Shown here: positions 1 to 64,000 of the stretch, piece by piece | How positions within the stretch are numbered: position 1 is the first letter of the stretch | How the letters are laid out: every line of letters begins with the position of its first letter | Source of the DNA: Eutreptiella sp. 'Long Island Sound 2002' | Taxonomy: Eukaryota; Euglenozoa; Euglenophyceae; Eutreptiales; Eutreptiaceae | Direction of reading: 5' to 3' | Assembly: GCA_964036045.1 (NCBI GenBank) | Contig: OZ038392.1 | Coordinates: 28,097,755-28,161,754 of the forward strand | Length of the DNA stretch: 64,000 nucleotides | The notes under the pieces: model-generated | Seen by the model: only the letters and a program-made list of their open reading frames with translations | Databases searched by the model: none | Told to the model about the DNA's origin: nothing | Made by a program: the position numbers and the translations under genes

Positions 1-429
1 GAGTCTAAGGCCCCTAAGGGACCTCTATTTACTCTACAACCCTTTTCCATGGTTGTCCCTACTTCTACATGTATTTTAATGCCTATTTGGTGGGTCCCAA
101 GCATGTTTCATGTATTGGGGGATCCCAAGAATATACCTAGGCCTAAGCCAAGCCCCAAACACAAGAGGAGAGAAGAGAGATAGATAGAGGAGAGGCGCCT
201 GGCGGCGACACCAGGGAGCACATGGTGCTTCCTAGGTAAGTCCTAACTAGGTGTATTTTACTACAAGAGGGATATTTGTATGGTGAGAGTGGAAGAGAGG
301 TAAGGAGTGAACATGAGTGTAAATAATGATTGTGTTTCATAGTCCCTTTTTTGCTATGGACTAAGCTGGAAGACTACAATACTATGAGCCCATTACTTTG
401 CTGTTGTTGAGGAGGGTGCCAAATCTAAC
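1..429 (+). repeat. 5' LTR of element A (right-hand part)
   Basis: Near-identical to 10715-11144. It ends directly before a tRNA-type PBS. The LTR end reads ...aatctaac and lacks a canonical CA. Unlike elements B, C, D and F, no gag start codon lies in this LTR. Confidence 0.85.
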
Positions 430-440
430 TGGTAGCAGAG
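430..440 (+). other. Primer-binding site of element A
   Basis: tggtagcagag directly follows the LTR and is complementary to the 3' end (CUCUGCUACCA) of an initiator-Met-type tRNA. The same core is found in elements B, C, D and F. Here it is followed by an in-frame taa and is not part of a Gag frame. Confidence 0.8.
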
Positions 441-563
441 TAAACCTGCTCTGCCTAAATCCAGTATCCCTTGGATTTAATTTCGATTCAATTCCAGCCT
501 GGAAATTTAGTAAGGGACGGAGAAGAATTCCTGAACTCAGAAAATCGAGTCTGAAAAATTGAG

Positions 564-2651
564 ATGGACCCTGTGAGAACTCCAAGCAGCCTAGAAGCTA
601 CGGGCGCTTCTGAAAACGACGTGCAAGTCATGATACCTGTCTCCGATGGGGAACTAGTCGCGCCTACCATGGCCGGGTTTGGAACCCCAGAAGTACCTCT
701 AGACGGATCTCGATTCGAAGCCTATCGTTTTCCTGCGCCTACATGTCCTGAGTATGCTGAAGCTGTAGCTCCACGCCCAGTGCCTTCAGCGAGTAACATG
801 ACGACAGCTGAGCTAGCGAACGCTATGGAGGTCCTATCGTTGCTCAACCAGAGTGGTCGGTTGCAACAAATGGTTCAACACGTCGAACACCATGAAGGTT
901 CATTCACTAATGCCCCACAGACTCATGAGTCGGGGACCACATCGTCTTCGACCAATCCTTTCGAATCTGTGCCATGGCGTTCTAATGTGACTTACGCCAC
1001 TATGCCTCAACCCCCTATCCGTGGAGAACCTATTGTTCATGGAGTGCCTACCGGAGTTGCTGAGCCTAAGTTTTTCTCTGAGCCTCAAGCTCCCAAAAGG
1101 ACTCATGTTTTCGAAGCCTCTCCTTCTTCGGAAGAGAGCACTATCCTTTTGTCGACCTTGCAACAACTCAAGGGTCGTCTTGAAAACTTAGAAAATAGGA
1201 CTAGTGCTAACTTAACCACTAACCCTTGTGTACCTTACCACCCCTCGCCTCTAACCCGAGTGTGCACCGGGCTTGCCGGTGTGCCTCCTGGAGTCAAGTC
1301 GCCCTTTGTACCCCGTACCAAAGCACCCAAACCCGTGGCGTGCTTTACCACTACCTACGAAGTATACACCCTCGACCAAGCCCTCGCCCTAGGACTCGGT
1401 CCACTAGCGCCTATGGCGCTACTCCCCGACCCCACACAACCGGTGCCACATACAGGTAGAGGAACCAAAGCTTTTTTCAAACCCCAAACCGAAACTAAAC
1501 TACCCAAGTTTTCGGGTAGAGACCTCGACGTTTACGCCGAAGATTTTTTGAGGTTCTTGAGGTCGACGGGACAAGAAGACCTCAACGAAAGAGCCAAGGC
1601 GGACCTTGTTATCAACGGTTGTGATAACAAGGACGTAAAAGAAGTGGTTTCGGGGGCACTCAAGAAAAGTGACTCTTGGGTAAGGTTCCTTATTACGCTC
1701 GAAAAGCTCTACCCTACTTACGTTACCGACCTGAAGCTTATTCAAGAGATAGAGCGTATCCCTCGGTTGAAGGAATACCCTACAACCGCGGACATAGCCC
1801 AATACGTCCAAAAGTTTATTACGCTTACGGACCAATTGGCTACGTCCTACTACGACGACTCCAAAGCCCTCCTACACCTCCTACCTCGTGTTCCGCCCAA
1901 AACCATGGACGAAATACGTGCTACTCCTGAGAGGTTGTCTAGAATACACACTTTCAACTCTCTCGTTGACCTCCTCTACGAGTTGGCCCTCCAAAGGAAA
2001 TCTGACGCTACTTTGAAAAACTTGCACTCGATGGCGCAACTCAAGTGGCTAGACGGCAACACCAACGCCGACTCCAACGCCCCTATGAATCAAGAAGAGG
2101 CCTTTGCCCACTCGCTATGTGAGGAGTGCTTTGTGTCGTTTCAACAAGCACGAGGACAAGGCAACGGCAACCGTGGTGGTGGTGGTCGTGGCCGTGGAAA
2201 AGGTGGACGAGGCAAAGGACAAGGCCAAGGGCAGTGGTATTGGCGAAGGGAAGTCGAGGAGGACAACTCCACCGCGCCCAAGTTCTTCGCCACCGTGTTT
2301 TGCCCCGATTGTGGGACAAAACACAACGTAAGAGACAAGGCGTGGCAAGACAGCCTTGACGCGAGGAAAGAAGAGCAAAAGCAAACGAAGAAAAGTCAAG
2401 GCAAAGGGGGAAAGGACCAAGCGAAAGGAGGAGAAAAAGGAAGTGGAGGAAAAGCGAACGGAGGAAAGGCGAACGAAGGAAAAGGAGGCAAAGGAAAAGA
2501 CGATGACAGAGGAAAGCCTCAAGAGAAGAAACGCTTGGAAGAGTTGACGGAAGGAGAGCGAGAAAAGAAGCGAAAAAGAGTTCTCAAGCTGGAAAGGCAA
2601 GCTAAGAACCTCAAGGACTTTCTTGCGGGTCAAACGCCGAGGGAAGCCTAG
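564..2651 (+). CDS. gag: Gag polyprotein of element A
   Basis: A 695-residue open frame starting at ATG 564, about 120 nt after the PBS. The first 300 residues are Ser/Thr/Pro-rich with a short leucine-rich coil near residues 190-220. A capsid-like helical section follows at about residues 310-480, opening with the retrotransposon-type PKFSGRDLDVYAEDF. Two CxxC pairs (CEEC near residue 525, CPDC near 580) flank a Gly/Arg-rich stretch, perhaps a split zinc ribbon. The C-terminus is very Lys/Gly-rich and would bind RNA. The frame ends with UAG at 2649-2651. It should form the particle that packages element RNA. It is the only undamaged gag among the elements that also encode a recognisable pol here. 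Confidence 0.85.
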   Translation: MDPVRTPSSLEATGASENDVQVMIPVSDGELVAPTMAGFGTPEVPLDGSRFEAYRFPAPTCPEYAEAVAPRPVPSASNMTTAELANAMEVLSLLNQSGRLQQMVQHVEHHEGSFTNAPQTHESGTTSSSTNPFESVPWRSNVTYATMPQPPIRGEPIVHGVPTGVAEPKFFSEPQAPKRTHVFEASPSSEESTILLSTLQQLKGRLENLENRTSANLTTNPCVPYHPSPLTRVCTGLAGVPPGVKSPFVPRTKAPKPVACFTTTYEVYTLDQALALGLGPLAPMALLPDPTQPVPHTGRGTKAFFKPQTETKLPKFSGRDLDVYAEDFLRFLRSTGQEDLNERAKADLVINGCDNKDVKEVVSGALKKSDSWVRFLITLEKLYPTYVTDLKLIQEIERIPRLKEYPTTADIAQYVQKFITLTDQLATSYYDDSKALLHLLPRVPPKTMDEIRATPERLSRIHTFNSLVDLLYELALQRKSDATLKNLHSMAQLKWLDGNTNADSNAPMNQEEAFAHSLCEECFVSFQQARGQGNGNRGGGGRGRGKGGRGKGQGQGQWYWRREVEEDNSTAPKFFATVFCPDCGTKHNVRDKAWQDSLDARKEEQKQTKKSQGKGGKDQAKGGEKGSGGKANGGKANEGKGGKGKDDDRGKPQEKKRLEELTEGEREKKRKRVLKLERQAKNLKDFLAGQTPREA

Positions 2652-2893
2652 GTGGACACCGAGACGACGCACCGAGGTATTGCTACCTATTGAGGGTCGC
2701 TATCAATGGTCTATGGGTGGACGCATACCTTGACACCAGCGCTACAATCTCCCTAGTCTCCTCTAGGTTCGTCAACTATGAGGACCTAGTTCCCAAAAAT
2801 ATTTGTGGGGTAAAAACGGGAGAAGGGGGAGTCACTCTCACCGAAGGCGAGATAGAAGGAGAAGTACAAGTGGGGGACCGAAAGGTACTTTAA
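2606..2893 (+). pseudogene. pro: Aspartic protease of element A, broken by a stop
   Basis: This frame is open from about 2606, is -1 relative to gag, and overlaps the gag end by about 45 nt. It carries a retropepsin-like segment with YLDTSATISLV, where DTS replaces the usual DTG or DSG. The second half of the domain (VLGTDFF) lies beyond an in-frame TAA at 2891-2893. That stop looks like a point mutation, since homology continues in the same frame. The protease would cut the Gag-Pol polyprotein. With the altered catalytic triplet and the stop, this copy is unlikely to be active. Confidence 0.65.
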
Positions 2894-4954
2894 AAGTTTC
2901 AAGTGTTCGACACCGACGCCTTTGAAGCCGTATTGGGGACGGACTTCTTTGCGCAAAACGAGTGGATAAAATATTTATCCCTTCAAGAGCCCACTCACTT
3001 GTTGGTGGTGAACGAAGAGCAAGAATGGGAAGCAATACCCCTCAAGGAGACAAAGTGTCCAAGACCTACGCTCAAGACTCTGAAGAGTTTTCCGTTGGCA
3101 CTCGATAGCGAGGTGAAGCAAGAGAGTATCCTCGCTACCTTGAGCGTACACCGAACGGAGAACTACACTCTCGACACCGCCGCCAAGCGTGACGCGTTTC
3201 GAGAACTTGGCCTTAACCCGAACACGTGTAACGGCGACTTTGTCGAACTCTTTGCGTCCAAAGAGAACGCCGACGCGGAGTACTTTTGTACTCCCAAAAC
3301 CAACAACACGTGGTGGTATGACTGGGGAAAGTTGGGAGCTTGGAAGATGCTCTACGCCAACCCCCCTTTCTCAAAAATACTCCACACGTTGGTAAAAGTT
3401 TATGTGGACCAAGCTACGGTCGCGTTGGTTATTCCCGAAGGGAAGAAGTGGGAAGAAAAAGAAAAGCTATGGGGGCCTATACTCGAAAAGTTGACGGTGA
3501 CAAAGTTGCTCTTACCTGACGTTCCTCTTTACCGACTTAACCCAAAAGAAGAGGTTTTGCCAAAGCCCCGTTGGCGAACCGCTATGTACCTAGTCTCGGG
3601 GAAAAACGTGTCCTCTAACCCCATGGAAAACGTGTCTGAGGAGATAAAGAAGTTCGTGCTAAAGCACCACCGTGGGTACAGAAAAGAAGAGATGATGAAA
3701 AGGTTTCCGGACGTGGACGAGAGCAAGGAAGAGTACAAGTTCGAGACGCCTAAGTTTCAAGTCGAAGAAGTGGTTCAAGAAAGTCCGAAAGAGGCAAGAG
3801 AAACTCAAGAAGAGAGCAAAGAAACCTCCGACGAAGGCGGAAGTATATCCGAAGCTCCTTTCGAGTCGACTATACCCTTTTCGAACGACTCCTACACCAC
3901 TATGGACTACGACGACTTGGTTGCCAACCTGTTCTTGGAAGAAGTAGAACCTCTAGAGGCTCCTTCGACCCCTTCCGAAACTCCTAACCCCGAAAAACTT
4001 CTTTCACACGTTTCCGTCCCACTAGAATCGATGACGAGCGAAGGAGACGAACGTGAACTCCGTCTCCTACACGCACGCCCGAGTAAAAATTCGTTCCCTT
4101 CTTCAAAAGAAGATTTGGAAGAAACTCGTCTCCTTCTACTAAATCAAATTGACAGACTCCAAAAACTGGAGCTAAAAGAAAAATGGAAAAGCATGGTCTA
4201 CCTAGACGAGTACGACGGAGAAGATGGGACGTATTTTGATGTCGGCGAAGAATTGGTCATGCTTCACGAACTACACGAAGCATTGGAACAAGAAGTTGAA
4301 GGAGAAGAAGAAAAGAAAGAAGAAAGAAAAGACCGATTACGCCGTAAAGACATCAAGAGGCTAAGAAAGAAAGTCAAAGAAAAGAAGAAAATTGATCACC
4401 AAGAGAATCAGATGATTTTGGACCCCGAACAAGTCCTAGCCCTCAAGAAATTGACGGAGCAAGATGAAAAATCTAAGAAACAAGAATTAGGTGCGTCCAA
4501 TCTACACGCATCTGAAGACCTCAAGATTTCGCTCGACAAAATGGATGTTGATGAGAGGATCAAGAAAATCATCCTGAATTTCTCTGACATTTTTGGTCCG
4601 TTACCTCCACCCGGATCGGTGAAGAAACTCGTGACCATGGACCTAGAACTAAGAGAAGAATTTCTCAAAGATCGAGTTCGATGTCGACCGTACCCAGCAT
4701 CAAAAGATGACATGGCTGAGATTACTCGCCAAATCAAAGAATGCGTGGAGGCCAGTTTGGTTTACGAGTACAAAAAGACGGACTATCCTAAGCATTGCAG
4801 TCCATGCTTCCTGGTAGCTAAACCAGGGAGCACTGCAAAAAGATTGGTGGTCGACTACAAAAAGGTCAACCAGAAAATAAAACTGCACAGCGGTTCGTTG
4901 CCCCTGATGGAGAACACCGTGGAAACTTGCTGCTGGATGCAGATACAAAACTAA
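2894..4954 (+). pseudogene. pol: Protease end, Dam-like domain and RT N-terminus of element A
   Basis: Same frame as the protease segment. It holds the protease end (VLGTDFFAQN), then from about 3220 to 3580 a domain resembling phage Dam N6-adenine methyltransferases: LFASKENAD, then YANPPFSKI with NPPF at 3359-3370, then ALVIPEGKKW. This is the best-preserved copy of the domain in the window. An acidic, Lys/Glu-rich linker of about 300 residues follows. The RT fingers begin near 4560, with LVVDYKKVNQK and LPLMENTVE. The frame is lost near 4923 and again near 4955 by single-base indels and ends in TAA. The methyltransferase assignment is by motif only. Confidence 0.75.
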
Positions 4955-4955
4955 A

Positions 4956-7871
4956 ATGGACAAGCGGTCCGGTTTCTGGCAAATTGACCTAACGGAGCGT
5001 GCCCAAGATCTAACGGCATTCATTGCTCCGGATGGACGGGTCTACAAATGGCAGGTAATGCCATTTGGTATTGCTAACGCCCCGGCGTTGTTCCAGGAGC
5101 TGATGAATCAAATCATCGCCCTGTGTAAACGACGACCGGCCGTCCAAGAGCTCCTACAGCGTGGTGCTGTCCTGGAGGCTCACATCGACGATGTCATCCT
5201 AGGGACGAACACCATCGATGACCATCTCCTACTACTCCGAGAATTCTACGCCGTCTGTCAAGAAAATCACCTCCGCATCAAGCTGGAGAAATGCGAATTT
5301 CTCAAGACGGAAACAGACTACCTCGGATTCCACATCGGAGATGGATGGTGGAAACCGCAGGATCAAAAGATGAAGCCCCTGATGGACTTCGACCTAACGG
5401 ATTCTATGTCTAAAGCTGAAGGAGTTCAGAAAATCCGACAATTCATCGGATCCTGTAATTTTTACAGGCGGCATCTCCGAAATTTCACGGAAGCCAGCGC
5501 ACCACTAACGGATCTCATCAAGAAGGAGACTCTGTGGCGCTGGGGACCTATTGAAAAGCAAGCAATCGAAGATGTCAAGAAGAAAATCCGAGAATGCCTA
5601 GTACTTGGAGTACCCCAACGCTACGGCGAGATGATTCTAATCACAGATGCCAGTAACGTTGGAGGAGGAGGGACATTATTACAGTGGCAAAAGCTAACTA
5701 CGGATCAATGTAAAGACATTGATTATCGCCTAAGAGTTCAAGGTGTCACAAGAGAAGGATTCATGAAGTCTGACTATGACTCCCAAGAATGGCGCCTAGT
5801 TCCACTTGGCCACTGGAATTGGAAGTGGAATGCAGCCCGCTCACACTATCACACCTACGAGCAGGAGCTGTTAGCTGGAGTTCTAGTGTTGGCTAGTCAA
5901 CACAGAATCCTGGGTACCTATCCCATCACGTGGCTATGTGATCAGGATTCCGTGAAGTACTTTATGGAAAGACCACCGCCGGATGGAAAACGTCTACGAC
6001 GGTGGTGGGTCTACCTGAGCCAACTACGACTCGCTACATTCCACATCCGGGGAATTAAAAACGAACTCTGTGATTATCTATCACGGAATTGTTTTGATTC
6101 CCTGGTGGGGGCAGACACCGAGATGATGGCCCAAGAAGCTTTCGCCAAGATGGATCAACATCTCGATCTCTTTACGAGGAAAGAAAAACTCATGTCCTGG
6201 AGTATGAAAGACCTGACGGCCGATTACTCGGACATCTTGGACCAGTTGACGATTGGGAGCTCAAAGATCCTGGATGGAGTACAATGGTCCCGCACGTCAA
6301 CTCACCTATACAGGGAAGACCTCATTTGTGTCCCCAAAGACTATGAAGAAACTATGTTGGAATGGGCACACAAAATGGATGGTCACCCTGGGGTGGAGAG
6401 AACTCTTTGGTTCTTCCAGAAGTATTTCTTCGCTGGGAGTAGCGATAAATCTCTCAAGAAGATTTTATCTAAGATCATCGCTGAGTGTCCCTGTACTAAG
6501 GCTAAAGCTAACACTGCAGCGGATCGTGGTGAGGTAAGGAATCTCCCGATTCCGAACCAAATGAACTCCATCCTCTACGTGGATTTTATGGAGTTACCTA
6601 AATTCGCTGGCCATGACTTCGCCCTCCTGGTGACGGATGGACTCAGTCGCTACAGCCGAGTGTTTCCCCTTACTAAGAAGGTGGATGGTGAAGGTGTATT
6701 GAAAGAGATTTTCGAAGGATGGGTACAAGTCTACGGATTACCCAAGATTATCCATAGCGATCAAGACATCCGGTTTACCAGCCCTACTGGTTGGTACCGA
6801 AGCGTCATGAGAGCCATGGGTACGGAAGTCCAGTTCGGAACTCCTTACCTACGAACAAAGAATCCTCTATGCGAACGCCAAATCGGCTGTTTCAAAACAG
6901 TCATGAGGATTCTGATGCTGGCCGAGAAGAGCCGAAACTGGCTAAAACTAGTCCCTTATGCTATCTACTTGATGAATAATCAAGTTAGTAGCAGGACTGG
7001 TTTCACCCCTACGGAACTGTTCCTAGGGAGGCCAGGTTTCAACTTCGAATTCCCCTGCGCGAGCGAAGGAAATCCTAAAGTTGATGAATGGCTCACCGAG
7101 CAAAAACGGATCGCTGATCTATGCCGATCACTACTGGAAAAGAAAAGAAGTGAGGAGAATCGTACCAAGAACCGCAAAAGAAAAGAAGCTATCTACCAAA
7201 TTGGTGACTGGGTTCTGGTACATCACACAAGATTCAAAGTATGGCCTCGTAACACGCTGGACAGCCCTTACTTCGGACCATTTCTGGTCACGGATGTAGC
7301 TGAAGGATCCGTGTGGATCAAAACTCATCCTAAGTACGGAGGTCTGGTTGAAGTGGGTTACCCACAGCTTAAGCACTATGACGTGCTAGACGACCTCTAC
7401 GACTGGGAGGAACATCTACAAGAAAGCCTGGAAGCTGCAGCCGAAGATTTGGCCGCGGATCCTATGGATGAGGATGAAGAACTGCCGCCTATGGAGGATG
7501 ACGGTTCACTACGGATGCCCGAAAGGGACATCTCTCTCTCTAGACCTACTGTACCTACACCTACGTCCGTAGAGGCTAGACCCAAAAGAATAAGCGCTAG
7601 TGAACCCATTACGTTTACTGAGTCAGAGATGAAAAAGCAAGACTACTACTTTGTTGAAAGAATCCTCCGCCACACCTACAAACGTGGTTGGAGATTCTAT
7701 ACAAAGTGGTCTGGCTATTCTATCTCTGACTGTACCTGGGAGCCAGTGACGGCTTTCATACTCGATGACGGTAACGTCAACGAGGTTTTTGCTGATTACT
7801 GCAAATCTCAGGATTTGCGTGACATTCTGCAGTCAGCCCAAAATCAGGCCCGCAAGCGTGCTGGGAGGTGA
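4956..7871 (+). CDS. pol: RT, RNase H, integrase and chromodomain of element A
   Basis: A 971-residue frame. It carries the RT palm (SGFWQIDL, MPFGIANAPALFQ, catalytic HIDDVILG near residue 77), RNase H (ITDAS near 230; the usual DALSR box is replaced by NELCDYLSR), an integrase zinc region (HKMDGHPG...CPC) and the integrase core with Asp in YVDFM, Asp in IIHSDQD and Glu in LCERQ. A C-terminal chromodomain at about residues 895-950 has YYFVERILRHTYKRG, YTKWSGY and CTWEP. Chromodomains of chromoviral integrases steer insertion to marked chromatin. The ATG at 4956 is inside RT and is not a natural start, because the upstream part is shifted in frame. From there the frame is clean to TGA. Confidence 0.88.
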   Translation: MDKRSGFWQIDLTERAQDLTAFIAPDGRVYKWQVMPFGIANAPALFQELMNQIIALCKRRPAVQELLQRGAVLEAHIDDVILGTNTIDDHLLLLREFYAVCQENHLRIKLEKCEFLKTETDYLGFHIGDGWWKPQDQKMKPLMDFDLTDSMSKAEGVQKIRQFIGSCNFYRRHLRNFTEASAPLTDLIKKETLWRWGPIEKQAIEDVKKKIRECLVLGVPQRYGEMILITDASNVGGGGTLLQWQKLTTDQCKDIDYRLRVQGVTREGFMKSDYDSQEWRLVPLGHWNWKWNAARSHYHTYEQELLAGVLVLASQHRILGTYPITWLCDQDSVKYFMERPPPDGKRLRRWWVYLSQLRLATFHIRGIKNELCDYLSRNCFDSLVGADTEMMAQEAFAKMDQHLDLFTRKEKLMSWSMKDLTADYSDILDQLTIGSSKILDGVQWSRTSTHLYREDLICVPKDYEETMLEWAHKMDGHPGVERTLWFFQKYFFAGSSDKSLKKILSKIIAECPCTKAKANTAADRGEVRNLPIPNQMNSILYVDFMELPKFAGHDFALLVTDGLSRYSRVFPLTKKVDGEGVLKEIFEGWVQVYGLPKIIHSDQDIRFTSPTGWYRSVMRAMGTEVQFGTPYLRTKNPLCERQIGCFKTVMRILMLAEKSRNWLKLVPYAIYLMNNQVSSRTGFTPTELFLGRPGFNFEFPCASEGNPKVDEWLTEQKRIADLCRSLLEKKRSEENRTKNRKRKEAIYQIGDWVLVHHTRFKVWPRNTLDSPYFGPFLVTDVAEGSVWIKTHPKYGGLVEVGYPQLKHYDVLDDLYDWEEHLQESLEAAAEDLAADPMDEDEELPPMEDDGSLRMPERDISLSRPTVPTPTSVEARPKRISASEPITFTESEMKKQDYYFVERILRHTYKRGWRFYTKWSGYSISDCTWEPVTAFILDDGNVNEVFADYCKSQDLRDILQSAQNQARKRAGR

Positions 7872-10303
7872 GACTACTCCCTCCTGTTTCATAGCACCTG
7901 TGAAAACGGTGCATCTATGGTCCTAAGGCCCTGTTTCACTGAGCAGTGAGTTCACACTCACTAGCCTGGGAGTTGTCGTGGATTTCCAAGGGAACTCCGA
8001 GGCTGGGGGACAGGTTTCACCAATCTAGGGAGAGAGAGAGATGAGCGGTGTGTAACTGGCGCGCGTGTGAGTGTCAACAGCCCCAACTGAAGTGTGTTGC
8101 CTAGGAGAGAAGTGAAACACTACTGCTAAGCAAGCCGATTCTTACGGGTGGTGAACACCTGGTTCCATTTTGGAACAGTCAAGCATCCACCACCGGAGGG
8201 GCAGGGTTGGTGTTCCCCAGGGATGGGACCTCCCCCATGAACTGGGTGGGCTGCAGGACGAGCAGAGTTTGCAAGGGCTGCCCAACCACGACCAGGGCTA
8301 CCCCCTTGGCTGCAAACCTCCCCGCCTTGGGCACCCACCGTCAAAGACGCTAACGCCTGATCCCACACCGCAAGACACCCTGATCCTACAACTTCCCACA
8401 CAAACGCCCACGCCAAAGCAAGTCAAGTTGTAGCTAACACCAAGCATCCCTGAACAAACAGTGAACGCTTTGGGTGCATCTCGCCTCCGGTCCGATGACA
8501 CCCGTGCAAGTGTGGACACGGAACCGAAGCTCAACGTGATCCGTGCAGAGTGAGTGAATGGCGCGCAAAAGTGTGTTGTGTTGAGTATGTGTGTGCAGTG
8601 CTGTGCGTGGATGTGCGGTGCAGGGCGAGCATGTGTGTGAATCTACCTCAGGGTCTCTACCTTGGGGCTACCCAAAAGAAAAAGAGAGAGGGTCACACAC
8701 GGGGAGACCAGGAAAAAACCGTCAGGGATCAGAATGGGAGTGGGAACAAGGGCCAGCGTACGCTGACCAACGCGAACGCCCTTGTCCATTCCAATCCCCT
8801 GCCTTCCGAGTCTCCCACACGCTGAACTTAACGCTCTACAAAGGAGTAGCCCTTTGCAGGAGCGCCCCTTGCTAACGTCTCCAACCCACATCCCACTCTC
8901 CACTCCACACTCCTCCCACACTCGGAGAACTCAAACCGCGCAACTTGCAAGTCGGGAATCTCACCGCAGAGTTTCATTGGGCTTTTTGAGTTCCCACGGT
9001 CCTACACTCTCTAACACACGCTGCATGTGTGAGCGGCACGGTGAGACATATGAGTGTTTTAGGTGCCTGCACGTGAGCATATGCATGCACTGAACGACTC
9101 ACCAGGCATTCCGCCACAAAGCCACAAACAGAGGACAGAGACGCATATAGCGGCGCCTCCGCTATGCATGCATGCTGTCCTACAGAGCGAGCAAGGAAGG
9201 TTCTCCCTACCTCCCAAACCTTGAATGTTTCCCTTATGAAGGTTTGACCCTCTATCCTACTTGGATTCGGAGTTTTTACGTGTGCACGACGCGGCGTACA
9301 CTGCTACTTTGCATGCGTGACGGCCTGTTTCCCTCCTGAATCCTGCCTGAATGCCAGCCCAAGCCAAACCTTGCGAGGCACCAAGAGCGTGCAAAAGACG
9401 GCAAAGCAAGGTAAAAACACGCTACGCGTGTTGTGCAAGCTCTAACCAACACGTATGTTTCATTTCTGTTGTGCTATGTGTGGCTGATGTTCAACCTCGC
9501 CTATTACACGCACAGTGGTGAATTGATGCGCGCAAAACGTACAGTTACCCTATGGCTGTACTGTGCACCCTCCCCGCGCAAAAATTTTTGCCTGTCTGTA
9601 AGCCTCACTTTATAAAATCGCGTTTTTCGCTGCTCGTTGTTTTCCAAATTCTTTGTTTTACAAAACTGCGCCTTTTGCAGCTTCAGAAGCGCTTTTTACA
9701 AAAAGTTCAAAAGTTTTTGGACTTTGGAGGCTTCGCCCCCAGTCCCGCACGGCGGACGCGCGCAGTTACGGGAGTCGCCAGAACTCCCAGCGCTACACTT
9801 TGCGCTGTTCAGGTGTCCAAATACTTTTTCAAGTTTTGGTTCCTGGCGAGTTAGAAGCTCAGCTACGGTTCATTTTAATGTTCATTTCAAGCGCTATTCA
9901 TTGCCGATTTCAAATTGATTTTCAAAAATCGATATCTGCATTTGTTATGTAAGGCTTCCCTAAGGATTCCTACGCCTTGTCCATGCTTTATATATCACTT
10001 TGAGCACAATCTTTCTGGAACTTCTGGTATTTGCATTTTCAGCTCCAAACTAATCACCGATTGTGCTGTGGTAAGAGTGGTATAGTAAGAAAGGTAACTC
10101 ACATGTATGCTTTCCGAAGTCATTCCACTCATTCTTTAGTGTGGTACTGAGGTGCAGTGATCATACTTGGTATTGAAGGTAGTCCAGTTCTGGACTGAAC
10201 AGTAAATGCTAAGAGATTTCACAGGGCTGCATATGATTATGGCCACAATATCATTTTTCAGCCTATTTTTCTGGGTATTTACTCCTGAATTCCAGGGCTT
10301 CAG
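7872..10303 (+). other. 3' untranslated part of element A
   Basis: About 2.4 kb between the pol stop and the polypurine tract with no credible coding frame. Part of it (8160-8450) is C-rich with scattered short frames. The 9560-9730 part is rich in cttt and tttt runs. I see no known RNA gene. Elements D, C and F also carry long 3' non-coding parts. Confidence 0.6.
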
Positions 10304-10320
10304 ACGGGGGGGGGAGTGAG
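10304..10320 (+). other. Polypurine tract of element A
   Basis: acgggggggggagtgag-type purine run immediately upstream of the 3' LTR. It is the expected primer for plus-strand DNA synthesis and sets the LTR start at about 10323 (tgagcccc). Confidence 0.75.
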
Positions 10321-10322
10321 AT

Positions 10323-11144
10323 TGAGCCCCATGGAGTATATATTTTGAACTCAGAGTGTAGTTTATTTGAACTCAGAGTGTAGTTTATTTGAACTCAGAG
10401 CAGATTCAGATCAATCATCATCATTCATCATCATCATCATTCATCATGCATCATGTGTCATGTGTCATGCATCATGTGTCATGACATGCTGGCGCCCTAG
10501 CATGTGTTTTTCACATTCCAACCCAAAACTTCACTTTCGCTCAGAACTAACACAACCACAACCCCACTCTTATAGGTTCCTAAGAAGGTTATACTATTCA
10601 TTTTTCATAACTCTTTGAATTTGGATGATCACATTTTTGACATCATGGATTGTCATGCATGTCATGCATGATCGACTCATTTTGTGAGTGATACCACACA
10701 TACTACCTTCGAAGGAGTCTAAGGCCCCTAAGGGACCTCTATTTACTCTACAACCCTTTTCCATGGTTGTCCCTACTTCTACATGTATTTTAATGCCTAT
10801 TTGGTAGGTCCCAAGCATGTTTCATGTATTGGGGGATCCCAAGAATATACCTAGGCCTAAGCCAAGCCCCAAACACAAGAGGAGAGAAGAGAGATAGATA
10901 GAGGAGAGGCGCCTGGCGGCGACACCAGGGAGCACGTGGTGCTTCCTAGGTAAGTCCTAACTAGGTGTATTTTACTACAAGAGGGATATTTGTATGGTGA
11001 GAGTGGAAGAGAGGTAAGGAGTGAACATGAGTGTAAATAATGATTGTGTTTCATAGTCCCTTTTTTGCTATGGACTAAGCTGGAAGACTACAATACTATG
11101 AGCCCATTACTTTGCTGTTGTTGAGGAGGGTGCCAAATCTAACT
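10323..11144 (+). repeat. 3' LTR of element A
   Basis: About 822 bp. The start is inferred from the polypurine tract and the end from identity with 1-430. Its left half contains a 22-bp unit repeated three times (starts 10345, 10367, 10389) and a cat/tcatca-rich stretch at 10413-10490. A tatatatttt box at about 10336-10345 may be the promoter. No TG...CA ends are evident. At 11144 the sequence passes directly into element B. Confidence 0.8.
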
Positions 11145-13993
11145 CGGTTGAACGCATCTTCGGACTCAGGGGTCCAGGCAAGCTTCTTCTTGCTCCCCTT
11201 CTGGCCATCGAACTTGCCCACTTGCAGCATCTTGTGCAGCGGCCCCGACAGTTCTGCATACATTCGGACATAGCCCGAATAGTAGTTGCAGAACCCCATG
11301 AAGGATCGGAGTTCGCTGATGGTCTGGGGTTTCTCCCAGTGGTGCAGGGACGCCAGCTTCCCAGGCATGGGACGGCATTGCCCATGACCAACCACGTGAC
11401 CCGCGAACTCCACTTCCTTCACGAAGAGTGAGGCTTTGGTGGGCTTGCACAACATGTTGTGCTTATCCAACTCGCTGAGCACTCGGCGCAGATCCTTCTC
11501 ATGCGCGTCGATGAGCTCATCCTCAGTCATGTTGTCTGTGCCGGACCCGATGATGATGTCATCCACGAAGGGATCGGCACAGTCCCGGACAGGACCGAGT
11601 AGGTCCTCCATCATGCGCTGGAAAGCGGCGTTGCCATTCTTGGCGCCCATAGGCACCACTTTCCACTGCATGGGCCCCAGCGGCGTCGACATCGCTGTGC
11701 AGGGCCTGGAGTCCGGGTGTAGCGGCATCTGGTGATAACCGTGTTTCAGGTCCAACACCGTGAAAATCCGCTTTTTCTGTTGTTTTTGGAGGATGGAGTC
11801 GATCAGGGGAAGCGAGTACGAGTCGTGCTCGGTGTGCTTGTTCAAACCTCTGTAATCAACCACCAGCCTCCAGTCGCCCTTCTCCTTCTTGGGCACGATG
11901 AAGGCTGGGCTGGCCCACTCACTGTCGGAGGGTTCGATCCATCCCCGCTCAATGAACTCGGCCAACAGCTTCTTCATGGCCTCGGCCCGATCGCCCTGAA
12001 GTTGGTACTCCCGATGACGATAGATCTTGGGGTTCGGCTTCAGCTTGATCTTAGCTGTGCCAAACCTCCCACGATCTGGAGGGTTCTTGTTGGCGACGCC
12101 ACTGAATAGCCGCGGATAGGCATTGATCAGCCTCTCCTTCAGCTCGGCGACCTTCGGGTTCTCCTGGGCCTCTTCATCCGCTTGCTTCGGTATCAATACA
12201 ACCAACCGCACTGCGGTGTAGGCCTCTTCCGGGTCCGAATCCGACTTCTCCTCGTCCGATATGCCGTCTTCATCGTCGTGGGGCATGCTTCCCACCGATA
12301 ATCTTCGGAAATTTGCGGCGTCGGGCTGGTTCTTGTCGCTATCGGCACCCATTCTTGGAAAATCCCATGTCGGTGGGTCCGACCCAACCGGACCATCGTA
12401 TTGGTCCGCGATGTGATCCATGACCCTCGCCACGAACTCGTCCTTCTCGTACTTGCCGGTGACCAACATCTTGTCATCCCACCAATGCGGAGATGTGACC
12501 ATGGCCCGCCTCTTCTTGGCTGCCACACGGTCGTGCATCCCCATCCGCATGTAGTTGACGACGTTGTCGATCTCGGCGTGGGACAGGACGTCAATGCCAT
12601 CGATTGGCTGATCCGTCCCCTCCATGGGCCCAAACATGACCTTCATGGGCACCGCCTCCACCCTACGGATGAATGCTTCATCACCCGTGGGCTGGGCTTG
12701 CGCCCCATCCACCAGGAAAGCCTTGGTACCCCACGCTTGACCCGGGGAGGGCATTGATACACCCTTGGCGTCGATGAACAACTCCTCCTCTGGCCCGAAT
12801 GACATCTCGTTCAGGGTGATGGAGTCCAGCGTCGACTTGAGACCTTCCAGCGGACATGGGGTGGACCCTATGCCGCTTATGACCAGGATCCCCTTCGCCC
12901 TATCCGCGACGATCTTCTCCACCGTACGTCTGGTGTTATCCAGGGAGCCATGCCAATACATGGGCCCCCACTCCTTCAAACCCAAATGCCTATGCCAGGC
13001 TGAGTCTCCTCGATGCCAATGCCTCCTACACTTCCGCAAAAGTAGGGCATCCCGGGAAGCGAAGACGTCCGTCTCGGGCGCTTCGGCTCCCAGCGTCTGG
13101 ATCATTCTGGCATACACCTGCGGCGCTATTCCATACTCCGTGAGCTGAACTCCACGGTCTCCTCTGGACTTGGCACCCACAGCTTGCACCGCTTGGACGA
13201 TCCGATCCTCTTCCTCAGCATTCCATTGGGATGATCCGCATGCATAGTCCGTGGACAGCCATGTGAGGCATTCATCATCCTCCCGGACCAGCGGTGCACG
13301 ATGGGGAAGGGCTCCAATGGCATTTGCCACCATGAAGTCATACCCCATGATCATATCCCAATCAGTAATGTCGGCCACATAGAAGTTCCCGGATAGAGTG
13401 CTTCTCTTCGCCAAATCAGGGCGGTTCAAGCGCTCATGGTCCCAGAATTCCATACTGATAGTGGCCTCATGGGTACCACCACCCATGATCTCTCCATTGG
13501 CCACCTTCAGGCGCACCGGTCTCCGGCTGGGCTGCAGGGATTCCTCCTTGAACAACCCTCTCCGGACCAGGCTCACCTGGGCACCCGTATCCAGCAGAAC
13601 ATCCACCACCAATTCCTCGTGTCCGCACCGTACACGCACCTTCAAGTGCAACTGCCGCTCGTCGCCATGCGGTGTATGGACGACTCTCACGGCATGCAAC
13701 TCTAGCACGTCCGGGTGCATCAGGACTTCGAGGGTATGATCACGGATGGTGTAGATCTTGGGTGGGTCTTGCCCGTCCACGAGGCTCTCCGTGGTCGCTC
13801 CTTCCTTCTTGCCACGTCCCTTGCCCACATAAACTTCCCTTGGCAGGGCGCTCCAGGGGTTGGGAGTGGCGAAACTCAGTGGTTTTGGCTCTTCTGGAGC
13901 CTTCTTCGGCACCCGATGTGCCTTCGCTTTCTCTGGGCTTCCACTGATTTTCGGAGGAGAGACCTCCGAGGTCCCACTCCCGTGGGGGCTCCT
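11145..13993 (-). pseudogene. pol: Pol of element B, truncated: protease, Dam-like relic, RT
   Basis: Open in the gag frame from the UAG at 13996-13994, with no ATG near the start, as expected for a readthrough product. Order: protease (LLDTGAQVSLV, later MIMGYDFM), then a Dam-like domain at about 13100-12770 that keeps TDVFASRD and GILVISG but has WHGSLDN where NPPF is expected, then a linker, then RT (WRLVVDYRGLN, VLDLKHGYHQMPL, catalytic FVDDIIIGS). It ends at ESEDAFNRV at the start of RNase H, where element A's LTR supplies an unrelated 3' end. The methyltransferase site is clearly lost, although the fold signature survives. Confidence 0.85.
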
Positions 13994-13996
13994 CTA
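13945..13996 (-). promoter_or_regulatory. Predicted gag-pol stop-readthrough site of element B
   Basis: The gag stop UAG (13996-13994) is followed by AGGAGCCCCCAC. A short hairpin CCCAC-GGGA-GUGGG starts seven bases after the stop. A second hairpin, GGGACCU paired with AGGUCUC, follows directly. The pol frame is open through the stop. The context matches four other elements (UAG-N-G-R-[A/U]-G-C-C). Confidence 0.6.
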
Positions 13997-16900
13997 GACT
14001 TGACTTCCCGCAGCCCCTTCCGGCTGCGATCCGCCAGGACTTTGTCCACCACGTTGCTGGGCTTTGAGTTCCTCCAACGTCCTCAACATGTCCCCAGCAA
14101 CTTCCTCGATCGACCTCACTCGTCGGTCTTGGCCAGGTCCACCACCATAGCCTCTTCCTCCGCCTTTTCTTTGGCCTTTGCCTTGGCCTTTTCCCCCGTC
14201 TCCGCCCTTCGCCTTCCGATCGGAAATCCGCTGCTCCTTGGGCTTCTTCTCGGGGTGGGCGGCGAAGTAGGCCTTCTTGTCCGCCTCATACACCTTGCAC
14301 TGACGGTGGTCGTGTGCATGGTTGTTTCCCTTGCCATAACAGACCCAGCACCCGTCGTGCTGAGACCTGTACTCTCGGAACTAGAGCGGTGGGTTCCCGA
14401 TCCTCCTTGGGTCTTTGCCCTTCTTGGGTCCCACCCGGCTCCATCTGGACCGATCCTGCCCATTGTCCCTCACGTTGTGCGCCACAAACGCGAAGAAATG
14501 GGCCTCCTCGTGATCCTCCCGGGACCAGTGGTCTTGGCCACTTCCACTGCCATCCTCCGCGGAGTTGGCCGTGTCCTCCTGGATCTCCCGATGATGGCGG
14601 TCTTCTCGGTGGCCTCGTTGTCCATGACCATGTCGATCCTGCACGTGGGCCTCGTTCTTCGCATTGAGCTTCAACTCCACCGTGATGTACTTCACGATCT
14701 CGTCCAGGCTCATGCGGGCGAAGATGACCTGCATCCTCAGCGGCTCCCCGCGCCTCCACTCCACGTTGTTGAGGCGCAGCAACCTTTGCCCCATGGAGTC
14801 TCCAAACACCTCCACGTACACGGCGTTCTTCAGTCCCAACATCCGGTTGGGCTCGCCCAGGTTCCTCCTGAAGAACTCCATGATACCCGCATGGGTATCC
14901 TCTGCCGCCATGATCCTCACCGCCACCCGCTTCTTGGCTCGCTTCTTCTCCTCGTCCTCCACTCTTCTCTTCCAGTGGCCGGGGAGGACGTCCTTCAGCA
15001 GGTGGCGGATCTCGCTGGCCTCGTTCCAGTCCTCCACCAGCTTGAGGCATCTGCGGTACTTCCGCAGATACCGGTTCCACTCCCGAACCCGCAACTCACC
15101 GCGGTCCAGCGGCAGCGGGATGGACCACAAGTCCTCCAGCTTCTGGTTGGGAGCGTCCACCCGCTCCTCATCCTCCAACCACTGGAGGCAGGCCTGCTCC
15201 GTACGGATCAGTCCTTCCCGGATCTGATCCCGCAGCTCCTCCTTCAGGTCCTGCGCCAGCCGGTGTGGGAATGTCCGGCATACCCACTTGTCCCGCGGCG
15301 CTCCCCGCATCTCGCCGACGATCTCCTCGGCGAAGTCCTCCCAATCCAGGATGAAGTCCTCCAGGTTGGAAGGGTTGCCATCATAGTAGGGGATTTTGAT
15401 TCCCCTGAGGTCGTCAATCCTGATGGCGTCTCAGACGTCCCCAGCCACCACTCCACCGAGACGGATACCACCTGTGGCCGGGGGGTGTGAGTACACTCCC
15501 CGTACATCCCTCTCCTCCATGCAGTGCGGTCCAGTTGGGCCTGAACCCATGGGGTTTGGAATGCGGGAAGGACTTGCTCCATCGGCCGTCCATATCCCCG
15601 TATTGGGGTCCTTCGCCCACAGATTTCCGCCTGGGTGGCCTCGACCATGTCCGTCGGCGCTTCCCATGGTTCGCCCCTGCATGGTCTGGCTCTGGATCTC
15701 CTCTTCCGCATAAACTGCATGGGTAGTCGTAGTTGGCGGTAGATCCTGGGCGGCGTGGGACATCTGTACCGTCAGGCTCCTCGGGTCCGTGGTTACGTGC
15801 CCTTCCTGCATGGACCCAGCCGGTGCCGTGTGTTCCCCGAGCATTGTGGATTCGCTGAACATGGGAACAAACGGCAGCGCACCCGGGTCAACACGCGGAG
15901 GCGCGTAGGGTGCCTCTGCAGGGCCGCCCATGGGTTTATCCATGGCGCTCCTGAGGGTCTTAACCCGCTCCACCAGCTCTGCCGCGGCTGGCTTTGCCGG
16001 GAGCTCCGGACCCGAGGCGAGGGGCTGTAGCTCCTCTAGCCTTTTCAGGCGTCCCGACATGTCCTCCACCAGGTGGAGGAGGCTGTCCACCACTCGCTGC
16101 TGCTTCTCCAGGGCCAGTTCCAGATTCTCCCGGTACCGGTCCCGTTCTGCTCGCAGCTCCTCCATGTCTTTCTCCGCGGCCGACTGGTCATCCAGGATCC
16201 CCGCGACGTCCTCCTCTAGACAGTCCTTCGCGTTGTCCAGGCGGTCTAGGCGATGCACGATGGCGTCCATCCCCATCTTTGGGTACTTGCCCATGAGGAA
16301 CGACACGTGCTCGCAGTGGCACTCAGCGTGCTTTCCACCTGATCCGGCGCATCCCGCGGTTCCCGGCGCCTCGGAGTCCTCCGCCATGGGTGTGTCGCCC
16401 ATGCTATCCCGCGTTGGCTCCCTGTGCCGGGCCACAGGCGCCGTCCTGGCTCTGGCGGGCCTCTCCAACGCCTCGGCATCATGCTCTAGGCTGGGTTCTG
16501 GGGCCGTGTTCGCCCTTGTGGGCGGTCTGGCCGTCTCCTCCGACTCTGAGGGTTGCTCATAAGCTGTCCGATAGCCCTCGGAGTGCTCGGAGTCCCACAG
16601 CCTGACCGGGCTGGGGTCCGTATCCATAGCCCCGGCGTCCCCTGCCGCGGGCTTGGCTGACCCGCGCTTCCGGTAGCGCCGGGCCTGTCCTCCACTGCTG
16701 CCTGAATGGCAGGCCTCGTCAGAGTTCTCCGCGGCGGAGCGGAGGTTGCATGCCTTTCGGCAGCGACGCTCACACATGGAGACCAGATCCTCCATGTCAA
16801 GTCCTCCTCTTCCCGAATGTCGTACTTCTCTTCGGGCTTCACCTTCCGGAGTTCGCCATGCTCTGGAACGTCTCGGCTCTTCTATGGCTCCAATCTCCGG

Positions 16901-17101
16901 CGTGGTCTCCACCGAGTCCACAATACGCACCCGGGGCGTACTTGGGCAGGGCTCATAAGGGCCCAAGTCCCCGGGTCGGCGGTAGGTAGGGGCAGCAGGT
17001 ACGCCTCTGCTACCAGAAAGAAGGTCCCTACCAGGACCGGCCCCCGCTGTGCCCCTTCCGCTTGTTACCCCTGCTGATTTACTCCGGATCAACGATTGCA
17101 T
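13994..17101 (-). pseudogene. gag: Gag of element B, two nonsense stops
   Basis: The frame runs from ATG 17101 to UAG at 13994, interrupted by TGA at 15433-15431 and TAG at 14383-14381. Alignment with element G shows the protein continuing in the same frame across both stops. The ATG lies 87 nt upstream of the PBS, which is translated as SGSRG. Further on come a Cys/His cluster (ECHCEH), a long coiled coil (minus strand, about 16250-16000), a capsid-like section that opens just before the TGA and runs from about 15.43 to 14.8 kb (YYDGNPSNLEDF, ERVDAP), and a zinc knuckle CWVCYGKGNNHAHDHRQC. The C-terminus is Gly/Lys-rich. Confidence 0.8.
17003..17014 (-). other. Primer-binding site of element B inside the gag frame
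   Basis: Minus-strand tggtagcagagg, complementary to an initiator-Met-type tRNA 3' end. It is read in the gag frame as G-S-R-G. The LTR should end at about 17015. Confidence 0.8.
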
Positions 17102-17160
17102 CCCTCAAATTCCAAGGTCCAAAATCCAAAAATATAGAAAATAAAATCCTCCTTCAACCC
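17015..17160 (-). repeat. Inner part of element B 5' LTR (outer limit unresolved)
   Basis: The sequence upstream of the PBS must be LTR. It contains the gag ATG at 17101 and, about 35 nt before it, an A/T-rich ctatatttttgg that could act as TATA. The partner LTR is outside the window, so the outer edge cannot be placed. Confidence 0.5.
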
Positions 17161-18309
17161 TGAATAGCAACCAGATCCCACAAATACAGCAATAACCCGA
17201 TTCACAATCCAATCCACACTGCGGGCTTCCGTTCAGCACACCGGTCGTCTCACGGTGGCGGGCATGTACAAAAATTGCACCAAGGAAGAAAGCCCTGAAA
17301 TAGGCATATGAACACAAATAAAGCAAAGTTGGGGAAAGAAGTAAGCCTACACATTCACAGCCATAAACCCCTCATTCCCTGGACTCAAGACCTTCCCTTG
17401 ACTCACCAACATATTGCCCTGAACCAGGTCAAATGAGATGGCTGAATGCCATGTGTCACAAGTCAATACACAAACCCCAAAAATGTGTTCACTCCCAAGC
17501 CTCTAAATCCTAGCCCAATAGGGGAGGTGGCGTGTCATGGCCTAGAGTGGCACTCAGGACCATGCCCTACCCTGACATAAACTTGGTTGGACTTGGAGTC
17601 GAATGGGCTTAGAGATATGCCCCATGAGTTTGAACTCATAACATGCCAAAAAACTGCCAATTCACACCATATTGGCCATATATCAAATATATGCTCAAAA
17701 TTGAAGTTACCACTTATCCGAAGGCTCAAAGCATGCATGGAATCGAAGTCTAGTATTCATGGAGGATAGAGACCAAGGGTCAATGCCCATGTACATCCCC
17801 ACTTTACCCTCGAAACCCCTTCAGATATGGGCGCCACGCACTGCCCAAGTCAGCCCATGATCTTGAGACCAAATCTTGTAATCCTTCGTGCGCCAAGCCA
17901 AATGGAGTACGCGATCCGGCATATGGTGGTGTTCAACTCCAAAGCATATGCCAACATATGAACAACATACCATGGTTCGACTCTCCATAGGCTTCTTGCT
18001 GTTTGCCGACCACGTAAGTACACAAAATGCAAAAATGAGCAAAAATTGAGGTCAAAGACATGAAAATATGTCCAGATACAAAGTTGTCATGATAGTATAT
18101 CTCTTTGCTCACCCATGATATCCGCTCATGGTCCAATACACAAATGATTGGAACCATTTGCGAACAATTCCCCCACTTGGATCCCCAATCGGGCGCATGG
18201 AGATACCTTCGCCACTCATATCTACATGCCCCATGAAAATGGGAGTGCACTCATGGATCTCATTGCCGAAGCATACCATGAGCGATACATACGCGGTAGA
18301 CTTAGTCTA
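17161..18309 (-). other. Non-coding, probably outer LTR of B and flank
   Basis: No frame with recognisable protein similarity and no RNA gene seen. The 17820-18309 part resembles the R repeat in composition, but homology to the 55-56 kb copy is not clear by eye. Confidence 0.35.
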
Positions 18310-19195
18310 GCGCTTTGAATTCCACAATTGGGACGTGGGCAAAGCCCTTGTCACGTGTGGCTCCCCATCTTTTCGGCCACACGAAGATATATAACATGGG
18401 CGTGAGCATATCGAAGCACATACCATGCATATAACCCATACCCTCAAAAGTGGCTCCCACCATGGTATGCCATGCCCCTCCATGGACATAACTTCACGTT
18501 AAAAATACGTGGGAACCCAAGGAAAGTATCTATGCCACCCCAACAGTCATGCGGTACACTCGAAAGTCGCAATAAAATGTTCGGTTGCACGGTCCAAGAG
18601 TTATATATCCCTTTATACACTCTTGACCCTTATCCCTTGCTACACCGGGCATGTGTACACAACAAAGGCGTTTGATGCTTCCTAAATTAACTTGAGACCA
18701 AGGCGGTTCCAACCCAATTCTCGATATTGATATTCCTCGCCATGAACCGGAGATATGATTCTTCAAAGTGGCCTCACGAATCAACTTTGTTTCGCCTATA
18801 TCTCCAAGCAAAACGAAGGGCATAACAAAAGGAAGGTTGATTCCTGATCGAGAAAAATGTATGACCACTCGAGAATCATCATATCAAGTGCGACGATGTC
18901 GAAGTCGAAAATCCGATTGTGAAAGTCTGAAAAAATCAGATTAACTTTGCGAGTATATAATATGAAAATTGCGGAAGCAACGAACCCTTTACTGATGAAA
19001 TCTGACCCTTCATCGGGGTTTCCGCCAAAATATCTGTAAATAACAGTTAACCATTCGGTTACCGCAAAATCGAGAGCCAACTGACAGTCGCCGATACATT
19101 GACTATCAGAACGGAAGGCTGAAAAGTTACGGAAACATTATGATAAAAAAACCCTGTTGCTTCCTGATATTCTGATATATAAATCTCCGCTGCCG
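18310..19195 (-). repeat. Dispersed repeat R, copy 1
   Basis: The reverse complement aligns by eye with 55128 to about 56030. Shared blocks include gcggagattt...tcagaatatcagga, caacagggtttt, a stretch reading IFDFDI in both, acaaagttgattcgtgaggc, and gaggggcat...tggtgggagc. The copies are clearly diverged and in opposite orientation. No transposase, RT or LTR was found in either. It may be a non-autonomous element or an old gene-derived repeat. Confidence 0.6.
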
Positions 19196-19399
19196 GCGCC
19201 TCGGTACTGAATATGGCCGCTCATAGCCGGAATGGCCAAACCTATCACACTATCACATCGGGTTAGGTCAGGTGGATGGGAGAGTATGATATCAGCCAAT
19301 GGCGGCTTGCCGGCACATAGATACACACCCCAAGTGACCCCAAGATGGCCACGGGGGTCTGAACCGGCTTCACAGCCTGGGCAACATTACATCCACAGG

Positions 19400-20660
19400 T
19401 AACACCAGCTTGTCAGTCATGGGCAAGCGCCTGTGCAATTGAATGGAAATTGCCGTCACGGAGGTGTCCCTGAGGGCGTGGATGTCGGGGCACATATGCA
19501 GGTATCCTGGGCTGGTGGTGTCTTCTCGGAGCAACCATCTCTCTCGTACTCCAAAAGGTGCTTGGAGGGCGCAACCGTGAACGCGGAGCTGTCATCCTCG
19601 ATTTGCAGCTTGAACGCCACCTGGGAGTACTTGCGGCGGTCCCGACCAGCGGAGTCAATCAGAAGCTCTTTGCCCTGGGTGCCATCGGCCACTTCCACAT
19701 GGACATGGCTCTGCCATTCCTTGCCCCATCAAACCTTGTAATGACCCTTGATGACGAATGCAATGGTCCAGAATCGCTCTTCGATGCCTGTCAACCACTT
19801 GCTTGTTCCACGCTGCGTTGCACTCATCCGCGGGGCATGATGACGGTCCCCAGTGGGACGTGGTTGCTGAACTCAACTTCGCCCAAGCGTTTGCTGATTT
19901 TGTGGAAGATCTCCTGCAAGTTTTGTTGTCGTTGGCGAAACCACCCACAAACACGTTGCACGTTTTTCTAGCATACTCCATGCTCTTGGAAATCTCTGAT
20001 TTACCTCCCACTGACATTTTGCAAGGCTGGTGGCAGCATGTGGAATGTGGGTCAAGGCCAGCAAGGGTGAACGTGCCACCCACACAGCGTGCTTCTCCAA
20101 AGGGATAGAGTATCCAGAGGGATACACGTAGAAACTCTTGGTGAACATTTTGAGCAACTTCTCTTCACCTTTGGCGCCTTCCCACTTTACCTTGTGCTCC
20201 CCCAAAGAGACAGACACCGTTTCAAGCAGGTTGATGATCTCAGTGCAGCGGTGGTCTACAGCGTTACTTTTGGACTTCAGCTCGACGTGGCGTCCCAGGA
20301 GCTTCATCATATCGGAAAACTGGTTCTCAATTTTCCCCTGCCGGGAGTGGTGTATCCGTAGGGTTGGTTGCACCATCACTTGGATCCGAATTTGAAGAAG
20401 ACCAAAGCGCCTCCAGCGTGCCTTTCCTCGGAAGGCTCAATAAGATAGATAGTGTAGGGCAACGTCCAACTGCGTGGCGGGCATGGATCCAACGTGCGAG
20501 GCCGTAGCATTCACCTCTGTCTTATGGCGGCCGCACACACACACCATCGGCTTCGTCACCTTCAAGCCAATTGCGTACTGTTTAATGGAACCACCCTCAT
20601 TTTTCTCGGCTGTAGGCTCACCTGGCGCGGCTTTTGATATGTTAGGATGACCATCCACAT
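19400..20660 (-). pseudogene. Relic of an unrecognised protein gene
   Basis: On the minus strand, several frames in succession read like real protein but are joined by frameshifts and stops. One segment near 20380-20100 contains MMKLLGRHVELKSKSNAV and KMFTKSFYVYPSGYS. One near 20000-19850 has KSMEYARKTCNVFVGGFAN and LQEIFHKISKRLG. One near 19800-19450 has KWLTGIEERFWTIAFVIKG, a stop, and then HVHVEVADGTQGKELLIDS. I do not recognise the family. It could be a host gene relic or another mobile element's protein. No retrotransposon pol motif is visible in it. Confidence 0.45.
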
Positions 20661-21030
20661 TGTTTTGGGCTAATCATGCACGGCGTCAGCCCTCCCGCAA
20701 AAACCCAACACTGTCGGTGTGGGAAAACTCGTTGGAGACAGCACAAGCACTTCCAAAACGAACCGCGTAGTGAACTTTGGGAAACAGGGTCTCCGTCTCG
20801 GTCTGGATATGATTAACCGATGGGAAGAACCCTCCAACCAACATGGGAATTCATTTTCATCAAAGTCTCGTTTTGTATCGCTCCTCTTCTCCAAGCTCCT
20901 TTTCATACCCATTCTCTCAAAGGTTCACGAAATTCCTCTCGGTATTCATCGGTTTTCAAAATCATCGTATCATTCTTCGCTCAGGTTGTCACAATCTTCC
21001 ATATCAATACTCTGGCTTCTCATCAAAAAT
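20661..21030. other. Spacer with no gene seen
   Basis: Short frames only. The sequence becomes t/c-rich toward the minisatellite on its right. Confidence 0.4.
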
Positions 21031-21345
21031 GTCTTCGTACTCATCTTGGTATCTCCGTCGTTACGAAATCTCCTCGGGCCTAACAAAATTCTTTCGTACT
21101 CATCTTGGTATCTCCGTCGTTGTGGAATTTCCTCAGGTCTCACCAAAATTCCTTCGTACTCATCTTGGTATCTCCGTCGTTGTGGGTTTCCTCGGGTCTC
21201 CCCAAAATTCCTTTGTACTCATCTTGGTATCTCCGTCGTTGTGGAATTTCCTCGGGTCTCACCAAAATTCCTTCGTACTCATCTTCGGATCTCCGTCGTT
21301 ACGAAATTTCCTCGGGTCTCACCAAAATTCCTTCGTACTCCCTCT
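21031..21345 (+). repeat. Minisatellite, about six units of 59-60 bp
   Basis: Units begin at cgtactcatcttggtatctc or close variants at 21036, 21095, 21155, 21214, 21274 and 21334, so spacing alternates between 59 and 60 bp. Units differ by a few bases, for example gttacgaaat versus gttgtggaat. The long open frames across it reflect the repeat composition and not a gene. It ends about 90 bp before the 5' LTR of element C. Confidence 0.9.
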
Positions 21346-21432
21346 TTCATGTGTTGAGCATCATGAAATAGTCTTGCATCTCAATGAAGTGTTCAAGTAC
21401 CCAAACTCCGTATCTCGAGCATTACAAAGTAG

Positions 21433-21913
21433 TGTAACGGCAGCAGTGACAGCACTCAGATTATACCTCAATGTGATCAGAATTTCAATGATTCTCTGAT
21501 GTACATTAGTGCAGTAAATTTTCCGCTTGTTTTCATGTTTTCCGTTCGCCGCCAGATGTCGCCTGTGAGCGCGCGTCGAGTCGCATTTGTCTTTGGTGAT
21601 TTCCCAATCGGATTTATTTAAATCCTTTCGAATGATTTCACGTTGTGTCATTATGTGCGATGAATGCGCATTGAGATTCTATGTCTGCTCCATTTTTGTA
21701 GACCGGGTTTTCTGACTATTCATATTCCACCATGGAGTTCAATGGACTTACAAGTGCTTCGCATATGTCGCTCCCTGAGGCTGGATATGGGTCTGAAGAG
21801 GGTCAGTTGGGTTCGGAGATATCAGGGGCAGTGTCGGGTGTTACGACCCCTGGGGCATCAAGGCTACAGGGTTCGCAATTACAAGAAAGATCCGCCACTA
21901 TGCAGCGGTTACA
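21433..21913 (+). repeat. 5' LTR of element C
   Basis: 481 bp with TG...CA ends (tgtaacggcagc to gcggttaca). The first 73 bp recur at 54920-54992. The gag ATG at 21732 is inside this LTR, 182 nt before its end. Confidence 0.88.
21600..21720 (+). promoter_or_regulatory. Predicted core promoter of element C
   Basis: aatcggatttatttaaatcc at about 21607-21626 is a TATA-like box 119 nt before the gag ATG. It is nearly identical to the box in element D's otherwise diverged LTR. A second shared block, tagaccgggttttctg, precedes the ATG. Confidence 0.5.
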
Positions 21914-24905
21914 TGGTAGCAGAGGAAATCATGACTCTGCTTCTGGAATCTCCACGGACACCCTTAGATCATCGGACTTTAGCGGGGCTATCACTCGTAC
22001 TGGGTCACTGCGTGTTCCCCCTGAGGTTACATTCGTGGCATCTCCCCAGCAAACCGAAGATCACCCTTCCGAATGTCCTTACTGTGGCCATAGGCATTGG
22101 CCTGGAGTTCATACTTGTGCTGATTGTTGCGTGAACGCCCCACCCAACCTTAAACCCGGTCGAGAATCTCCCTCCTCGAGTGAACCTGGTGCCAGCTCTC
22201 ACGCTTTGTCTGATCTTGAAGACAGCAGCAGCGAAGGAGAGCAGTCTGACCCTGGAATTAGTGGTGATTACTGGGAAAACCACATCCAGGAAATCTGGAA
22301 TCAGGAGTTCCTGAACCGCCAGAATTGGCTACTGGCGGAGGCGAGCTATCGAGGCCGCCTGAGGGACTGGTTCAGGGCGTCGTGCCAGTTCATCAGGGAG
22401 AGCGGCCGCCTGAGATTTGACGCCACATTGCAGGAACAAGAGGACTGGGAAGAGCTGATGGAGGAGTTCGACCACCAGGCTGCCGTGATGGTGCGGATGG
22501 CCATCATTGCCGAGGAGAGACGCCAGAATGTGCATCTGCACGCTGGTCCGTCGGGCGCCTGGGGTCCGAACGACGAAGAGGTCGACGAAATGAGGTGTGA
22601 TTCGACACATTCTCACCTCTCCAGGGAGCAACTGTCCAAGCTTCCCAACTCCAACTCAAGTGTTGATACTCGGGTTGATGAAGTGAGAAGCAAAGGAAAA
22701 GGTACGAGATGCCCATCCTGTGGCGAGTGTGCCAAGGACTGCTCCTGTCGACGCCAGATTTCGTCGCTGGAAGACAGGGTGAAAGAGCTGAAGAAGGCCG
22801 CCAAGGAGAAAAAGAGGGATGACGACAGCAAGTGGAAGGAGATGGAGCAGAAGCTGGAGAAGCTGACCAATCTGGTACAAAATCTGAGCACTACCGGGCT
22901 CACTGGACCAGCGCCTACAATGGCAAGCCACCCAGCACCTACCTCCTCAGCTGCACCTTCATCCACGCCTTACGGCGTTCCACATTCTCCGGCACCCCCA
23001 GCTTTTACTGCTTCACACCCAGCTTTTACTGGAATTTCTGGTATCCCCCCTACTGGAATTACAAGTCCCATTGGGTTTAATCTGGGTACCGAAGGAGGAG
23101 AATCTTCGTCCGGAAGGTCTGTACTGTCGGTAAGTACTGTTGGTGATATTGATGGAAAGGCAAAGACCACCGTGAAGGAGAGATCAATGGCCTTGAAGAA
23201 GAAGGACCGACAGCAGAAGGAAAACGAGGCCAAATTGAAGGAAAAGCAGAAGAAATTGAAAGAGATGAGGCTGCATCAAGCACAACCAACGCCGTTCGTG
23301 CAGCCTACTGTGGACCAGGCGTTGTTGGCGGCCGCAATTGCACAAGCACAGGCAATGGGAGGCGCCGCTGTCAACCCGGTTTTTGTCAATCCGGTTGGCA
23401 CATCCACAGGTTTCAACCTGAACCACCTCCTCAACCCTTTGCACATGAGGCTTAGAGGCTCGGTGATGAAGCAGCCTAAGTGCTCAGGACACCCAAATTA
23501 CTGGGCGTCCTTCGAGAGGCAGTTCATGGTCTGGCTGCAGACGGAGAAACTGGACAAGGAACTCTGGATTCTCGGGTTGATGGACTCTTTGACTGGCAAA
23601 CTCAGAGAAAGTACATATAATCTTTATGTGGAAAGGCAGAATCAAGGAGATCCCCTGACTTATGAAGAGTTGTATCGAAGTCTCAAGAAGAAAGGCTCTC
23701 GACTTCCTGAAGATCATTACAGGAACCGTCTTGAGAACTTCAGGGCGATCAAGAAATTGTTTCTTGAAGAGATCCAAATAGCAAGGCAAGATTGGGAGTT
23801 TTTGGTACAAGAGGCGGAGAACTCGGGAGAAGGACTTTCTGAAGGCGAGATGAAGAAGATCCTCCTGAGCAAGCTCACGCCAGAGACCAAGCAGAAGATC
23901 AGGGACTCTCAGGCGGACCAAAAAGTCCTGGGCAACTGGGTTGAAGTCCGAGGATTGCCAGAGACTATGGGAAAAATGGCAGTTCGTGAGTTGCTACACT
24001 CTATCAGTGCTACTGGATTGAAAGACATCACTATTCGTGAGGGCAGATGGAGAGTTGGTTTCCATGATTCTGAACAGTCGGAGTTTTTCTGTAGCATGGT
24101 GGATGGAAAAGTGAAGTATAAGGGGACAGTTTTGAAGGTGCGGCCGTGGATCTTCTCGTATGGAGTCGAGCAGATCTGGGACCAACTTGAAAAGTATGCA
24201 AACTTAGAACGCCAGAAGTCACAGGATGCACAAGGCTTCGGAGGCAAGGTCAGTGCCGTTGGTGAGAAGGGATGCTCCGTGTGCATTGCCCTTGGAAAGG
24301 AAGGTCGAGCGGCGACTCACACGACCGCAGATCACAGGTGGACGCCCTCAGATCTCAAGACAATTCAGTCCAAAATGGATGGAAAGGGAAATTCTCCCAA
24401 AAATCCCCAGCAGGATGGAGCACGAGATGCTGACCAGCATGGAAGGGGAAAGGGTAAAGGGCAGTCCAAAGGAAAGAACAGAGATTGGACACCAAAAGAT
24501 TACTCGCAGCAAGGCGGAGATCCAAGCGGCTCAAGATGGACCGATGCTGATGGAAAATCTGGTGGAAAGTCTGGCGAAAAGAGTGGAAAGGGACAAGGAA
24601 AGTCCGGGAATCAAGATGATTCCAAGGTGAATGGCAACCCCCTGTATACGGAGACGCCAGCAAACAAGACCTTCGGCAACAACAAGGATACTGGAGGTCG
24701 AGGCAAGGGCAGATCCAACGAATCCAACCCCAATTCCAACACCTCCAACAACAAAGGCCAAGGAGGTAAGAAAGGTGGTGGTGGAAAGTCATTTAGTGGT
24801 CGTGGACGTGGAAAAGGAGTCAATGCCGTTGAAGCAGGAGAAGAATGGGTTGACGAAGGACAAGTACAGGACGTGCAGCCGAACGTCGAAGAAGAATGGC
24901 AATAG
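21732..24905 (+). CDS. gag: Gag polyprotein of element C
   Basis: 1057 residues, intact from ATG 21732 in the LTR to UAG at 24903. Residues 60-64 (HGSRG) are encoded across the PBS. It has a Cys-rich ribbon-like cluster (CPYCGHRHW...CADCC, about residue 118) and a second Cys cluster CPSCGECAKDCSC (about residue 328), directly followed by a coiled coil of about 50 residues. Then come a Pro/Ser/Thr-rich stretch and a capsid-like section from about residue 580 (KQPKCSGHPNYWASFERQF, GSRLPEDHYRNRL). A CX2CX11HX4H motif (CSVC...H...H) near residue 845 replaces the usual CCHC knuckle. The tail is Gly/Lys-rich. The protein would assemble the particle and bind RNA. Confidence 0.85.
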   Translation: MEFNGLTSASHMSLPEAGYGSEEGQLGSEISGAVSGVTTPGASRLQGSQLQERSATMQRLHGSRGNHDSASGISTDTLRSSDFSGAITRTGSLRVPPEVTFVASPQQTEDHPSECPYCGHRHWPGVHTCADCCVNAPPNLKPGRESPSSSEPGASSHALSDLEDSSSEGEQSDPGISGDYWENHIQEIWNQEFLNRQNWLLAEASYRGRLRDWFRASCQFIRESGRLRFDATLQEQEDWEELMEEFDHQAAVMVRMAIIAEERRQNVHLHAGPSGAWGPNDEEVDEMRCDSTHSHLSREQLSKLPNSNSSVDTRVDEVRSKGKGTRCPSCGECAKDCSCRRQISSLEDRVKELKKAAKEKKRDDDSKWKEMEQKLEKLTNLVQNLSTTGLTGPAPTMASHPAPTSSAAPSSTPYGVPHSPAPPAFTASHPAFTGISGIPPTGITSPIGFNLGTEGGESSSGRSVLSVSTVGDIDGKAKTTVKERSMALKKKDRQQKENEAKLKEKQKKLKEMRLHQAQPTPFVQPTVDQALLAAAIAQAQAMGGAAVNPVFVNPVGTSTGFNLNHLLNPLHMRLRGSVMKQPKCSGHPNYWASFERQFMVWLQTEKLDKELWILGLMDSLTGKLRESTYNLYVERQNQGDPLTYEELYRSLKKKGSRLPEDHYRNRLENFRAIKKLFLEEIQIARQDWEFLVQEAENSGEGLSEGEMKKILLSKLTPETKQKIRDSQADQKVLGNWVEVRGLPETMGKMAVRELLHSISATGLKDITIREGRWRVGFHDSEQSEFFCSMVDGKVKYKGTVLKVRPWIFSYGVEQIWDQLEKYANLERQKSQDAQGFGGKVSAVGEKGCSVCIALGKEGRAATHTTADHRWTPSDLKTIQSKMDGKGNSPKNPQQDGARDADQHGRGKGKGQSKGKNRDWTPKDYSQQGGDPSGSRWTDADGKSGGKSGEKSGKGQGKSGNQDDSKVNGNPLYTETPANKTFGNNKDTGGRGKGRSNESNPNSNTSNNKGQGGKKGGGGKSFSGRGRGKGVNAVEAGEEWVDEGQVQDVQPNVEEEWQ
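21914..21925 (+). other. Primer-binding site of element C inside the gag frame
   Basis: tggtagcagagg starts the base after the LTR and matches an initiator-Met-type tRNA 3' end. It is translated in gag as GSRG. Confidence 0.88.
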
Positions 24906-24977
24906 GGAAGCCAACTTGACCCAGATCCCAACACTGGGGTTGAGTGGCAGGAAACAAAGCCCATCTGGGTAGTTGGG
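24903..24977 (+). promoter_or_regulatory. Predicted gag-pol readthrough site with pseudoknot, element C
   Basis: UAG (24903-24905) is followed by an 8-nt spacer GGAAGCCA. Then comes an 11-bp stem (24914-24924 with 24934-24945, one bulged G, two wobble pairs) closing a 9-nt loop. Loop bases CCCAAC (24927-24932) can pair with GUUGGG at 24972-24977, giving an H-type pseudoknot. Spacer length and layout resemble the murine leukaemia virus readthrough signal. The frame stays open through pol. The folding was done by hand. Confidence 0.65.
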
Positions 24978-25076
24978 GCGGTGGATGGACGCTGCTGGGA
25001 TCGTCTGGCGCGTTCCTCTGGCCTCCTGTACCCTGCCTGGGTCCTCAGCGCTGTCCGGCGAGGCAAGCAGCGCCAG
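24906..25076 (+). pseudogene. pol: Pol start of element C, cut by element F
   Basis: 57 codons in the gag frame directly after the UAG, with no ATG start and no stop. The frame continues at 37980 after element F and one target-duplication copy (ccag) are removed. It encodes the linker before the protease. Confidence 0.75.
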
Positions 25077-25420
25077 TGAAACCAGACCGGGTGGTCAGGA
25101 GCAGAGGTCGCAGTGGCATGGGCAGCAACATTGCTTGGCACCGAAGACATCACGATAGTGTTGACTGAATAGTATCCTGCAAACAGATATGGTACACATA
25201 GCCAATGAAATACCTGATATGCACATATGAGAAATCCACCCTATCATCCAGTAATTGATATAACTACTAAACATCCAAGAATGCCATATCCATCCCACAT
25301 CCTATGTTCCTAACAAGGAAATGGAATATGATATACCCTATCCCACATATATCCCATATATAGGGCCATATAATGCTCCCTTAGGGGTAAAATGCCAGGG
25401 TAGGGTTGTGACCTGCTTCA
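25077..25420 (-). repeat. 3' LTR of element F
   Basis: 344 bp, minus-strand ends tgaagcaggt...ctggtttca. It matches 37632-37975 except for one base (c versus a in the tatataggg[c/a]... stretch). It carries the gag ATG at 25150. Read outwards, that ATG opens a frame into the antisense of element C gag down to 24611. Confidence 0.95.
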
Positions 25421-25435
25421 CCCCCCCACTTAAAA
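25421..25435 (-). other. Polypurine tract of element F
   Basis: Minus-strand ttttaagtggggggg abuts the 3' LTR, as expected for the plus-strand primer. Confidence 0.85.
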
Positions 25436-28400
25436 CGACTGCCAAGGGCAGGAAGTACATGCCCAAGAGGAACGTAGCAGTCACAAACAGCAGCAAATCA
25501 CAGGTTAGCAGATTCCCTCTCATAGGGATTCGAACCCACGCATGCAGTCTCAGAGCCGGCCGCACCGCCGCTGAAGTAGCTCCGATCGGTGGGAATCGAA
25601 CCACCGCCAAAATACACAAATTGACAAACGGGATCCCGCAGGCCCCGCAATAAGTAGTAGGCGAAATCGCGAGCTGCGGCGCGTAGAGTCTGGTCCCTGC
25701 GTGTCGCATGAGGCATGTGGGGTCCAGCAGGTAAGGGCAGGTAGTTTTTCAAAGAATTAAAACTAAAGGCAAAGTGAAATCACACTTTTAAACAAAACTG
25801 AAGGTAATGGTACATGCGAAGCGGCGCGACGCGAAAGCGCAAAAATTTCACATGTTGAAAAAGAAAAACTGCCAGGAGTATTGACGGGAATGTCCAACAG
25901 TAACGTAGGACTGTGCCTGCACAAGGGAGCACGTGGGGAAACAACGATAGAGGTCAGGGATGCATGACTGACTTGTGCTCGCCACTGTCTTGTGCATGCT
26001 TAGGCCACTTAACAAACACGGCCACGATGGCCCACCGTGCGCGCGGTAGCTCACTAATTAGAGGAAAGAGGTCACGATGGCCTCAGGGTAAAAGAGCCGC
26101 TTAAAACACTAGGCACAAAGATAAACACGGGTACGATGCCCACACCTTGCACCCACGTGCTTTAGATCGTTTATGAGGGCTTGATGTGCTTGATGTTCTT
26201 GATGTGCTTGCCCGTAACGCTTGCAGTAATGAGTGAGCTCTTGCTTGTAAGATGTAAACTTGCTTGAATACTTGCTTGTAAAAGACCGAGACAAGGCCTA
26301 GCCAAAGGCCCACTTGTAAACTGACCCGCCACAAACAAACAAAAAAAAAATGAAATCAAGGCCGGTGTGCCTTTCAGAATGTGGGAAAGCCACGGTTGTG
26401 GCTCATGTGATGGTGGGCACGGCTCAGCCAAGGGTCGTGTCCACGTCTTCGATTAAATTTAGCATGTGTGTCACACGTGATGCACCACTTAGAGGGTAAA
26501 GGAGGAGGTACGGAGATCGGATGAGGGTGTGAGTAGACACACTTAAATAGACAAACCTCATAACCATGTAATAATAACCTGACCTCACTGCTAACCCCTC
26601 ACCTAGGAGCCATACTACGTATATATATCATATATACACATAATAGAGCGATGCACACCGACAAACACAAGACACACTTGTGCGCGCACACCCATTGGCA
26701 GGGCCCGGGGGCACACACTCGCCCGGAGGGCATCACAGAGTGTGGGTCTCGCGGTGGCGGCCTTGGGGCACGTGATGGGGGCACTCCACACATACGGCAC
26801 GTGCAAGAGTCTCCACAAACTACTCACGTACACACAACAAACAGTAAGCATATCCACAATAGAACACGTGTATAGATACGCCACCTTGTTGCTTGGTGTT
26901 CGTGTGTGTCTTGGGGGCGTGCGTATAAACACTTAGGTTAGCTTGCGTGTTACCTTTGTCGGTGGGTGTGCAACCGGCGGGCCGTAGCGCAGGGGGTCAC
27001 CTCCAGGTCGCAAATTGGGGAGGTCGCCCGTACGGTCCCGCTGGTGAATCAGCCCACCCTACTCCCCGGGGGCACGATTGACACGCCCCGAAGGAGTTTT
27101 ACTCCCCCAACCCCTCTACACCGTGTATGACGGATTCATGTTTACACCTCCGTGTGTAAACTTGGGCCGGTGTACACGGCTACAAAACCCCAAAGGTAGG
27201 TGTCAACCTAGGTCTTGCTTGTTCGGGGGGCGGGTGATAACCAACGTAATAGGCAACCATATAATCCCGTAACTAAAATAATGGCATGCGCACACACACG
27301 CTACCATTGGCCACGGGCACACCCGGTTTTGGTGTGTCTCGGACAGAGAGACTCGTGTGTGTTGTGGAAATCCAAGTCCACGCACGGGTCTCTATAAAGA
27401 AAAATGCCACGCCCATATCCCAACCCGTTTGGCTGGGTGTTGGGATAGAGGACCCCTCGGGTGTTGTGGAAATCCAAGTCCACTCGTGGGGAACTCTAGA
27501 GAAAACATTAATATACATATTCTCTCATAAACATATGCATGTGCACACTCGCCCTTGTCATCATATTGTTTGTTCCCTCTCGTTGCAGGCAGGATTTCCC
27601 CCGAGAAATTCATCAAGGACATGAAGAGCACACCCAGCCAGCATGCGGCCCCATGCAATGGCAATGGAGGGTACCCACTCCCAACCCGGGCACGCATAGC
27701 GACCGGGGACAAATACCCAGGCGGCGCCATCCGCAACGCCATAGCCTTTGAAGACCCCACCCACTCAAGGAGTGACGGGGCAAAGGCACCCAATGCAATT
27801 CATATTAGAATACTTGTATTGTAGAGGACGACCCCTCCCTCTAGGCTTAAGTCCTCGCCGTATGTAGTGGCAATTTTGCACGCCACGAAATTTTTTCCAC
27901 GTAATGTGAGCCACACGAGTACTTCGTACCTTGTATACCTACCCTCGTGTGGACAAGGGCAAATCGGTGGAAAACCATCACGCCCAACACAAAAGGGAAA
28001 ATGGGTTGTACCCGCCAACCCAACGAAGTTTTCAAGCCTTCGCCATTTTGAGCAAATGATTTAGCTCGTTGGCTTGGGTCACGGGTCAGGGACGGTCGTG
28101 GGGTCGTGGTTTCGGTACGGGGCGGCACTCCGAAACCTTGCAAACACCACCATGCGCACAACCCGGCAGAGTCTTCGGGAAGTGCTTGCCACGTTGTTAG
28201 CACCCTTGACAGGGGGCGTCATCGTGGGCAGGACTGACGGCAGTAGTCCTGGTGGTGGTAGGAGTGCTCCAGTAAGACCCAAGGATAGGGGTTTGAATGG
28301 CATTAAGACCCCCGAAAGAACACGTCCCACTTCCGCCCCAGGCTATATGCCACGCCACCCCACCCCAAGGACTCTCAAGCCTTTAGCGGTGAGAGAGGTA

Positions 28401-28576
28401 GACGGTGGGGTAAACCTGCGGTACCCACCGCCCTGCTCCGGTGGGGATTTTTGTAACCGAGGAGCGCGCCGTGCATGCACATCTTCTTTCCTGTCTCCCA
28501 CCGCTTCTCGCTCTCTCCTCCCTTCCCCAGACAATAATATATCCATATTGGTTAGGGTTTTCTTTTCGTGGCACGC
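25436..28576 (-). other. 3' untranslated part of element F
   Basis: 3.1 kb without a credible coding frame between the chromodomain stop and the polypurine tract. It contains two tRNA B-box-like sequences (see 25505-25605) and a 21-bp direct repeat at 27361-27381 and 27463-27483. A stretch near 26981-27070 begins tagcgcaggggg, like a tRNA A box. No other RNA gene was recognised. Confidence 0.6.
25505..25605 (-). repeat. tRNA-like sequence with two B boxes (SINE-like)
   Basis: On the minus strand, GGTTCGATTCC and about 70 nt later GGTTCGAATCC both match the polymerase III B-box consensus. Between them, CTACTTCAGCGG resembles an A box in the right position before the second. The T-stem and acceptor stem do not pair well enough for a working tRNA. 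A tRNA-derived SINE head or tRNA relic inside the element's 3' UTR is more likely. Confidence 0.4.
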
Positions 28577-31521
28577 TCATGAGAGCGGTCCACCAAGGTG
28601 GGCAAGGATGTCAACGGTTTGGGTGAGATTCTGTTTCTGCAAGTAATCTCTCCAAACTTTGTTGTAGGACGGTAAGAAGGTTTCAACGGGTTCCTCGGTA
28701 TCCCAATCTTTGGTATAACCCTCCCACCGCACCTTGAAGAGAAGTCTCTTGCGGTAAGTACGGTGACTTAATATCTTCTTGACATTATAGGTGTCCTCCT
28801 CAAACTGGGAGGGCACCCTAGCAACCTCCTCCGTGTAATTTAGAGGCACGGGGGAGCGAGGGGAGTTGACCGTTTTCATTAAACAATCAACGTGGACGTC
28901 AACTAACCTCCGTTGGTCCACTTGAATAACATAGAGGTCGTGCGCCTTCTTGGCCACAACCTCATAGGGCCCATCCCAATAGGGACAAGTCTTATCGCCA
29001 AGATTTTTGCGTTGGCGACGGACCCATACGCGGTCCCCTTTTGAGAAATTGGGGGACATCCTCCTACTCTTATTATACTTACGAGCCATTGTCTCTTGTA
29101 CTTGAATCATAGCCCTCCGTGCAAGAGCAATAAGCTCCTCACGCCGTTGGAAGTAGTGAGCGGCGTCTTGGGCCACCCCCTTAGGCTCAGCAAGAGGAGG
29201 CCCCTTAGTACGGTTGTGTTTACCAAACACAATCTCATTAGGTGTATAACCTGAAGGACCTGTAGTCTCATGCCACGCTCGTACAACGGCGGGCAAAACC
29301 TCTACCCAATTAGTTCTCTTTTTCTTCAAGGTAATGGCTTTAGCAACGGCACGCCTTAGCTGCTTGCCAGTATTTTCGGCCTTGCCATTACCTTGGTGCC
29401 TACCCGCGAGACACATAGTCGAGCGGGCACCAATCTTAGAACAAAGGGTTTGGAAATATTGGCTCACAAATTGTGGCCCACGGTCGGAGCATATTTCACG
29501 AGGGGCTCCGAACCTATCCACCCAGCGCTCCATTACCAAATGGGCCGCTCTTCTCCCCGTTAGCCCTTCATCCTTGTCTCCATGACGGGGTTTAGGAATA
29601 GGGATCGCGATGAGGTAGCCGGAAAGCCGGCATACACATAGGAGCATTCGGTCATACACCTCTCCATCGTGGGAGGTGGAAGGGTAGTGAAACACATCAA
29701 GCGCTATGGAGTCCATGGGCTCCATAGGTATAGGCATAGGGGTCATGTACCCTTGCTTGCGCTTGGTGTCATGCGTGTGAATGGCACATGAGGGACACGT
29801 TTGACATTGCAGTTCCACTGCTTTGTACAACCCCTCACCTTCCACGCCATGGTTAATTTCCTTCCAGTGTTTTTCCACACTGGAGGTAGTTAAGTGAAAT
29901 GCATCATGGTATTCGGCTACCAAACGATGCACTAGCGGCGTAGGAACACACCACCGTCCATTACGGACGAGCTTGTTATCCACCAACCTCACCCCATCTT
30001 GGAAGCTCCCATTCAAGGCATCTTGCCACATTTGTTTGTAGCGTTGACAATTTGGGTAGTGTTTAGCCCAATTTATCTCAAAAACATTGGGAGCATCCTC
30101 CCCATGTATAGGAGTTGCTTTTTTGTGGGACTTCCAAGATTTTTTTATCTTGACAATTCGCTCCAGTCTCCGAAGCTTTCTCTTTTGCTTCGTCCCCCCC
30201 CCCACTGGAGGCGAAGCCAGAGGGGGTGGATCACACGCGGGTGCCCCTTGAGCCCGAGGCGCCGCCTTAGACCTAGTAACAACGGGCGCCACAACCGCCC
30301 TAAATACAAGGGGGCGGGCGAGAAGTTCCTCCTTCTCGGCCGCCATCATGTCCCGCACATCCCCGGCCGCTTGGGCCGTTCCATGTATGGACACATCACC
30401 CAACGCCGGGTTAGCAGGGTAAGCCCAACGGGACAAGAAATCACCCACGGGGTTCACTGGCCCCGGAGTGTAAACCACATGGAGGTCGAATTTAGAGAAC
30501 AATTCATGCCAACGTGCTTGGCGTGGAGAGGGACCCCCCACGGTTTTGAGGTCCTCCGTAGCCCAATTTTCAAGGCTACGGTGGTCCGTACGGACCTCCA
30601 CGCGCTTGTTCCCCACCCAACCATGCCATTTTAAGAGCGCCGCCACTATGGCGTAGCATTCTTTCTCCCGAGGGCTCCAATTCAATTGGCTGCCTGACAA
30701 TTTGCGGGAGAAAAAGGCAAGGGGGCGTAGGGCACCATCGGGACCTTCCTGCTGTAGGGCCGCCCCCACCGCCCAATTACTAGCGTCCGGGGTGAGGACA
30801 AAGTCCTTATCCCAATCGGCTAGTTGAAGGGGAACAATATCCGTAATAGCACGCTTGAGCTTCAAAAAGGCCTCGTTAGCCGAAGCATTCCACGTTAGGC
30901 CTATCTTTTTGCCATTCTTATGCTTAGGCAAATCCTTCAACATATTAATCAAAGGGGTAGCTATGGAGGCGTAGTGTTGGACATAGCCCGAATAATAGTT
31001 GGCGAGCCCCAAGAACCCCCGGAGCTCCCGAACATTATCCGGTTTGTCCCAACGCTCAAGCGCCAACATTTTCCCTGGCGCCGGCCGACGTGTGCCATTT
31101 TCCAACACATGGCCACAAAACTCAACCGAACGAACAAAGAAATCGGTTTTGCTAACTGAAGCAACCAACTCCTCTTTTCGTAGCCTATCCAACACGGCAC
31201 GCACGTCGCGGTCGTGGTTAGCCAATAGCTCCTCCTCCGTCGCACCGGAGGAACCAATAATAATATCATCAATATATACGTCCGCACAATCCAAACCCTG
31301 CAAAACATGGTCCATGACCCGTTGAAAAATAGCGGGCCCATTCTTGATACCCATAGGCATAACACGCCATTGGTATCGCTTACCCGCCAAATTCATGGCG
31401 GTCTTAGGCCGGGATTCAGGGTGAAGGGGAATTTGATGAAACCCTTTACTCAAGTCCACAATAGTGAAAATCTTGTGTTTGGATTGATTTTCCAACATGT
31501 TTTCTATGAGGGGGGGGGGGG
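28577..31521 (-). CDS. pol: RT (rest), RNase H, integrase and chromodomain of element F
   Basis: The frame is open from the 12-base C run (31521-31510, minus strand) to 28577. It carries RT (IVDLSKGFHQIPL, catalytic YIDDIIIGS), RNase H (TPDASNWAVGAAL, TDHRSLENW, LSRWAYP), integrase zinc region (HDAFH...CQTC), core with Asp in ALDVF, Asp in CSDRGPQF and Glu in GKAENTG, and a chromodomain at the end (YNVKKILSHRTYRKR, VRWEGYT). The apparent upstream extension to 31654 is the other frame of the RT start and is not real. Apart from the shift at the C run, this part looks functional. Confidence 0.9.
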
Positions 31522-33554
31522 TGTGCGTCGGGCAAGGTAGCCTCATTAAGTTGGCGGTAGTCCACCACGAGGCGCCATTTTCCTTTCTCTTTCTTGGGCA
31601 CAACGAAACCGTTGGACGCCCATTCGGAGGCAGGGCACAGCTCAATCCAGCCACGAGCCAAAAAGTCCTCCACTATTTCTTGCTCCGCCGCGGCACGCTC
31701 CCCGACCAACCGTATAGGTTTTACGGACTTGGGTTTGGCGTTCGGGTATAGGTCAAGTTTAGCAAACCCCAACCGCTCCGTACCACGGACCTTAGGGTGT
31801 TCCTGGTCCGGACGGAGACGAACCTCCCCACTAAAAACATCCCGCTCGTAGTCCGCGAGAATGCGTTTCCTCATGAGCTCCACCTCCGGAGACACAATAG
31901 GCTCTTGGGTGGTGACAACGCCACCCACACGAGAAGCCGCCAACAATCGTGTGGCGCCTTTACGTTTTCGGTAACGTTTAACGGTAGTGGCCCCCCCACC
32001 CAATAACTCTCGTTCAATTTTCGCAATGCGTGAACGCACGCATTCTTGCGCCTCCAAATCTTCGGGGGTAGGATCAAGAGTAACGGGTGCGAGGAGTTTT
32101 TTATGGGTCGCCTGATACGTGAGGGTGCGCACCGAAGCCAAATGGTTAGGCACCCTTTCATCCTCCGACTCTTCCTCCGAGGTCATGCCCGGCTCGCCAT
32201 CCGTGTCGGGGTTAGAGACGGCCGGTGCCAAAACGGAGGCCACATGACATTTAGTGGCCGCCAAATTTTCCTCCGCAATACCACCGTCCACGTATAGCAC
32301 CACCGTGGACCAACCCCGTTGAGGAAGGGGCGTGAGGTGGTCATTCTGATAGAGACAGGCTTTAGTCTCTGGCCCAGGAAGGTGGTACCCTTGCAAAGTA
32401 ATTTCCATAAGGGGTTTCCACCACTCCCTGTGTGTCCACTTCGGCCCTACGACGATGGCTCGTAGTTTTTCTTGCCGAATTTTCCGAACACAATCGGAAA
32501 ACCGATGATAGGGAGGGCACATCCAATATAATTTGGAGGGGTCCGCGGGAGTGGAAAAGAAATCTTCAAGCGGCGAAACCCAACGGGTAGCCTGAGCCAT
32601 ACCCGGGACCCTATTGAAGGCGTCCACGTCGGGGTTTTTGCCAAATTGTTTTTTGACACGTGCGGCCCAATATGGCGTGAGGCCATAGTCAGACTGGGTC
32701 CACATGGACCCATCACGCCGCGTAGGTAGAACATCACGGGCAAGGGCTTCGGGAGCAAATTCAACGAGCTCCAAAGCGCAAGCCCGGTCCTGTACGGGGG
32801 CCACGGAGGAAGCGGTCAAGGCATAGGATATGTGTTTCTCGGCCTCAACACGGTTAGGCGGTTCGCCACCAGGGGGCGTAACCACAATGGCCGGGGCAGG
32901 GTGCGTAGGAGCGACCGCCCCAATGACTGGAACGGTTAGGCCCCACACGGACTGACGTGACACCTTACCATGAATGGGTTTCACCAAAAATGGTTTGCCG
33001 GTTCGTGGAGCCTCACGGAAGTCCTCAATCCAAAAACGGGAGTGCACTGGATGGTGAGAGTACAAACAATTGAAACGGGCAAAATGGCTCACACAATGTT
33101 CGTAACCCCATGGGTGCCCCAAAACCATATCCCAAGGTAAATTCGGGACAAGGTACGGGGACACGCCATACTGGGCAACACGAGGAAGTGAAACACTACC
33201 ATCCACAACCCCCGTAAATTGAATTTTGACGTCTATTTGCTCGTCCCCCCCTGGCAAAGGCGTCTCATTATCTGCTTGGAGTAGGCGCCTCCGTTGGGGG
33301 GATTCATATTTTTCGGAGAGTTGGTCTCCAAAAACATTGGGGTTGGCCAAAGCGACCGCTTGGCACCCAAAATCCACCAAAACACGGAGGGCCTTGCGTT
33401 CTCCATTGGGCAAAACAACCTGAACGGAAAGTTCGGTTTGAATCTCACTAGTCACTATATGCCCCTTCATGACTCTCGATGGAACGAGAGCCACGGTAGT
33501 GTCACAGGGGTGCCCGAGGTTTTCTTCTTTCGAAGGGGGCGCCTCTGGGCACCT
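31510..33554 (-). CDS. pol: Protease, Dam-like domain and RT start of element F
   Basis: Continues the capsid gag frame after UAG 33557-33555, with no nearby ATG. The protease has LVDFGCQAVAL, where DFG replaces the usual DTG, DSG or DNG, and later WDMVLGHPWGY. The Dam-like domain at about 32690-32300 has DVDAFNRV, then YWMCPPYHRF with CPPY at 32519-32508 in place of NPPF, then AIVVGPKW. RT begins with WRLVVDYRQLNEATLPDAH. At the C run the frame is lost, and the rest of RT follows in the next frame. A one-base length change in the run explains it. A sequencing error there cannot be excluded. Confidence 0.85.
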
Positions 33555-33557
33555 CTA
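33509..33557 (-). promoter_or_regulatory. Predicted gag-pol readthrough site of element F
   Basis: UAG (33557-33555) is followed by A, then GGUGCCC-A-GAGG, which pairs with CCUC-GGGCACC (33519-33509), an 11-bp stem with one bulged A. Inside the loop CUUC-GAAA-GAAG can form a small hairpin. The context UAGAGGUGCC fits the family motif. The pol frame is open through the stop. Confidence 0.6.
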
Positions 33558-34940
33558 CCAACGTCCGCGCCCGTTCGGCGCTCCCTTGCCTCCTTTATCG
33601 CCCTTGCCGCCGCCACCCTTATAACCACCACCACCCTTATCACCACCGCCACCCTTATCGCCACCCTTAGGCTTACCACCTTTAGACTTACCCGCAATGT
33701 TCCAATGAGTGTCATTGCACGGAGAATTAGGCTTACACGTCCAAAGGGTGGTATTGGTGGCACCCCAATCAATCCAAGACATGTCCATATCCGTTTGTTT
33801 ACGTGTTTTCCAATGTTTGGAACACGGAACCCAAAAGGTAGGTGGCGGTTTAGCCCCGGGGTCGACGGGTTTCTTCGCCGGAGGTTTAGAGTGACCCACG
33901 GCGTTGACGGAGGTGTCAGCGGGTTCGGAGGTGTCAGGGTCCGCCGTAGCCTCCGCATTCACCGCATGCACCGCGGTTTTATTGTGAGAAGGGCGATGAG
34001 TGTACGTCACCGTCGTCTTGTCTCCTTTATTGAGGCGTTCGAGAGCTTCCCTCTCCGACACGCTTTTATGGGCAAGGGCGTAGATTTCCGCAGGCTTCAA
34101 ACGAGGCCTACGTTGCTCCACTTTCATAGTGTAGCCGCGTGTGTGAGGTGTGTTGTTGAGCTTCAAGATCCACTCCTGGAGAGCCGGGTCTTTGCAGTCA
34201 ACTATCACCCCCGGCCCCGAATAGGAAACAATCTCAGGAATCGTAGTGCAAGCTTGAGCGCTATATTTCCTGAGTGCTTTTTCGAATGGGGCGCGACCCG
34301 GCGAAGGGTCAAGGCCACTAAAATCCACCACATAGCTGTCTGGGCTATTCTTAGCCTCTTGCTTGACGACTTTCTCCTTGATCCACGGGAGCTTGCTTAG
34401 GAGCTGCTCCCGGATCACGTGGGGACGAGTCTCATTGCTCAGAGGCAACAAACGTTGCCAACGAGCATAGAAATCTTCGAGGTCGATGAGGGTCACTTGC
34501 CCTCTAACCTCCCTGGGGGTGAGGGCTCGCCACCTTTCATCAGCCCTTGAGGGGTCATACTCGTGGAAACGTTGTTCCAAAAAGTCCCACAACTCTTTGA
34601 GGGTGGGGGCCGTGCGTGTGTGGTGGGTGGCCTCGGCAACCCGGGCGTTGATGATCGCCTTTAGCCATGGGGGCAAGGTACTCAAAATCATTTTTGCCTC
34701 GTTGGCTTTTCGGTACATGGGATCACACCCCCCCAACCATTGTTGAAGCTTCTCCACCCACTCGTCGTAGCACTCTAGCTGCCCATTAAATTGCGGTTTA
34801 GGCATATCACTATCTTCCACCGCTTTGGTGTAACTATTTTGCACCATAGGCATTTGGTCGGGTGGTAAGCAGGGGGAGCCATGGTTGGGGGTGCACCTCC
34901 ACTTGCATTTGGTGCAACCCTCACTGGAGAGACGGTACAC
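33555..34940 (-). CDS. gag: Gag capsid and nucleocapsid part of element F
   Basis: About 460 residues ending in UAG 33557-33555. The capsid-like section opens with MPKPQFNGQLECYDEWVEKL and continues helical for about 250 residues. The C-terminus carries PC...C...CNDTH and a run of KGGDKGGGG-type repeats ending GRGRW. It is -1 relative to the upstream Gag frame (34775-37705) and overlaps it by 166 nt. I found no clear slippery heptamer in the overlap, so a mutation is as likely as programmed frameshifting. The start shown is the edge of the open frame and not a natural start codon. Confidence 0.75.
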   Translation of the reverse strand: MYRLSSEGCTKCKWRCTPNHGSPCLPPDQMPMVQNSYTKAVEDSDMPKPQFNGQLECYDEWVEKLQQWLGGCDPMYRKANEAKMILSTLPPWLKAIINARVAEATHHTRTAPTLKELWDFLEQRFHEYDPSRADERWRALTPREVRGQVTLIDLEDFYARWQRLLPLSNETRPHVIREQLLSKLPWIKEKVVKQEAKNSPDSYVVDFSGLDPSPGRAPFEKALRKYSAQACTTIPEIVSYSGPGVIVDCKDPALQEWILKLNNTPHTRGYTMKVEQRRPRLKPAEIYALAHKSVSEREALERLNKGDKTTVTYTHRPSHNKTAVHAVNAEATADPDTSEPADTSVNAVGHSKPPAKKPVDPGAKPPPTFWVPCSKHWKTRKQTDMDMSWIDWGATNTTLWTCKPNSPCNDTHWNIAGKSKGGKPKGGDKGGGGDKGGGGYKGGGGKGDKGGKGAPNGRGRW

Positions 34941-37705
34941 GTATCCGTAGGATGAGAGGGCGTGTACGAAGGTTTCCCAGGGGAAGTGAAAACATTTTTC
35001 GTGAGGGGATTAATGTTCCCCACCGAAGAGGTGTTCTCCTCTTCATTGGCCCACGGGGCCGTAGGCTCCGTGGGGTGTTCTTCGCCCTTAGGCGTCGCCC
35101 TCCACTCGGGAACAGCACGTTCCTTCTGCTTTTCGGCGATTCCCCTCCACGATGTAGGTTCTTGGGGATGGGGGTGTTCGTGGTGTTCTTCCCCCCCCCT
35201 CGGCCACCCCGAATCCGGACAAGCGTTCGGATGGTAGATGCAATCGTGGGATGGGTGGACAGAGAAAGGAAGGACACACCCACCACCGGATGAACCGGAT
35301 GGCGCGCCCATGGGCGCCGTAGGCGCCGCCGGTGTAGGATCAGGAACGGGCGGAGGCGGCGATGGCGGGGGTGGGACCACCGTAACGGGTTCCGCAGGCG
35401 TGGAGTACCAGTGGTCCCACGCATCGATCCTAGATGCAACGGCGGCGTAACGTGCAGCGAGCGACTCCACTGCGCTAAAGCACTTAGCCGTGTTGCCGTT
35501 GGACATCTTAAGATGATCCGACACACTAGCCTCCACCGCCTGAGAATCCTGTTGGTAGCCCTGAACCACCGCGTCAAACTTAGCCAACGTAGACAAGATT
35601 TGGGTCATCCGGTCCCCGTAGGACTGACTGATGCCCACGGTAGAGGCTACTGCCTGAGGAAGTTCCTGATGGGATCGCTGCAACTCCAGATTCTGATTTC
35701 GCAGGTCCCTCACCTGTGCCATCAGAGATTGGATGCACGTTTCGTAGTGCACCACACACCGGGGACAGCCACAGGTGTGCTGTAGGTCGTCCTCCCCCCG
35801 TGTAGGAGTGGGGCCCCCAGAATGTCGAAAAGATGGACCCCCCCCTCCACGAGGAGGAGATGACCCACCACCGCCCCCCCCAGCAGCCCCCCCTGCCACG
35901 GAGGGACCAGAGGGCCCCCCCGCGGGGCGAGACGGGGGTGTGGGGCGCGCAGCAACAGGCGCTGGCGCCCCCCCACTAGAGGGATGCCCCCCCCCCGAAC
36001 CCCCACCATTAGATGGCCGAACCAGGTGCGGGATTCCTTGCACGTGCTCGATGTAAGCCACCTGGCGGTGGCGGGGTGACGGCGGAGGGGGAACATGACC
36101 AACAGTATTCGGTCGCGGCGGTGGGGGTGGGGAATCGTCCACCACAATATACTGCGGTGACTCATGAACCACCATAGGTGATCGAGTTCTCGGATGGGAA
36201 GCAAAAACAGGCTCCGATCCCGTTGCAACCTCTGGATCCCCCCCCCAATTGGGCAGTTGAGGGTCCTCCGTAGGAGATGTATTTGTGGGGGGAGAGACCA
36301 AATTTATTGGGAGGGTTGCTGAACCTCCCTCCACCTGATTCCCTCCCCCCCAGCTCAGATTGTTGACCTTCGGCATTGCCGGAGAATCATCCACTAGGGA
36401 TGGACGATCTTTCGTGCCACTCATAGGCACTGGAGATGTAGCACCGGCCCGGTCCTCCGTAGGCTCCGGAGATTCCACGACAAGACACGGGCGGTTTTTG
36501 ACGCCGCTCATAGGCACCGGGGACTCTTCCACAACAATGTACTGAGGGGCCGGAGAGTCCTCCACCGTGATGTAGTGGGGGGCCGGGGATTCTTCCACAA
36601 GCATGGGGCGATCCCTGGTCCCTGACATAGGTTCAGGAGGTGCAGGCGACGAGGCAACGGAAATAGGGGAATGATGGAGTTCATGACGTCCCAACACTCC
36701 AATCTCCTCCTCCTCATCGTCGTTCCACTGCTCCACCGCCAGGGGGAACCACTGGTCACACTCATCCTCCTCGATTTGCGTGGGGGATTCCTCGATGATC
36801 GTAGGATTTAGCCTGGATCCGCTCGGGGGATTGGGATACGCTCCCAAGGCAGGAGATTCCTCCACCAGGGAGGGAAACCGCCGCGATCCACTTCTTGGAG
36901 TGGGCGACGATTCCACCACAGTGGGGTTCTGCCTAGTCCCCGACAGGGCTTGCTGGATCAGGGCCACGGCCTCTCGAGCCGGACCCAGATGGCCATGGGG
37001 ATCAGGCGTGAGCGCGAGTACTCGACGGTTTTCAGCGTCGAGTTGGTCAACAATGGGGCTGATGGGCCCTGCCGCAAACAGGTTTTTTCTGACCTGAGGC
37101 TCTGGCAACCCCCCTAGCGACGGAGGAGTGCCAGAGTCGACCACGATTGGCCCCATTGGCGAAGCCATCGTACCCCAGTCGGCAGCGCGTGAGGGCGCAG
37201 CGTTCGTACGCTCGATCACCCCAGTAAATTGGTCGATTACTGCCCGATTCTCGGCGCTAGTAACGGTTCCCGAGCCCATAATAGGCGATTGTGGTCCTCT
37301 TATCGCTCCCTGAGGGTGGCCGTCTATTTCCCCCCCAACCATCCCAGGTACACCAGCTGGATTTCGAGGATGGGGGGCCCCGATGGGAACATTCGGGGAT
37401 TTCGGAAACTTAGGATTTGTAGCCACTTGGGGCTTGGCCCGTTTTTGCGGCCCCTGCCCGGTCGATGGGGTCAGGGCCGAGGAGGTCCTGAGAGTGGGGA
37501 CCTGGACACCCTCAGCTATCCCTCCCGGGGAAGAGATTTTAACTTGAATGTGGTCCATGATGTCTTGGACCGATCGCTTTCCGCGATGCCAAACGCCCAA
37601 CAGAGACGAAAAATTTTCGCCTCTGCTACCATGAAACCAGACCGGGTGGTCAGGAGCAGAGGTCGCAGTGGCATGGGCAGCAACATTGCTTGGCACCGAA
37701 GACAT
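34775..37705 (-). CDS. gag: Gag N-terminal part of element F
   Basis: About 976 residues from ATG 37705, which lies in the LTR 74 nt before its end. The PBS is translated as HGSRG near residue 25. Low-complexity Pro/Ser/Gly sequence dominates. Between about residues 200 and 520 there are about eleven hydrophobic-acidic repeats such as LVEESPAP, YIVVEESP, YIVVDDSP and MSGTKDRP. A Cys cluster CGCPRC near residue 645 is followed by a coiled coil (SLMAQVRDLRNQNLELQ). The frame stops at 34775 after overlapping the capsid frame. The repeats resemble SUMO-interacting motifs (inference). Confidence 0.75.
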   Translation of the reverse strand: MSSVPSNVAAHATATSAPDHPVWFHGSRGENFSSLLGVWHRGKRSVQDIMDHIQVKISSPGGIAEGVQVPTLRTSSALTPSTGQGPQKRAKPQVATNPKFPKSPNVPIGAPHPRNPAGVPGMVGGEIDGHPQGAIRGPQSPIMGSGTVTSAENRAVIDQFTGVIERTNAAPSRAADWGTMASPMGPIVVDSGTPPSLGGLPEPQVRKNLFAAGPISPIVDQLDAENRRVLALTPDPHGHLGPAREAVALIQQALSGTRQNPTVVESSPTPRSGSRRFPSLVEESPALGAYPNPPSGSRLNPTIIEESPTQIEEDECDQWFPLAVEQWNDDEEEEIGVLGRHELHHSPISVASSPAPPEPMSGTRDRPMLVEESPAPHYITVEDSPAPQYIVVEESPVPMSGVKNRPCLVVESPEPTEDRAGATSPVPMSGTKDRPSLVDDSPAMPKVNNLSWGGGNQVEGGSATLPINLVSPPTNTSPTEDPQLPNWGGDPEVATGSEPVFASHPRTRSPMVVHESPQYIVVDDSPPPPPRPNTVGHVPPPPSPRHRQVAYIEHVQGIPHLVRPSNGGGSGGGHPSSGGAPAPVAARPTPPSRPAGGPSGPSVAGGAAGGGGGGSSPPRGGGGPSFRHSGGPTPTRGEDDLQHTCGCPRCVVHYETCIQSLMAQVRDLRNQNLELQRSHQELPQAVASTVGISQSYGDRMTQILSTLAKFDAVVQGYQQDSQAVEASVSDHLKMSNGNTAKCFSAVESLAARYAAVASRIDAWDHWYSTPAEPVTVVPPPPSPPPPVPDPTPAAPTAPMGAPSGSSGGGCVLPFSVHPSHDCIYHPNACPDSGWPRGGEEHHEHPHPQEPTSWRGIAEKQKERAVPEWRATPKGEEHPTEPTAPWANEEENTSSVGNINPLTKNVFTSPGKPSYTPSHPTDTCTVSPVRVAPNASGGAPPTMAPPAYHPTKCLWCKIVTPKRWKIVICLNRNLMGS
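37620..37631 (-). other. Primer-binding site of element F inside the gag frame
   Basis: Minus-strand tggtagcagagg directly follows the 5' LTR end (tttca) and is read as GSRG in gag. Confidence 0.92.
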
Positions 37706-37975
37706 CACGATAGTGTTGACTGAATAGTATCCTGCAAACAGATATGGTACACATAGCCAATGAAATACCTGATATGCACATATGAGAAATCCACCCTATC
37801 ATCCAGTAATTGATATAACTACTAAACATCCAAGAATGCCATATCCATCCCACATCCTATGTTCCTAACAAGGAAATGGAATATGATATACCCTATCCCA
37901 CATATATCCCATATATAGGGCAATATAATGCTCCCTTAGGGGTAAAATGCCAGGGTAGGGTTGTGACCTGCTTCA
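37632..37975 (-). repeat. 5' LTR of element F
   Basis: 344 bp, TG...CA, partner of 25077-25420. A ctatatatgggatatatg region (minus strand, about 37920-37900) offers TATA-like boxes. The gag ATG is at 37705 within it. Confidence 0.95.
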
Positions 37976-38280
37976 CCAGTTTGTCTGCTGGATCCAGGTC
38001 AGAACGACGGATGGTAAGGTTAAACTTGCCAAATGTCTGATTGACAATGGTTCAGAGGTCAATCTGGTGAGGAAAGGCTTTCTGCAGGAGGACGAGGCGA
38101 AGATGTCCTCGACACCTGTCCAGCTGGAGGGAGTGAGCGGACATCGCCTTGACGGTGGCGACAGAGAGGCAGAATTGGCGGTCAGATTGGTGAAACAATC
38201 TGTGTGGAGCGTGGAAGAGACGGTCACGGAGGAGTGGTTTCCTGGAAAATTCTATGAAGCCAGTATAAAGTATGATTTAT
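37976..38280 (+). pseudogene. pro: Protease of element C, middle piece between two insertions
   Basis: After the duplicated ccag, the frame from 37980 carries the protease with active-site LIDNGSEVNL and GVSGHRLDGG, up to KYDL at 38279. The DNG triplet also occurs in element D. The frame is interrupted by D and resumes at 49073 with FLGQPWL, the conserved second half of the domain. The last five bases are the target duplication tttat. Confidence 0.85.
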
Positions 38281-38813
38281 TGTAAGTGCGGCTAACCCCC
38301 ATCTGCTCAGATTTTAGCAGATCTGCCCCAGTTTGGCTACATTTTGGTCATTTTCTCTGCTTCGGCGGAATCGCCGCCCCGCAGCTCAGTCTCAGGATCA
38401 GACCTATATTTTTCTGATGTGCCGGATCTGATTCCGCGGTCCATTCATCGTAAATCCGTCGCGTTCCCATCATTTACCTGGAATCGCCAATTGCCGCTGA
38501 TGCGCGCCCGAAGCCAAATCAGCCAAATAATTTTTCACAATCGGATTTATATAAATCTTTTCAGATAGATATGGACACTCAGATGTACTTAGGATAATCC
38601 GCATCAATTTTCTTCATAGACTGGGATTTTCTGCCGGATAACAATCAGCATGGATCTTGCTTCCGTTGTTGCTGCCCTCGCCTCCGTTGGTGTCCGTGTA
38701 TCCGGTTCTACCCCCAACAGCAGCGTTCAGGTCGACTCCTCGCGTGCCTGCCCCACTGGTCTTGCCGGCCCCGAGCCCTCCGGCACCTTCCACGACCCAG
38801 GGCAGCACTTTCA
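38281..38813 (+). repeat. 5' LTR of element D
   Basis: 533 bp, tgtaagtgcggc to cactttca. It is identical in length to 48535-49067. It contains the promoter block and the gag ATG at 38650. Confidence 0.96.
38530..38645 (+). promoter_or_regulatory. Predicted core promoter of element D
   Basis: tttatataaat at 38546-38556 is a palindromic TATA box 104 nt before the gag ATG, inside aatcggatttatataaatct. tagactgggattttctg follows just before the ATG. Both blocks recur in element C's LTR. Confidence 0.55.
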
Positions 38814-40749
38814 TGGTAGCAGAGGCTACCTGAATGTTGCTTCACAGCCCTTCAGTCCACAGCCCGCTCCCCAGTACGGCCCCGTAGACTCCGCCGCTCC
38901 TGGAGAAGTAACGGTTACGCTGCCATGGTGCTGCGCGAACGAGGCCTTGAGAGGAATGCCTTGCGCAAGCCCAAGCTGCCCAAGAAGGGCGCACATCAGC
39001 AGCTGTGGAGACCCAGATTACCAAAATCCCAGTCGAAACTGGCCATCGAGCAGCTGGAATCCGCCGGCCTACGACGATGGCAATGCTCCGGTAGACCTTA
39101 CGGAGCTGGCAGGTACCAACATTCCTTACCAATGTCCAACATTTGAGACCACGGACGCCGATCTGAACGACATTGAGATGGGTGGTCCAGGTGAGGTACC
39201 TAGCTATAATCGACCAGCCTCTTGGGCACAATGGGACGACCATTTGTCCCTAGAAGTGACCCGTAACCTTGAGAGCCTTGAGGCCCTTTGTCTCTTAGCC
39301 TCGTCTGAGCTGATCGAACAAGAAAGAATCGCCTCTGATATTTTAACGGAATATTTTTTCCTCCTTCAGGACGAAATTAATACCAGGATGTGGTGGCGTT
39401 CTCAAGAAGATGACACTTTTGCCATTTTTTTGCAGATCTGGGAGGCAAGCCCCTTCCCGAAGGAGAAGGGCACGGCATCTGTTCCCGGGCCCTCCGCCCC
39501 TCATCCCCCTGTTTCCATCCGCGACGATCTAGCCGCCGCAGTTGAGGAGGGAATTTTAGAGGCGGCCAGGCAGGCAAGCCTGGAAATCAGGGCTGAAGGA
39601 GCTCCCCAAGTGGACTCCTGGCTGCGGACCACCGAGATCAGCGGTCCGACAGCCTGCTCAGGCCCTTCAGGACACGGTATGTACTGTCCTGCCGACTGCT
39701 CCTGCAGATTCCAGCGAGATGCTGAGCTCCAAACGCTCAAAGATCAAATGCACCTCATCATTGAAACGCTGGGAAAAAAAAATCTTTTCAAGACGCACAT
39801 GCGGTCTGAGGGCGCCTCATCGGTGGAACAAGCAACAGAGTCGTCGGAGGAGGCGACGGAAATTTTTTCAATTGCTCCTTCGGTGGACTCCAGGACCACC
39901 GACGCAAGGATCAGCAGGACTAAGCTAAAGGAAAGGGTTAAAATCTCTCGTTCTGAGAGTAGGACGGCGAAGGCTAGGACTGAGGCTCAGAATGCCAAGC
40001 GAACTGCCTCCCGTACTGCCCCTCCTGCTGCTGATTCCAATACCTTAGCCCAGCTGTTGCTCGCCCAGACCCTCGCCGGAGCTGGTGTGGCGAATGATGC
40101 CGCCAAGGTGTCTGCCATTACGGCCGGTGTTGGGCTGGATTCGCTTCTTAATCCTACTTCCTTGCGACTTCGTCAGGTTGCCAAGCAACCGAAGTATAAT
40201 GGGAACCCCAGACGTTGGCCTCAGTTCCAACGGGAATTTAAACTGTGGTTTAAGACTCAAAAACTCCAAGATGATCAGTTCCTGATGGCCCTCTTGGATT
40301 GCCTTGAGGGAGCGCCGGCCAACACTTGGCTCAGAACTTGGAGTGATCGCGAGGATACAAGTTCCCCCCTTACCTTTGATGAGGTGTGGGAACAGTTGGA
40401 GGCACGTGGATCCCGGCTGCCAGAGGACCATTACCACCAAATGTTGAAGAATTTTCCTTCATTCTCGCGATTAATCTTGCACGAAGTGCAAGACAAAAAA
40501 CAGCGCTTCTGGAATTTAGTGGAAGAAGCTGAACATTCAGGCGAAAAATTTTCTAGTGCCGAGCTGAAAAATCTGATTTTTGACAACATCCCCCCAGAAA
40601 CTGCCGCCACCCTTCGGAACAAACAGTCCGAAGAAAAGGTCAAGACCTGGTGGGCGGAGGTGGAAGGCTTCGATGCCTCTGCCAACAGAACAGGTTTACC
40701 GTCAGGGAGGCACTTCAAAAGTGCTCCCCCACGTCCTTCTCCAAGGTGA
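38650..40749 (+). pseudogene. gag: Gag of element D, N-terminal part up to a frameshift
   Basis: Starts at ATG 38650 in the LTR. The PBS is read as HGSRG after about 54 residues. A Cys cluster CPADCSC near residue 346 leads into a short coiled coil. The capsid-like section begins near residue 510 (KQPKYNGNPRRWPQFQREF) and includes GSRLPEDHYHQML, matching element C. Similarity to C ends at about 40690, where the protein jumps to the -1 frame. The last residues before 40749 are out of frame. A single-base deletion is the simplest reason. Confidence 0.82.
38814..38825 (+). other. Primer-binding site of element D inside the gag frame
   Basis: tggtagcagagg starts the base after the LTR and is read as GSRG in gag. 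The 3' LTR at 49067 is followed by C sequence, confirming the boundary. Confidence 0.95.
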
Positions 40750-41687
40750 AATTCACTGAGGAGACGTGGAAAATCAAGTTTAATGAACACGAGGATCGGG
40801 ACTTGTTTGTCCAAGTCCTCAACAGGGGGGTAAGTTTCCATGGCCATCGCCTGAAGGCCAAGAACTGGGTGTTTTCGTTCACCCCGAAGGAACTCTGGGA
40901 AGAGGTTGAGCGGCTCGCCGACGCCGCCAATCAGAATTTCCATGAGGGTCTTGGGGGAAACAAGAATACCCAGCAAAACATTCAAAATGGGGCCCAAAAG
41001 GGCAACAAAAAGGTGAATGACACCCGAAATGTTCAGCAGCACTGTAGCATCTGCCTTCTTTTAGGTTCTACGAACCGAGCTAAGACGCATTCTACTGATA
41101 ATCACCGATGGTCTCCTTACGATCACAAGGTGATTGGTGAAAATATCAGTAATTCGCAGAATTCAGACAGGAATGACAGACAGGTGCATGGTGGGAAGGC
41201 TGGAAAAGGGAATCCGACCCCCTCCGGTGGAAACAAAAATCCTGGAGGCCCTGGCGGGTCCCAAGGCACAGGAAATCGGACTCCATCCGGCTCCGGTGGG
41301 CAGCCGAACGGCCAGAAAAATCCCAATAGCAACGCCGGAGGCGGAAATCGAAATCCAGGCCAAACCCCTCAATCCGGTGCAACCAAGGGAAATGCTCAAG
41401 GATTCCAGGGTAAAGGTAAGGGAAATCCTTCGGGAACCCTTTTCTCTGGTAAGGGCAGAGGGCGTGGCGACGGTGGAGGTCCATCATCCGGCGGCCGTGG
41501 CCGTGGACGTGGAAAGGGCAACCATCGTGTGGATCAGGTCTCAGGTGCAGATCAGGTGTCCGATGCGGATCGAGATTACGTTGAAAATGCCTTGAATCCA
41601 GCAGATGATCCGCTCCAAGATGAGTGGGTCGACGAATCAGGGTGTGTCCACAATGTTAACGCAGCTACTGGAGGTCAGAACGCCTAG
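40690..41687 (+). pseudogene. gag: Gag of element D, C-terminal part after the frameshift
   Basis: Continues element C-like Gag from FTVREALQK onward. It contains the CX2CX11HX4H motif (CSIC...H...H) at about 41043-41110, a Gly/Asn/Pro-rich stretch and GRGRGRGK. It ends with UAG at 41685-41687. The upstream part of this open frame back to 40650 is the shadow of the other frame. Confidence 0.8.
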
Positions 41688-41723
41688 GGGAGCCACGAAA
41701 ATCGCCCCTCCCCAGGCGATTTC
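41685..41723 (+). promoter_or_regulatory. Predicted gag-pol readthrough site of element D
   Basis: UAG is followed by the spacer GGGAGCCAC and a 9-bp stem with one bulged A (41697-41706 with 41715-41723) closing the loop CCUCCCCA. Loop CUCCCC could also pair back with GGGGAG (41687-41692), which includes the last base of the stop codon. The pol frame is open from the UAG to 43244 with no early ATG. Confidence 0.65.
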
Positions 41724-43247
41724 AGGCATGATCCCCAGATTCCATCTCGACCACTACTTGATGTAGGGTCGCTTGTCTCCTCTCCCCTGGATCCGGCAGC
41801 GGATCCTTCTGTTGTAGTGGACGAGGTTGGTGTACAGTCCAAGCACAGGGCCCGTCAGTTTGTCACAAAGATGTGGGTCTCGGATCGCAAGGGCAATTTC
41901 CACCTCGCCACTTGTTTGTGTGACAATGGATCGGAGGTAAATCTCCAATCCAATTCCTTTTTGCCTGACGACTGCGTGTTTGATTCGCCTCTTCCTGTTA
42001 CCCTCGAGGGAGTTTCTGGACATTCTCTCGCAGGTGGGCAACGCGGTTGTTATATATCAACTCATTTGGTCGCTCAAGACCTTTGGGAAGAAGGTAATGT
42101 GGAGGAAGTTGTCCTTAAGGATGACTACTTCTATCGTGCCGACATAAAGTATGATCTTTACTTGGGCCATCCTTGGCTTCGCAAGAACAGGGTAGCGCCC
42201 GTAGGTCATCGGCGTTGTTTTTTGCTGGAGTCAGGTCCCTTGGAGCGTCCTGAATTTCGTTTTTTGCACGCAGGGTTTAAAAGTGCAGAAGAATTTTTGA
42301 AGCAAAAGGTTACACCAAAATTTGGCGAAGATGTCACCATTGCAGAGGTGAATGGGAGTGCCGATTACTCCCGAGAGTTAGAATGTCTTCGTAGGGACTC
42401 CCAGCCACGACGCCCTTCGCGCTGGCACTCTTCATCCTACAGAGTTGTTGACAAATGGCGCGATACAATTTGTGAATATTTTTATGAACACCATTTCTTT
42501 TGGCCACAGTATGATGCCTTTGCTAACCGCGAGAACAAGCGCTTTGACAAGCACTTTCGCGACGCTTGGACCCATAAATGGGACAAGAAGTTATGGATTA
42601 ACCCTCCGTTTCACTTAATCCAGCAGGTCATCCACAAAATCAAGCAAGATAAAACCCAGGCGATTTTAGTTGTGCCCTTGTGGGACGACAAGCCTTGGTT
42701 TCAGGAATTGCAAGACATTTGTGTAGATTACATCGAACTTCCCAGGAAGATTAAGCTGTATGCCAGGGACGACACAGGTCCCCTGCCACAGCGGCCCTGG
42801 AGTTCTCTTGCATTCCTGGTGGATGGAAAGCTTTCTGACTCTGATTCTGCTGATTCTAGTACTGATTCCTGTGTTGGGTCTGAATCTGAGGTTGAGCGTG
42901 GTACTGATGATGAATCTATTTTTTCTGATTTTTGTCCGTCAGATGCCCAAGGTGATCCAACGTCAAATGGATCCGCCTCGTCTCCCTCTTCCCCAATACG
43001 ATCTACATCCAAAAGAATCTTCAGTGCACGGGCGAAGAAAAATTTTGAATCGCGCCGCAAATTCAGAGTTTTTTATGAAAAACCCCGTGTGGAAGCTTTC
43101 ATAGATCCTTTCGAGGAGCTGGATCACGAAGACAATCTCTGGAATGTCGACACTCGACCCACCTATCTTCAAGAGGCAGTTGATACGGACCTTTTTAGGG
43201 ACATCCGTAAGAAGATTCTTCCTGCCAAGGCCGAAGAAGTCGCATAA
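41688..43247 (+). CDS. pol: Protease and Dam-like domain of element D
   Basis: Gag frame continued through the UAG. The protease has LCDNGSEVNL, GVSGHSLAGG and YDLYLGHPWL. The Dam-like domain at about 42480-42830 has YDAFANRENKRF, then WINPPFHLI with NPPF at 42600-42611, then AILVVPLW and PQRPWSSLAFLVDGK. An acidic Ser/Asp-rich linker follows. The frame hits TAA at 43245-43247 (GCA TAA GTT), although the same frame continues into RT and element C has no stop at this place. It is therefore probably a nonsense mutation. Confidence 0.85.
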   Translation, partial: GSHENRPSPGDFRHDPQIPSRPLLDVGSLVSSPLDPAADPSVVVDEVGVQSKHRARQFVTKMWVSDRKGNFHLATCLCDNGSEVNLQSNSFLPDDCVFDSPLPVTLEGVSGHSLAGGQRGCYISTHLVAQDLWEEGNVEEVVLKDDYFYRADIKYDLYLGHPWLRKNRVAPVGHRRCFLLESGPLERPEFRFLHAGFKSAEEFLKQKVTPKFGEDVTIAEVNGSADYSRELECLRRDSQPRRPSRWHSSSYRVVDKWRDTICEYFYEHHFFWPQYDAFANRENKRFDKHFRDAWTHKWDKKLWINPPFHLIQQVIHKIKQDKTQAILVVPLWDDKPWFQELQDICVDYIELPRKIKLYARDDTGPLPQRPWSSLAFLVDGKLSDSDSADSSTDSCVGSESEVERGTDDESIFSDFCPSDAQGDPTSNGSASSPSSPIRSTSKRIFSARAKKNFESRRKFRVFYEKPRVEAFIDPFEELDHEDNLWNVDTRPTYLQEAVDTDLFRDIRKKILPAKAEEVA

Positions 43248-46200
43248 GTTTTTTCGACAGTAATTCCTGGCGATCAGGTGGACACTGAGTTGTGTTCCAA
43301 GAAAAGAAACAAGATTTTTGAGGAACGGAAGGACACAACCCTTTCGGGGAAGTTGATCAAAGACCCCCCTGTCCGTGGGCAGTTCGGTGAAGCCTTCATC
43401 GAGCTTCGTGAAGGTTACAAGGCGAAGAAACAGCGTCCTTATGAGAACCATGGACACAAACATGAGATACTCAGAAAAGTAATCGAGAGAAATCTCAGGG
43501 AATTTGGTTGGCTTGAGGGTTGTATGACCAGCGAATGGTGCTGTGCACCCTTCACAGTCCCGAAGCCGCCGCCTGCAGACCAGAACACTATTGATGGTTG
43601 GCCAATGGTTGTTGATTTTCGCAACCTCAACGCCGAAACCAAGGCGGATTCACACCCCCTGCCTCTCATTGAGGAGGAAATCGCCAAGAGGGCAAGAGGT
43701 CGTTTGTTTTCTGTGCTGGATCTCCGTCACGGCTTTCACCAAATGCCGTTGAGGAAGGACAGCCGACCTCTCACCTGTATGTGCACGCCATGTGGCCCGG
43801 TCCAGTGGACGGTCATGCCCATGGGCCTGAAGAACGCCCCTTCGTTTTTTCAAAGAATGATGCAGGATGTGCTTTTTACAGCTCATCCTGAGCTTCGTGC
43901 CTTCGTGAGTGTGTACATAGATGACATAATCATCGCGACAGAGGGGGAGGGACTGACCGAAGCCGAGCTGGTGGCCCTACATGAAAAGCAGCTGAACCAG
44001 GTTTTGGACATTCTTGACGCCAATCAGCTGATTTGTGGGCCAAAGAAGGGAAAACTATTTTTAAAATCAGTCGAATTTTGTGGTTCTCTCCTTGAGAATG
44101 GCACCCGACGACCCAGTCCAGGGAAGCTCGTCGCTATTCAGAAGTGGAAGCGCCCTGAGACGATCACGGAATTGAGAGGATTCCTGGGTTGTTGCAATTT
44201 TTACCACACTTTTGTGCCGAATTATGCCAAATTTGCTGCCCCCCTCACTGAATTATTGAAGGTAGGGAGAGATGCGGGCAAGGCAGGTTCAAAGGTTCGT
44301 GTCAAGTGGACTGACGAGTGCGAGGAGGCCTTCCATCACTTGAAGGCGGCCCTCTGCGAAGTCGCCACGTTGCATGTGCCGAAATTCGACCGACCCTTCT
44401 ACATAAGAACCGACGCTTCTAGGTACGCGATCGGAGCTGTCCTTCAACAGGTTGATGAAGCCACAGGGGATCATTACCCTCTTGTATTTTGGTCGCGGAA
44501 GCTAGCCCCACGCCAAATGCAATGGTCGCCGCGTGAGCAAGAAACATATGCCATAATCTGTGCGCTGAAAAAGTATCAATCGTGGGTTGGTACCAATCGA
44601 GTCGAGGTCCTGACGGATCATCGATCTCTGGAGTATTGGGCCACCGAACACATTGATACTGTCGCGAGCCCAGCTGGTCGACGGGCCAGATGGCACGAAT
44701 TTCTCAGTCTGTTTGACCTCCATGTGTCGTATTTGCCTGGAAAACACAACACGGTAGCGGATGCTCTGAGCCGATGGGCTTACCCCGCTTCAGAGGGGCT
44801 GCAAAGTACCAACATCCATGGTACGGAGCAGGACCGCCACGTCGTAATCGAGTGGGATCAGGAAGAAAAAAAGCTCATTCGACGTGAATGCATGCAATGC
44901 ACTGTTAAACAGCACGCATGCCCGTGTCACGATATCACGGCCTTTTCAGATCCGGCGCATGCTCATGAGATCTGCACCAAAACACTGAAAGTCGTGGAGA
45001 AAGTCACCGATCCCTCCTCAGGGAGTGTGAAACGGTTTGACTATACCCGACGTGTAAGTGGATTTCGGTTGATCCAGGGCATTAAGCGTCGAGATCCGGC
45101 CAAAACTCCACCCCTGCCGAAAGATTCCCTTATCATCCGTGACTGGACGAATGATTATCTGCATGATTCCATGTTTAAAGAGGTCTTTGCGAATCTCAAA
45201 TCCAAAGATGCTCACAAAGATGGAATTTTTTCGGAATATTCGTTGGATGGGGGGAAGCTGTGGATGGAGGGTAAATTGTGCGTACCAGACGCCCTGGCCC
45301 CCCGAGTGTTAAACTGGTGGCACAAATGGGAGTCCCCCCACGCACATGGCCGTAGAATATGGTCGATGATTAAACATAGGTTGTTCGGCTCAAGGCTATA
45401 TACTCATTGCATGAAAGTAGCCGCCGGATGTGCCCAATGTGCTGTCGCGACGCCACCCAGCGCGAAGAAGCACGGCCATCTGAGGCCACATCCTATTCCG
45501 GAGCGCCTTCTTAACAGAGTCACCAGTGATTTCTTCTATCTCGGTGAACTCGATGACGAAGAGTGCCATTGGACGAAAAAAAAAGTCAATGGTGTGCTCC
45601 TTATTCAGTGCCGTCATTCAGGCTACATTCAGGTGTTGCCTTGCAACATCGAGTCAATGACTGGCAAGGCTGCCGCCAAATGGTGCGCGCAGACCTGGAT
45701 GGGAGGTTGGGACGTCCCATCCGAGGTGGTTACGGACTCAGGCAAAGAGTACACCTCCGAATGGTGGAGAGAATTATGTGCTCGCCTTGGAATCCACCAC
45801 CTGAGATGTGAAATCCACTCGCATCCAGCGCTGCCTGGCGAAAGAGCCGGCCGCTCTATTATAAATATGCTTCGTAAGGAGCTCGCGAGTGAGAAAGATT
45901 TCCATTGGCTTGAAGTTCTCTTCGCATTGCTTCGCCGTTACCACAACACGCCTTTGTACCATGGCCTTTCTCCAAATGAAATTGTCTTTGGACGAAAGAA
46001 GTGTTGGTGGAACATGCCGTTGAATAATCCTCGCCCTTGTAAAGATGCTTCGTTGTTTTTGGACGAAATCCAACGAGCAGAAAAAACTGTCTCGAAATTA
46101 ATCGATAAGCATCAAGCTGACTGGCTTTGGGTCCAGAATCAAGGCCGAAAAAACCCCCACAATTTTGAAGTCGATGATCGAGTTTGGCTTCGAAAATCCG

Positions 46201-46892
46201 AAACCACCCTGGACGGAGATGATAAGCTTCTTCCCTTGTGGGAGGGGCCATTCGCTGTTACAGCGCGTCTAGGTGAGAACAGGTGGAGGATTCGTGTGGA
46301 TGTCAGCAGGGAAATTGACGTTTCGGGCGATCGCCTCAAGAGAGAGATCCCCTCCCCCAAGGATCGGGTTAAACCCCTTTTTTGGACTTCGAAATTTTTG
46401 TCCGATCGGGTCATCGAAGGGGGGAAGTACGAACTCAAGAGGATTTTAGAAGCAAGACGTGACGGAAAGGGCGAATGGGAATTTCTATGTGAGTGGAGGG
46501 GCTTTGATTCCAGTCACAACAACTGGGAACCAGCCCATTCTTTTGTCCATGGGTACACCAAGGGGTTCATCGACTTCCTCAAGAAGCACCCCGAAATTGG
46601 CGTACTCCTGACAGACTGTCTGTCGAAACCAGACAGACAGGTGGAGAGCGACGGAAAAAGACCTGTGGTGAATCGAGATCCAGCCTTTTACGGCCCTCAG
46701 CAGCCACATTCCAGGGCTGATCCGTCGATCCCCCCTCCTGCGGTCAGGCCAGCCCAGGAGCCAAATGAAGACCAAGCTTCGAGTTCGGCCGCTGATTTGC
46801 AGCGCCCAAGCCGTACGAGGGCCCCACCAGACAGGTTGGTGGTCACATGTATTCGTGCTTGGCCGAATTCAGGGAGACCCGTCGTGACTTGA
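43248..46892 (+). CDS. pol: RT, RNase H, integrase and chromodomain of element D
   Basis: About 1,214 residues in the frame of the preceding segment. The first start-like codon is GTG 43278, so translation depends on passing the TAA at 43245. RT has VDFRNLN, VLDLRHGFHQMPL and catalytic YIDDIIIAT. RNase H has RTDASRYAIGAVL, LTDHRSLEYW and ADALSRWAYP. The integrase has a zinc region ending CAQC and a core with Asp in TSDFF, Asp in VTDSGKEY and Glu in PGERAG. The chromodomain has YELKRILEARRDGK, CEWRGFD and WEPAHSF. A Pro/Ser-rich tail of about 90 residues follows the chromodomain. Confidence 0.92.
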   Translation, partial: VFSTVIPGDQVDTELCSKKRNKIFEERKDTTLSGKLIKDPPVRGQFGEAFIELREGYKAKKQRPYENHGHKHEILRKVIERNLREFGWLEGCMTSEWCCAPFTVPKPPPADQNTIDGWPMVVDFRNLNAETKADSHPLPLIEEEIAKRARGRLFSVLDLRHGFHQMPLRKDSRPLTCMCTPCGPVQWTVMPMGLKNAPSFFQRMMQDVLFTAHPELRAFVSVYIDDIIIATEGEGLTEAELVALHEKQLNQVLDILDANQLICGPKKGKLFLKSVEFCGSLLENGTRRPSPGKLVAIQKWKRPETITELRGFLGCCNFYHTFVPNYAKFAAPLTELLKVGRDAGKAGSKVRVKWTDECEEAFHHLKAALCEVATLHVPKFDRPFYIRTDASRYAIGAVLQQVDEATGDHYPLVFWSRKLAPRQMQWSPREQETYAIICALKKYQSWVGTNRVEVLTDHRSLEYWATEHIDTVASPAGRRARWHEFLSLFDLHVSYLPGKHNTVADALSRWAYPASEGLQSTNIHGTEQDRHVVIEWDQEEKKLIRRECMQCTVKQHACPCHDITAFSDPAHAHEICTKTLKVVEKVTDPSSGSVKRFDYTRRVSGFRLIQGIKRRDPAKTPPLPKDSLIIRDWTNDYLHDSMFKEVFANLKSKDAHKDGIFSEYSLDGGKLWMEGKLCVPDALAPRVLNWWHKWESPHAHGRRIWSMIKHRLFGSRLYTHCMKVAAGCAQCAVATPPSAKKHGHLRPHPIPERLLNRVTSDFFYLGELDDEECHWTKKKVNGVLLIQCRHSGYIQVLPCNIESMTGKAAAKWCAQTWMGGWDVPSEVVTDSGKEYTSEWWRELCARLGIHHLRCEIHSHPALPGERAGRSIINMLRKELASEKDFHWLEVLFALLRRYHNTPLYHGLSPNEIVFGRKKCWWNMPLNNPRPCKDASLFLDEIQRAEKTVSKLIDKHQADWLWVQNQGRKNPHNFEVDDRVWLRKSETTLDGDDKLLPLWEGPFAVTARLGENRWRIRVDVSREIDVSGDRLKREIPSPKDRVKPLFWTSKFLSDRVIEGGKYELKRILEARRDGKGEWEFLCEWRGFDSSHNNWEPAHSFVHGYTKGFIDFLKKHPEIGVLLTDCLSKPDRQVESDGKRPVVNRDPAFYGPQQPHSRADPSIPPPAVRPAQEPNEDQASSSAADLQRPSRTRAPPDRLVVTCIRAWPNSGRPVVT

Positions 46893-48524
46893 GTCGCCGG
46901 CGCCCTAGATTGGCTAACAGTCGTCTAGTCCAGGGCGTCATGGCACTCGTCGCTAGGGCTCAAGGGTGTAGGTTCGAAACCCTTGCATGTCCAACTCCTA
47001 CAAAAGCTCCAGCCTCGCCCCGTCGACCACTTATTCCAATGTGAGTGTTCTGACGACTTGGTAAAACCACATTCTGCTCAATCCACTGTTCATTATTCCT
47101 GATTTCGAAATGATGTGGAGAACTGCGAATGTTTGATAATTTGACGTCAATCAACTTTTCTTTGGTCTCCGTTCGGCAGACAAGGCGTAGATACGCTGCC
47201 GAAAGCCACGGAGTGTGCTGCCGTGTTCAGAAAAAACCAAACTCAGGCTTAATTCAGGCAGATTCGGGGTAATCTTGTCTCTGTTGGTCTGTGCATCTTT
47301 GGAATTTGACTACTCGTGCAGATGGAAGCAAATGTACATAGTAAAAACGCCGGCCGGCGACATTCACCCCTACAGGTACCCCCTGTAGTACTGGCTGCAC
47401 TAGATGCGACGCCAGGAACTCAGATCTTACCTTCATTTGCCGTGATGCTGAAGCTAAAGTCCAGATTCAGATCCAGATTCCTTGAATTTACCTTGAATTC
47501 CTCAGGTTTGTCCTTCATTTTGCCATTGTTGCACGAAACCCCGACGTCAATTGTTCAGACAACCTTCAGACAGAGGCTCTAGGGACTTCTAAAAGCAACC
47601 TCTGAAGTCCGTAAGCTTCGTTGTATTTTTGGCTCACGCCAATGTGAGCTCAATCCGACCTGAAACTGTCGAAAATGGTGAATCCAAGTGTCTTGTGGGA
47701 CTAAATCGAAAGATGGGCCTTGTCCAAGTCGATTGACACCACCGCCACTGTAAATAAAGGACTATTCGGTGTCTCTCAGTTATATACTGTCAGTAAAGCG
47801 CCTTCAGCGAACCTTCGGCGCGTTACATGCCAAGGATCCAGGGCCATCATGTCTCATCATGATGCATCATCACATGATCCAGATTTTCATGGAATCTGTT
47901 GGATGCTCGCGAACCAACGTGCCGGAAAGCACAACTCAGCTGAATAAACGACAATATATATTAACTCTAGTCTAAACGAAGATGTTAGTAGTTTCAGTTC
48001 TAGACATTCCGCTTCATTTCTCCTTCATCTCTGCTCAAATTGATTCTCAATCTTGCTGAATCTTATGATCATCCGCCAGATGCGCCAAATCTTAAGCACA
48101 TGCTGCACTTTTCAGAACGAGAAAAGCGGGAATAACACGATGTAGAGTACGTGGAGGACACCGTAGCGTGCCCGCGACAGCTAAACTGTGCCAGAGCGCC
48201 GAGATGACACTCCATTTCTTGATTCCCCCACTCAATCCACCAATAATCTACCTCATTCTCAACCAAAGTATGGTTTGGTATCGATTCTCGATACGTTTAC
48301 ATGCTTTTTAGCCCTTAACTTAATGTTTTACTGCACGGAGGACTGTTCGTCACTCCTCATTCTGTCTCATTTCAGGTTCATCCATCCTGATTCAGTGCCA
48401 ATTCAGCCCAAATCAGGTCAGATCAAGCAGATTTCGCCCCATCGAGGCTACATTTCTATTTTTCTCTGGGACTTACCCGCACTACGTTCTTCGTTGACGT
48501 AGCGACACACCCCAGTGTGTTTTT
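46893..48524 (+). other. 3' untranslated part of element D
   Basis: 1.6 kb with no credible coding frame. A tRNA-like sequence lies near its start (46920-46996). Nothing else was recognised. Confidence 0.6.
46920..46996 (+). repeat. tRNA-like sequence with a B box
   Basis: GGTTCGAAACC near 46972 fits the B-box consensus exactly. GTCGTCTAGTCCAGGG about 50 nt upstream resembles the D-arm/A-box of a tRNA. The T-arm would need an oversized loop, so it is not a normal tRNA gene. It is comparable in kind to the B boxes in element F's 3' UTR. Confidence 0.35.
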
Positions 48525-48534
48525 GGAGGGGGAG
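48525..48534 (+). other. Polypurine tract of element D
   Basis: ggagggggag directly before the 3' LTR. Nearly the same as element C's. Confidence 0.88.
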
Positions 48535-49067
48535 TGTAAGTGCGGCTAACCCCCATCTGCTCAGATTTTAGCAGATCTGCCCCAGTTTGGCTACATTTTG
48601 GTCATTTTCTCTGCTTCGGCGGAATCGCCGCCCCGCAGCTCAGTCTCAGGATCAGACCTATATATTTCTGATGTGCCGGATCTGATTCCGCGGTCCATTC
48701 ATCGTAAATCCGTCGCGTTCCGATCATTTACCTGGAATCGCCAATTGCCGCTGATGCGCGCCTGAAGCCAAATCAGCCAAATAATTTTTCACAATCGGAT
48801 TTATATAAATCTTTTCAGATAGATACGGACACTCAGATGTACTTAGGATAATCCGCATCAATTTTCTTCATAGACTGGGATTTTCTGCCGGATAACAATC
48901 AGCATGGATCTTGCTTCCGTTGTTGCTGCCCTCGCCTCCGTTGGTGTCCGTGTATCCGGTTCTACCCCCAACAGCAGCGTTCAGGTCGACTCCTCGCGTG
49001 CCTGCCCCACTGGTCTTGCCGGCCCCGAGCCCTCCGGCACCTTCCACGACCCAGGGCAGCACTTTCA
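48535..49067 (+). repeat. 3' LTR of element D
   Basis: 533 bp with about four substitutions against 38281-38813. Its internal gag ATG at 48904 opens a frame that leaves the LTR and reads into element C's protease up to 49530. Confidence 0.96.
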
Positions 49068-49072
49068 TTTAT

Positions 49073-49400
49073 TCTTGGGTCAACCATGGCTTCACGCTCA
49101 TCGTGTGTCGCCCATGGGACACAGGACATGCTTCCTCCAGGATCCGTCGACCAGCGACCCGTCCGACTTGTATTATCTGCACCCATATACCAAGAGTATC
49201 AACCAATTCCAGGAACGAAATAAGCTACATATTCAGCAAGATGGGCAGGAATGGACAGGGAATCAAGAAGAATTGGACGAAGGAAAGGTGGAATCATTGA
49301 ACTGCAAGAATTGGAAGTCAGTTTGCTATCGTGTAGTCGACAAATGGCGGGACATTCTGGTGGATTATTTCGAAGGGAACCACAATTTCGTCCTCAAGTT
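49073..49400 (+). pseudogene. pol: Protease end of element C and linker, to a frameshift
   Basis: Resumes element C pol after D with FLGQPWLHAHR. It continues through a linker to YRVVDKWRDILVDYFEGNHNF. Near 49390 similarity to element D moves to the next frame (PQVDAFANKKNKRF), so one base has been gained or lost. Confidence 0.8.
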
Positions 49401-52400
49401 GATGCCTTTGCAAACAAGAAGAATAAAAGATTTCCGAAGTTCTACGACGATGCCTGGAGTGAGGACTGGTCTGAACCACTTTGGATCAATCTGCCCTTCG
49501 ACGTTTTTCCTCGTGTGGTGCAGAAACTGAAGCAATCCGGCGCAAACGCGATTTTAATTGTCCCCAACTGGCCAAAACAATCTTGGTTCAAGGACATTAT
49601 GGACATTTCAATCGACATTGTCGAGCTACCTCACAAGGGAGTGAAGCTGTATTGCGAAGACAATGGCAAGCCTTTGCCACAGCGTTCGTGGAGCACGTTG
49701 GCGTGCTTAGTTGACGGGAATCTGGGAGATTATTGGCAAGATGACAGTGAAATGGGAACAGAAGAGGTCATATCAAATTCCTCAAGAATCGACGAAATTG
49801 AAGTGGATCGAGACGATCGAGAGCGGAATCCCGACATATCGTCGCGGAAGGAGGGAAGGACAATCGGCGTCCCTCAAGAGAACGCCTCCATCCATTCCAA
49901 TTCGTCCCCATCAGACAAGAATCAAGCCCAAAATGTCAAGATTTCAAGCAAGAATGATGACAAATTTCCAAGATTTTCACCTGAATTGACAGGAATGCCG
50001 CTGAATTCGTCCGACCATCCCTTCAAGACATTCGTGGACCTGCTTCATTGGTGGGATCCCACGGAGGAGCGAGCTCAGGTGAGCTTCATCCGCCAACAAT
50101 GCGACGAAGAAGTTTGGAATGAAGTGGCCAAGAATATGAGACCACGACCAACAATTCGCAAATTGGTGGACATAATGTCGGTGATTAAATGTGGGAATCA
50201 GGTCGACGGAGACAAGATATCTGCAAGAAGGGACGCAGTGTTCGAAGATTATAAAGATGACGTGCTGAGTGGGAAGTTGTGGAAAAACCCCCCAATTCGA
50301 TGTGAAAATGGGGAAGCCAAGATTGAGATAATCCAAGGCTCAAAGGTGCACAAACAACGTCCATTCTACCTTCACGGCACCAAAGCAGATGCCCTGCGAA
50401 AGATTATTGAGCGCAATCTCTATGAGTTCGGTTGGTTGGAGGGCTGCATGAGTTCTGAGTGGTGTTCAGCACCATTTACTGTGCCAAAACCCCCACCTGC
50501 TGACCAATCCAGCATAGATGCTTGGCGTCTAGTGGTGGATTACAGAGCCCTGAATGCCGCCACGGTACCTGACGCGCATCCCCTTCCTTTAATCGAGAAG
50601 GAGATCGCCGCGAGAGCCAAAGGTAAGCTCTTTGCTGTGTTGGATTTGCGCCATGGCTTTCACCAAATGCCACTTGGAAAGGAGGATAGGCATTTGATGG
50701 CAATGTGCACGCCCTGTGGCACTGTCCAGTGGACTGTACTGCCGATGGGTCTGAAGATTGCGCCGTCGATGTTCCAGAAGATGATGGAGACTATTTTATT
50801 TCAGAAGCACAAGTCTCTGGATTTACAAGAATTCTGCAGCATCTACATTGACGACCTTCTGATTGCCACGCCGTTGGAAAAAAACTTTGATGAGTGCCTG
50901 AAGTTGCACGAAGAACAAGTCCGAAAAGTTCTCGAAGTCCTTCGACAAGAGAAGCTCGTGTGTGGACCCAAGAAGGGCAAAATGTTCCTCCAGAGTGTGG
51001 AATTTTGTGGCTCTGTCTTGGAAGATGGGACAAGAAGACCGGCCCCAGGGAAAATGGCTGCCCTACAGCTCTGGGAAAGGCCTAAAACCATCACGCAGCT
51101 TCGTGCCTTTTTAGGCTGCTGCAATTATTACCACGAGTTCCTTCCCCTCTACGCCAAGTTCTCTGGTCCATTGACAGAGTTACTCAAGGTTGGCAAAATA
51201 GAAGGAAAGAAGGGATCTCAAGTCAAGCTCAAGTGGACGCCAGAATGTGAAGAGGCCTTTACTGGTCTCAAGGAAGCACTGGCAAATGTGGTTACATTAA
51301 AGACTCCGTGGTTGGATGGAAGACCTTTTTATATTCGTACAGACGTCAGTCGTTACGCCATTGGTGCTACGATCGAACAAGTCGATGACGAAGGTCACCA
51401 TCATCCTCTGGCCTTCTGGTCTCGCAAGCTTACAACAAGACAGCGAAATTGGAGTCCAAGGGAACAAGAAGCCTATGCAATCCTTTGTGCCTTACGGCGT
51501 TATGAAGGTTGGATCTTGGGCCATCGCGTTGAGGTACTGACTGACCACAAGTCACTGGAGAGCTGGAGGACAGAACATGTGGATACCCCTGGTGGACCAG
51601 CTGGGAGGAGAGGCCGTTGGCATGAAACTCTCAGCAGATTTGACCTCCATGTGACTTACATTCCAGGACGCTACAATACAGTGGCGGACGCCCTGAGTCG
51701 CTGGGCCTACCCAGCCTCAGAGGCTTACTCTGAAGTGAGTTTTCATGGGACAGCGACGGATAAAGCGGAAGTGATCGAGTTTGATAAGGAGGAACAAGCA
51801 CTGATCAAGAAACATTGTCTCCAATGTTCGATTGAAAATCCGATGAAGGTGGAATTGGTCAGATGCAAGGAGATTACCAAGGCAGATCAGACTGCAGGAG
51901 TTAACTCTGACTCTGAGTCGGCGCTGCCACTCCTTAATGTGTTTCCAGTGACAAGATCCAAGGCGAAATCCACGCTCCCTCTACAACAAAAGGACAAGGA
52001 AACTTCCTTCCTCTATGTGGATTGGACGAAGATGTACAAGGAGGACAGGTTCTTTGGGTCTGTATACCACAAGTTGAAAGGGGACAAGCCTTACGACTCT
52101 GAAGAGACGTCTGATTTCAAAATCCAAGGCGACAAGTTATTTTGGCAAGGACGGATTTGTGTTCCTGATTGTCTAATTGACCAATATGTCAAACATTGGC
52201 ATCGGAATGAGACAGCCCACACACATTCTCATGTTCTGGAGCAGGAGCTACGACACAGATTGTACACACGGGACCTCAAGAGTGCCTGTGAACGAGTGGC
52301 CAAAGGATGCAAGCAATGTCAGGCGACCATCCCCAAGAATCAACAGGCAGAAGGACTACTGAAGGGATTACCAATTCCTGAGAGGTTGTTCGACAAGGTG

Positions 52401-53576
52401 ACGGCGGATGTCTTCGAGTTGGGACAAATCCAAGAGGAATGTCTCTACACGAGGAAGCCAATTGATGGGGTTTTGTTAATTCAAGACCGCCACAGTGGCT
52501 ACATCCAGGTCCTCCCTTGCAACACGAAGCATCTCACCTCTGAAATGGCTGCCAAGTGGACTGCAAGTCAGTGGATGAGTAACTGGGATGTTCCCAGTGA
52601 AATTCTGACGGACAGTGGGAAGGAGTTTATTGAGACTTGGTGGGAGAACATGTGTGCTCTATTGGGAGTTCATCATCTTCGTGCCCGAGTCTACCACCAT
52701 CGAGCCCTCCCTGCTGAACGCGCTGGAAGAATTCTTATCAACCTTCTGAGAAAATTCCTGGCGACTGAAAAGGACTACAATTGGTTGGAGACAATTTACT
52801 GTGTCTTGAGGAGATACCATCGTACCAAGAATTACACTGGATTAAGTCCGAATGAGCTTGTTTTTGGTGGTGAGAAGATGGGTCCAGGACCAGTGATGTA
52901 TCATCCAAGGCAGTGCTACGACGCCTCACAATGGTTTGAGAGGATCAAGGATTTAGAGTCCAAGTGGATCCAAGCAAAACTGGAGAGTCAAGCAGATTGG
53001 TTGCATTTCAAAAATAAATCGAGAACGCAAGGAAAACCCTTCGAGAAAGGCCAGCAAGTTTGGCTTTGTAAGTCAGACGAGACCCTGAAGGACGACAACA
53101 AATTGTTACCTTTGTGGGATGGCCCATTCCAAGTCAGTGGTCAACTAAGTGAGACTACATTCAACATTGAAATTGAGCCAGGCAGGCATCAAGAAGTACA
53201 TCGAGACCGTTTGAAGGCCGAAGTACCCTGCCCCAAGGGAAGGTTCAAGCCTCTCTATTGGACTTCGAAGTACCTAAGCGACAGGAAGATGGTCACCAGC
53301 AGTTTCGAGTTGGAGAAGATCCTTGATTACAAGAAAAATGCTCGAAACAAGTGGTACTTTCTGTGCAGATGGAAAGGATTCGGTCCAGAAGAAGACAAAT
53401 GGGAGCCAGCTTCAAGCTTTATCCATGGGTATACGGACACTTTCATCAAGTTCCTGAAGAAACACCCTGAGATTGACCGTGAGCTCTCGCTGATCAAGGA
53501 TTGTGTCACCAAGGAAGACTTACAAGCACAAGAAGAAGCTCCAATCGTGGCAGAATCCATTCGAGACAAGATCTGA
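49390..53576 (+). CDS. pol: Dam-like domain, RT, RNase H, integrase and chromodomain of element C
   Basis: About 1,395 residues open to TGA 53576. The Dam-like domain runs to about 49700: VDAFANKKNKRF, then WINLPFDVF with NLPF at 49488-49499 (Pro to Leu in motif IV), then AILIVPNWPKQSW. RT has VDYRALN, VLDLRHGFHQMPL and catalytic YIDDLLIAT. RNase H has RTDVSRYAIGA, with Val where Ala is usual, and ADALSRWAYP. The integrase core has Asp in TADVF, Asp in LTDSGKEF and Glu in PAERAG. The chromodomain has FELEKILDYKKNARN, CRWKGFGPEEDKWEP. The frame upstream of 49390 is a shadow. Confidence 0.92.
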
Positions 53577-54909
53577 TCAGAATTTAACTCGCCAAAACTT
53601 TCGAAAAGGTTTACTGTCTACATATACCCTTGGCATTGGGACAAAACAGTCCTGACACATCGTCTATGTGGTTCGACGAACAGATGATGGGACATTCTGG
53701 GGTCATCCTGGTCATTCCATCCATCATTCCCATCATGGTCATCATGTGAATCATGTGCTTCATTGTAGATGATTTCCATCGGAAGTTCCGAAGGGCCTTT
53801 ATCCTCAACCACGACGACACTCTCGTGTTTTGCTGTCGATTGGGCCCCTCTACTCGCCTTGGGAAGGACTCGTTCGAGTTCGTGCTCATTTCAGAGATTC
53901 TGGCACATGACTGAGTCTGATGCATTTCATGTGTTTGACGGATCTGCTGTGAATGTCATTTCAATCAGCTCTTACATTGAGACTGTTGGTTTGTTTTTCA
54001 ACCGACCGCTGTCAAAGGGCTTATATAGACCAAGTGACAACGATGGTGTTCTTACTTGTGTCGACTCGCTGTTCATCTGTGGATTGTGTTGGAAACCCCC
54101 TCAGAATCAGCTCAATTTTGGCAAATTCCTGGTACCAAGCACTGGATGCTTATACATGCTGGGACTATAATGAGTCAATTACCCCTTCTGGCTCATACTG
54201 GATTAAACATGAAGCCCTGGAGACGATACTGACAGTGTGGTGCACGCACTGGGTTTTCTTGGCTATCATTACTCTTGCATGATTGGATTTCCATCATGGG
54301 ATTCATCATCGTCATGAGGATTTGACCTGGATTAGCTATGAATGAGAACTGGATTTCCGTTCAGCACAACACACAGTACCTTTCGACAATGAATTGGACC
54401 TATATTGGCTTGCTGTGAACTTCGCCGTCTTCAATCTGTGTGCGATTCACTGATTTTGGTCTCAATTCAGTCACATTTTGTACCATAATCTGGCATCTGG
54501 TCTCATGACTGCAAATGACACCGACCAGTTTCACATATCTTGGGCTCCATGAAGGGATACCCTATTTTTTGGACGCTCGACAATGGCGACACTCGTTTTC
54601 TGTTTTCTGACAGTGGGACGTCAGATCCTGATTTCATCATGGATCATGGATCTTGATCATGCATGTACATTCTTCACTCAGACTTTCAATTTTCGAATTT
54701 TCGAGCTTGAACGAAGCTTTTTCTGTGTGCCCTAAGGTACCTATGCGTTTCATTCAAGTCGATGGCCATCGCGACGCACAGATCTCAGCACAATTTTGTT
54801 CAATTCAGCTCATTTTCTCACATTTTGTCGTAGATTGGTTGGTTTTTGGTCACTTTAGCCGTTTCTTTCACTTCACTTGACCCAGCCTGACATACTGGCG
54901 TATGTTTTC
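53577..54909 (+). other. 3' untranslated part of element C
   Basis: 1.3 kb without a credible frame. It has t- and cat-rich stretches such as repeated atcatggtcatcatg motifs near 53700-53760. No RNA gene seen. Confidence 0.6.
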
Positions 54910-54919
54910 AGAGGGGGAG
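54910..54919 (+). other. Polypurine tract of element C
   Basis: agagggggag directly before the truncated 3' LTR. Confidence 0.85.
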
Positions 54920-54992
54920 TGTAACGGCAGCAGTGACAGCACTCAGATTATACATCAATGTGATCAGAATTTCAATGATTCTTTGATGTACT
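54920..54992 (+). repeat. 3' LTR of element C, truncated
   Basis: Matches the first 73 bp of the 5' LTR with two mismatches, then switches abruptly to unrelated sequence (tgaagcggtacc). The remaining 408 bp of LTR were not found in the window. Either another element inserted here or the end was deleted. Confidence 0.85.
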
Positions 54993-55127
54993 GAAGCGGT
55001 ACCCAGAACCCCATGGCTAGGTTACGGCATACAACCGGTCTCCGGTCCACTAACCCCATGCACGGAAGGGAAGACGCCCGTTGACGCTCCGTTCCGTGCC
55101 GTAAAGCCCCGCATCGGCAACCGATGC
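54993..55127. other. Unknown segment next to the C breakpoint
   Basis: Contains short inverted motifs (accggtctccggt, catcggcaaccgatg). It has no match elsewhere in the window by eye and could be the end of an inserted element. Confidence 0.3.
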
Positions 55128-56030
55128 ACCGCCAGCGGAGATTTGTGTATCAGAATATCAGGAATCAACAGGGTTTTATTTTCATATTGTTTCCGTCAGC
55201 TTTTACGCTTCCGTTCTGATACTCACTGTTTTGACTGCTGGCGGTTGGATCGCGACTTTACCGTAACCGCCAGTTTAACTGTTTATAATGGAAATTTTAA
55301 CGCAATCCGTCACGAAGGCTCCAAAGCCTTCAGGAACTGCATGGACGCTTCCGCAATTTTCACATCTTACACTCGCAACCTTAATCCGAATTTTTCAGGA
55401 TGTCGAAATCGGATTTTCGACTTCGACATCCCCGCACTTGATTTGACCTCTTTCGAGTGGACCTACGTGCTTCCCTATGCACGAATCAACTTTCCTTTTA
55501 TCCTGCCCTCCATTTGTCTTAAAGATATGGCCAAAACAAAGTTGATTCGTGAGGCCACTTGTGAAGGTCATATCTCGTGTTGCTTGCGAGGATTGACAAT
55601 AAGGAAACGTGGGATGTATTCACAATACTCCCGACGTGATTTAGGAAGCATTATATGCCTTGCGTCTCCACACGTGCGCGCTAGTGTAATGGATCATGGT
55701 CAAAAGGGTAGAGTTTGCGTTACAACTCATTGGCCATGATATTGCGTGCGTTAAGATAACTTTCGAGTGTAGCGCGCAAGTGTTGGTGTTGCATAGGAAC
55801 TCTCCTTGAGTTCCTATGGGCGATTGACACAAAGTTATGCCCTTGGAGGGGCATGACATATCGTGGTGGGAGCTACCTTTTTGGGCAATATGTGGTATGT
55901 GCCATGTGTTGTGTTGCGTGCCCATTTGGCGGGTCCATTACTCCAAGCCAAGCCCGCCAATGGACCTCATATTGTGCAAGCCCCTTCTCCATACTCCCTA
56001 CGGTCAATTGCAAGCCTAACCTTCGTGAAG
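55128..56030 (+). repeat. Dispersed repeat R, copy 2
   Basis: Homologous by eye to the reverse complement of 18310-19195. It shares gcggagattt, the tcagaatatcagga block and the IFDFDI-encoding block. A frame of 198 residues from 55143 is open here, but the other copy breaks it in several places, so coding is doubtful. Confidence 0.6.
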
Positions 56031-58022
56031 GGAAGCTTGTGTGGTGATCCCGAAGCGATGCGTTGGGAGCAAGGTGTGTGTTTTGCAATTTTCCATATTT
56101 TCATGTGCCCACTTGGGAAGTGGCGCTCGTAACCTTTCAAGGCGCCCCAGGTGGAGCACATAAGTGGGATCGAAGGTCATTGGTGTCAAGTCATTGTGTT
56201 TAGAAGGATTAAGTGATTGCAGGATCCAAGCCGAAGATATTATAATATAATTGTGCACCTCTCAAGGCACTTTTGTGTGTGCTTGTGCCAATTTTGCCGT
56301 TTTTGGCCCGTCATGATGTCAAGTGGCGACCCTGTATTTCAACGTTGCGCTCAATTGACATCATGACTCAAGTATGATATGAGGGTACATACTTCGGTGC
56401 CCAACATATCTTGGACCCGGCGAATAACTCCTCTTAGGCTTGGCATACCGTGGCCGCCATGTTGGCGATTTGGGACTATCCCAAATCATGGGCTCACTTG
56501 GCGACGCTGCCATTCCCAATATCGGAGGAGTTGGGCGACGCCCAAAAGATATGTTGGACCAACATGACTTGATACCAATCCTATGGCACACTCCGGTCCA
56601 AGTCGGGCATGTGCCTCCTTTGCCCCAACCATGAGTGTGCGCATTTTTGGCCATTTTGAGCAATTTTCCACTTTTGCTGCCCGCCGTGCACTATGTTCTA
56701 ACCCTCGTGCACGCCGAACGCATGGACCAATGGACCATATACGACATGGGTGTTATGGGTAATGGTCCCCATGGTTCACACACCACGTGGGCGAAGCAGA
56801 GCCACCTTCGTTAAGGCGCTAGCCCAAAGTGAGTGTGGGCAAGTTTGCAATTTTGGCATTTGTGGACCCAATTGGGATCGTCACCACGCCAAGTGGCATG
56901 GAGATCTTTGGGAGCCAAGGGCATGGGAGTCTCCATTGGACTCCCGGTGAATCGCGTATGAGATGGCGGATCCGATCTCCAAGCCGGCGTGGAGATATAC
57001 TATTGGGAGCACACCGAATTTTGGCTCATTTCAAGCAGCCAAAATGACCCCATTTTGGGACCCCAATTTCCCCCTTCCGTGTGGTCAATTGGCGGCCCCA
57101 TTTCTCTAAGCCCATAGGGAGCCCGGACCTAATTCTAAGTTGTACACTCAGATATAAGTCCTAGGTCCTGCCTCATACCCTGTGAGCCATTGGCCTTACC
57201 TTGGCCGGGCGAGCCACGCGTGGGAATGACGCCAATTTTGGTGATTTTGGCATCATGACCCCACTTGACTCATCCGTGTTGCCCTGATGCCGGAACCTCA
57301 GAGGGAACCAGGTTGGGTGAGGGCTCCAGGGAGTTCGTACTCGAAGGGCATAGGGTCAGTTGCCTCGTCCCTACCTCTGGCGGGTCCGGACGAGGGGTCA
57401 ATTTTGGGGATTTTTGAGTTAATTTCAGTTTGGGCTGAAACAGCCCATTTTCAGCTACCAACTCCTGGGTGATAATGGCGGGGCCATATCTCTGGCTCAG
57501 AGAGGAGTTGGGACCTGCCGTTAAGGGAGCATAGGGAGCCACTGTCGGTTGGCCTTGGAGCCCTCTTGGTTCCCAGGAACTCGCCGGTGGCTGCGCGGGA
57601 CATCTCTCCCATTGGCAGGGTTTCAGGGTCCGGACTGAGCAGGGCATGGGTTGTGTTTGAGCCCCCGCCCCCACCAGCCACTGAGAGGGTCGGACCTGGG
57701 ATTGGGATACAAGTTAGGATAGAGTGTCTATTGTCCTGTGATGCCCTTACCTCAGTCCAGTCTTAACCCCATGTGTACATATCCTGATGTGTTGTTGTAC
57801 ATACCTTTGTTCCCTCTTTACAGAGTGGCAAGGATTCTGAAACGCTTTGTCACATGACATGAGCGCATTGATGCCCCTGTGAGCGTAGTGCTTTGCCTGC
57901 CTGCTCACTTGCGCGTGTCCCGCAGCGTCCCGTGGCCGGCCCCCCACGGGAACGCGTCAAAAGCGTTTCACCGCCGCGGGGTTACCCAACCCTCGCGTGC
58001 CACTCGGGGCCACCAACCCCGA
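56031..58022. other. Region without recognised genes
   Basis: Short frames only. It has a perfect 13-bp inverted repeat at 56310-56322 and 56355-56367. Several gccaattttgg-like and gagcaatttt motifs occur, but nothing was assignable. The 5' LTR of element G might lie in its right part. No PBS like those of the other elements was found. Confidence 0.4.
56310..56367. repeat. Perfect 13-bp inverted repeat
   Basis: gtcatgatgtcaa (56310-56322) and ttgacatcatgac (56355-56367) are exact inverse complements separated by 32 bp. Confidence 0.7.
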
Positions 58023-58110
58023 GCAGCGCGGCGCAGCTCGCAGCTCGCAGCGCAGCGCAGCGTCTCGCAGCGCAGCGCAGCGGCTCGCAGCGCCACTCAG
58101 CGACAGCGCC
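58023..58110 (+). repeat. cgcag/ctcgcag short tandem repeat
   Basis: Irregular array of cgcag, ctcgcag and cgcagcg units upstream of element G gag. Long frames through it are a product of the repeat. Confidence 0.75.
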
Positions 58111-58360
58111 GAGTTCGTCACGGAGCCCGCAGCGCCGACCAGAGCATCGCCCTGACCGCGCAGCAACCGTGAAAGAGGTGCACAGACCAGGACTCCTGCA
58201 TCAGCCCCATCGGCCGACCCGGAGTCCCATCGGCCGACCAGCAAGGCCGCGTCAACCACCTCCACAACCACCTCGCCGGCTGACCAGCACCAGCCGCACT
58301 TCCAATCCAGTGCTGCAGCACCCTCCTCAACAACCACAACCAGTTCGTTGAGTTGAACGA

Positions 58361-61300
58361 GTGCACATCAAGGACCTCAAGACCAACTACGCCCCCGCTG
58401 CCATGGTGAATTGGCAAGAAGCGGGTAGGAGGTGGCCGCAGCCCCACCCCCATGTGGCGCGCCTGCTGCGCGGATTGCTGTGGGACCAGCAGTACCGCTA
58501 CAGCAATCCCCAGTGCGAAGGCGGCATGCCCGGGAGCTTCGAGCTCCGCGAGGACATGGGGGAGGACCGCCTGCGGGCAGTGGAGGAGTGGCTGCGGGCG
58601 GAAGGGTACGAGTACCGCTTCCGCCGCAAGCGCTGGAGGACGTGGACCCGGCCGGACAGGCCCGGCGAAGGGCTGCGCCCCGACAGGATTGAGGAGGACG
58701 AGGACCCCAACGCCTACCCGTCGGGCGCCTCGATCAACGTCTCCCTGTGGGACGTGATCGAGAAGAACTTCCCGGAACCGGGGAGCGAGCGCAGGCTGCA
58801 GGGCAGCAGCAGCGCGTCTCCGGCGACGGAGAAGCGGTCCGCCGGGGACAGGAGGCGGGACCGGAGGTGGCGGGAGTACCAGGAGTCCCTGGCCGCCGAA
58901 GCCGCCCAAGGCGCCAAGGGCGGAACCCCAGCCCCCAGTCCCCAACGGGCCAATGGTGGTCATCACCCCGGCTCCACCACCCTTGGCGACTACATCAGAG
59001 TCGCCAGGCAGACCAAGGCCAAGCCCCGTCCGCTGCTCCTGAAGCCCCAGCAGGCCTCAGCAGGCCCCAGCAGCGACGTGGAGTCGGCCCACCGCGGGAG
59101 GATGCCCACCGACCAGGCCAGCTCCAGCAGCAGCGCCGCTCCCGCCCAAAGGGACGTGGCGCGCGCCTGTGGGCGCGTCTGTGGGGCGCCCTGCAACCTT
59201 CGTGTTGCCCGGCAACGGGCCACGCAGCTGAACGCTGCCGTGGAGGGCGCCGTCGGCATCGCCCATGAGGAGGCCACCGAGTGGGGCAGAGGCATGGACT
59301 ACCACGCCTCGAAAGTGGCAGCCATCGCGGCCGGTCTCACGGCTGCGGCCGCCCATGAGGCAGTGGCTGCCCGGATCAGGGCAACCGACGAGGAAGCCCG
59401 CCGGACGCAGGAGGCCATTGCCTGCAAGGAGGCCGAGGTGAAGGCGCTGGAAGAGGCGCTGGCCCAAGAGAGGGCAAAGAAGGAGGCGGAAGAAAGGGCC
59501 CACGCCGAAGCAACGGCTAAGGCCCAGGAGGACGCCGCCAAGAAGGACGCCATCGAGGCCGCGCGACGGAAGGTCGCTGAGGAGAAGGCCAAGACGGAGG
59601 CGGAGCTGGCAGCGTTGGAAGCGCAGAAGGCGCGGCTGCAGCAGGCCCGGGAAGCCGAGGCGGCTCGTGCTCGGGAGGAAGCCGAAGCGCGAGCTGCCGC
59701 AGCCACCGCCGCCGCAATGGAGGAGGCAGAGGCCAAACTCCGCCGCGAGACTCCCCCGGGAGTATCACGAGTGGAGACCCTTCGAAAGCTTTTCGAAGGG
59801 GACGCCTCCTCCAGGATGACGCTGGATGAGGCGGACACGGGCAGCAGTGGGAGCAGTGGCACCACCGCCCATCGACGGAGGAAGGGCAAGGGGAAGACCC
59901 CCGAGAGGCCGCGGAGGCCAGCGGGTGGACACCCCCATGACAGTGACCCCTTCTTCACCGCCAGTGACGGGGATGAACGAGGCCGCCGGCATCGCCAAGT
60001 GGTGGCTTGGACGGGCGGAGAAGTCCCCATGGAACCGGTAGGTGAGGATGAGGATCTCCCTCCTCCCTACCGGAGCTCGGAGTCTTCAGAGACCGAGACG
60101 CCCAGGTGGGGCGACATGGGCGAGGATGACGACATGGACTTCGGCATCACAAAGAGGCGCCCATCCTCGGACCCACCGAGGCGACCCGGCGGAGACCCAC
60201 CGGGACCCCCTGGCGGAGGACCATCAGGACCCCCTGGAGGACGCCCACCGAGTGGACCCCCTGGAGGCGGACCACCGGGCGGGGAAGGACCCCCTGGACC
60301 GGGCGGACCCGGCGGAGGCCCTCCTGGAGGACCCCCTGGGGACCCCGACGACCCACCAGGGAATGGCGACCCGGATACCACCTGGTGGTGGATTGTCTAC
60401 CTCCGCAGGAGAGTCCAGTTGCTCGAGCTGGAGGTAGACACGGGCAAGGGCGAGATGGCTCGCATCTCCACAGTCGCCGCGCGCGCGCAGAAGGAGCTGG
60501 ACATCGCCAGGGCCGAGACCAAGTCGCTGACCAACGTCGTCAGCGGCCTGCAGGAGAGGCTGGACGCGCTGGAAGCCCGTGGGAGCGTCGGCAGCGACCA
60601 CCCACCCCTGGAGTCTGGCTCGTCGGACGACGGCTGGGGACCCGGACCAGGTCCAGGCGGACCCCACGCCCCCGGCGGAGCCCCCAGGAGTCGCCCCAGC
60701 GCCAGTGCCCCCTCTCTCACCGCCCCCTCTCACCACAGCGCGGGCCGCCGCAACGAGCGCGTGCCGCCCGGCAGTGGCAGTGAGGAATGGCGTGACGAGT
60801 GGCTCAGCGCGGAGTACCGCAACCGCCGTGCTCCACCGCGGACGCCTGTACGCCCCCGACGCCCGGCACCAGCCCCGGTGCCAATCCCAACGGCTGGAGG
60901 ACGTTATGGTGGACTCAGAGACGAGGTCCCCAGAGGAGACGTGGAGTGGGATGTCGGCGAAGGTGAGGACCTGGACCTGGACCTGGAGGAGTTCGACATC
61001 AGCCCGCCGCGTGGTGTACGACGGGAGGCCGCTGAACGCAGCCGCCGGCGCCGTGACGAGGATGCGTACATGGATGCAGTACGGCGTGAACACTTTGGTT
61101 CAGCGTACGTGGAGGAACCGCGGCGTAGCCACAGGGGTTCCATGGAGGAGATGGACGTGGCGGCCGTGGGAGTCCGTGGGCGAGGCCGATGGGAACCTCG
61201 GTCGACCTCGCGGCCGGCGTTCATGGTCTCTAAGGCCGCGGATGCCGCCGTGTGGGAAGACTTGAAGGACATCAAGCCCCCCATGTACGACGGCAACCCC

Positions 61301-62707
61301 CTCAACCTCGACCGCTTCTTGGAGAAGCTGGACGATTGGGGGCTGACCGTCACTGAAGACCTGCCTCCCGCTGATGCGGAGAAGTATGTCTTCAAACGGT
61401 TCAGGTACCGCCTGCCGGAAGTGCTCGGAGAGCTATACTTCTTGGCGACCAAGGAGGGGAAAATCAAGACCCTCAAGGAAGCCAAGAAGTGGCTCAACGA
61501 GCAGGAGCGGGTGGACGCTCCGCAGGTGGCGGCCAAGCGCTGGAAGTCCATCAAGCTTGAGCATGATGGACGGGAGATCCGTCTACGAGAGTGGCGAGAC
61601 TTCTGAGGGAAATACACCCTCTTCCGCCGCAACGTGGAGGATTGGAACGAGGGTGACGAGCAGGCTCGCCTGCTCTCCATGCTGCCGGAAGCATGGATCA
61701 AGAGGGTCACCAAGGAGGAATCCAAGAGGGCCAAGTCCAACCACACGGTCAAGATGATGCTCCCCAAGGAGTATCATACGAACGTGGTGGCTTGGGCGAA
61801 GAAGAACGTGGCCCGGGATGTCAAACGGCACTCCCTGCGGAACGCTCTTCTCATCACCGTCTCGGGCGATCGCGAGAAGACCGCGATGTGGCGCCTTGAC
61901 GATTGTGAGTTGAGCGGCCAGACCATCTGTCTGCAGCCCATCCCGGCGCGGATGAGCTGCGACGAGATCCTGGAGTGGGTTGGCGAGGAAGTACTCAAGG
62001 AGTACCGAAACCTCCACCACACCCGCGGGTTGAGGCCCGGCGACCGCGACGTCAACTACGTTGGCGAGGGACCTGGCGGGGAAGATGCCATGGACCCAGC
62101 GGGAGCCGGCGGCGATGAGACTCTCGTCGACGATGACGACGACGATGAGCCCGCCGAAGTGGCCGTTTGCGCCTTCGTGGCCAAGAACCTGAACGCGGGG
62201 AGCAAACCGGGAAACTGGAAGCCCCTGCAGCAGGGTTGGAGGAAGCAGGAGAAGAGGGACCCTCGCCGTATTGGCGACCCTCCGCTGTCCTTTGGGGAGT
62301 TCATACGAGCTCACCCTCAGGGCTGTTTCGTGTGTTATGGGAGGAAGCGAGGCTTCAACCATGACCACCGAACATGCCCCATCCACAAGGCCGACACGGA
62401 CGCTTACAAGAAGGCGCACGGGTCGAAGAAGCGTGCGCCCGCGGGTATCCGGGAAGCCAAGATGGAGGTGGACAAGGACGAACTGGCCAAGCTGATGTCG
62501 TCGGTGGGGACCGAATTGGCCAAGGAGATCCAGGAGATCAAGCGGAACTGGGTCCCCAGATCGGACAACAAGAACAAGGAGAACAACCAGAATGACCAGA
62601 ACAAGGACAAGGACAAGAACAAGGGTAAGAAAGGGGGAAGGAAGAAGGGCATCAACGACGTCGAGGCCGAGGAGAACACCCCCTCTTCCACAACCGACGC
62701 CCCCTAG
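58361..62707 (+). pseudogene. gag: Gag of element G, one nonsense stop
   Basis: One frame from the first usable codon near 58361 (first ATG 58403), interrupted by TGA at 61604-61606 and ending with UAG at 62705-62707. Element B continues through the place of the TGA, so it is a mutation. Order: Cys cluster CGRVCGAPC (about 59164), a coiled coil of about 150 residues rich in Ala, Glu and Lys (about 59330-59750), a collagen-like Gly/Pro stretch (about 60180-60370), a second coil, an Arg-rich region, a capsid-like section (from YDGNPLNLDRF near 61290) and a zinc knuckle CFVCYGRKRGFNHDHRTC (about 62326-62380). A Lys/Asn-rich tail closes the protein. Confidence 0.82.
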
Positions 62708-62780
62708 CGGAGCCCCTGCAGCCAAGGGCCCCAGCTAGGGCGGTCGCAGGATGGTGACGTGGGAAGCGCCGAACCATCCC
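62705..62780 (+). promoter_or_regulatory. Predicted gag-pol readthrough site of element G
   Basis: UAG is followed by CGGAGCC, then CCUGC...GCAGG pairing that closes a structured stretch containing ggggccc-type pairings. The context fits UAG-N-G-R-[A/U]-G-C-C. The pol frame is open beyond it. Confidence 0.55.
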
Positions 62781-64000
62781 AGTCGGGAGTCGATAAGCAC
62801 AAGGGGACTGCCGCGGGCGGAAGGCCCGGTCCGGCGCCCAGTCGCGGAGGCGGGGTGAGGGCAAGTGAAGGCACGAACCCTTGCACCCGTCCGTCCTTCG
62901 CGACCAAGAATGTGTTTGATGTACTACAGGATCTATCCGAGAGTATCGGAGGATCACCCGGACCGCAGCTGGATGCTGCAGATGGGCAGCCTGAGCCCAT
63001 TCTCCACGACCTGCACCAGTCGCTTGTGGAGCTTCTGGAACGGCCGGAGATCCTGAGTTTGCACGCCGGGCGCCGTGTCGGTCGCGAGCGGCAGTTGCAT
63101 CTTAAGGTCCGTGCCTTATGCGGGGAAGTGGAAAAGGTTTTCGACGTGTTGGTCGACACGGGAGCTCAGGTCAGCTTGGTCAAGGCTGGCCTACTTCCAC
63201 CAGAGTGTCTGACCGACAGTCGGAAACCTGTCAGGCTGAAGGTGGCGAACGGCCAGTACATGGTGGGAGGCACGAAGGAAGCGGCCATTGGGCTGCAGTT
63301 CGTGAACCATCGGGAGCTGAGCCGCCCAGACCTCGGCAAGGAAATCCTCCTGCACGGTCGCTTCTACGAGGCCGAGATGGACTGGGACATGATCGTCGGA
63401 TACGACTTCATGATGGAGACGGACTCCGGCGTTCTCCCGGCCCAGGCCTCCATGACCCTGTACCAGGACGACCAACTCTCGTGGCTTTCGTCACCTGAGC
63501 ACCATGTGGAATGCCAATGGATCCACCCCGAACGCAATCAGCTCGAAGTGGCCGCGCTGGACACTGAGCCCACTGGGCCAGCAAACCAGGAGTACGGCGT
63601 AAGGCCGGAAGTGGCGAACCGAGTGGTCGCGGACCTGGGAGCTTCGGATCTGGCCCTGGATGCGTTCTCTTCAGGAACCTCCGCCCATCTTCGGGTATGT
63701 GAGAAGTACTGGAGCGCACAGGACTCCGCGTGGAAGAAGCACTGGGGTCCGCATCAAGGATTGATGTGGATCCATTGCCCCCGTTGGGACATTCCAGGAG
63801 CGATAGCGAAGATTCGCAAGGACCGCTCCAAGGCAGTGCTGGTTGTTCCTATGGGATGCACCGAGGAGGAAAGTACCCGACATTGGGTAGCCTCATTGAC
63901 CAACATGACCTTAAACAAGGTCGTCCTACCGGCTGGAGAGAGTGTCTATCAGGACGCTAAGGGACAGCCCATGCCACCCCAGAGATGGCCAACGGAATTC
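62708..64000 (+). CDS. pol: Pol of element G, N-terminal part: protease and Dam-like relic
   Basis: I read this frame through by hand from the UAG to the last base and found no stop. There is no ATG near its start, as expected for readthrough. The protease has LVDTGAQVSLV near 63150, RLKVANGQYMVGG and WDMIVGYDFM, closely matching element B. The Dam-like domain begins near 63610 with LDAFSSG, then HCPRWDI where NPPF is expected, then AVLVVPMG and QPMPPQRW at the edge. Motif IV is lost as in B, while the flanking pattern is kept. RT should begin just outside the window. Confidence 0.85.

Follow-up and report, generated by a model that had tools for sequence, protein, structure and literature searches.

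Methyltransferase domains have already been described in several kinds of retroelement. DIRS elements, which have a tyrosine recombinase and are without protease and DDE integrase, carry the methyltransferase after RT-RNase H (PMC3783388, PMC3266345). The Pfam Dam profile detects this domain in DIRS Pol (PMC3783388), and in 2011 the function of the domain was described as unknown (PMC3266345); no later answer was found in our literature searches. Cytosine DNMTs were captured by LINE and DIRS elements of Symbiodinium (SymbioLINE-Dnmt and SymbioDIRS-Dnmt3) and by a charophyte Gypsy Pol (KnitGypsy-Dnmt3), as reported in PMC5890265. In PMC6338049, DAM is given for DIRS and DCM for both Ty3 and DIRS, and one loose sentence speaks jointly of Ty3 and DIRS elements that encode DAM and DCM. 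In our literature searches, we found no Ty3 element described as carrying a Dam domain between protease and RT. To our knowledge, no such domain is a fixed part of chromovirus Pol.

The window analyzed here, a stretch of 64,000 nucleotides (positions 28097755-28161754 of OZ038392.1, inside a 2.28-Gb genome), contains six Ty3-type Pol elements, named A, B, C, D, F, and G (Table 1). Pfam identified RT, RNase H, rve integrase, and chromodomain in A, C, D, and F, RT and protease in B, and protease in G, whose RT lies beyond the window end and was judged via its relatives P0047 and P0050. Pfam protease matches were obtained for B, G, and the additional family J (locus L109), and the protease of the other elements was read by eye. 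The rve and Chromo domains were also found in P0123 (B type) and P0050 (G type), and the features of Ty3 chromoviruses, namely LTRs, the PR-RT-RH-INT order, and a chromodomain, were present. The LTR pairs of A, F, and D are read as recent insertions; the LTR-pair search of the window found no pair for B or C.

Several structural details were also noted. The Pol frame shifts within RT in A and F, resulting in overlapping ORFs (4908-4954 and 31446-31672, respectively), and since the frame-change sites differ as judged by eye, independent decay seems likelier than programmed frameshifting. In the stretch 49068-49398, element C, the 5' part of which is missing, is first encountered past the right LTR of D, and its Dam domain begins out of frame. 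If the LTRs end in CA, D is flanked by an apparent target-site duplication of 5 bp (38276-38280 / 49068-49072) and F by one of 4 bp (25073-25076 / 37976-37979); such short duplications, if real, fit the expectation for a DDE integrase. An inverted repeat pair (18847-19205 / 55120-55478; 359 nt, 75% complementary, 36 kb apart) possibly represents two related repeats. Tandem units of ~60 bp at 21084-21360 are followed at a short distance by a long ORF that is gag-like (21702-24905) and gave no Pfam match over cut-off.

Table 1. Coordinates of the LTRs, ORFs, and Dam-like domains of the Ty3-type elements in the window. Pfam Dam and PHROG 111 values are E values; held-out matches are from the leave-one-out search.
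Feature	Position	Strand	Remarks
A left LTR	1..430	+	pairs with 10715-11144, 99.5% identical
A ORF: protease end, Dam-like domain, RT start	2894..4954	+	read from sequence
A Dam-like domain	3122..3607	+	motif I ELFA, motif IV NPPF; Pfam Dam 1.1e-4; phage-Dam profile 15.2 bits
A ORF: RT, RNase H, integrase, chromodomain	4908..7871	+	Pfam
A right LTR	10715..11144	+	pairs with 1-430
B Pol ORF: protease, Dam-like domain, RT	11096..13993	-	ORF list, Pfam
B Dam-like domain	12695..13180	-	motif I DVFA kept, HGSL at motif IV; held-out match 2.9e-16
F LTR	25077..25422	-	pairs with 37632-37977, 99.7% identical
F ORF: RT, RNase H, integrase, chromodomain	28577..31672	-	Pfam
F ORF: protease-side region (by eye, without Pfam protease match), Dam-like domain, RT start	31446..33554	-	
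F Dam-like domain	32274..32723	-	DAFN, CPPY; held-out match 8.5e-16; phage-Dam profile 3.2 bits only
F LTR	37632..37977	-	pairs with 25077-25422
D left LTR	38281..38814	+	pairs with 48535-49068, 99.3% identical
D ORF: protease-side region (by eye, without Pfam protease match), Dam-like domain	41688..43247	+	
D Dam-like domain	42408..42833	+	DAFA, NPPF; Pfam Dam 8.4e-4; PHROG 111 0.0039; model pLDDT 82.6 (alignment included phage Dam rows)
D ORF: RT, RNase H, integrase, chromodomain	43248..46892	+	Pfam
D right LTR	48535..49068	+	pairs with 38281-38814
C ORF: Dam-like domain, RT, RNase H, integrase, chromodomain	49224..53576	+	Pfam; 5' part of the element missing
C Dam-like domain	about 49389..49724	+	NLPF; Pfam Dam 0.0022; held-out match 9.5e-29
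G ORF: protease, Dam-like domain; open at window end	62708..64000	+	ORF list, Pfam
G Dam-like domain, cut by window end	63560..64000	+	DAFS kept, HCPR at motif IV; Pfam Dam 0.021; held-out match 3.2e-21

A homologous domain of ~140-165 residues, the in-frame part of which is shorter in C, lies between protease and RT in all six elements. For the leave-one-out analysis, a profile from the other copies was searched against the 906 six-frame fragments (≥40 aa) of the window, and the held-out copy was recovered in six of six cases (Table 1; A, 2.5e-9, spanning 3245-3604; D, 2.4e-38). The best other fragment gave 0.75, aside from the stretch at ~49303-49398, which is read as the upstream part of the domain of C in the other frame. 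The preliminary description, which had placed such a segment at this position in every element, was correct in this respect.

In A, C, D, and G, the segment was matched by a single family, Pfam Dam (PF05869). None of the six window copies reached the Pfam Dam cut-off of 28.1 bits (best, A with 22.4 bits), and neither B nor F gave a Pfam Dam match. The profile of 30 non-redundant phage Dams, searched against the 906 fragments, ranked D (21.9 bits), C (17.5 bits), G (15.5 bits), and A at the top, followed by a next-best fragment at 6.9 bits; F scored as given in Table 1, and B was not among the matches listed. Alignment by hhalign of the six element rows (C as its relative P0009) with five phage Dams gave a probability of 96.6% (E 6.4e-10, 122 columns) and put the element NPPF over the phage NPPY. 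PHROG 111 (DNA methyltransferase) matched D and P0009 (4.3e-6), with no match in the remaining four proteins of the same search. For D, the profile searches matched Dam and PHROG 111 and no other domain, an outcome in favor of the earlier proposal.

When 50,697 phage records were searched by tblastn with the domain of P0009, 657 records matched, the best (E 2e-4) being annotated as dam methylase, and 19 of the 20 matches listed carried a methylase or methyltransferase annotation. No match to the phage records was significant for D (435 records matched, best E about 1) or for A (43 matched, best E 3); a methylase or methyltransferase annotation was nevertheless present in 17/20 and 13/20, respectively, of the matches listed, and the others were hypothetical or unannotated. 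F matched five phage records, none named methylase. By homology, the segment is a Dam-type N6-adenine methyltransferase domain. This identity, originally put forward for all six elements, holds by direct Dam matches in A, C, D, and G, and the putative Dam relationship of B and F rests on their homology to the other elements.

Pfam Dam was matched over its cut-off in the same genome (best, 45.6 bits), with at least 93 places at E ≤ 1e-3 when 150 of 3814 candidates were scored. Twenty-eight loci, 27 of them distinct (L091 = L108) and 20 hand-chosen for variety, were read from the Pfam Dam list. Both the element profile and the phage-Dam profile matched 28/28 loci, although the H-type loci match the element and RT profiles partly by construction because both profiles contain the L089 row. 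In 24 of the 28 loci (23 of the 27 distinct ones), RT followed 567-1234 bp downstream in the same orientation; the RT profile found none in three loci and an inverted RT in one. The loci added the families H, I (7 loci), and J (one locus, L109), plus a C-type relative, L096. The Dam domain (36.4 bits) and RT were within one ORF in L097; protease and Dam (29.1 bits) shared one ORF in L109, followed by RT-RNase H and then rve; and in L096, Dam (28.9 bits) was accompanied by RT and by weak integrase matches, the chromodomain being in the next ORF. P0009 had no Pfam Dam match, and P0047 and P0059 scored 16.0 and 15.4 bits, respectively. Among the 241 homologues listed, the domain was present in 218 at E ≤ 1e-3 and absent in 23.

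The best structural matches of the D domain model, the alignment for which included phage Dam rows, were methyltransferases, many of them adenine-acting, with phage Dam models matching to E 3.5e-7. The D domain is predicted to be methyltransferase-like, with the class I (Rossmann-like) fold anticipated in the preliminary description, which it thereby supports. The model of the B domain was built without phage Dam rows in the alignment.

The Dam tree comprised nine element families and 30 phage Dams, with no DIRS or bacterial Dams, and the nine families were on one side of a branch versus the 30 phage Dams (100/100). A and J (98/96) and H and I (97/89) were grouped, B and G were not, and the branches of F, B, A, J, and G were long. 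The RT tree also grouped A with J (100/100) and H with I (97/99), as well as B with G (94/96), leaving C, D, and F ungrouped. The identity matrices of RT and Dam were correlated (Mantel r 0.574, 59/20,000 permutations; 92/5040 permutations for seven families), although Spearman correlation for the seven families was not significant (P value, 0.18). The domain is congruent with RT in these comparisons, A+J and H+I being common to both trees. The one-sided branch, together with distances that track RT, makes one old capture likeliest, and the capture is old because the RTs of A and J are only 24-31% identical to those of the other seven families. A single capture is the simplest reading; that the element branch is rooted as such is what we infer.

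Transfer of the domain between DIRS and Ty3 elements in either direction, rather than directly from phage, is a serious contender, to which we give somewhat less than even credence. The same Pfam profile detects the DIRS Pol domain, so that a retroelement donor is at hand (PMC3783388), and the element Dams are apart from the 30 phage Dams in the tree; against this, the DIRS domain is located after RT-RNase H (PMC3266345) and the Ty3 domain before RT.

The catalytic motif IV of phage-type Dam is (D/N/S)PP(Y/F/W), as also seen in the phage Dam rows of our alignment. The uniform Dam-like pattern first described for the six elements proved too wide: intact NPPF is present in two of the six window copies (A and D), C has NLPF, the motif is lost in B and G, and it is doubtful in F (Table 1). 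The C-type relatives P0009 and L096 have NPPF, as do six of the seven loci of family I (NPPC in L101), and family J has NPPW. Family H has mostly NAPF, with NTPF in L092 and DAPF in L104. Among the homologues listed, HGSL was found in 86/103 of the B type and HCPR in 15/17 of the G type, CPPY in 56/97 of the F type (a further 32/97 being gapped at the motif), and NPPF in the single one of the C type. These B and G counts, together with protein clusters of up to 4545 and 2833 member sequences, respectively, indicate that motif loss was fixed in successful families and is not single-copy decay. Because motif IV is intact in 2/6 copies and absent from B and G, catalysis is not required in general. 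KsgA/Erm enzymes work with an N-x-P-Y motif, and by this analogy family H may be active; judged by their motifs, activity is doubtful for F and not expected for B and G.

Selection on the domain was assessed in family H, in which several copies have stops or frame changes (within Dam, one stop in L113 and a frame change in L107). The dN/dS values of L089 versus L103 and L113 were 0.12 and 0.11 for Dam, 0.43 and 0.44 for the linker after Dam, 0.39 and 0.21 for RT, and 0.30 and 0.16 for the protease side, respectively. Comparison with L107 gave 0.35 for Dam and 0.28 for RT, and four closer copies gave 0.11-0.26 for Dam. The Dam domain of family H is under purifying selection in these loci, which were picked by the Dam profile and are biased toward conserved copies. 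Both this low dN/dS and the one-sided branch support the original suggestion of an ancestral capture kept in diverged families. Identity between B and G was 36% for Dam, 29% for the linker, 68% for RT, and 62% for PR, and for Dam and linker it was 53% and 58% between B and P0114 and 72% and 73% between B and P0085. As Dam is hardly above the linker in the first pair and not above it in the other two, the domain appears to be weakly constrained in families that lack the motif.

The Dam-derived fold could be structural or nucleic-acid-binding in all families, for example as a protease-RT tether, with the surviving NPP motifs as relics. The large B and G clusters, which persist despite the lost motif IV, favor such a role, as do the columns invariant across the six rows, which are a Y, the F of motif I, a K, and the C-terminal P and W, and not the catalytic N. 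We nevertheless regard it as rather unlikely, as NPP(F/W) is found in 5/9 families, including A and J with their distant RTs, and a relic motif would hardly survive so long; the dN/dS of 0.11-0.12 between subfamilies of family H (N-x-P-F), in loci picked by the Dam profile, also argues against it.

We consider it probable that a phage-type Dam was captured once into Ty3 Pol and serves as an enzyme in the NPP(F/W) families and in a non-catalytic role elsewhere. In this model, a phage-type Dam (N6-adenine) domain would have been taken up once into an ancestral Ty3 Pol, between protease and RT, and inherited together with RT in at least nine families of the genome. In the NPP(F/W) families (A, D, I, J, and intact C relatives), it would most likely be an adenine methyltransferase within the virus-like particle, the target of which would be the element's own nucleic acid; as the domain is synthesized adjacent to RT, new cDNA would be the likeliest substrate. 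In the families without motif IV (B, G, and probably F), the domain would be retained and presumably non-catalytic, holding nucleic acid or positioning RT. The analysis demonstrates homology, position, the one-sided branch relative to phage Dams, congruence with RT, family-level loss of the motif, and purifying selection in H; catalysis, substrate, and benefit are proposed. Methylation of RNA by the active families, whether the element transcript or host RNA, instead of cDNA is improbable in our view. Chance motif likeness in a fast-evolving spacer, which might be suggested by the low identity between families (18-54% pairwise, C as P0009), is contradicted by the leave-one-out recovery, the phage-Dam profile, hhalign, and the over-cut-off Pfam Dam matches in Ty3 loci of the same genome, and we give it practically no credence.

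More tentatively, a large Ty3 clade may carry an ancient, once-captured methyltransferase as a standard part of Pol, methylating particle cDNA, with some of the most abundant families holding a retained pseudo-enzyme. If so, the catalytic and non-catalytic roles of one domain would be separable within one genome. Families with and without the catalytic motif offer a natural contrast for asking whether retroelements mark cDNA with N6-methyladenine. Besides the MT-A70 enzymes, the domain would also be a candidate source of eukaryotic 6mA.

Compared with known systems, the Ty3 elements of the window share with DIRS a Pfam-Dam-type domain in retroelement Pol (PMC3783388). Unlike DIRS, they combine rve integrase with a chromodomain and LTRs, and their Dam-type domain is positioned between protease and RT, which places a Dam-type domain in DDE-integrase LTR elements at another Pol position; among the Pfam-scanned ORFs of the window elements and own-genome loci, no Phage_integrase match was found, and rve was found instead (A, C, D, F, and J). 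SymbioLINE-Dnmt, SymbioDIRS-Dnmt3, and KnitGypsy-Dnmt3 likewise represent a DNA methyltransferase captured into a retroelement, but these are described as C5-cytosine enzymes, structurally unrelated to the Dam-like domain (PMC5890265). The likeness to phage Dam (PF05869, PHROG 111) extends over the profile and the block order D-x-A/F-A, NPP[YF], VP, and GKP near the end, and for element D over the predicted fold. Phage Dam is a separate gene, ~17-24% identical to D, whereas the Ty3 version is fused in Pol and has lost motif IV in some families. With chromoviruses, the elements share the RT-RNase H-integrase-chromodomain order, from which they differ by the additional domain between protease and RT.
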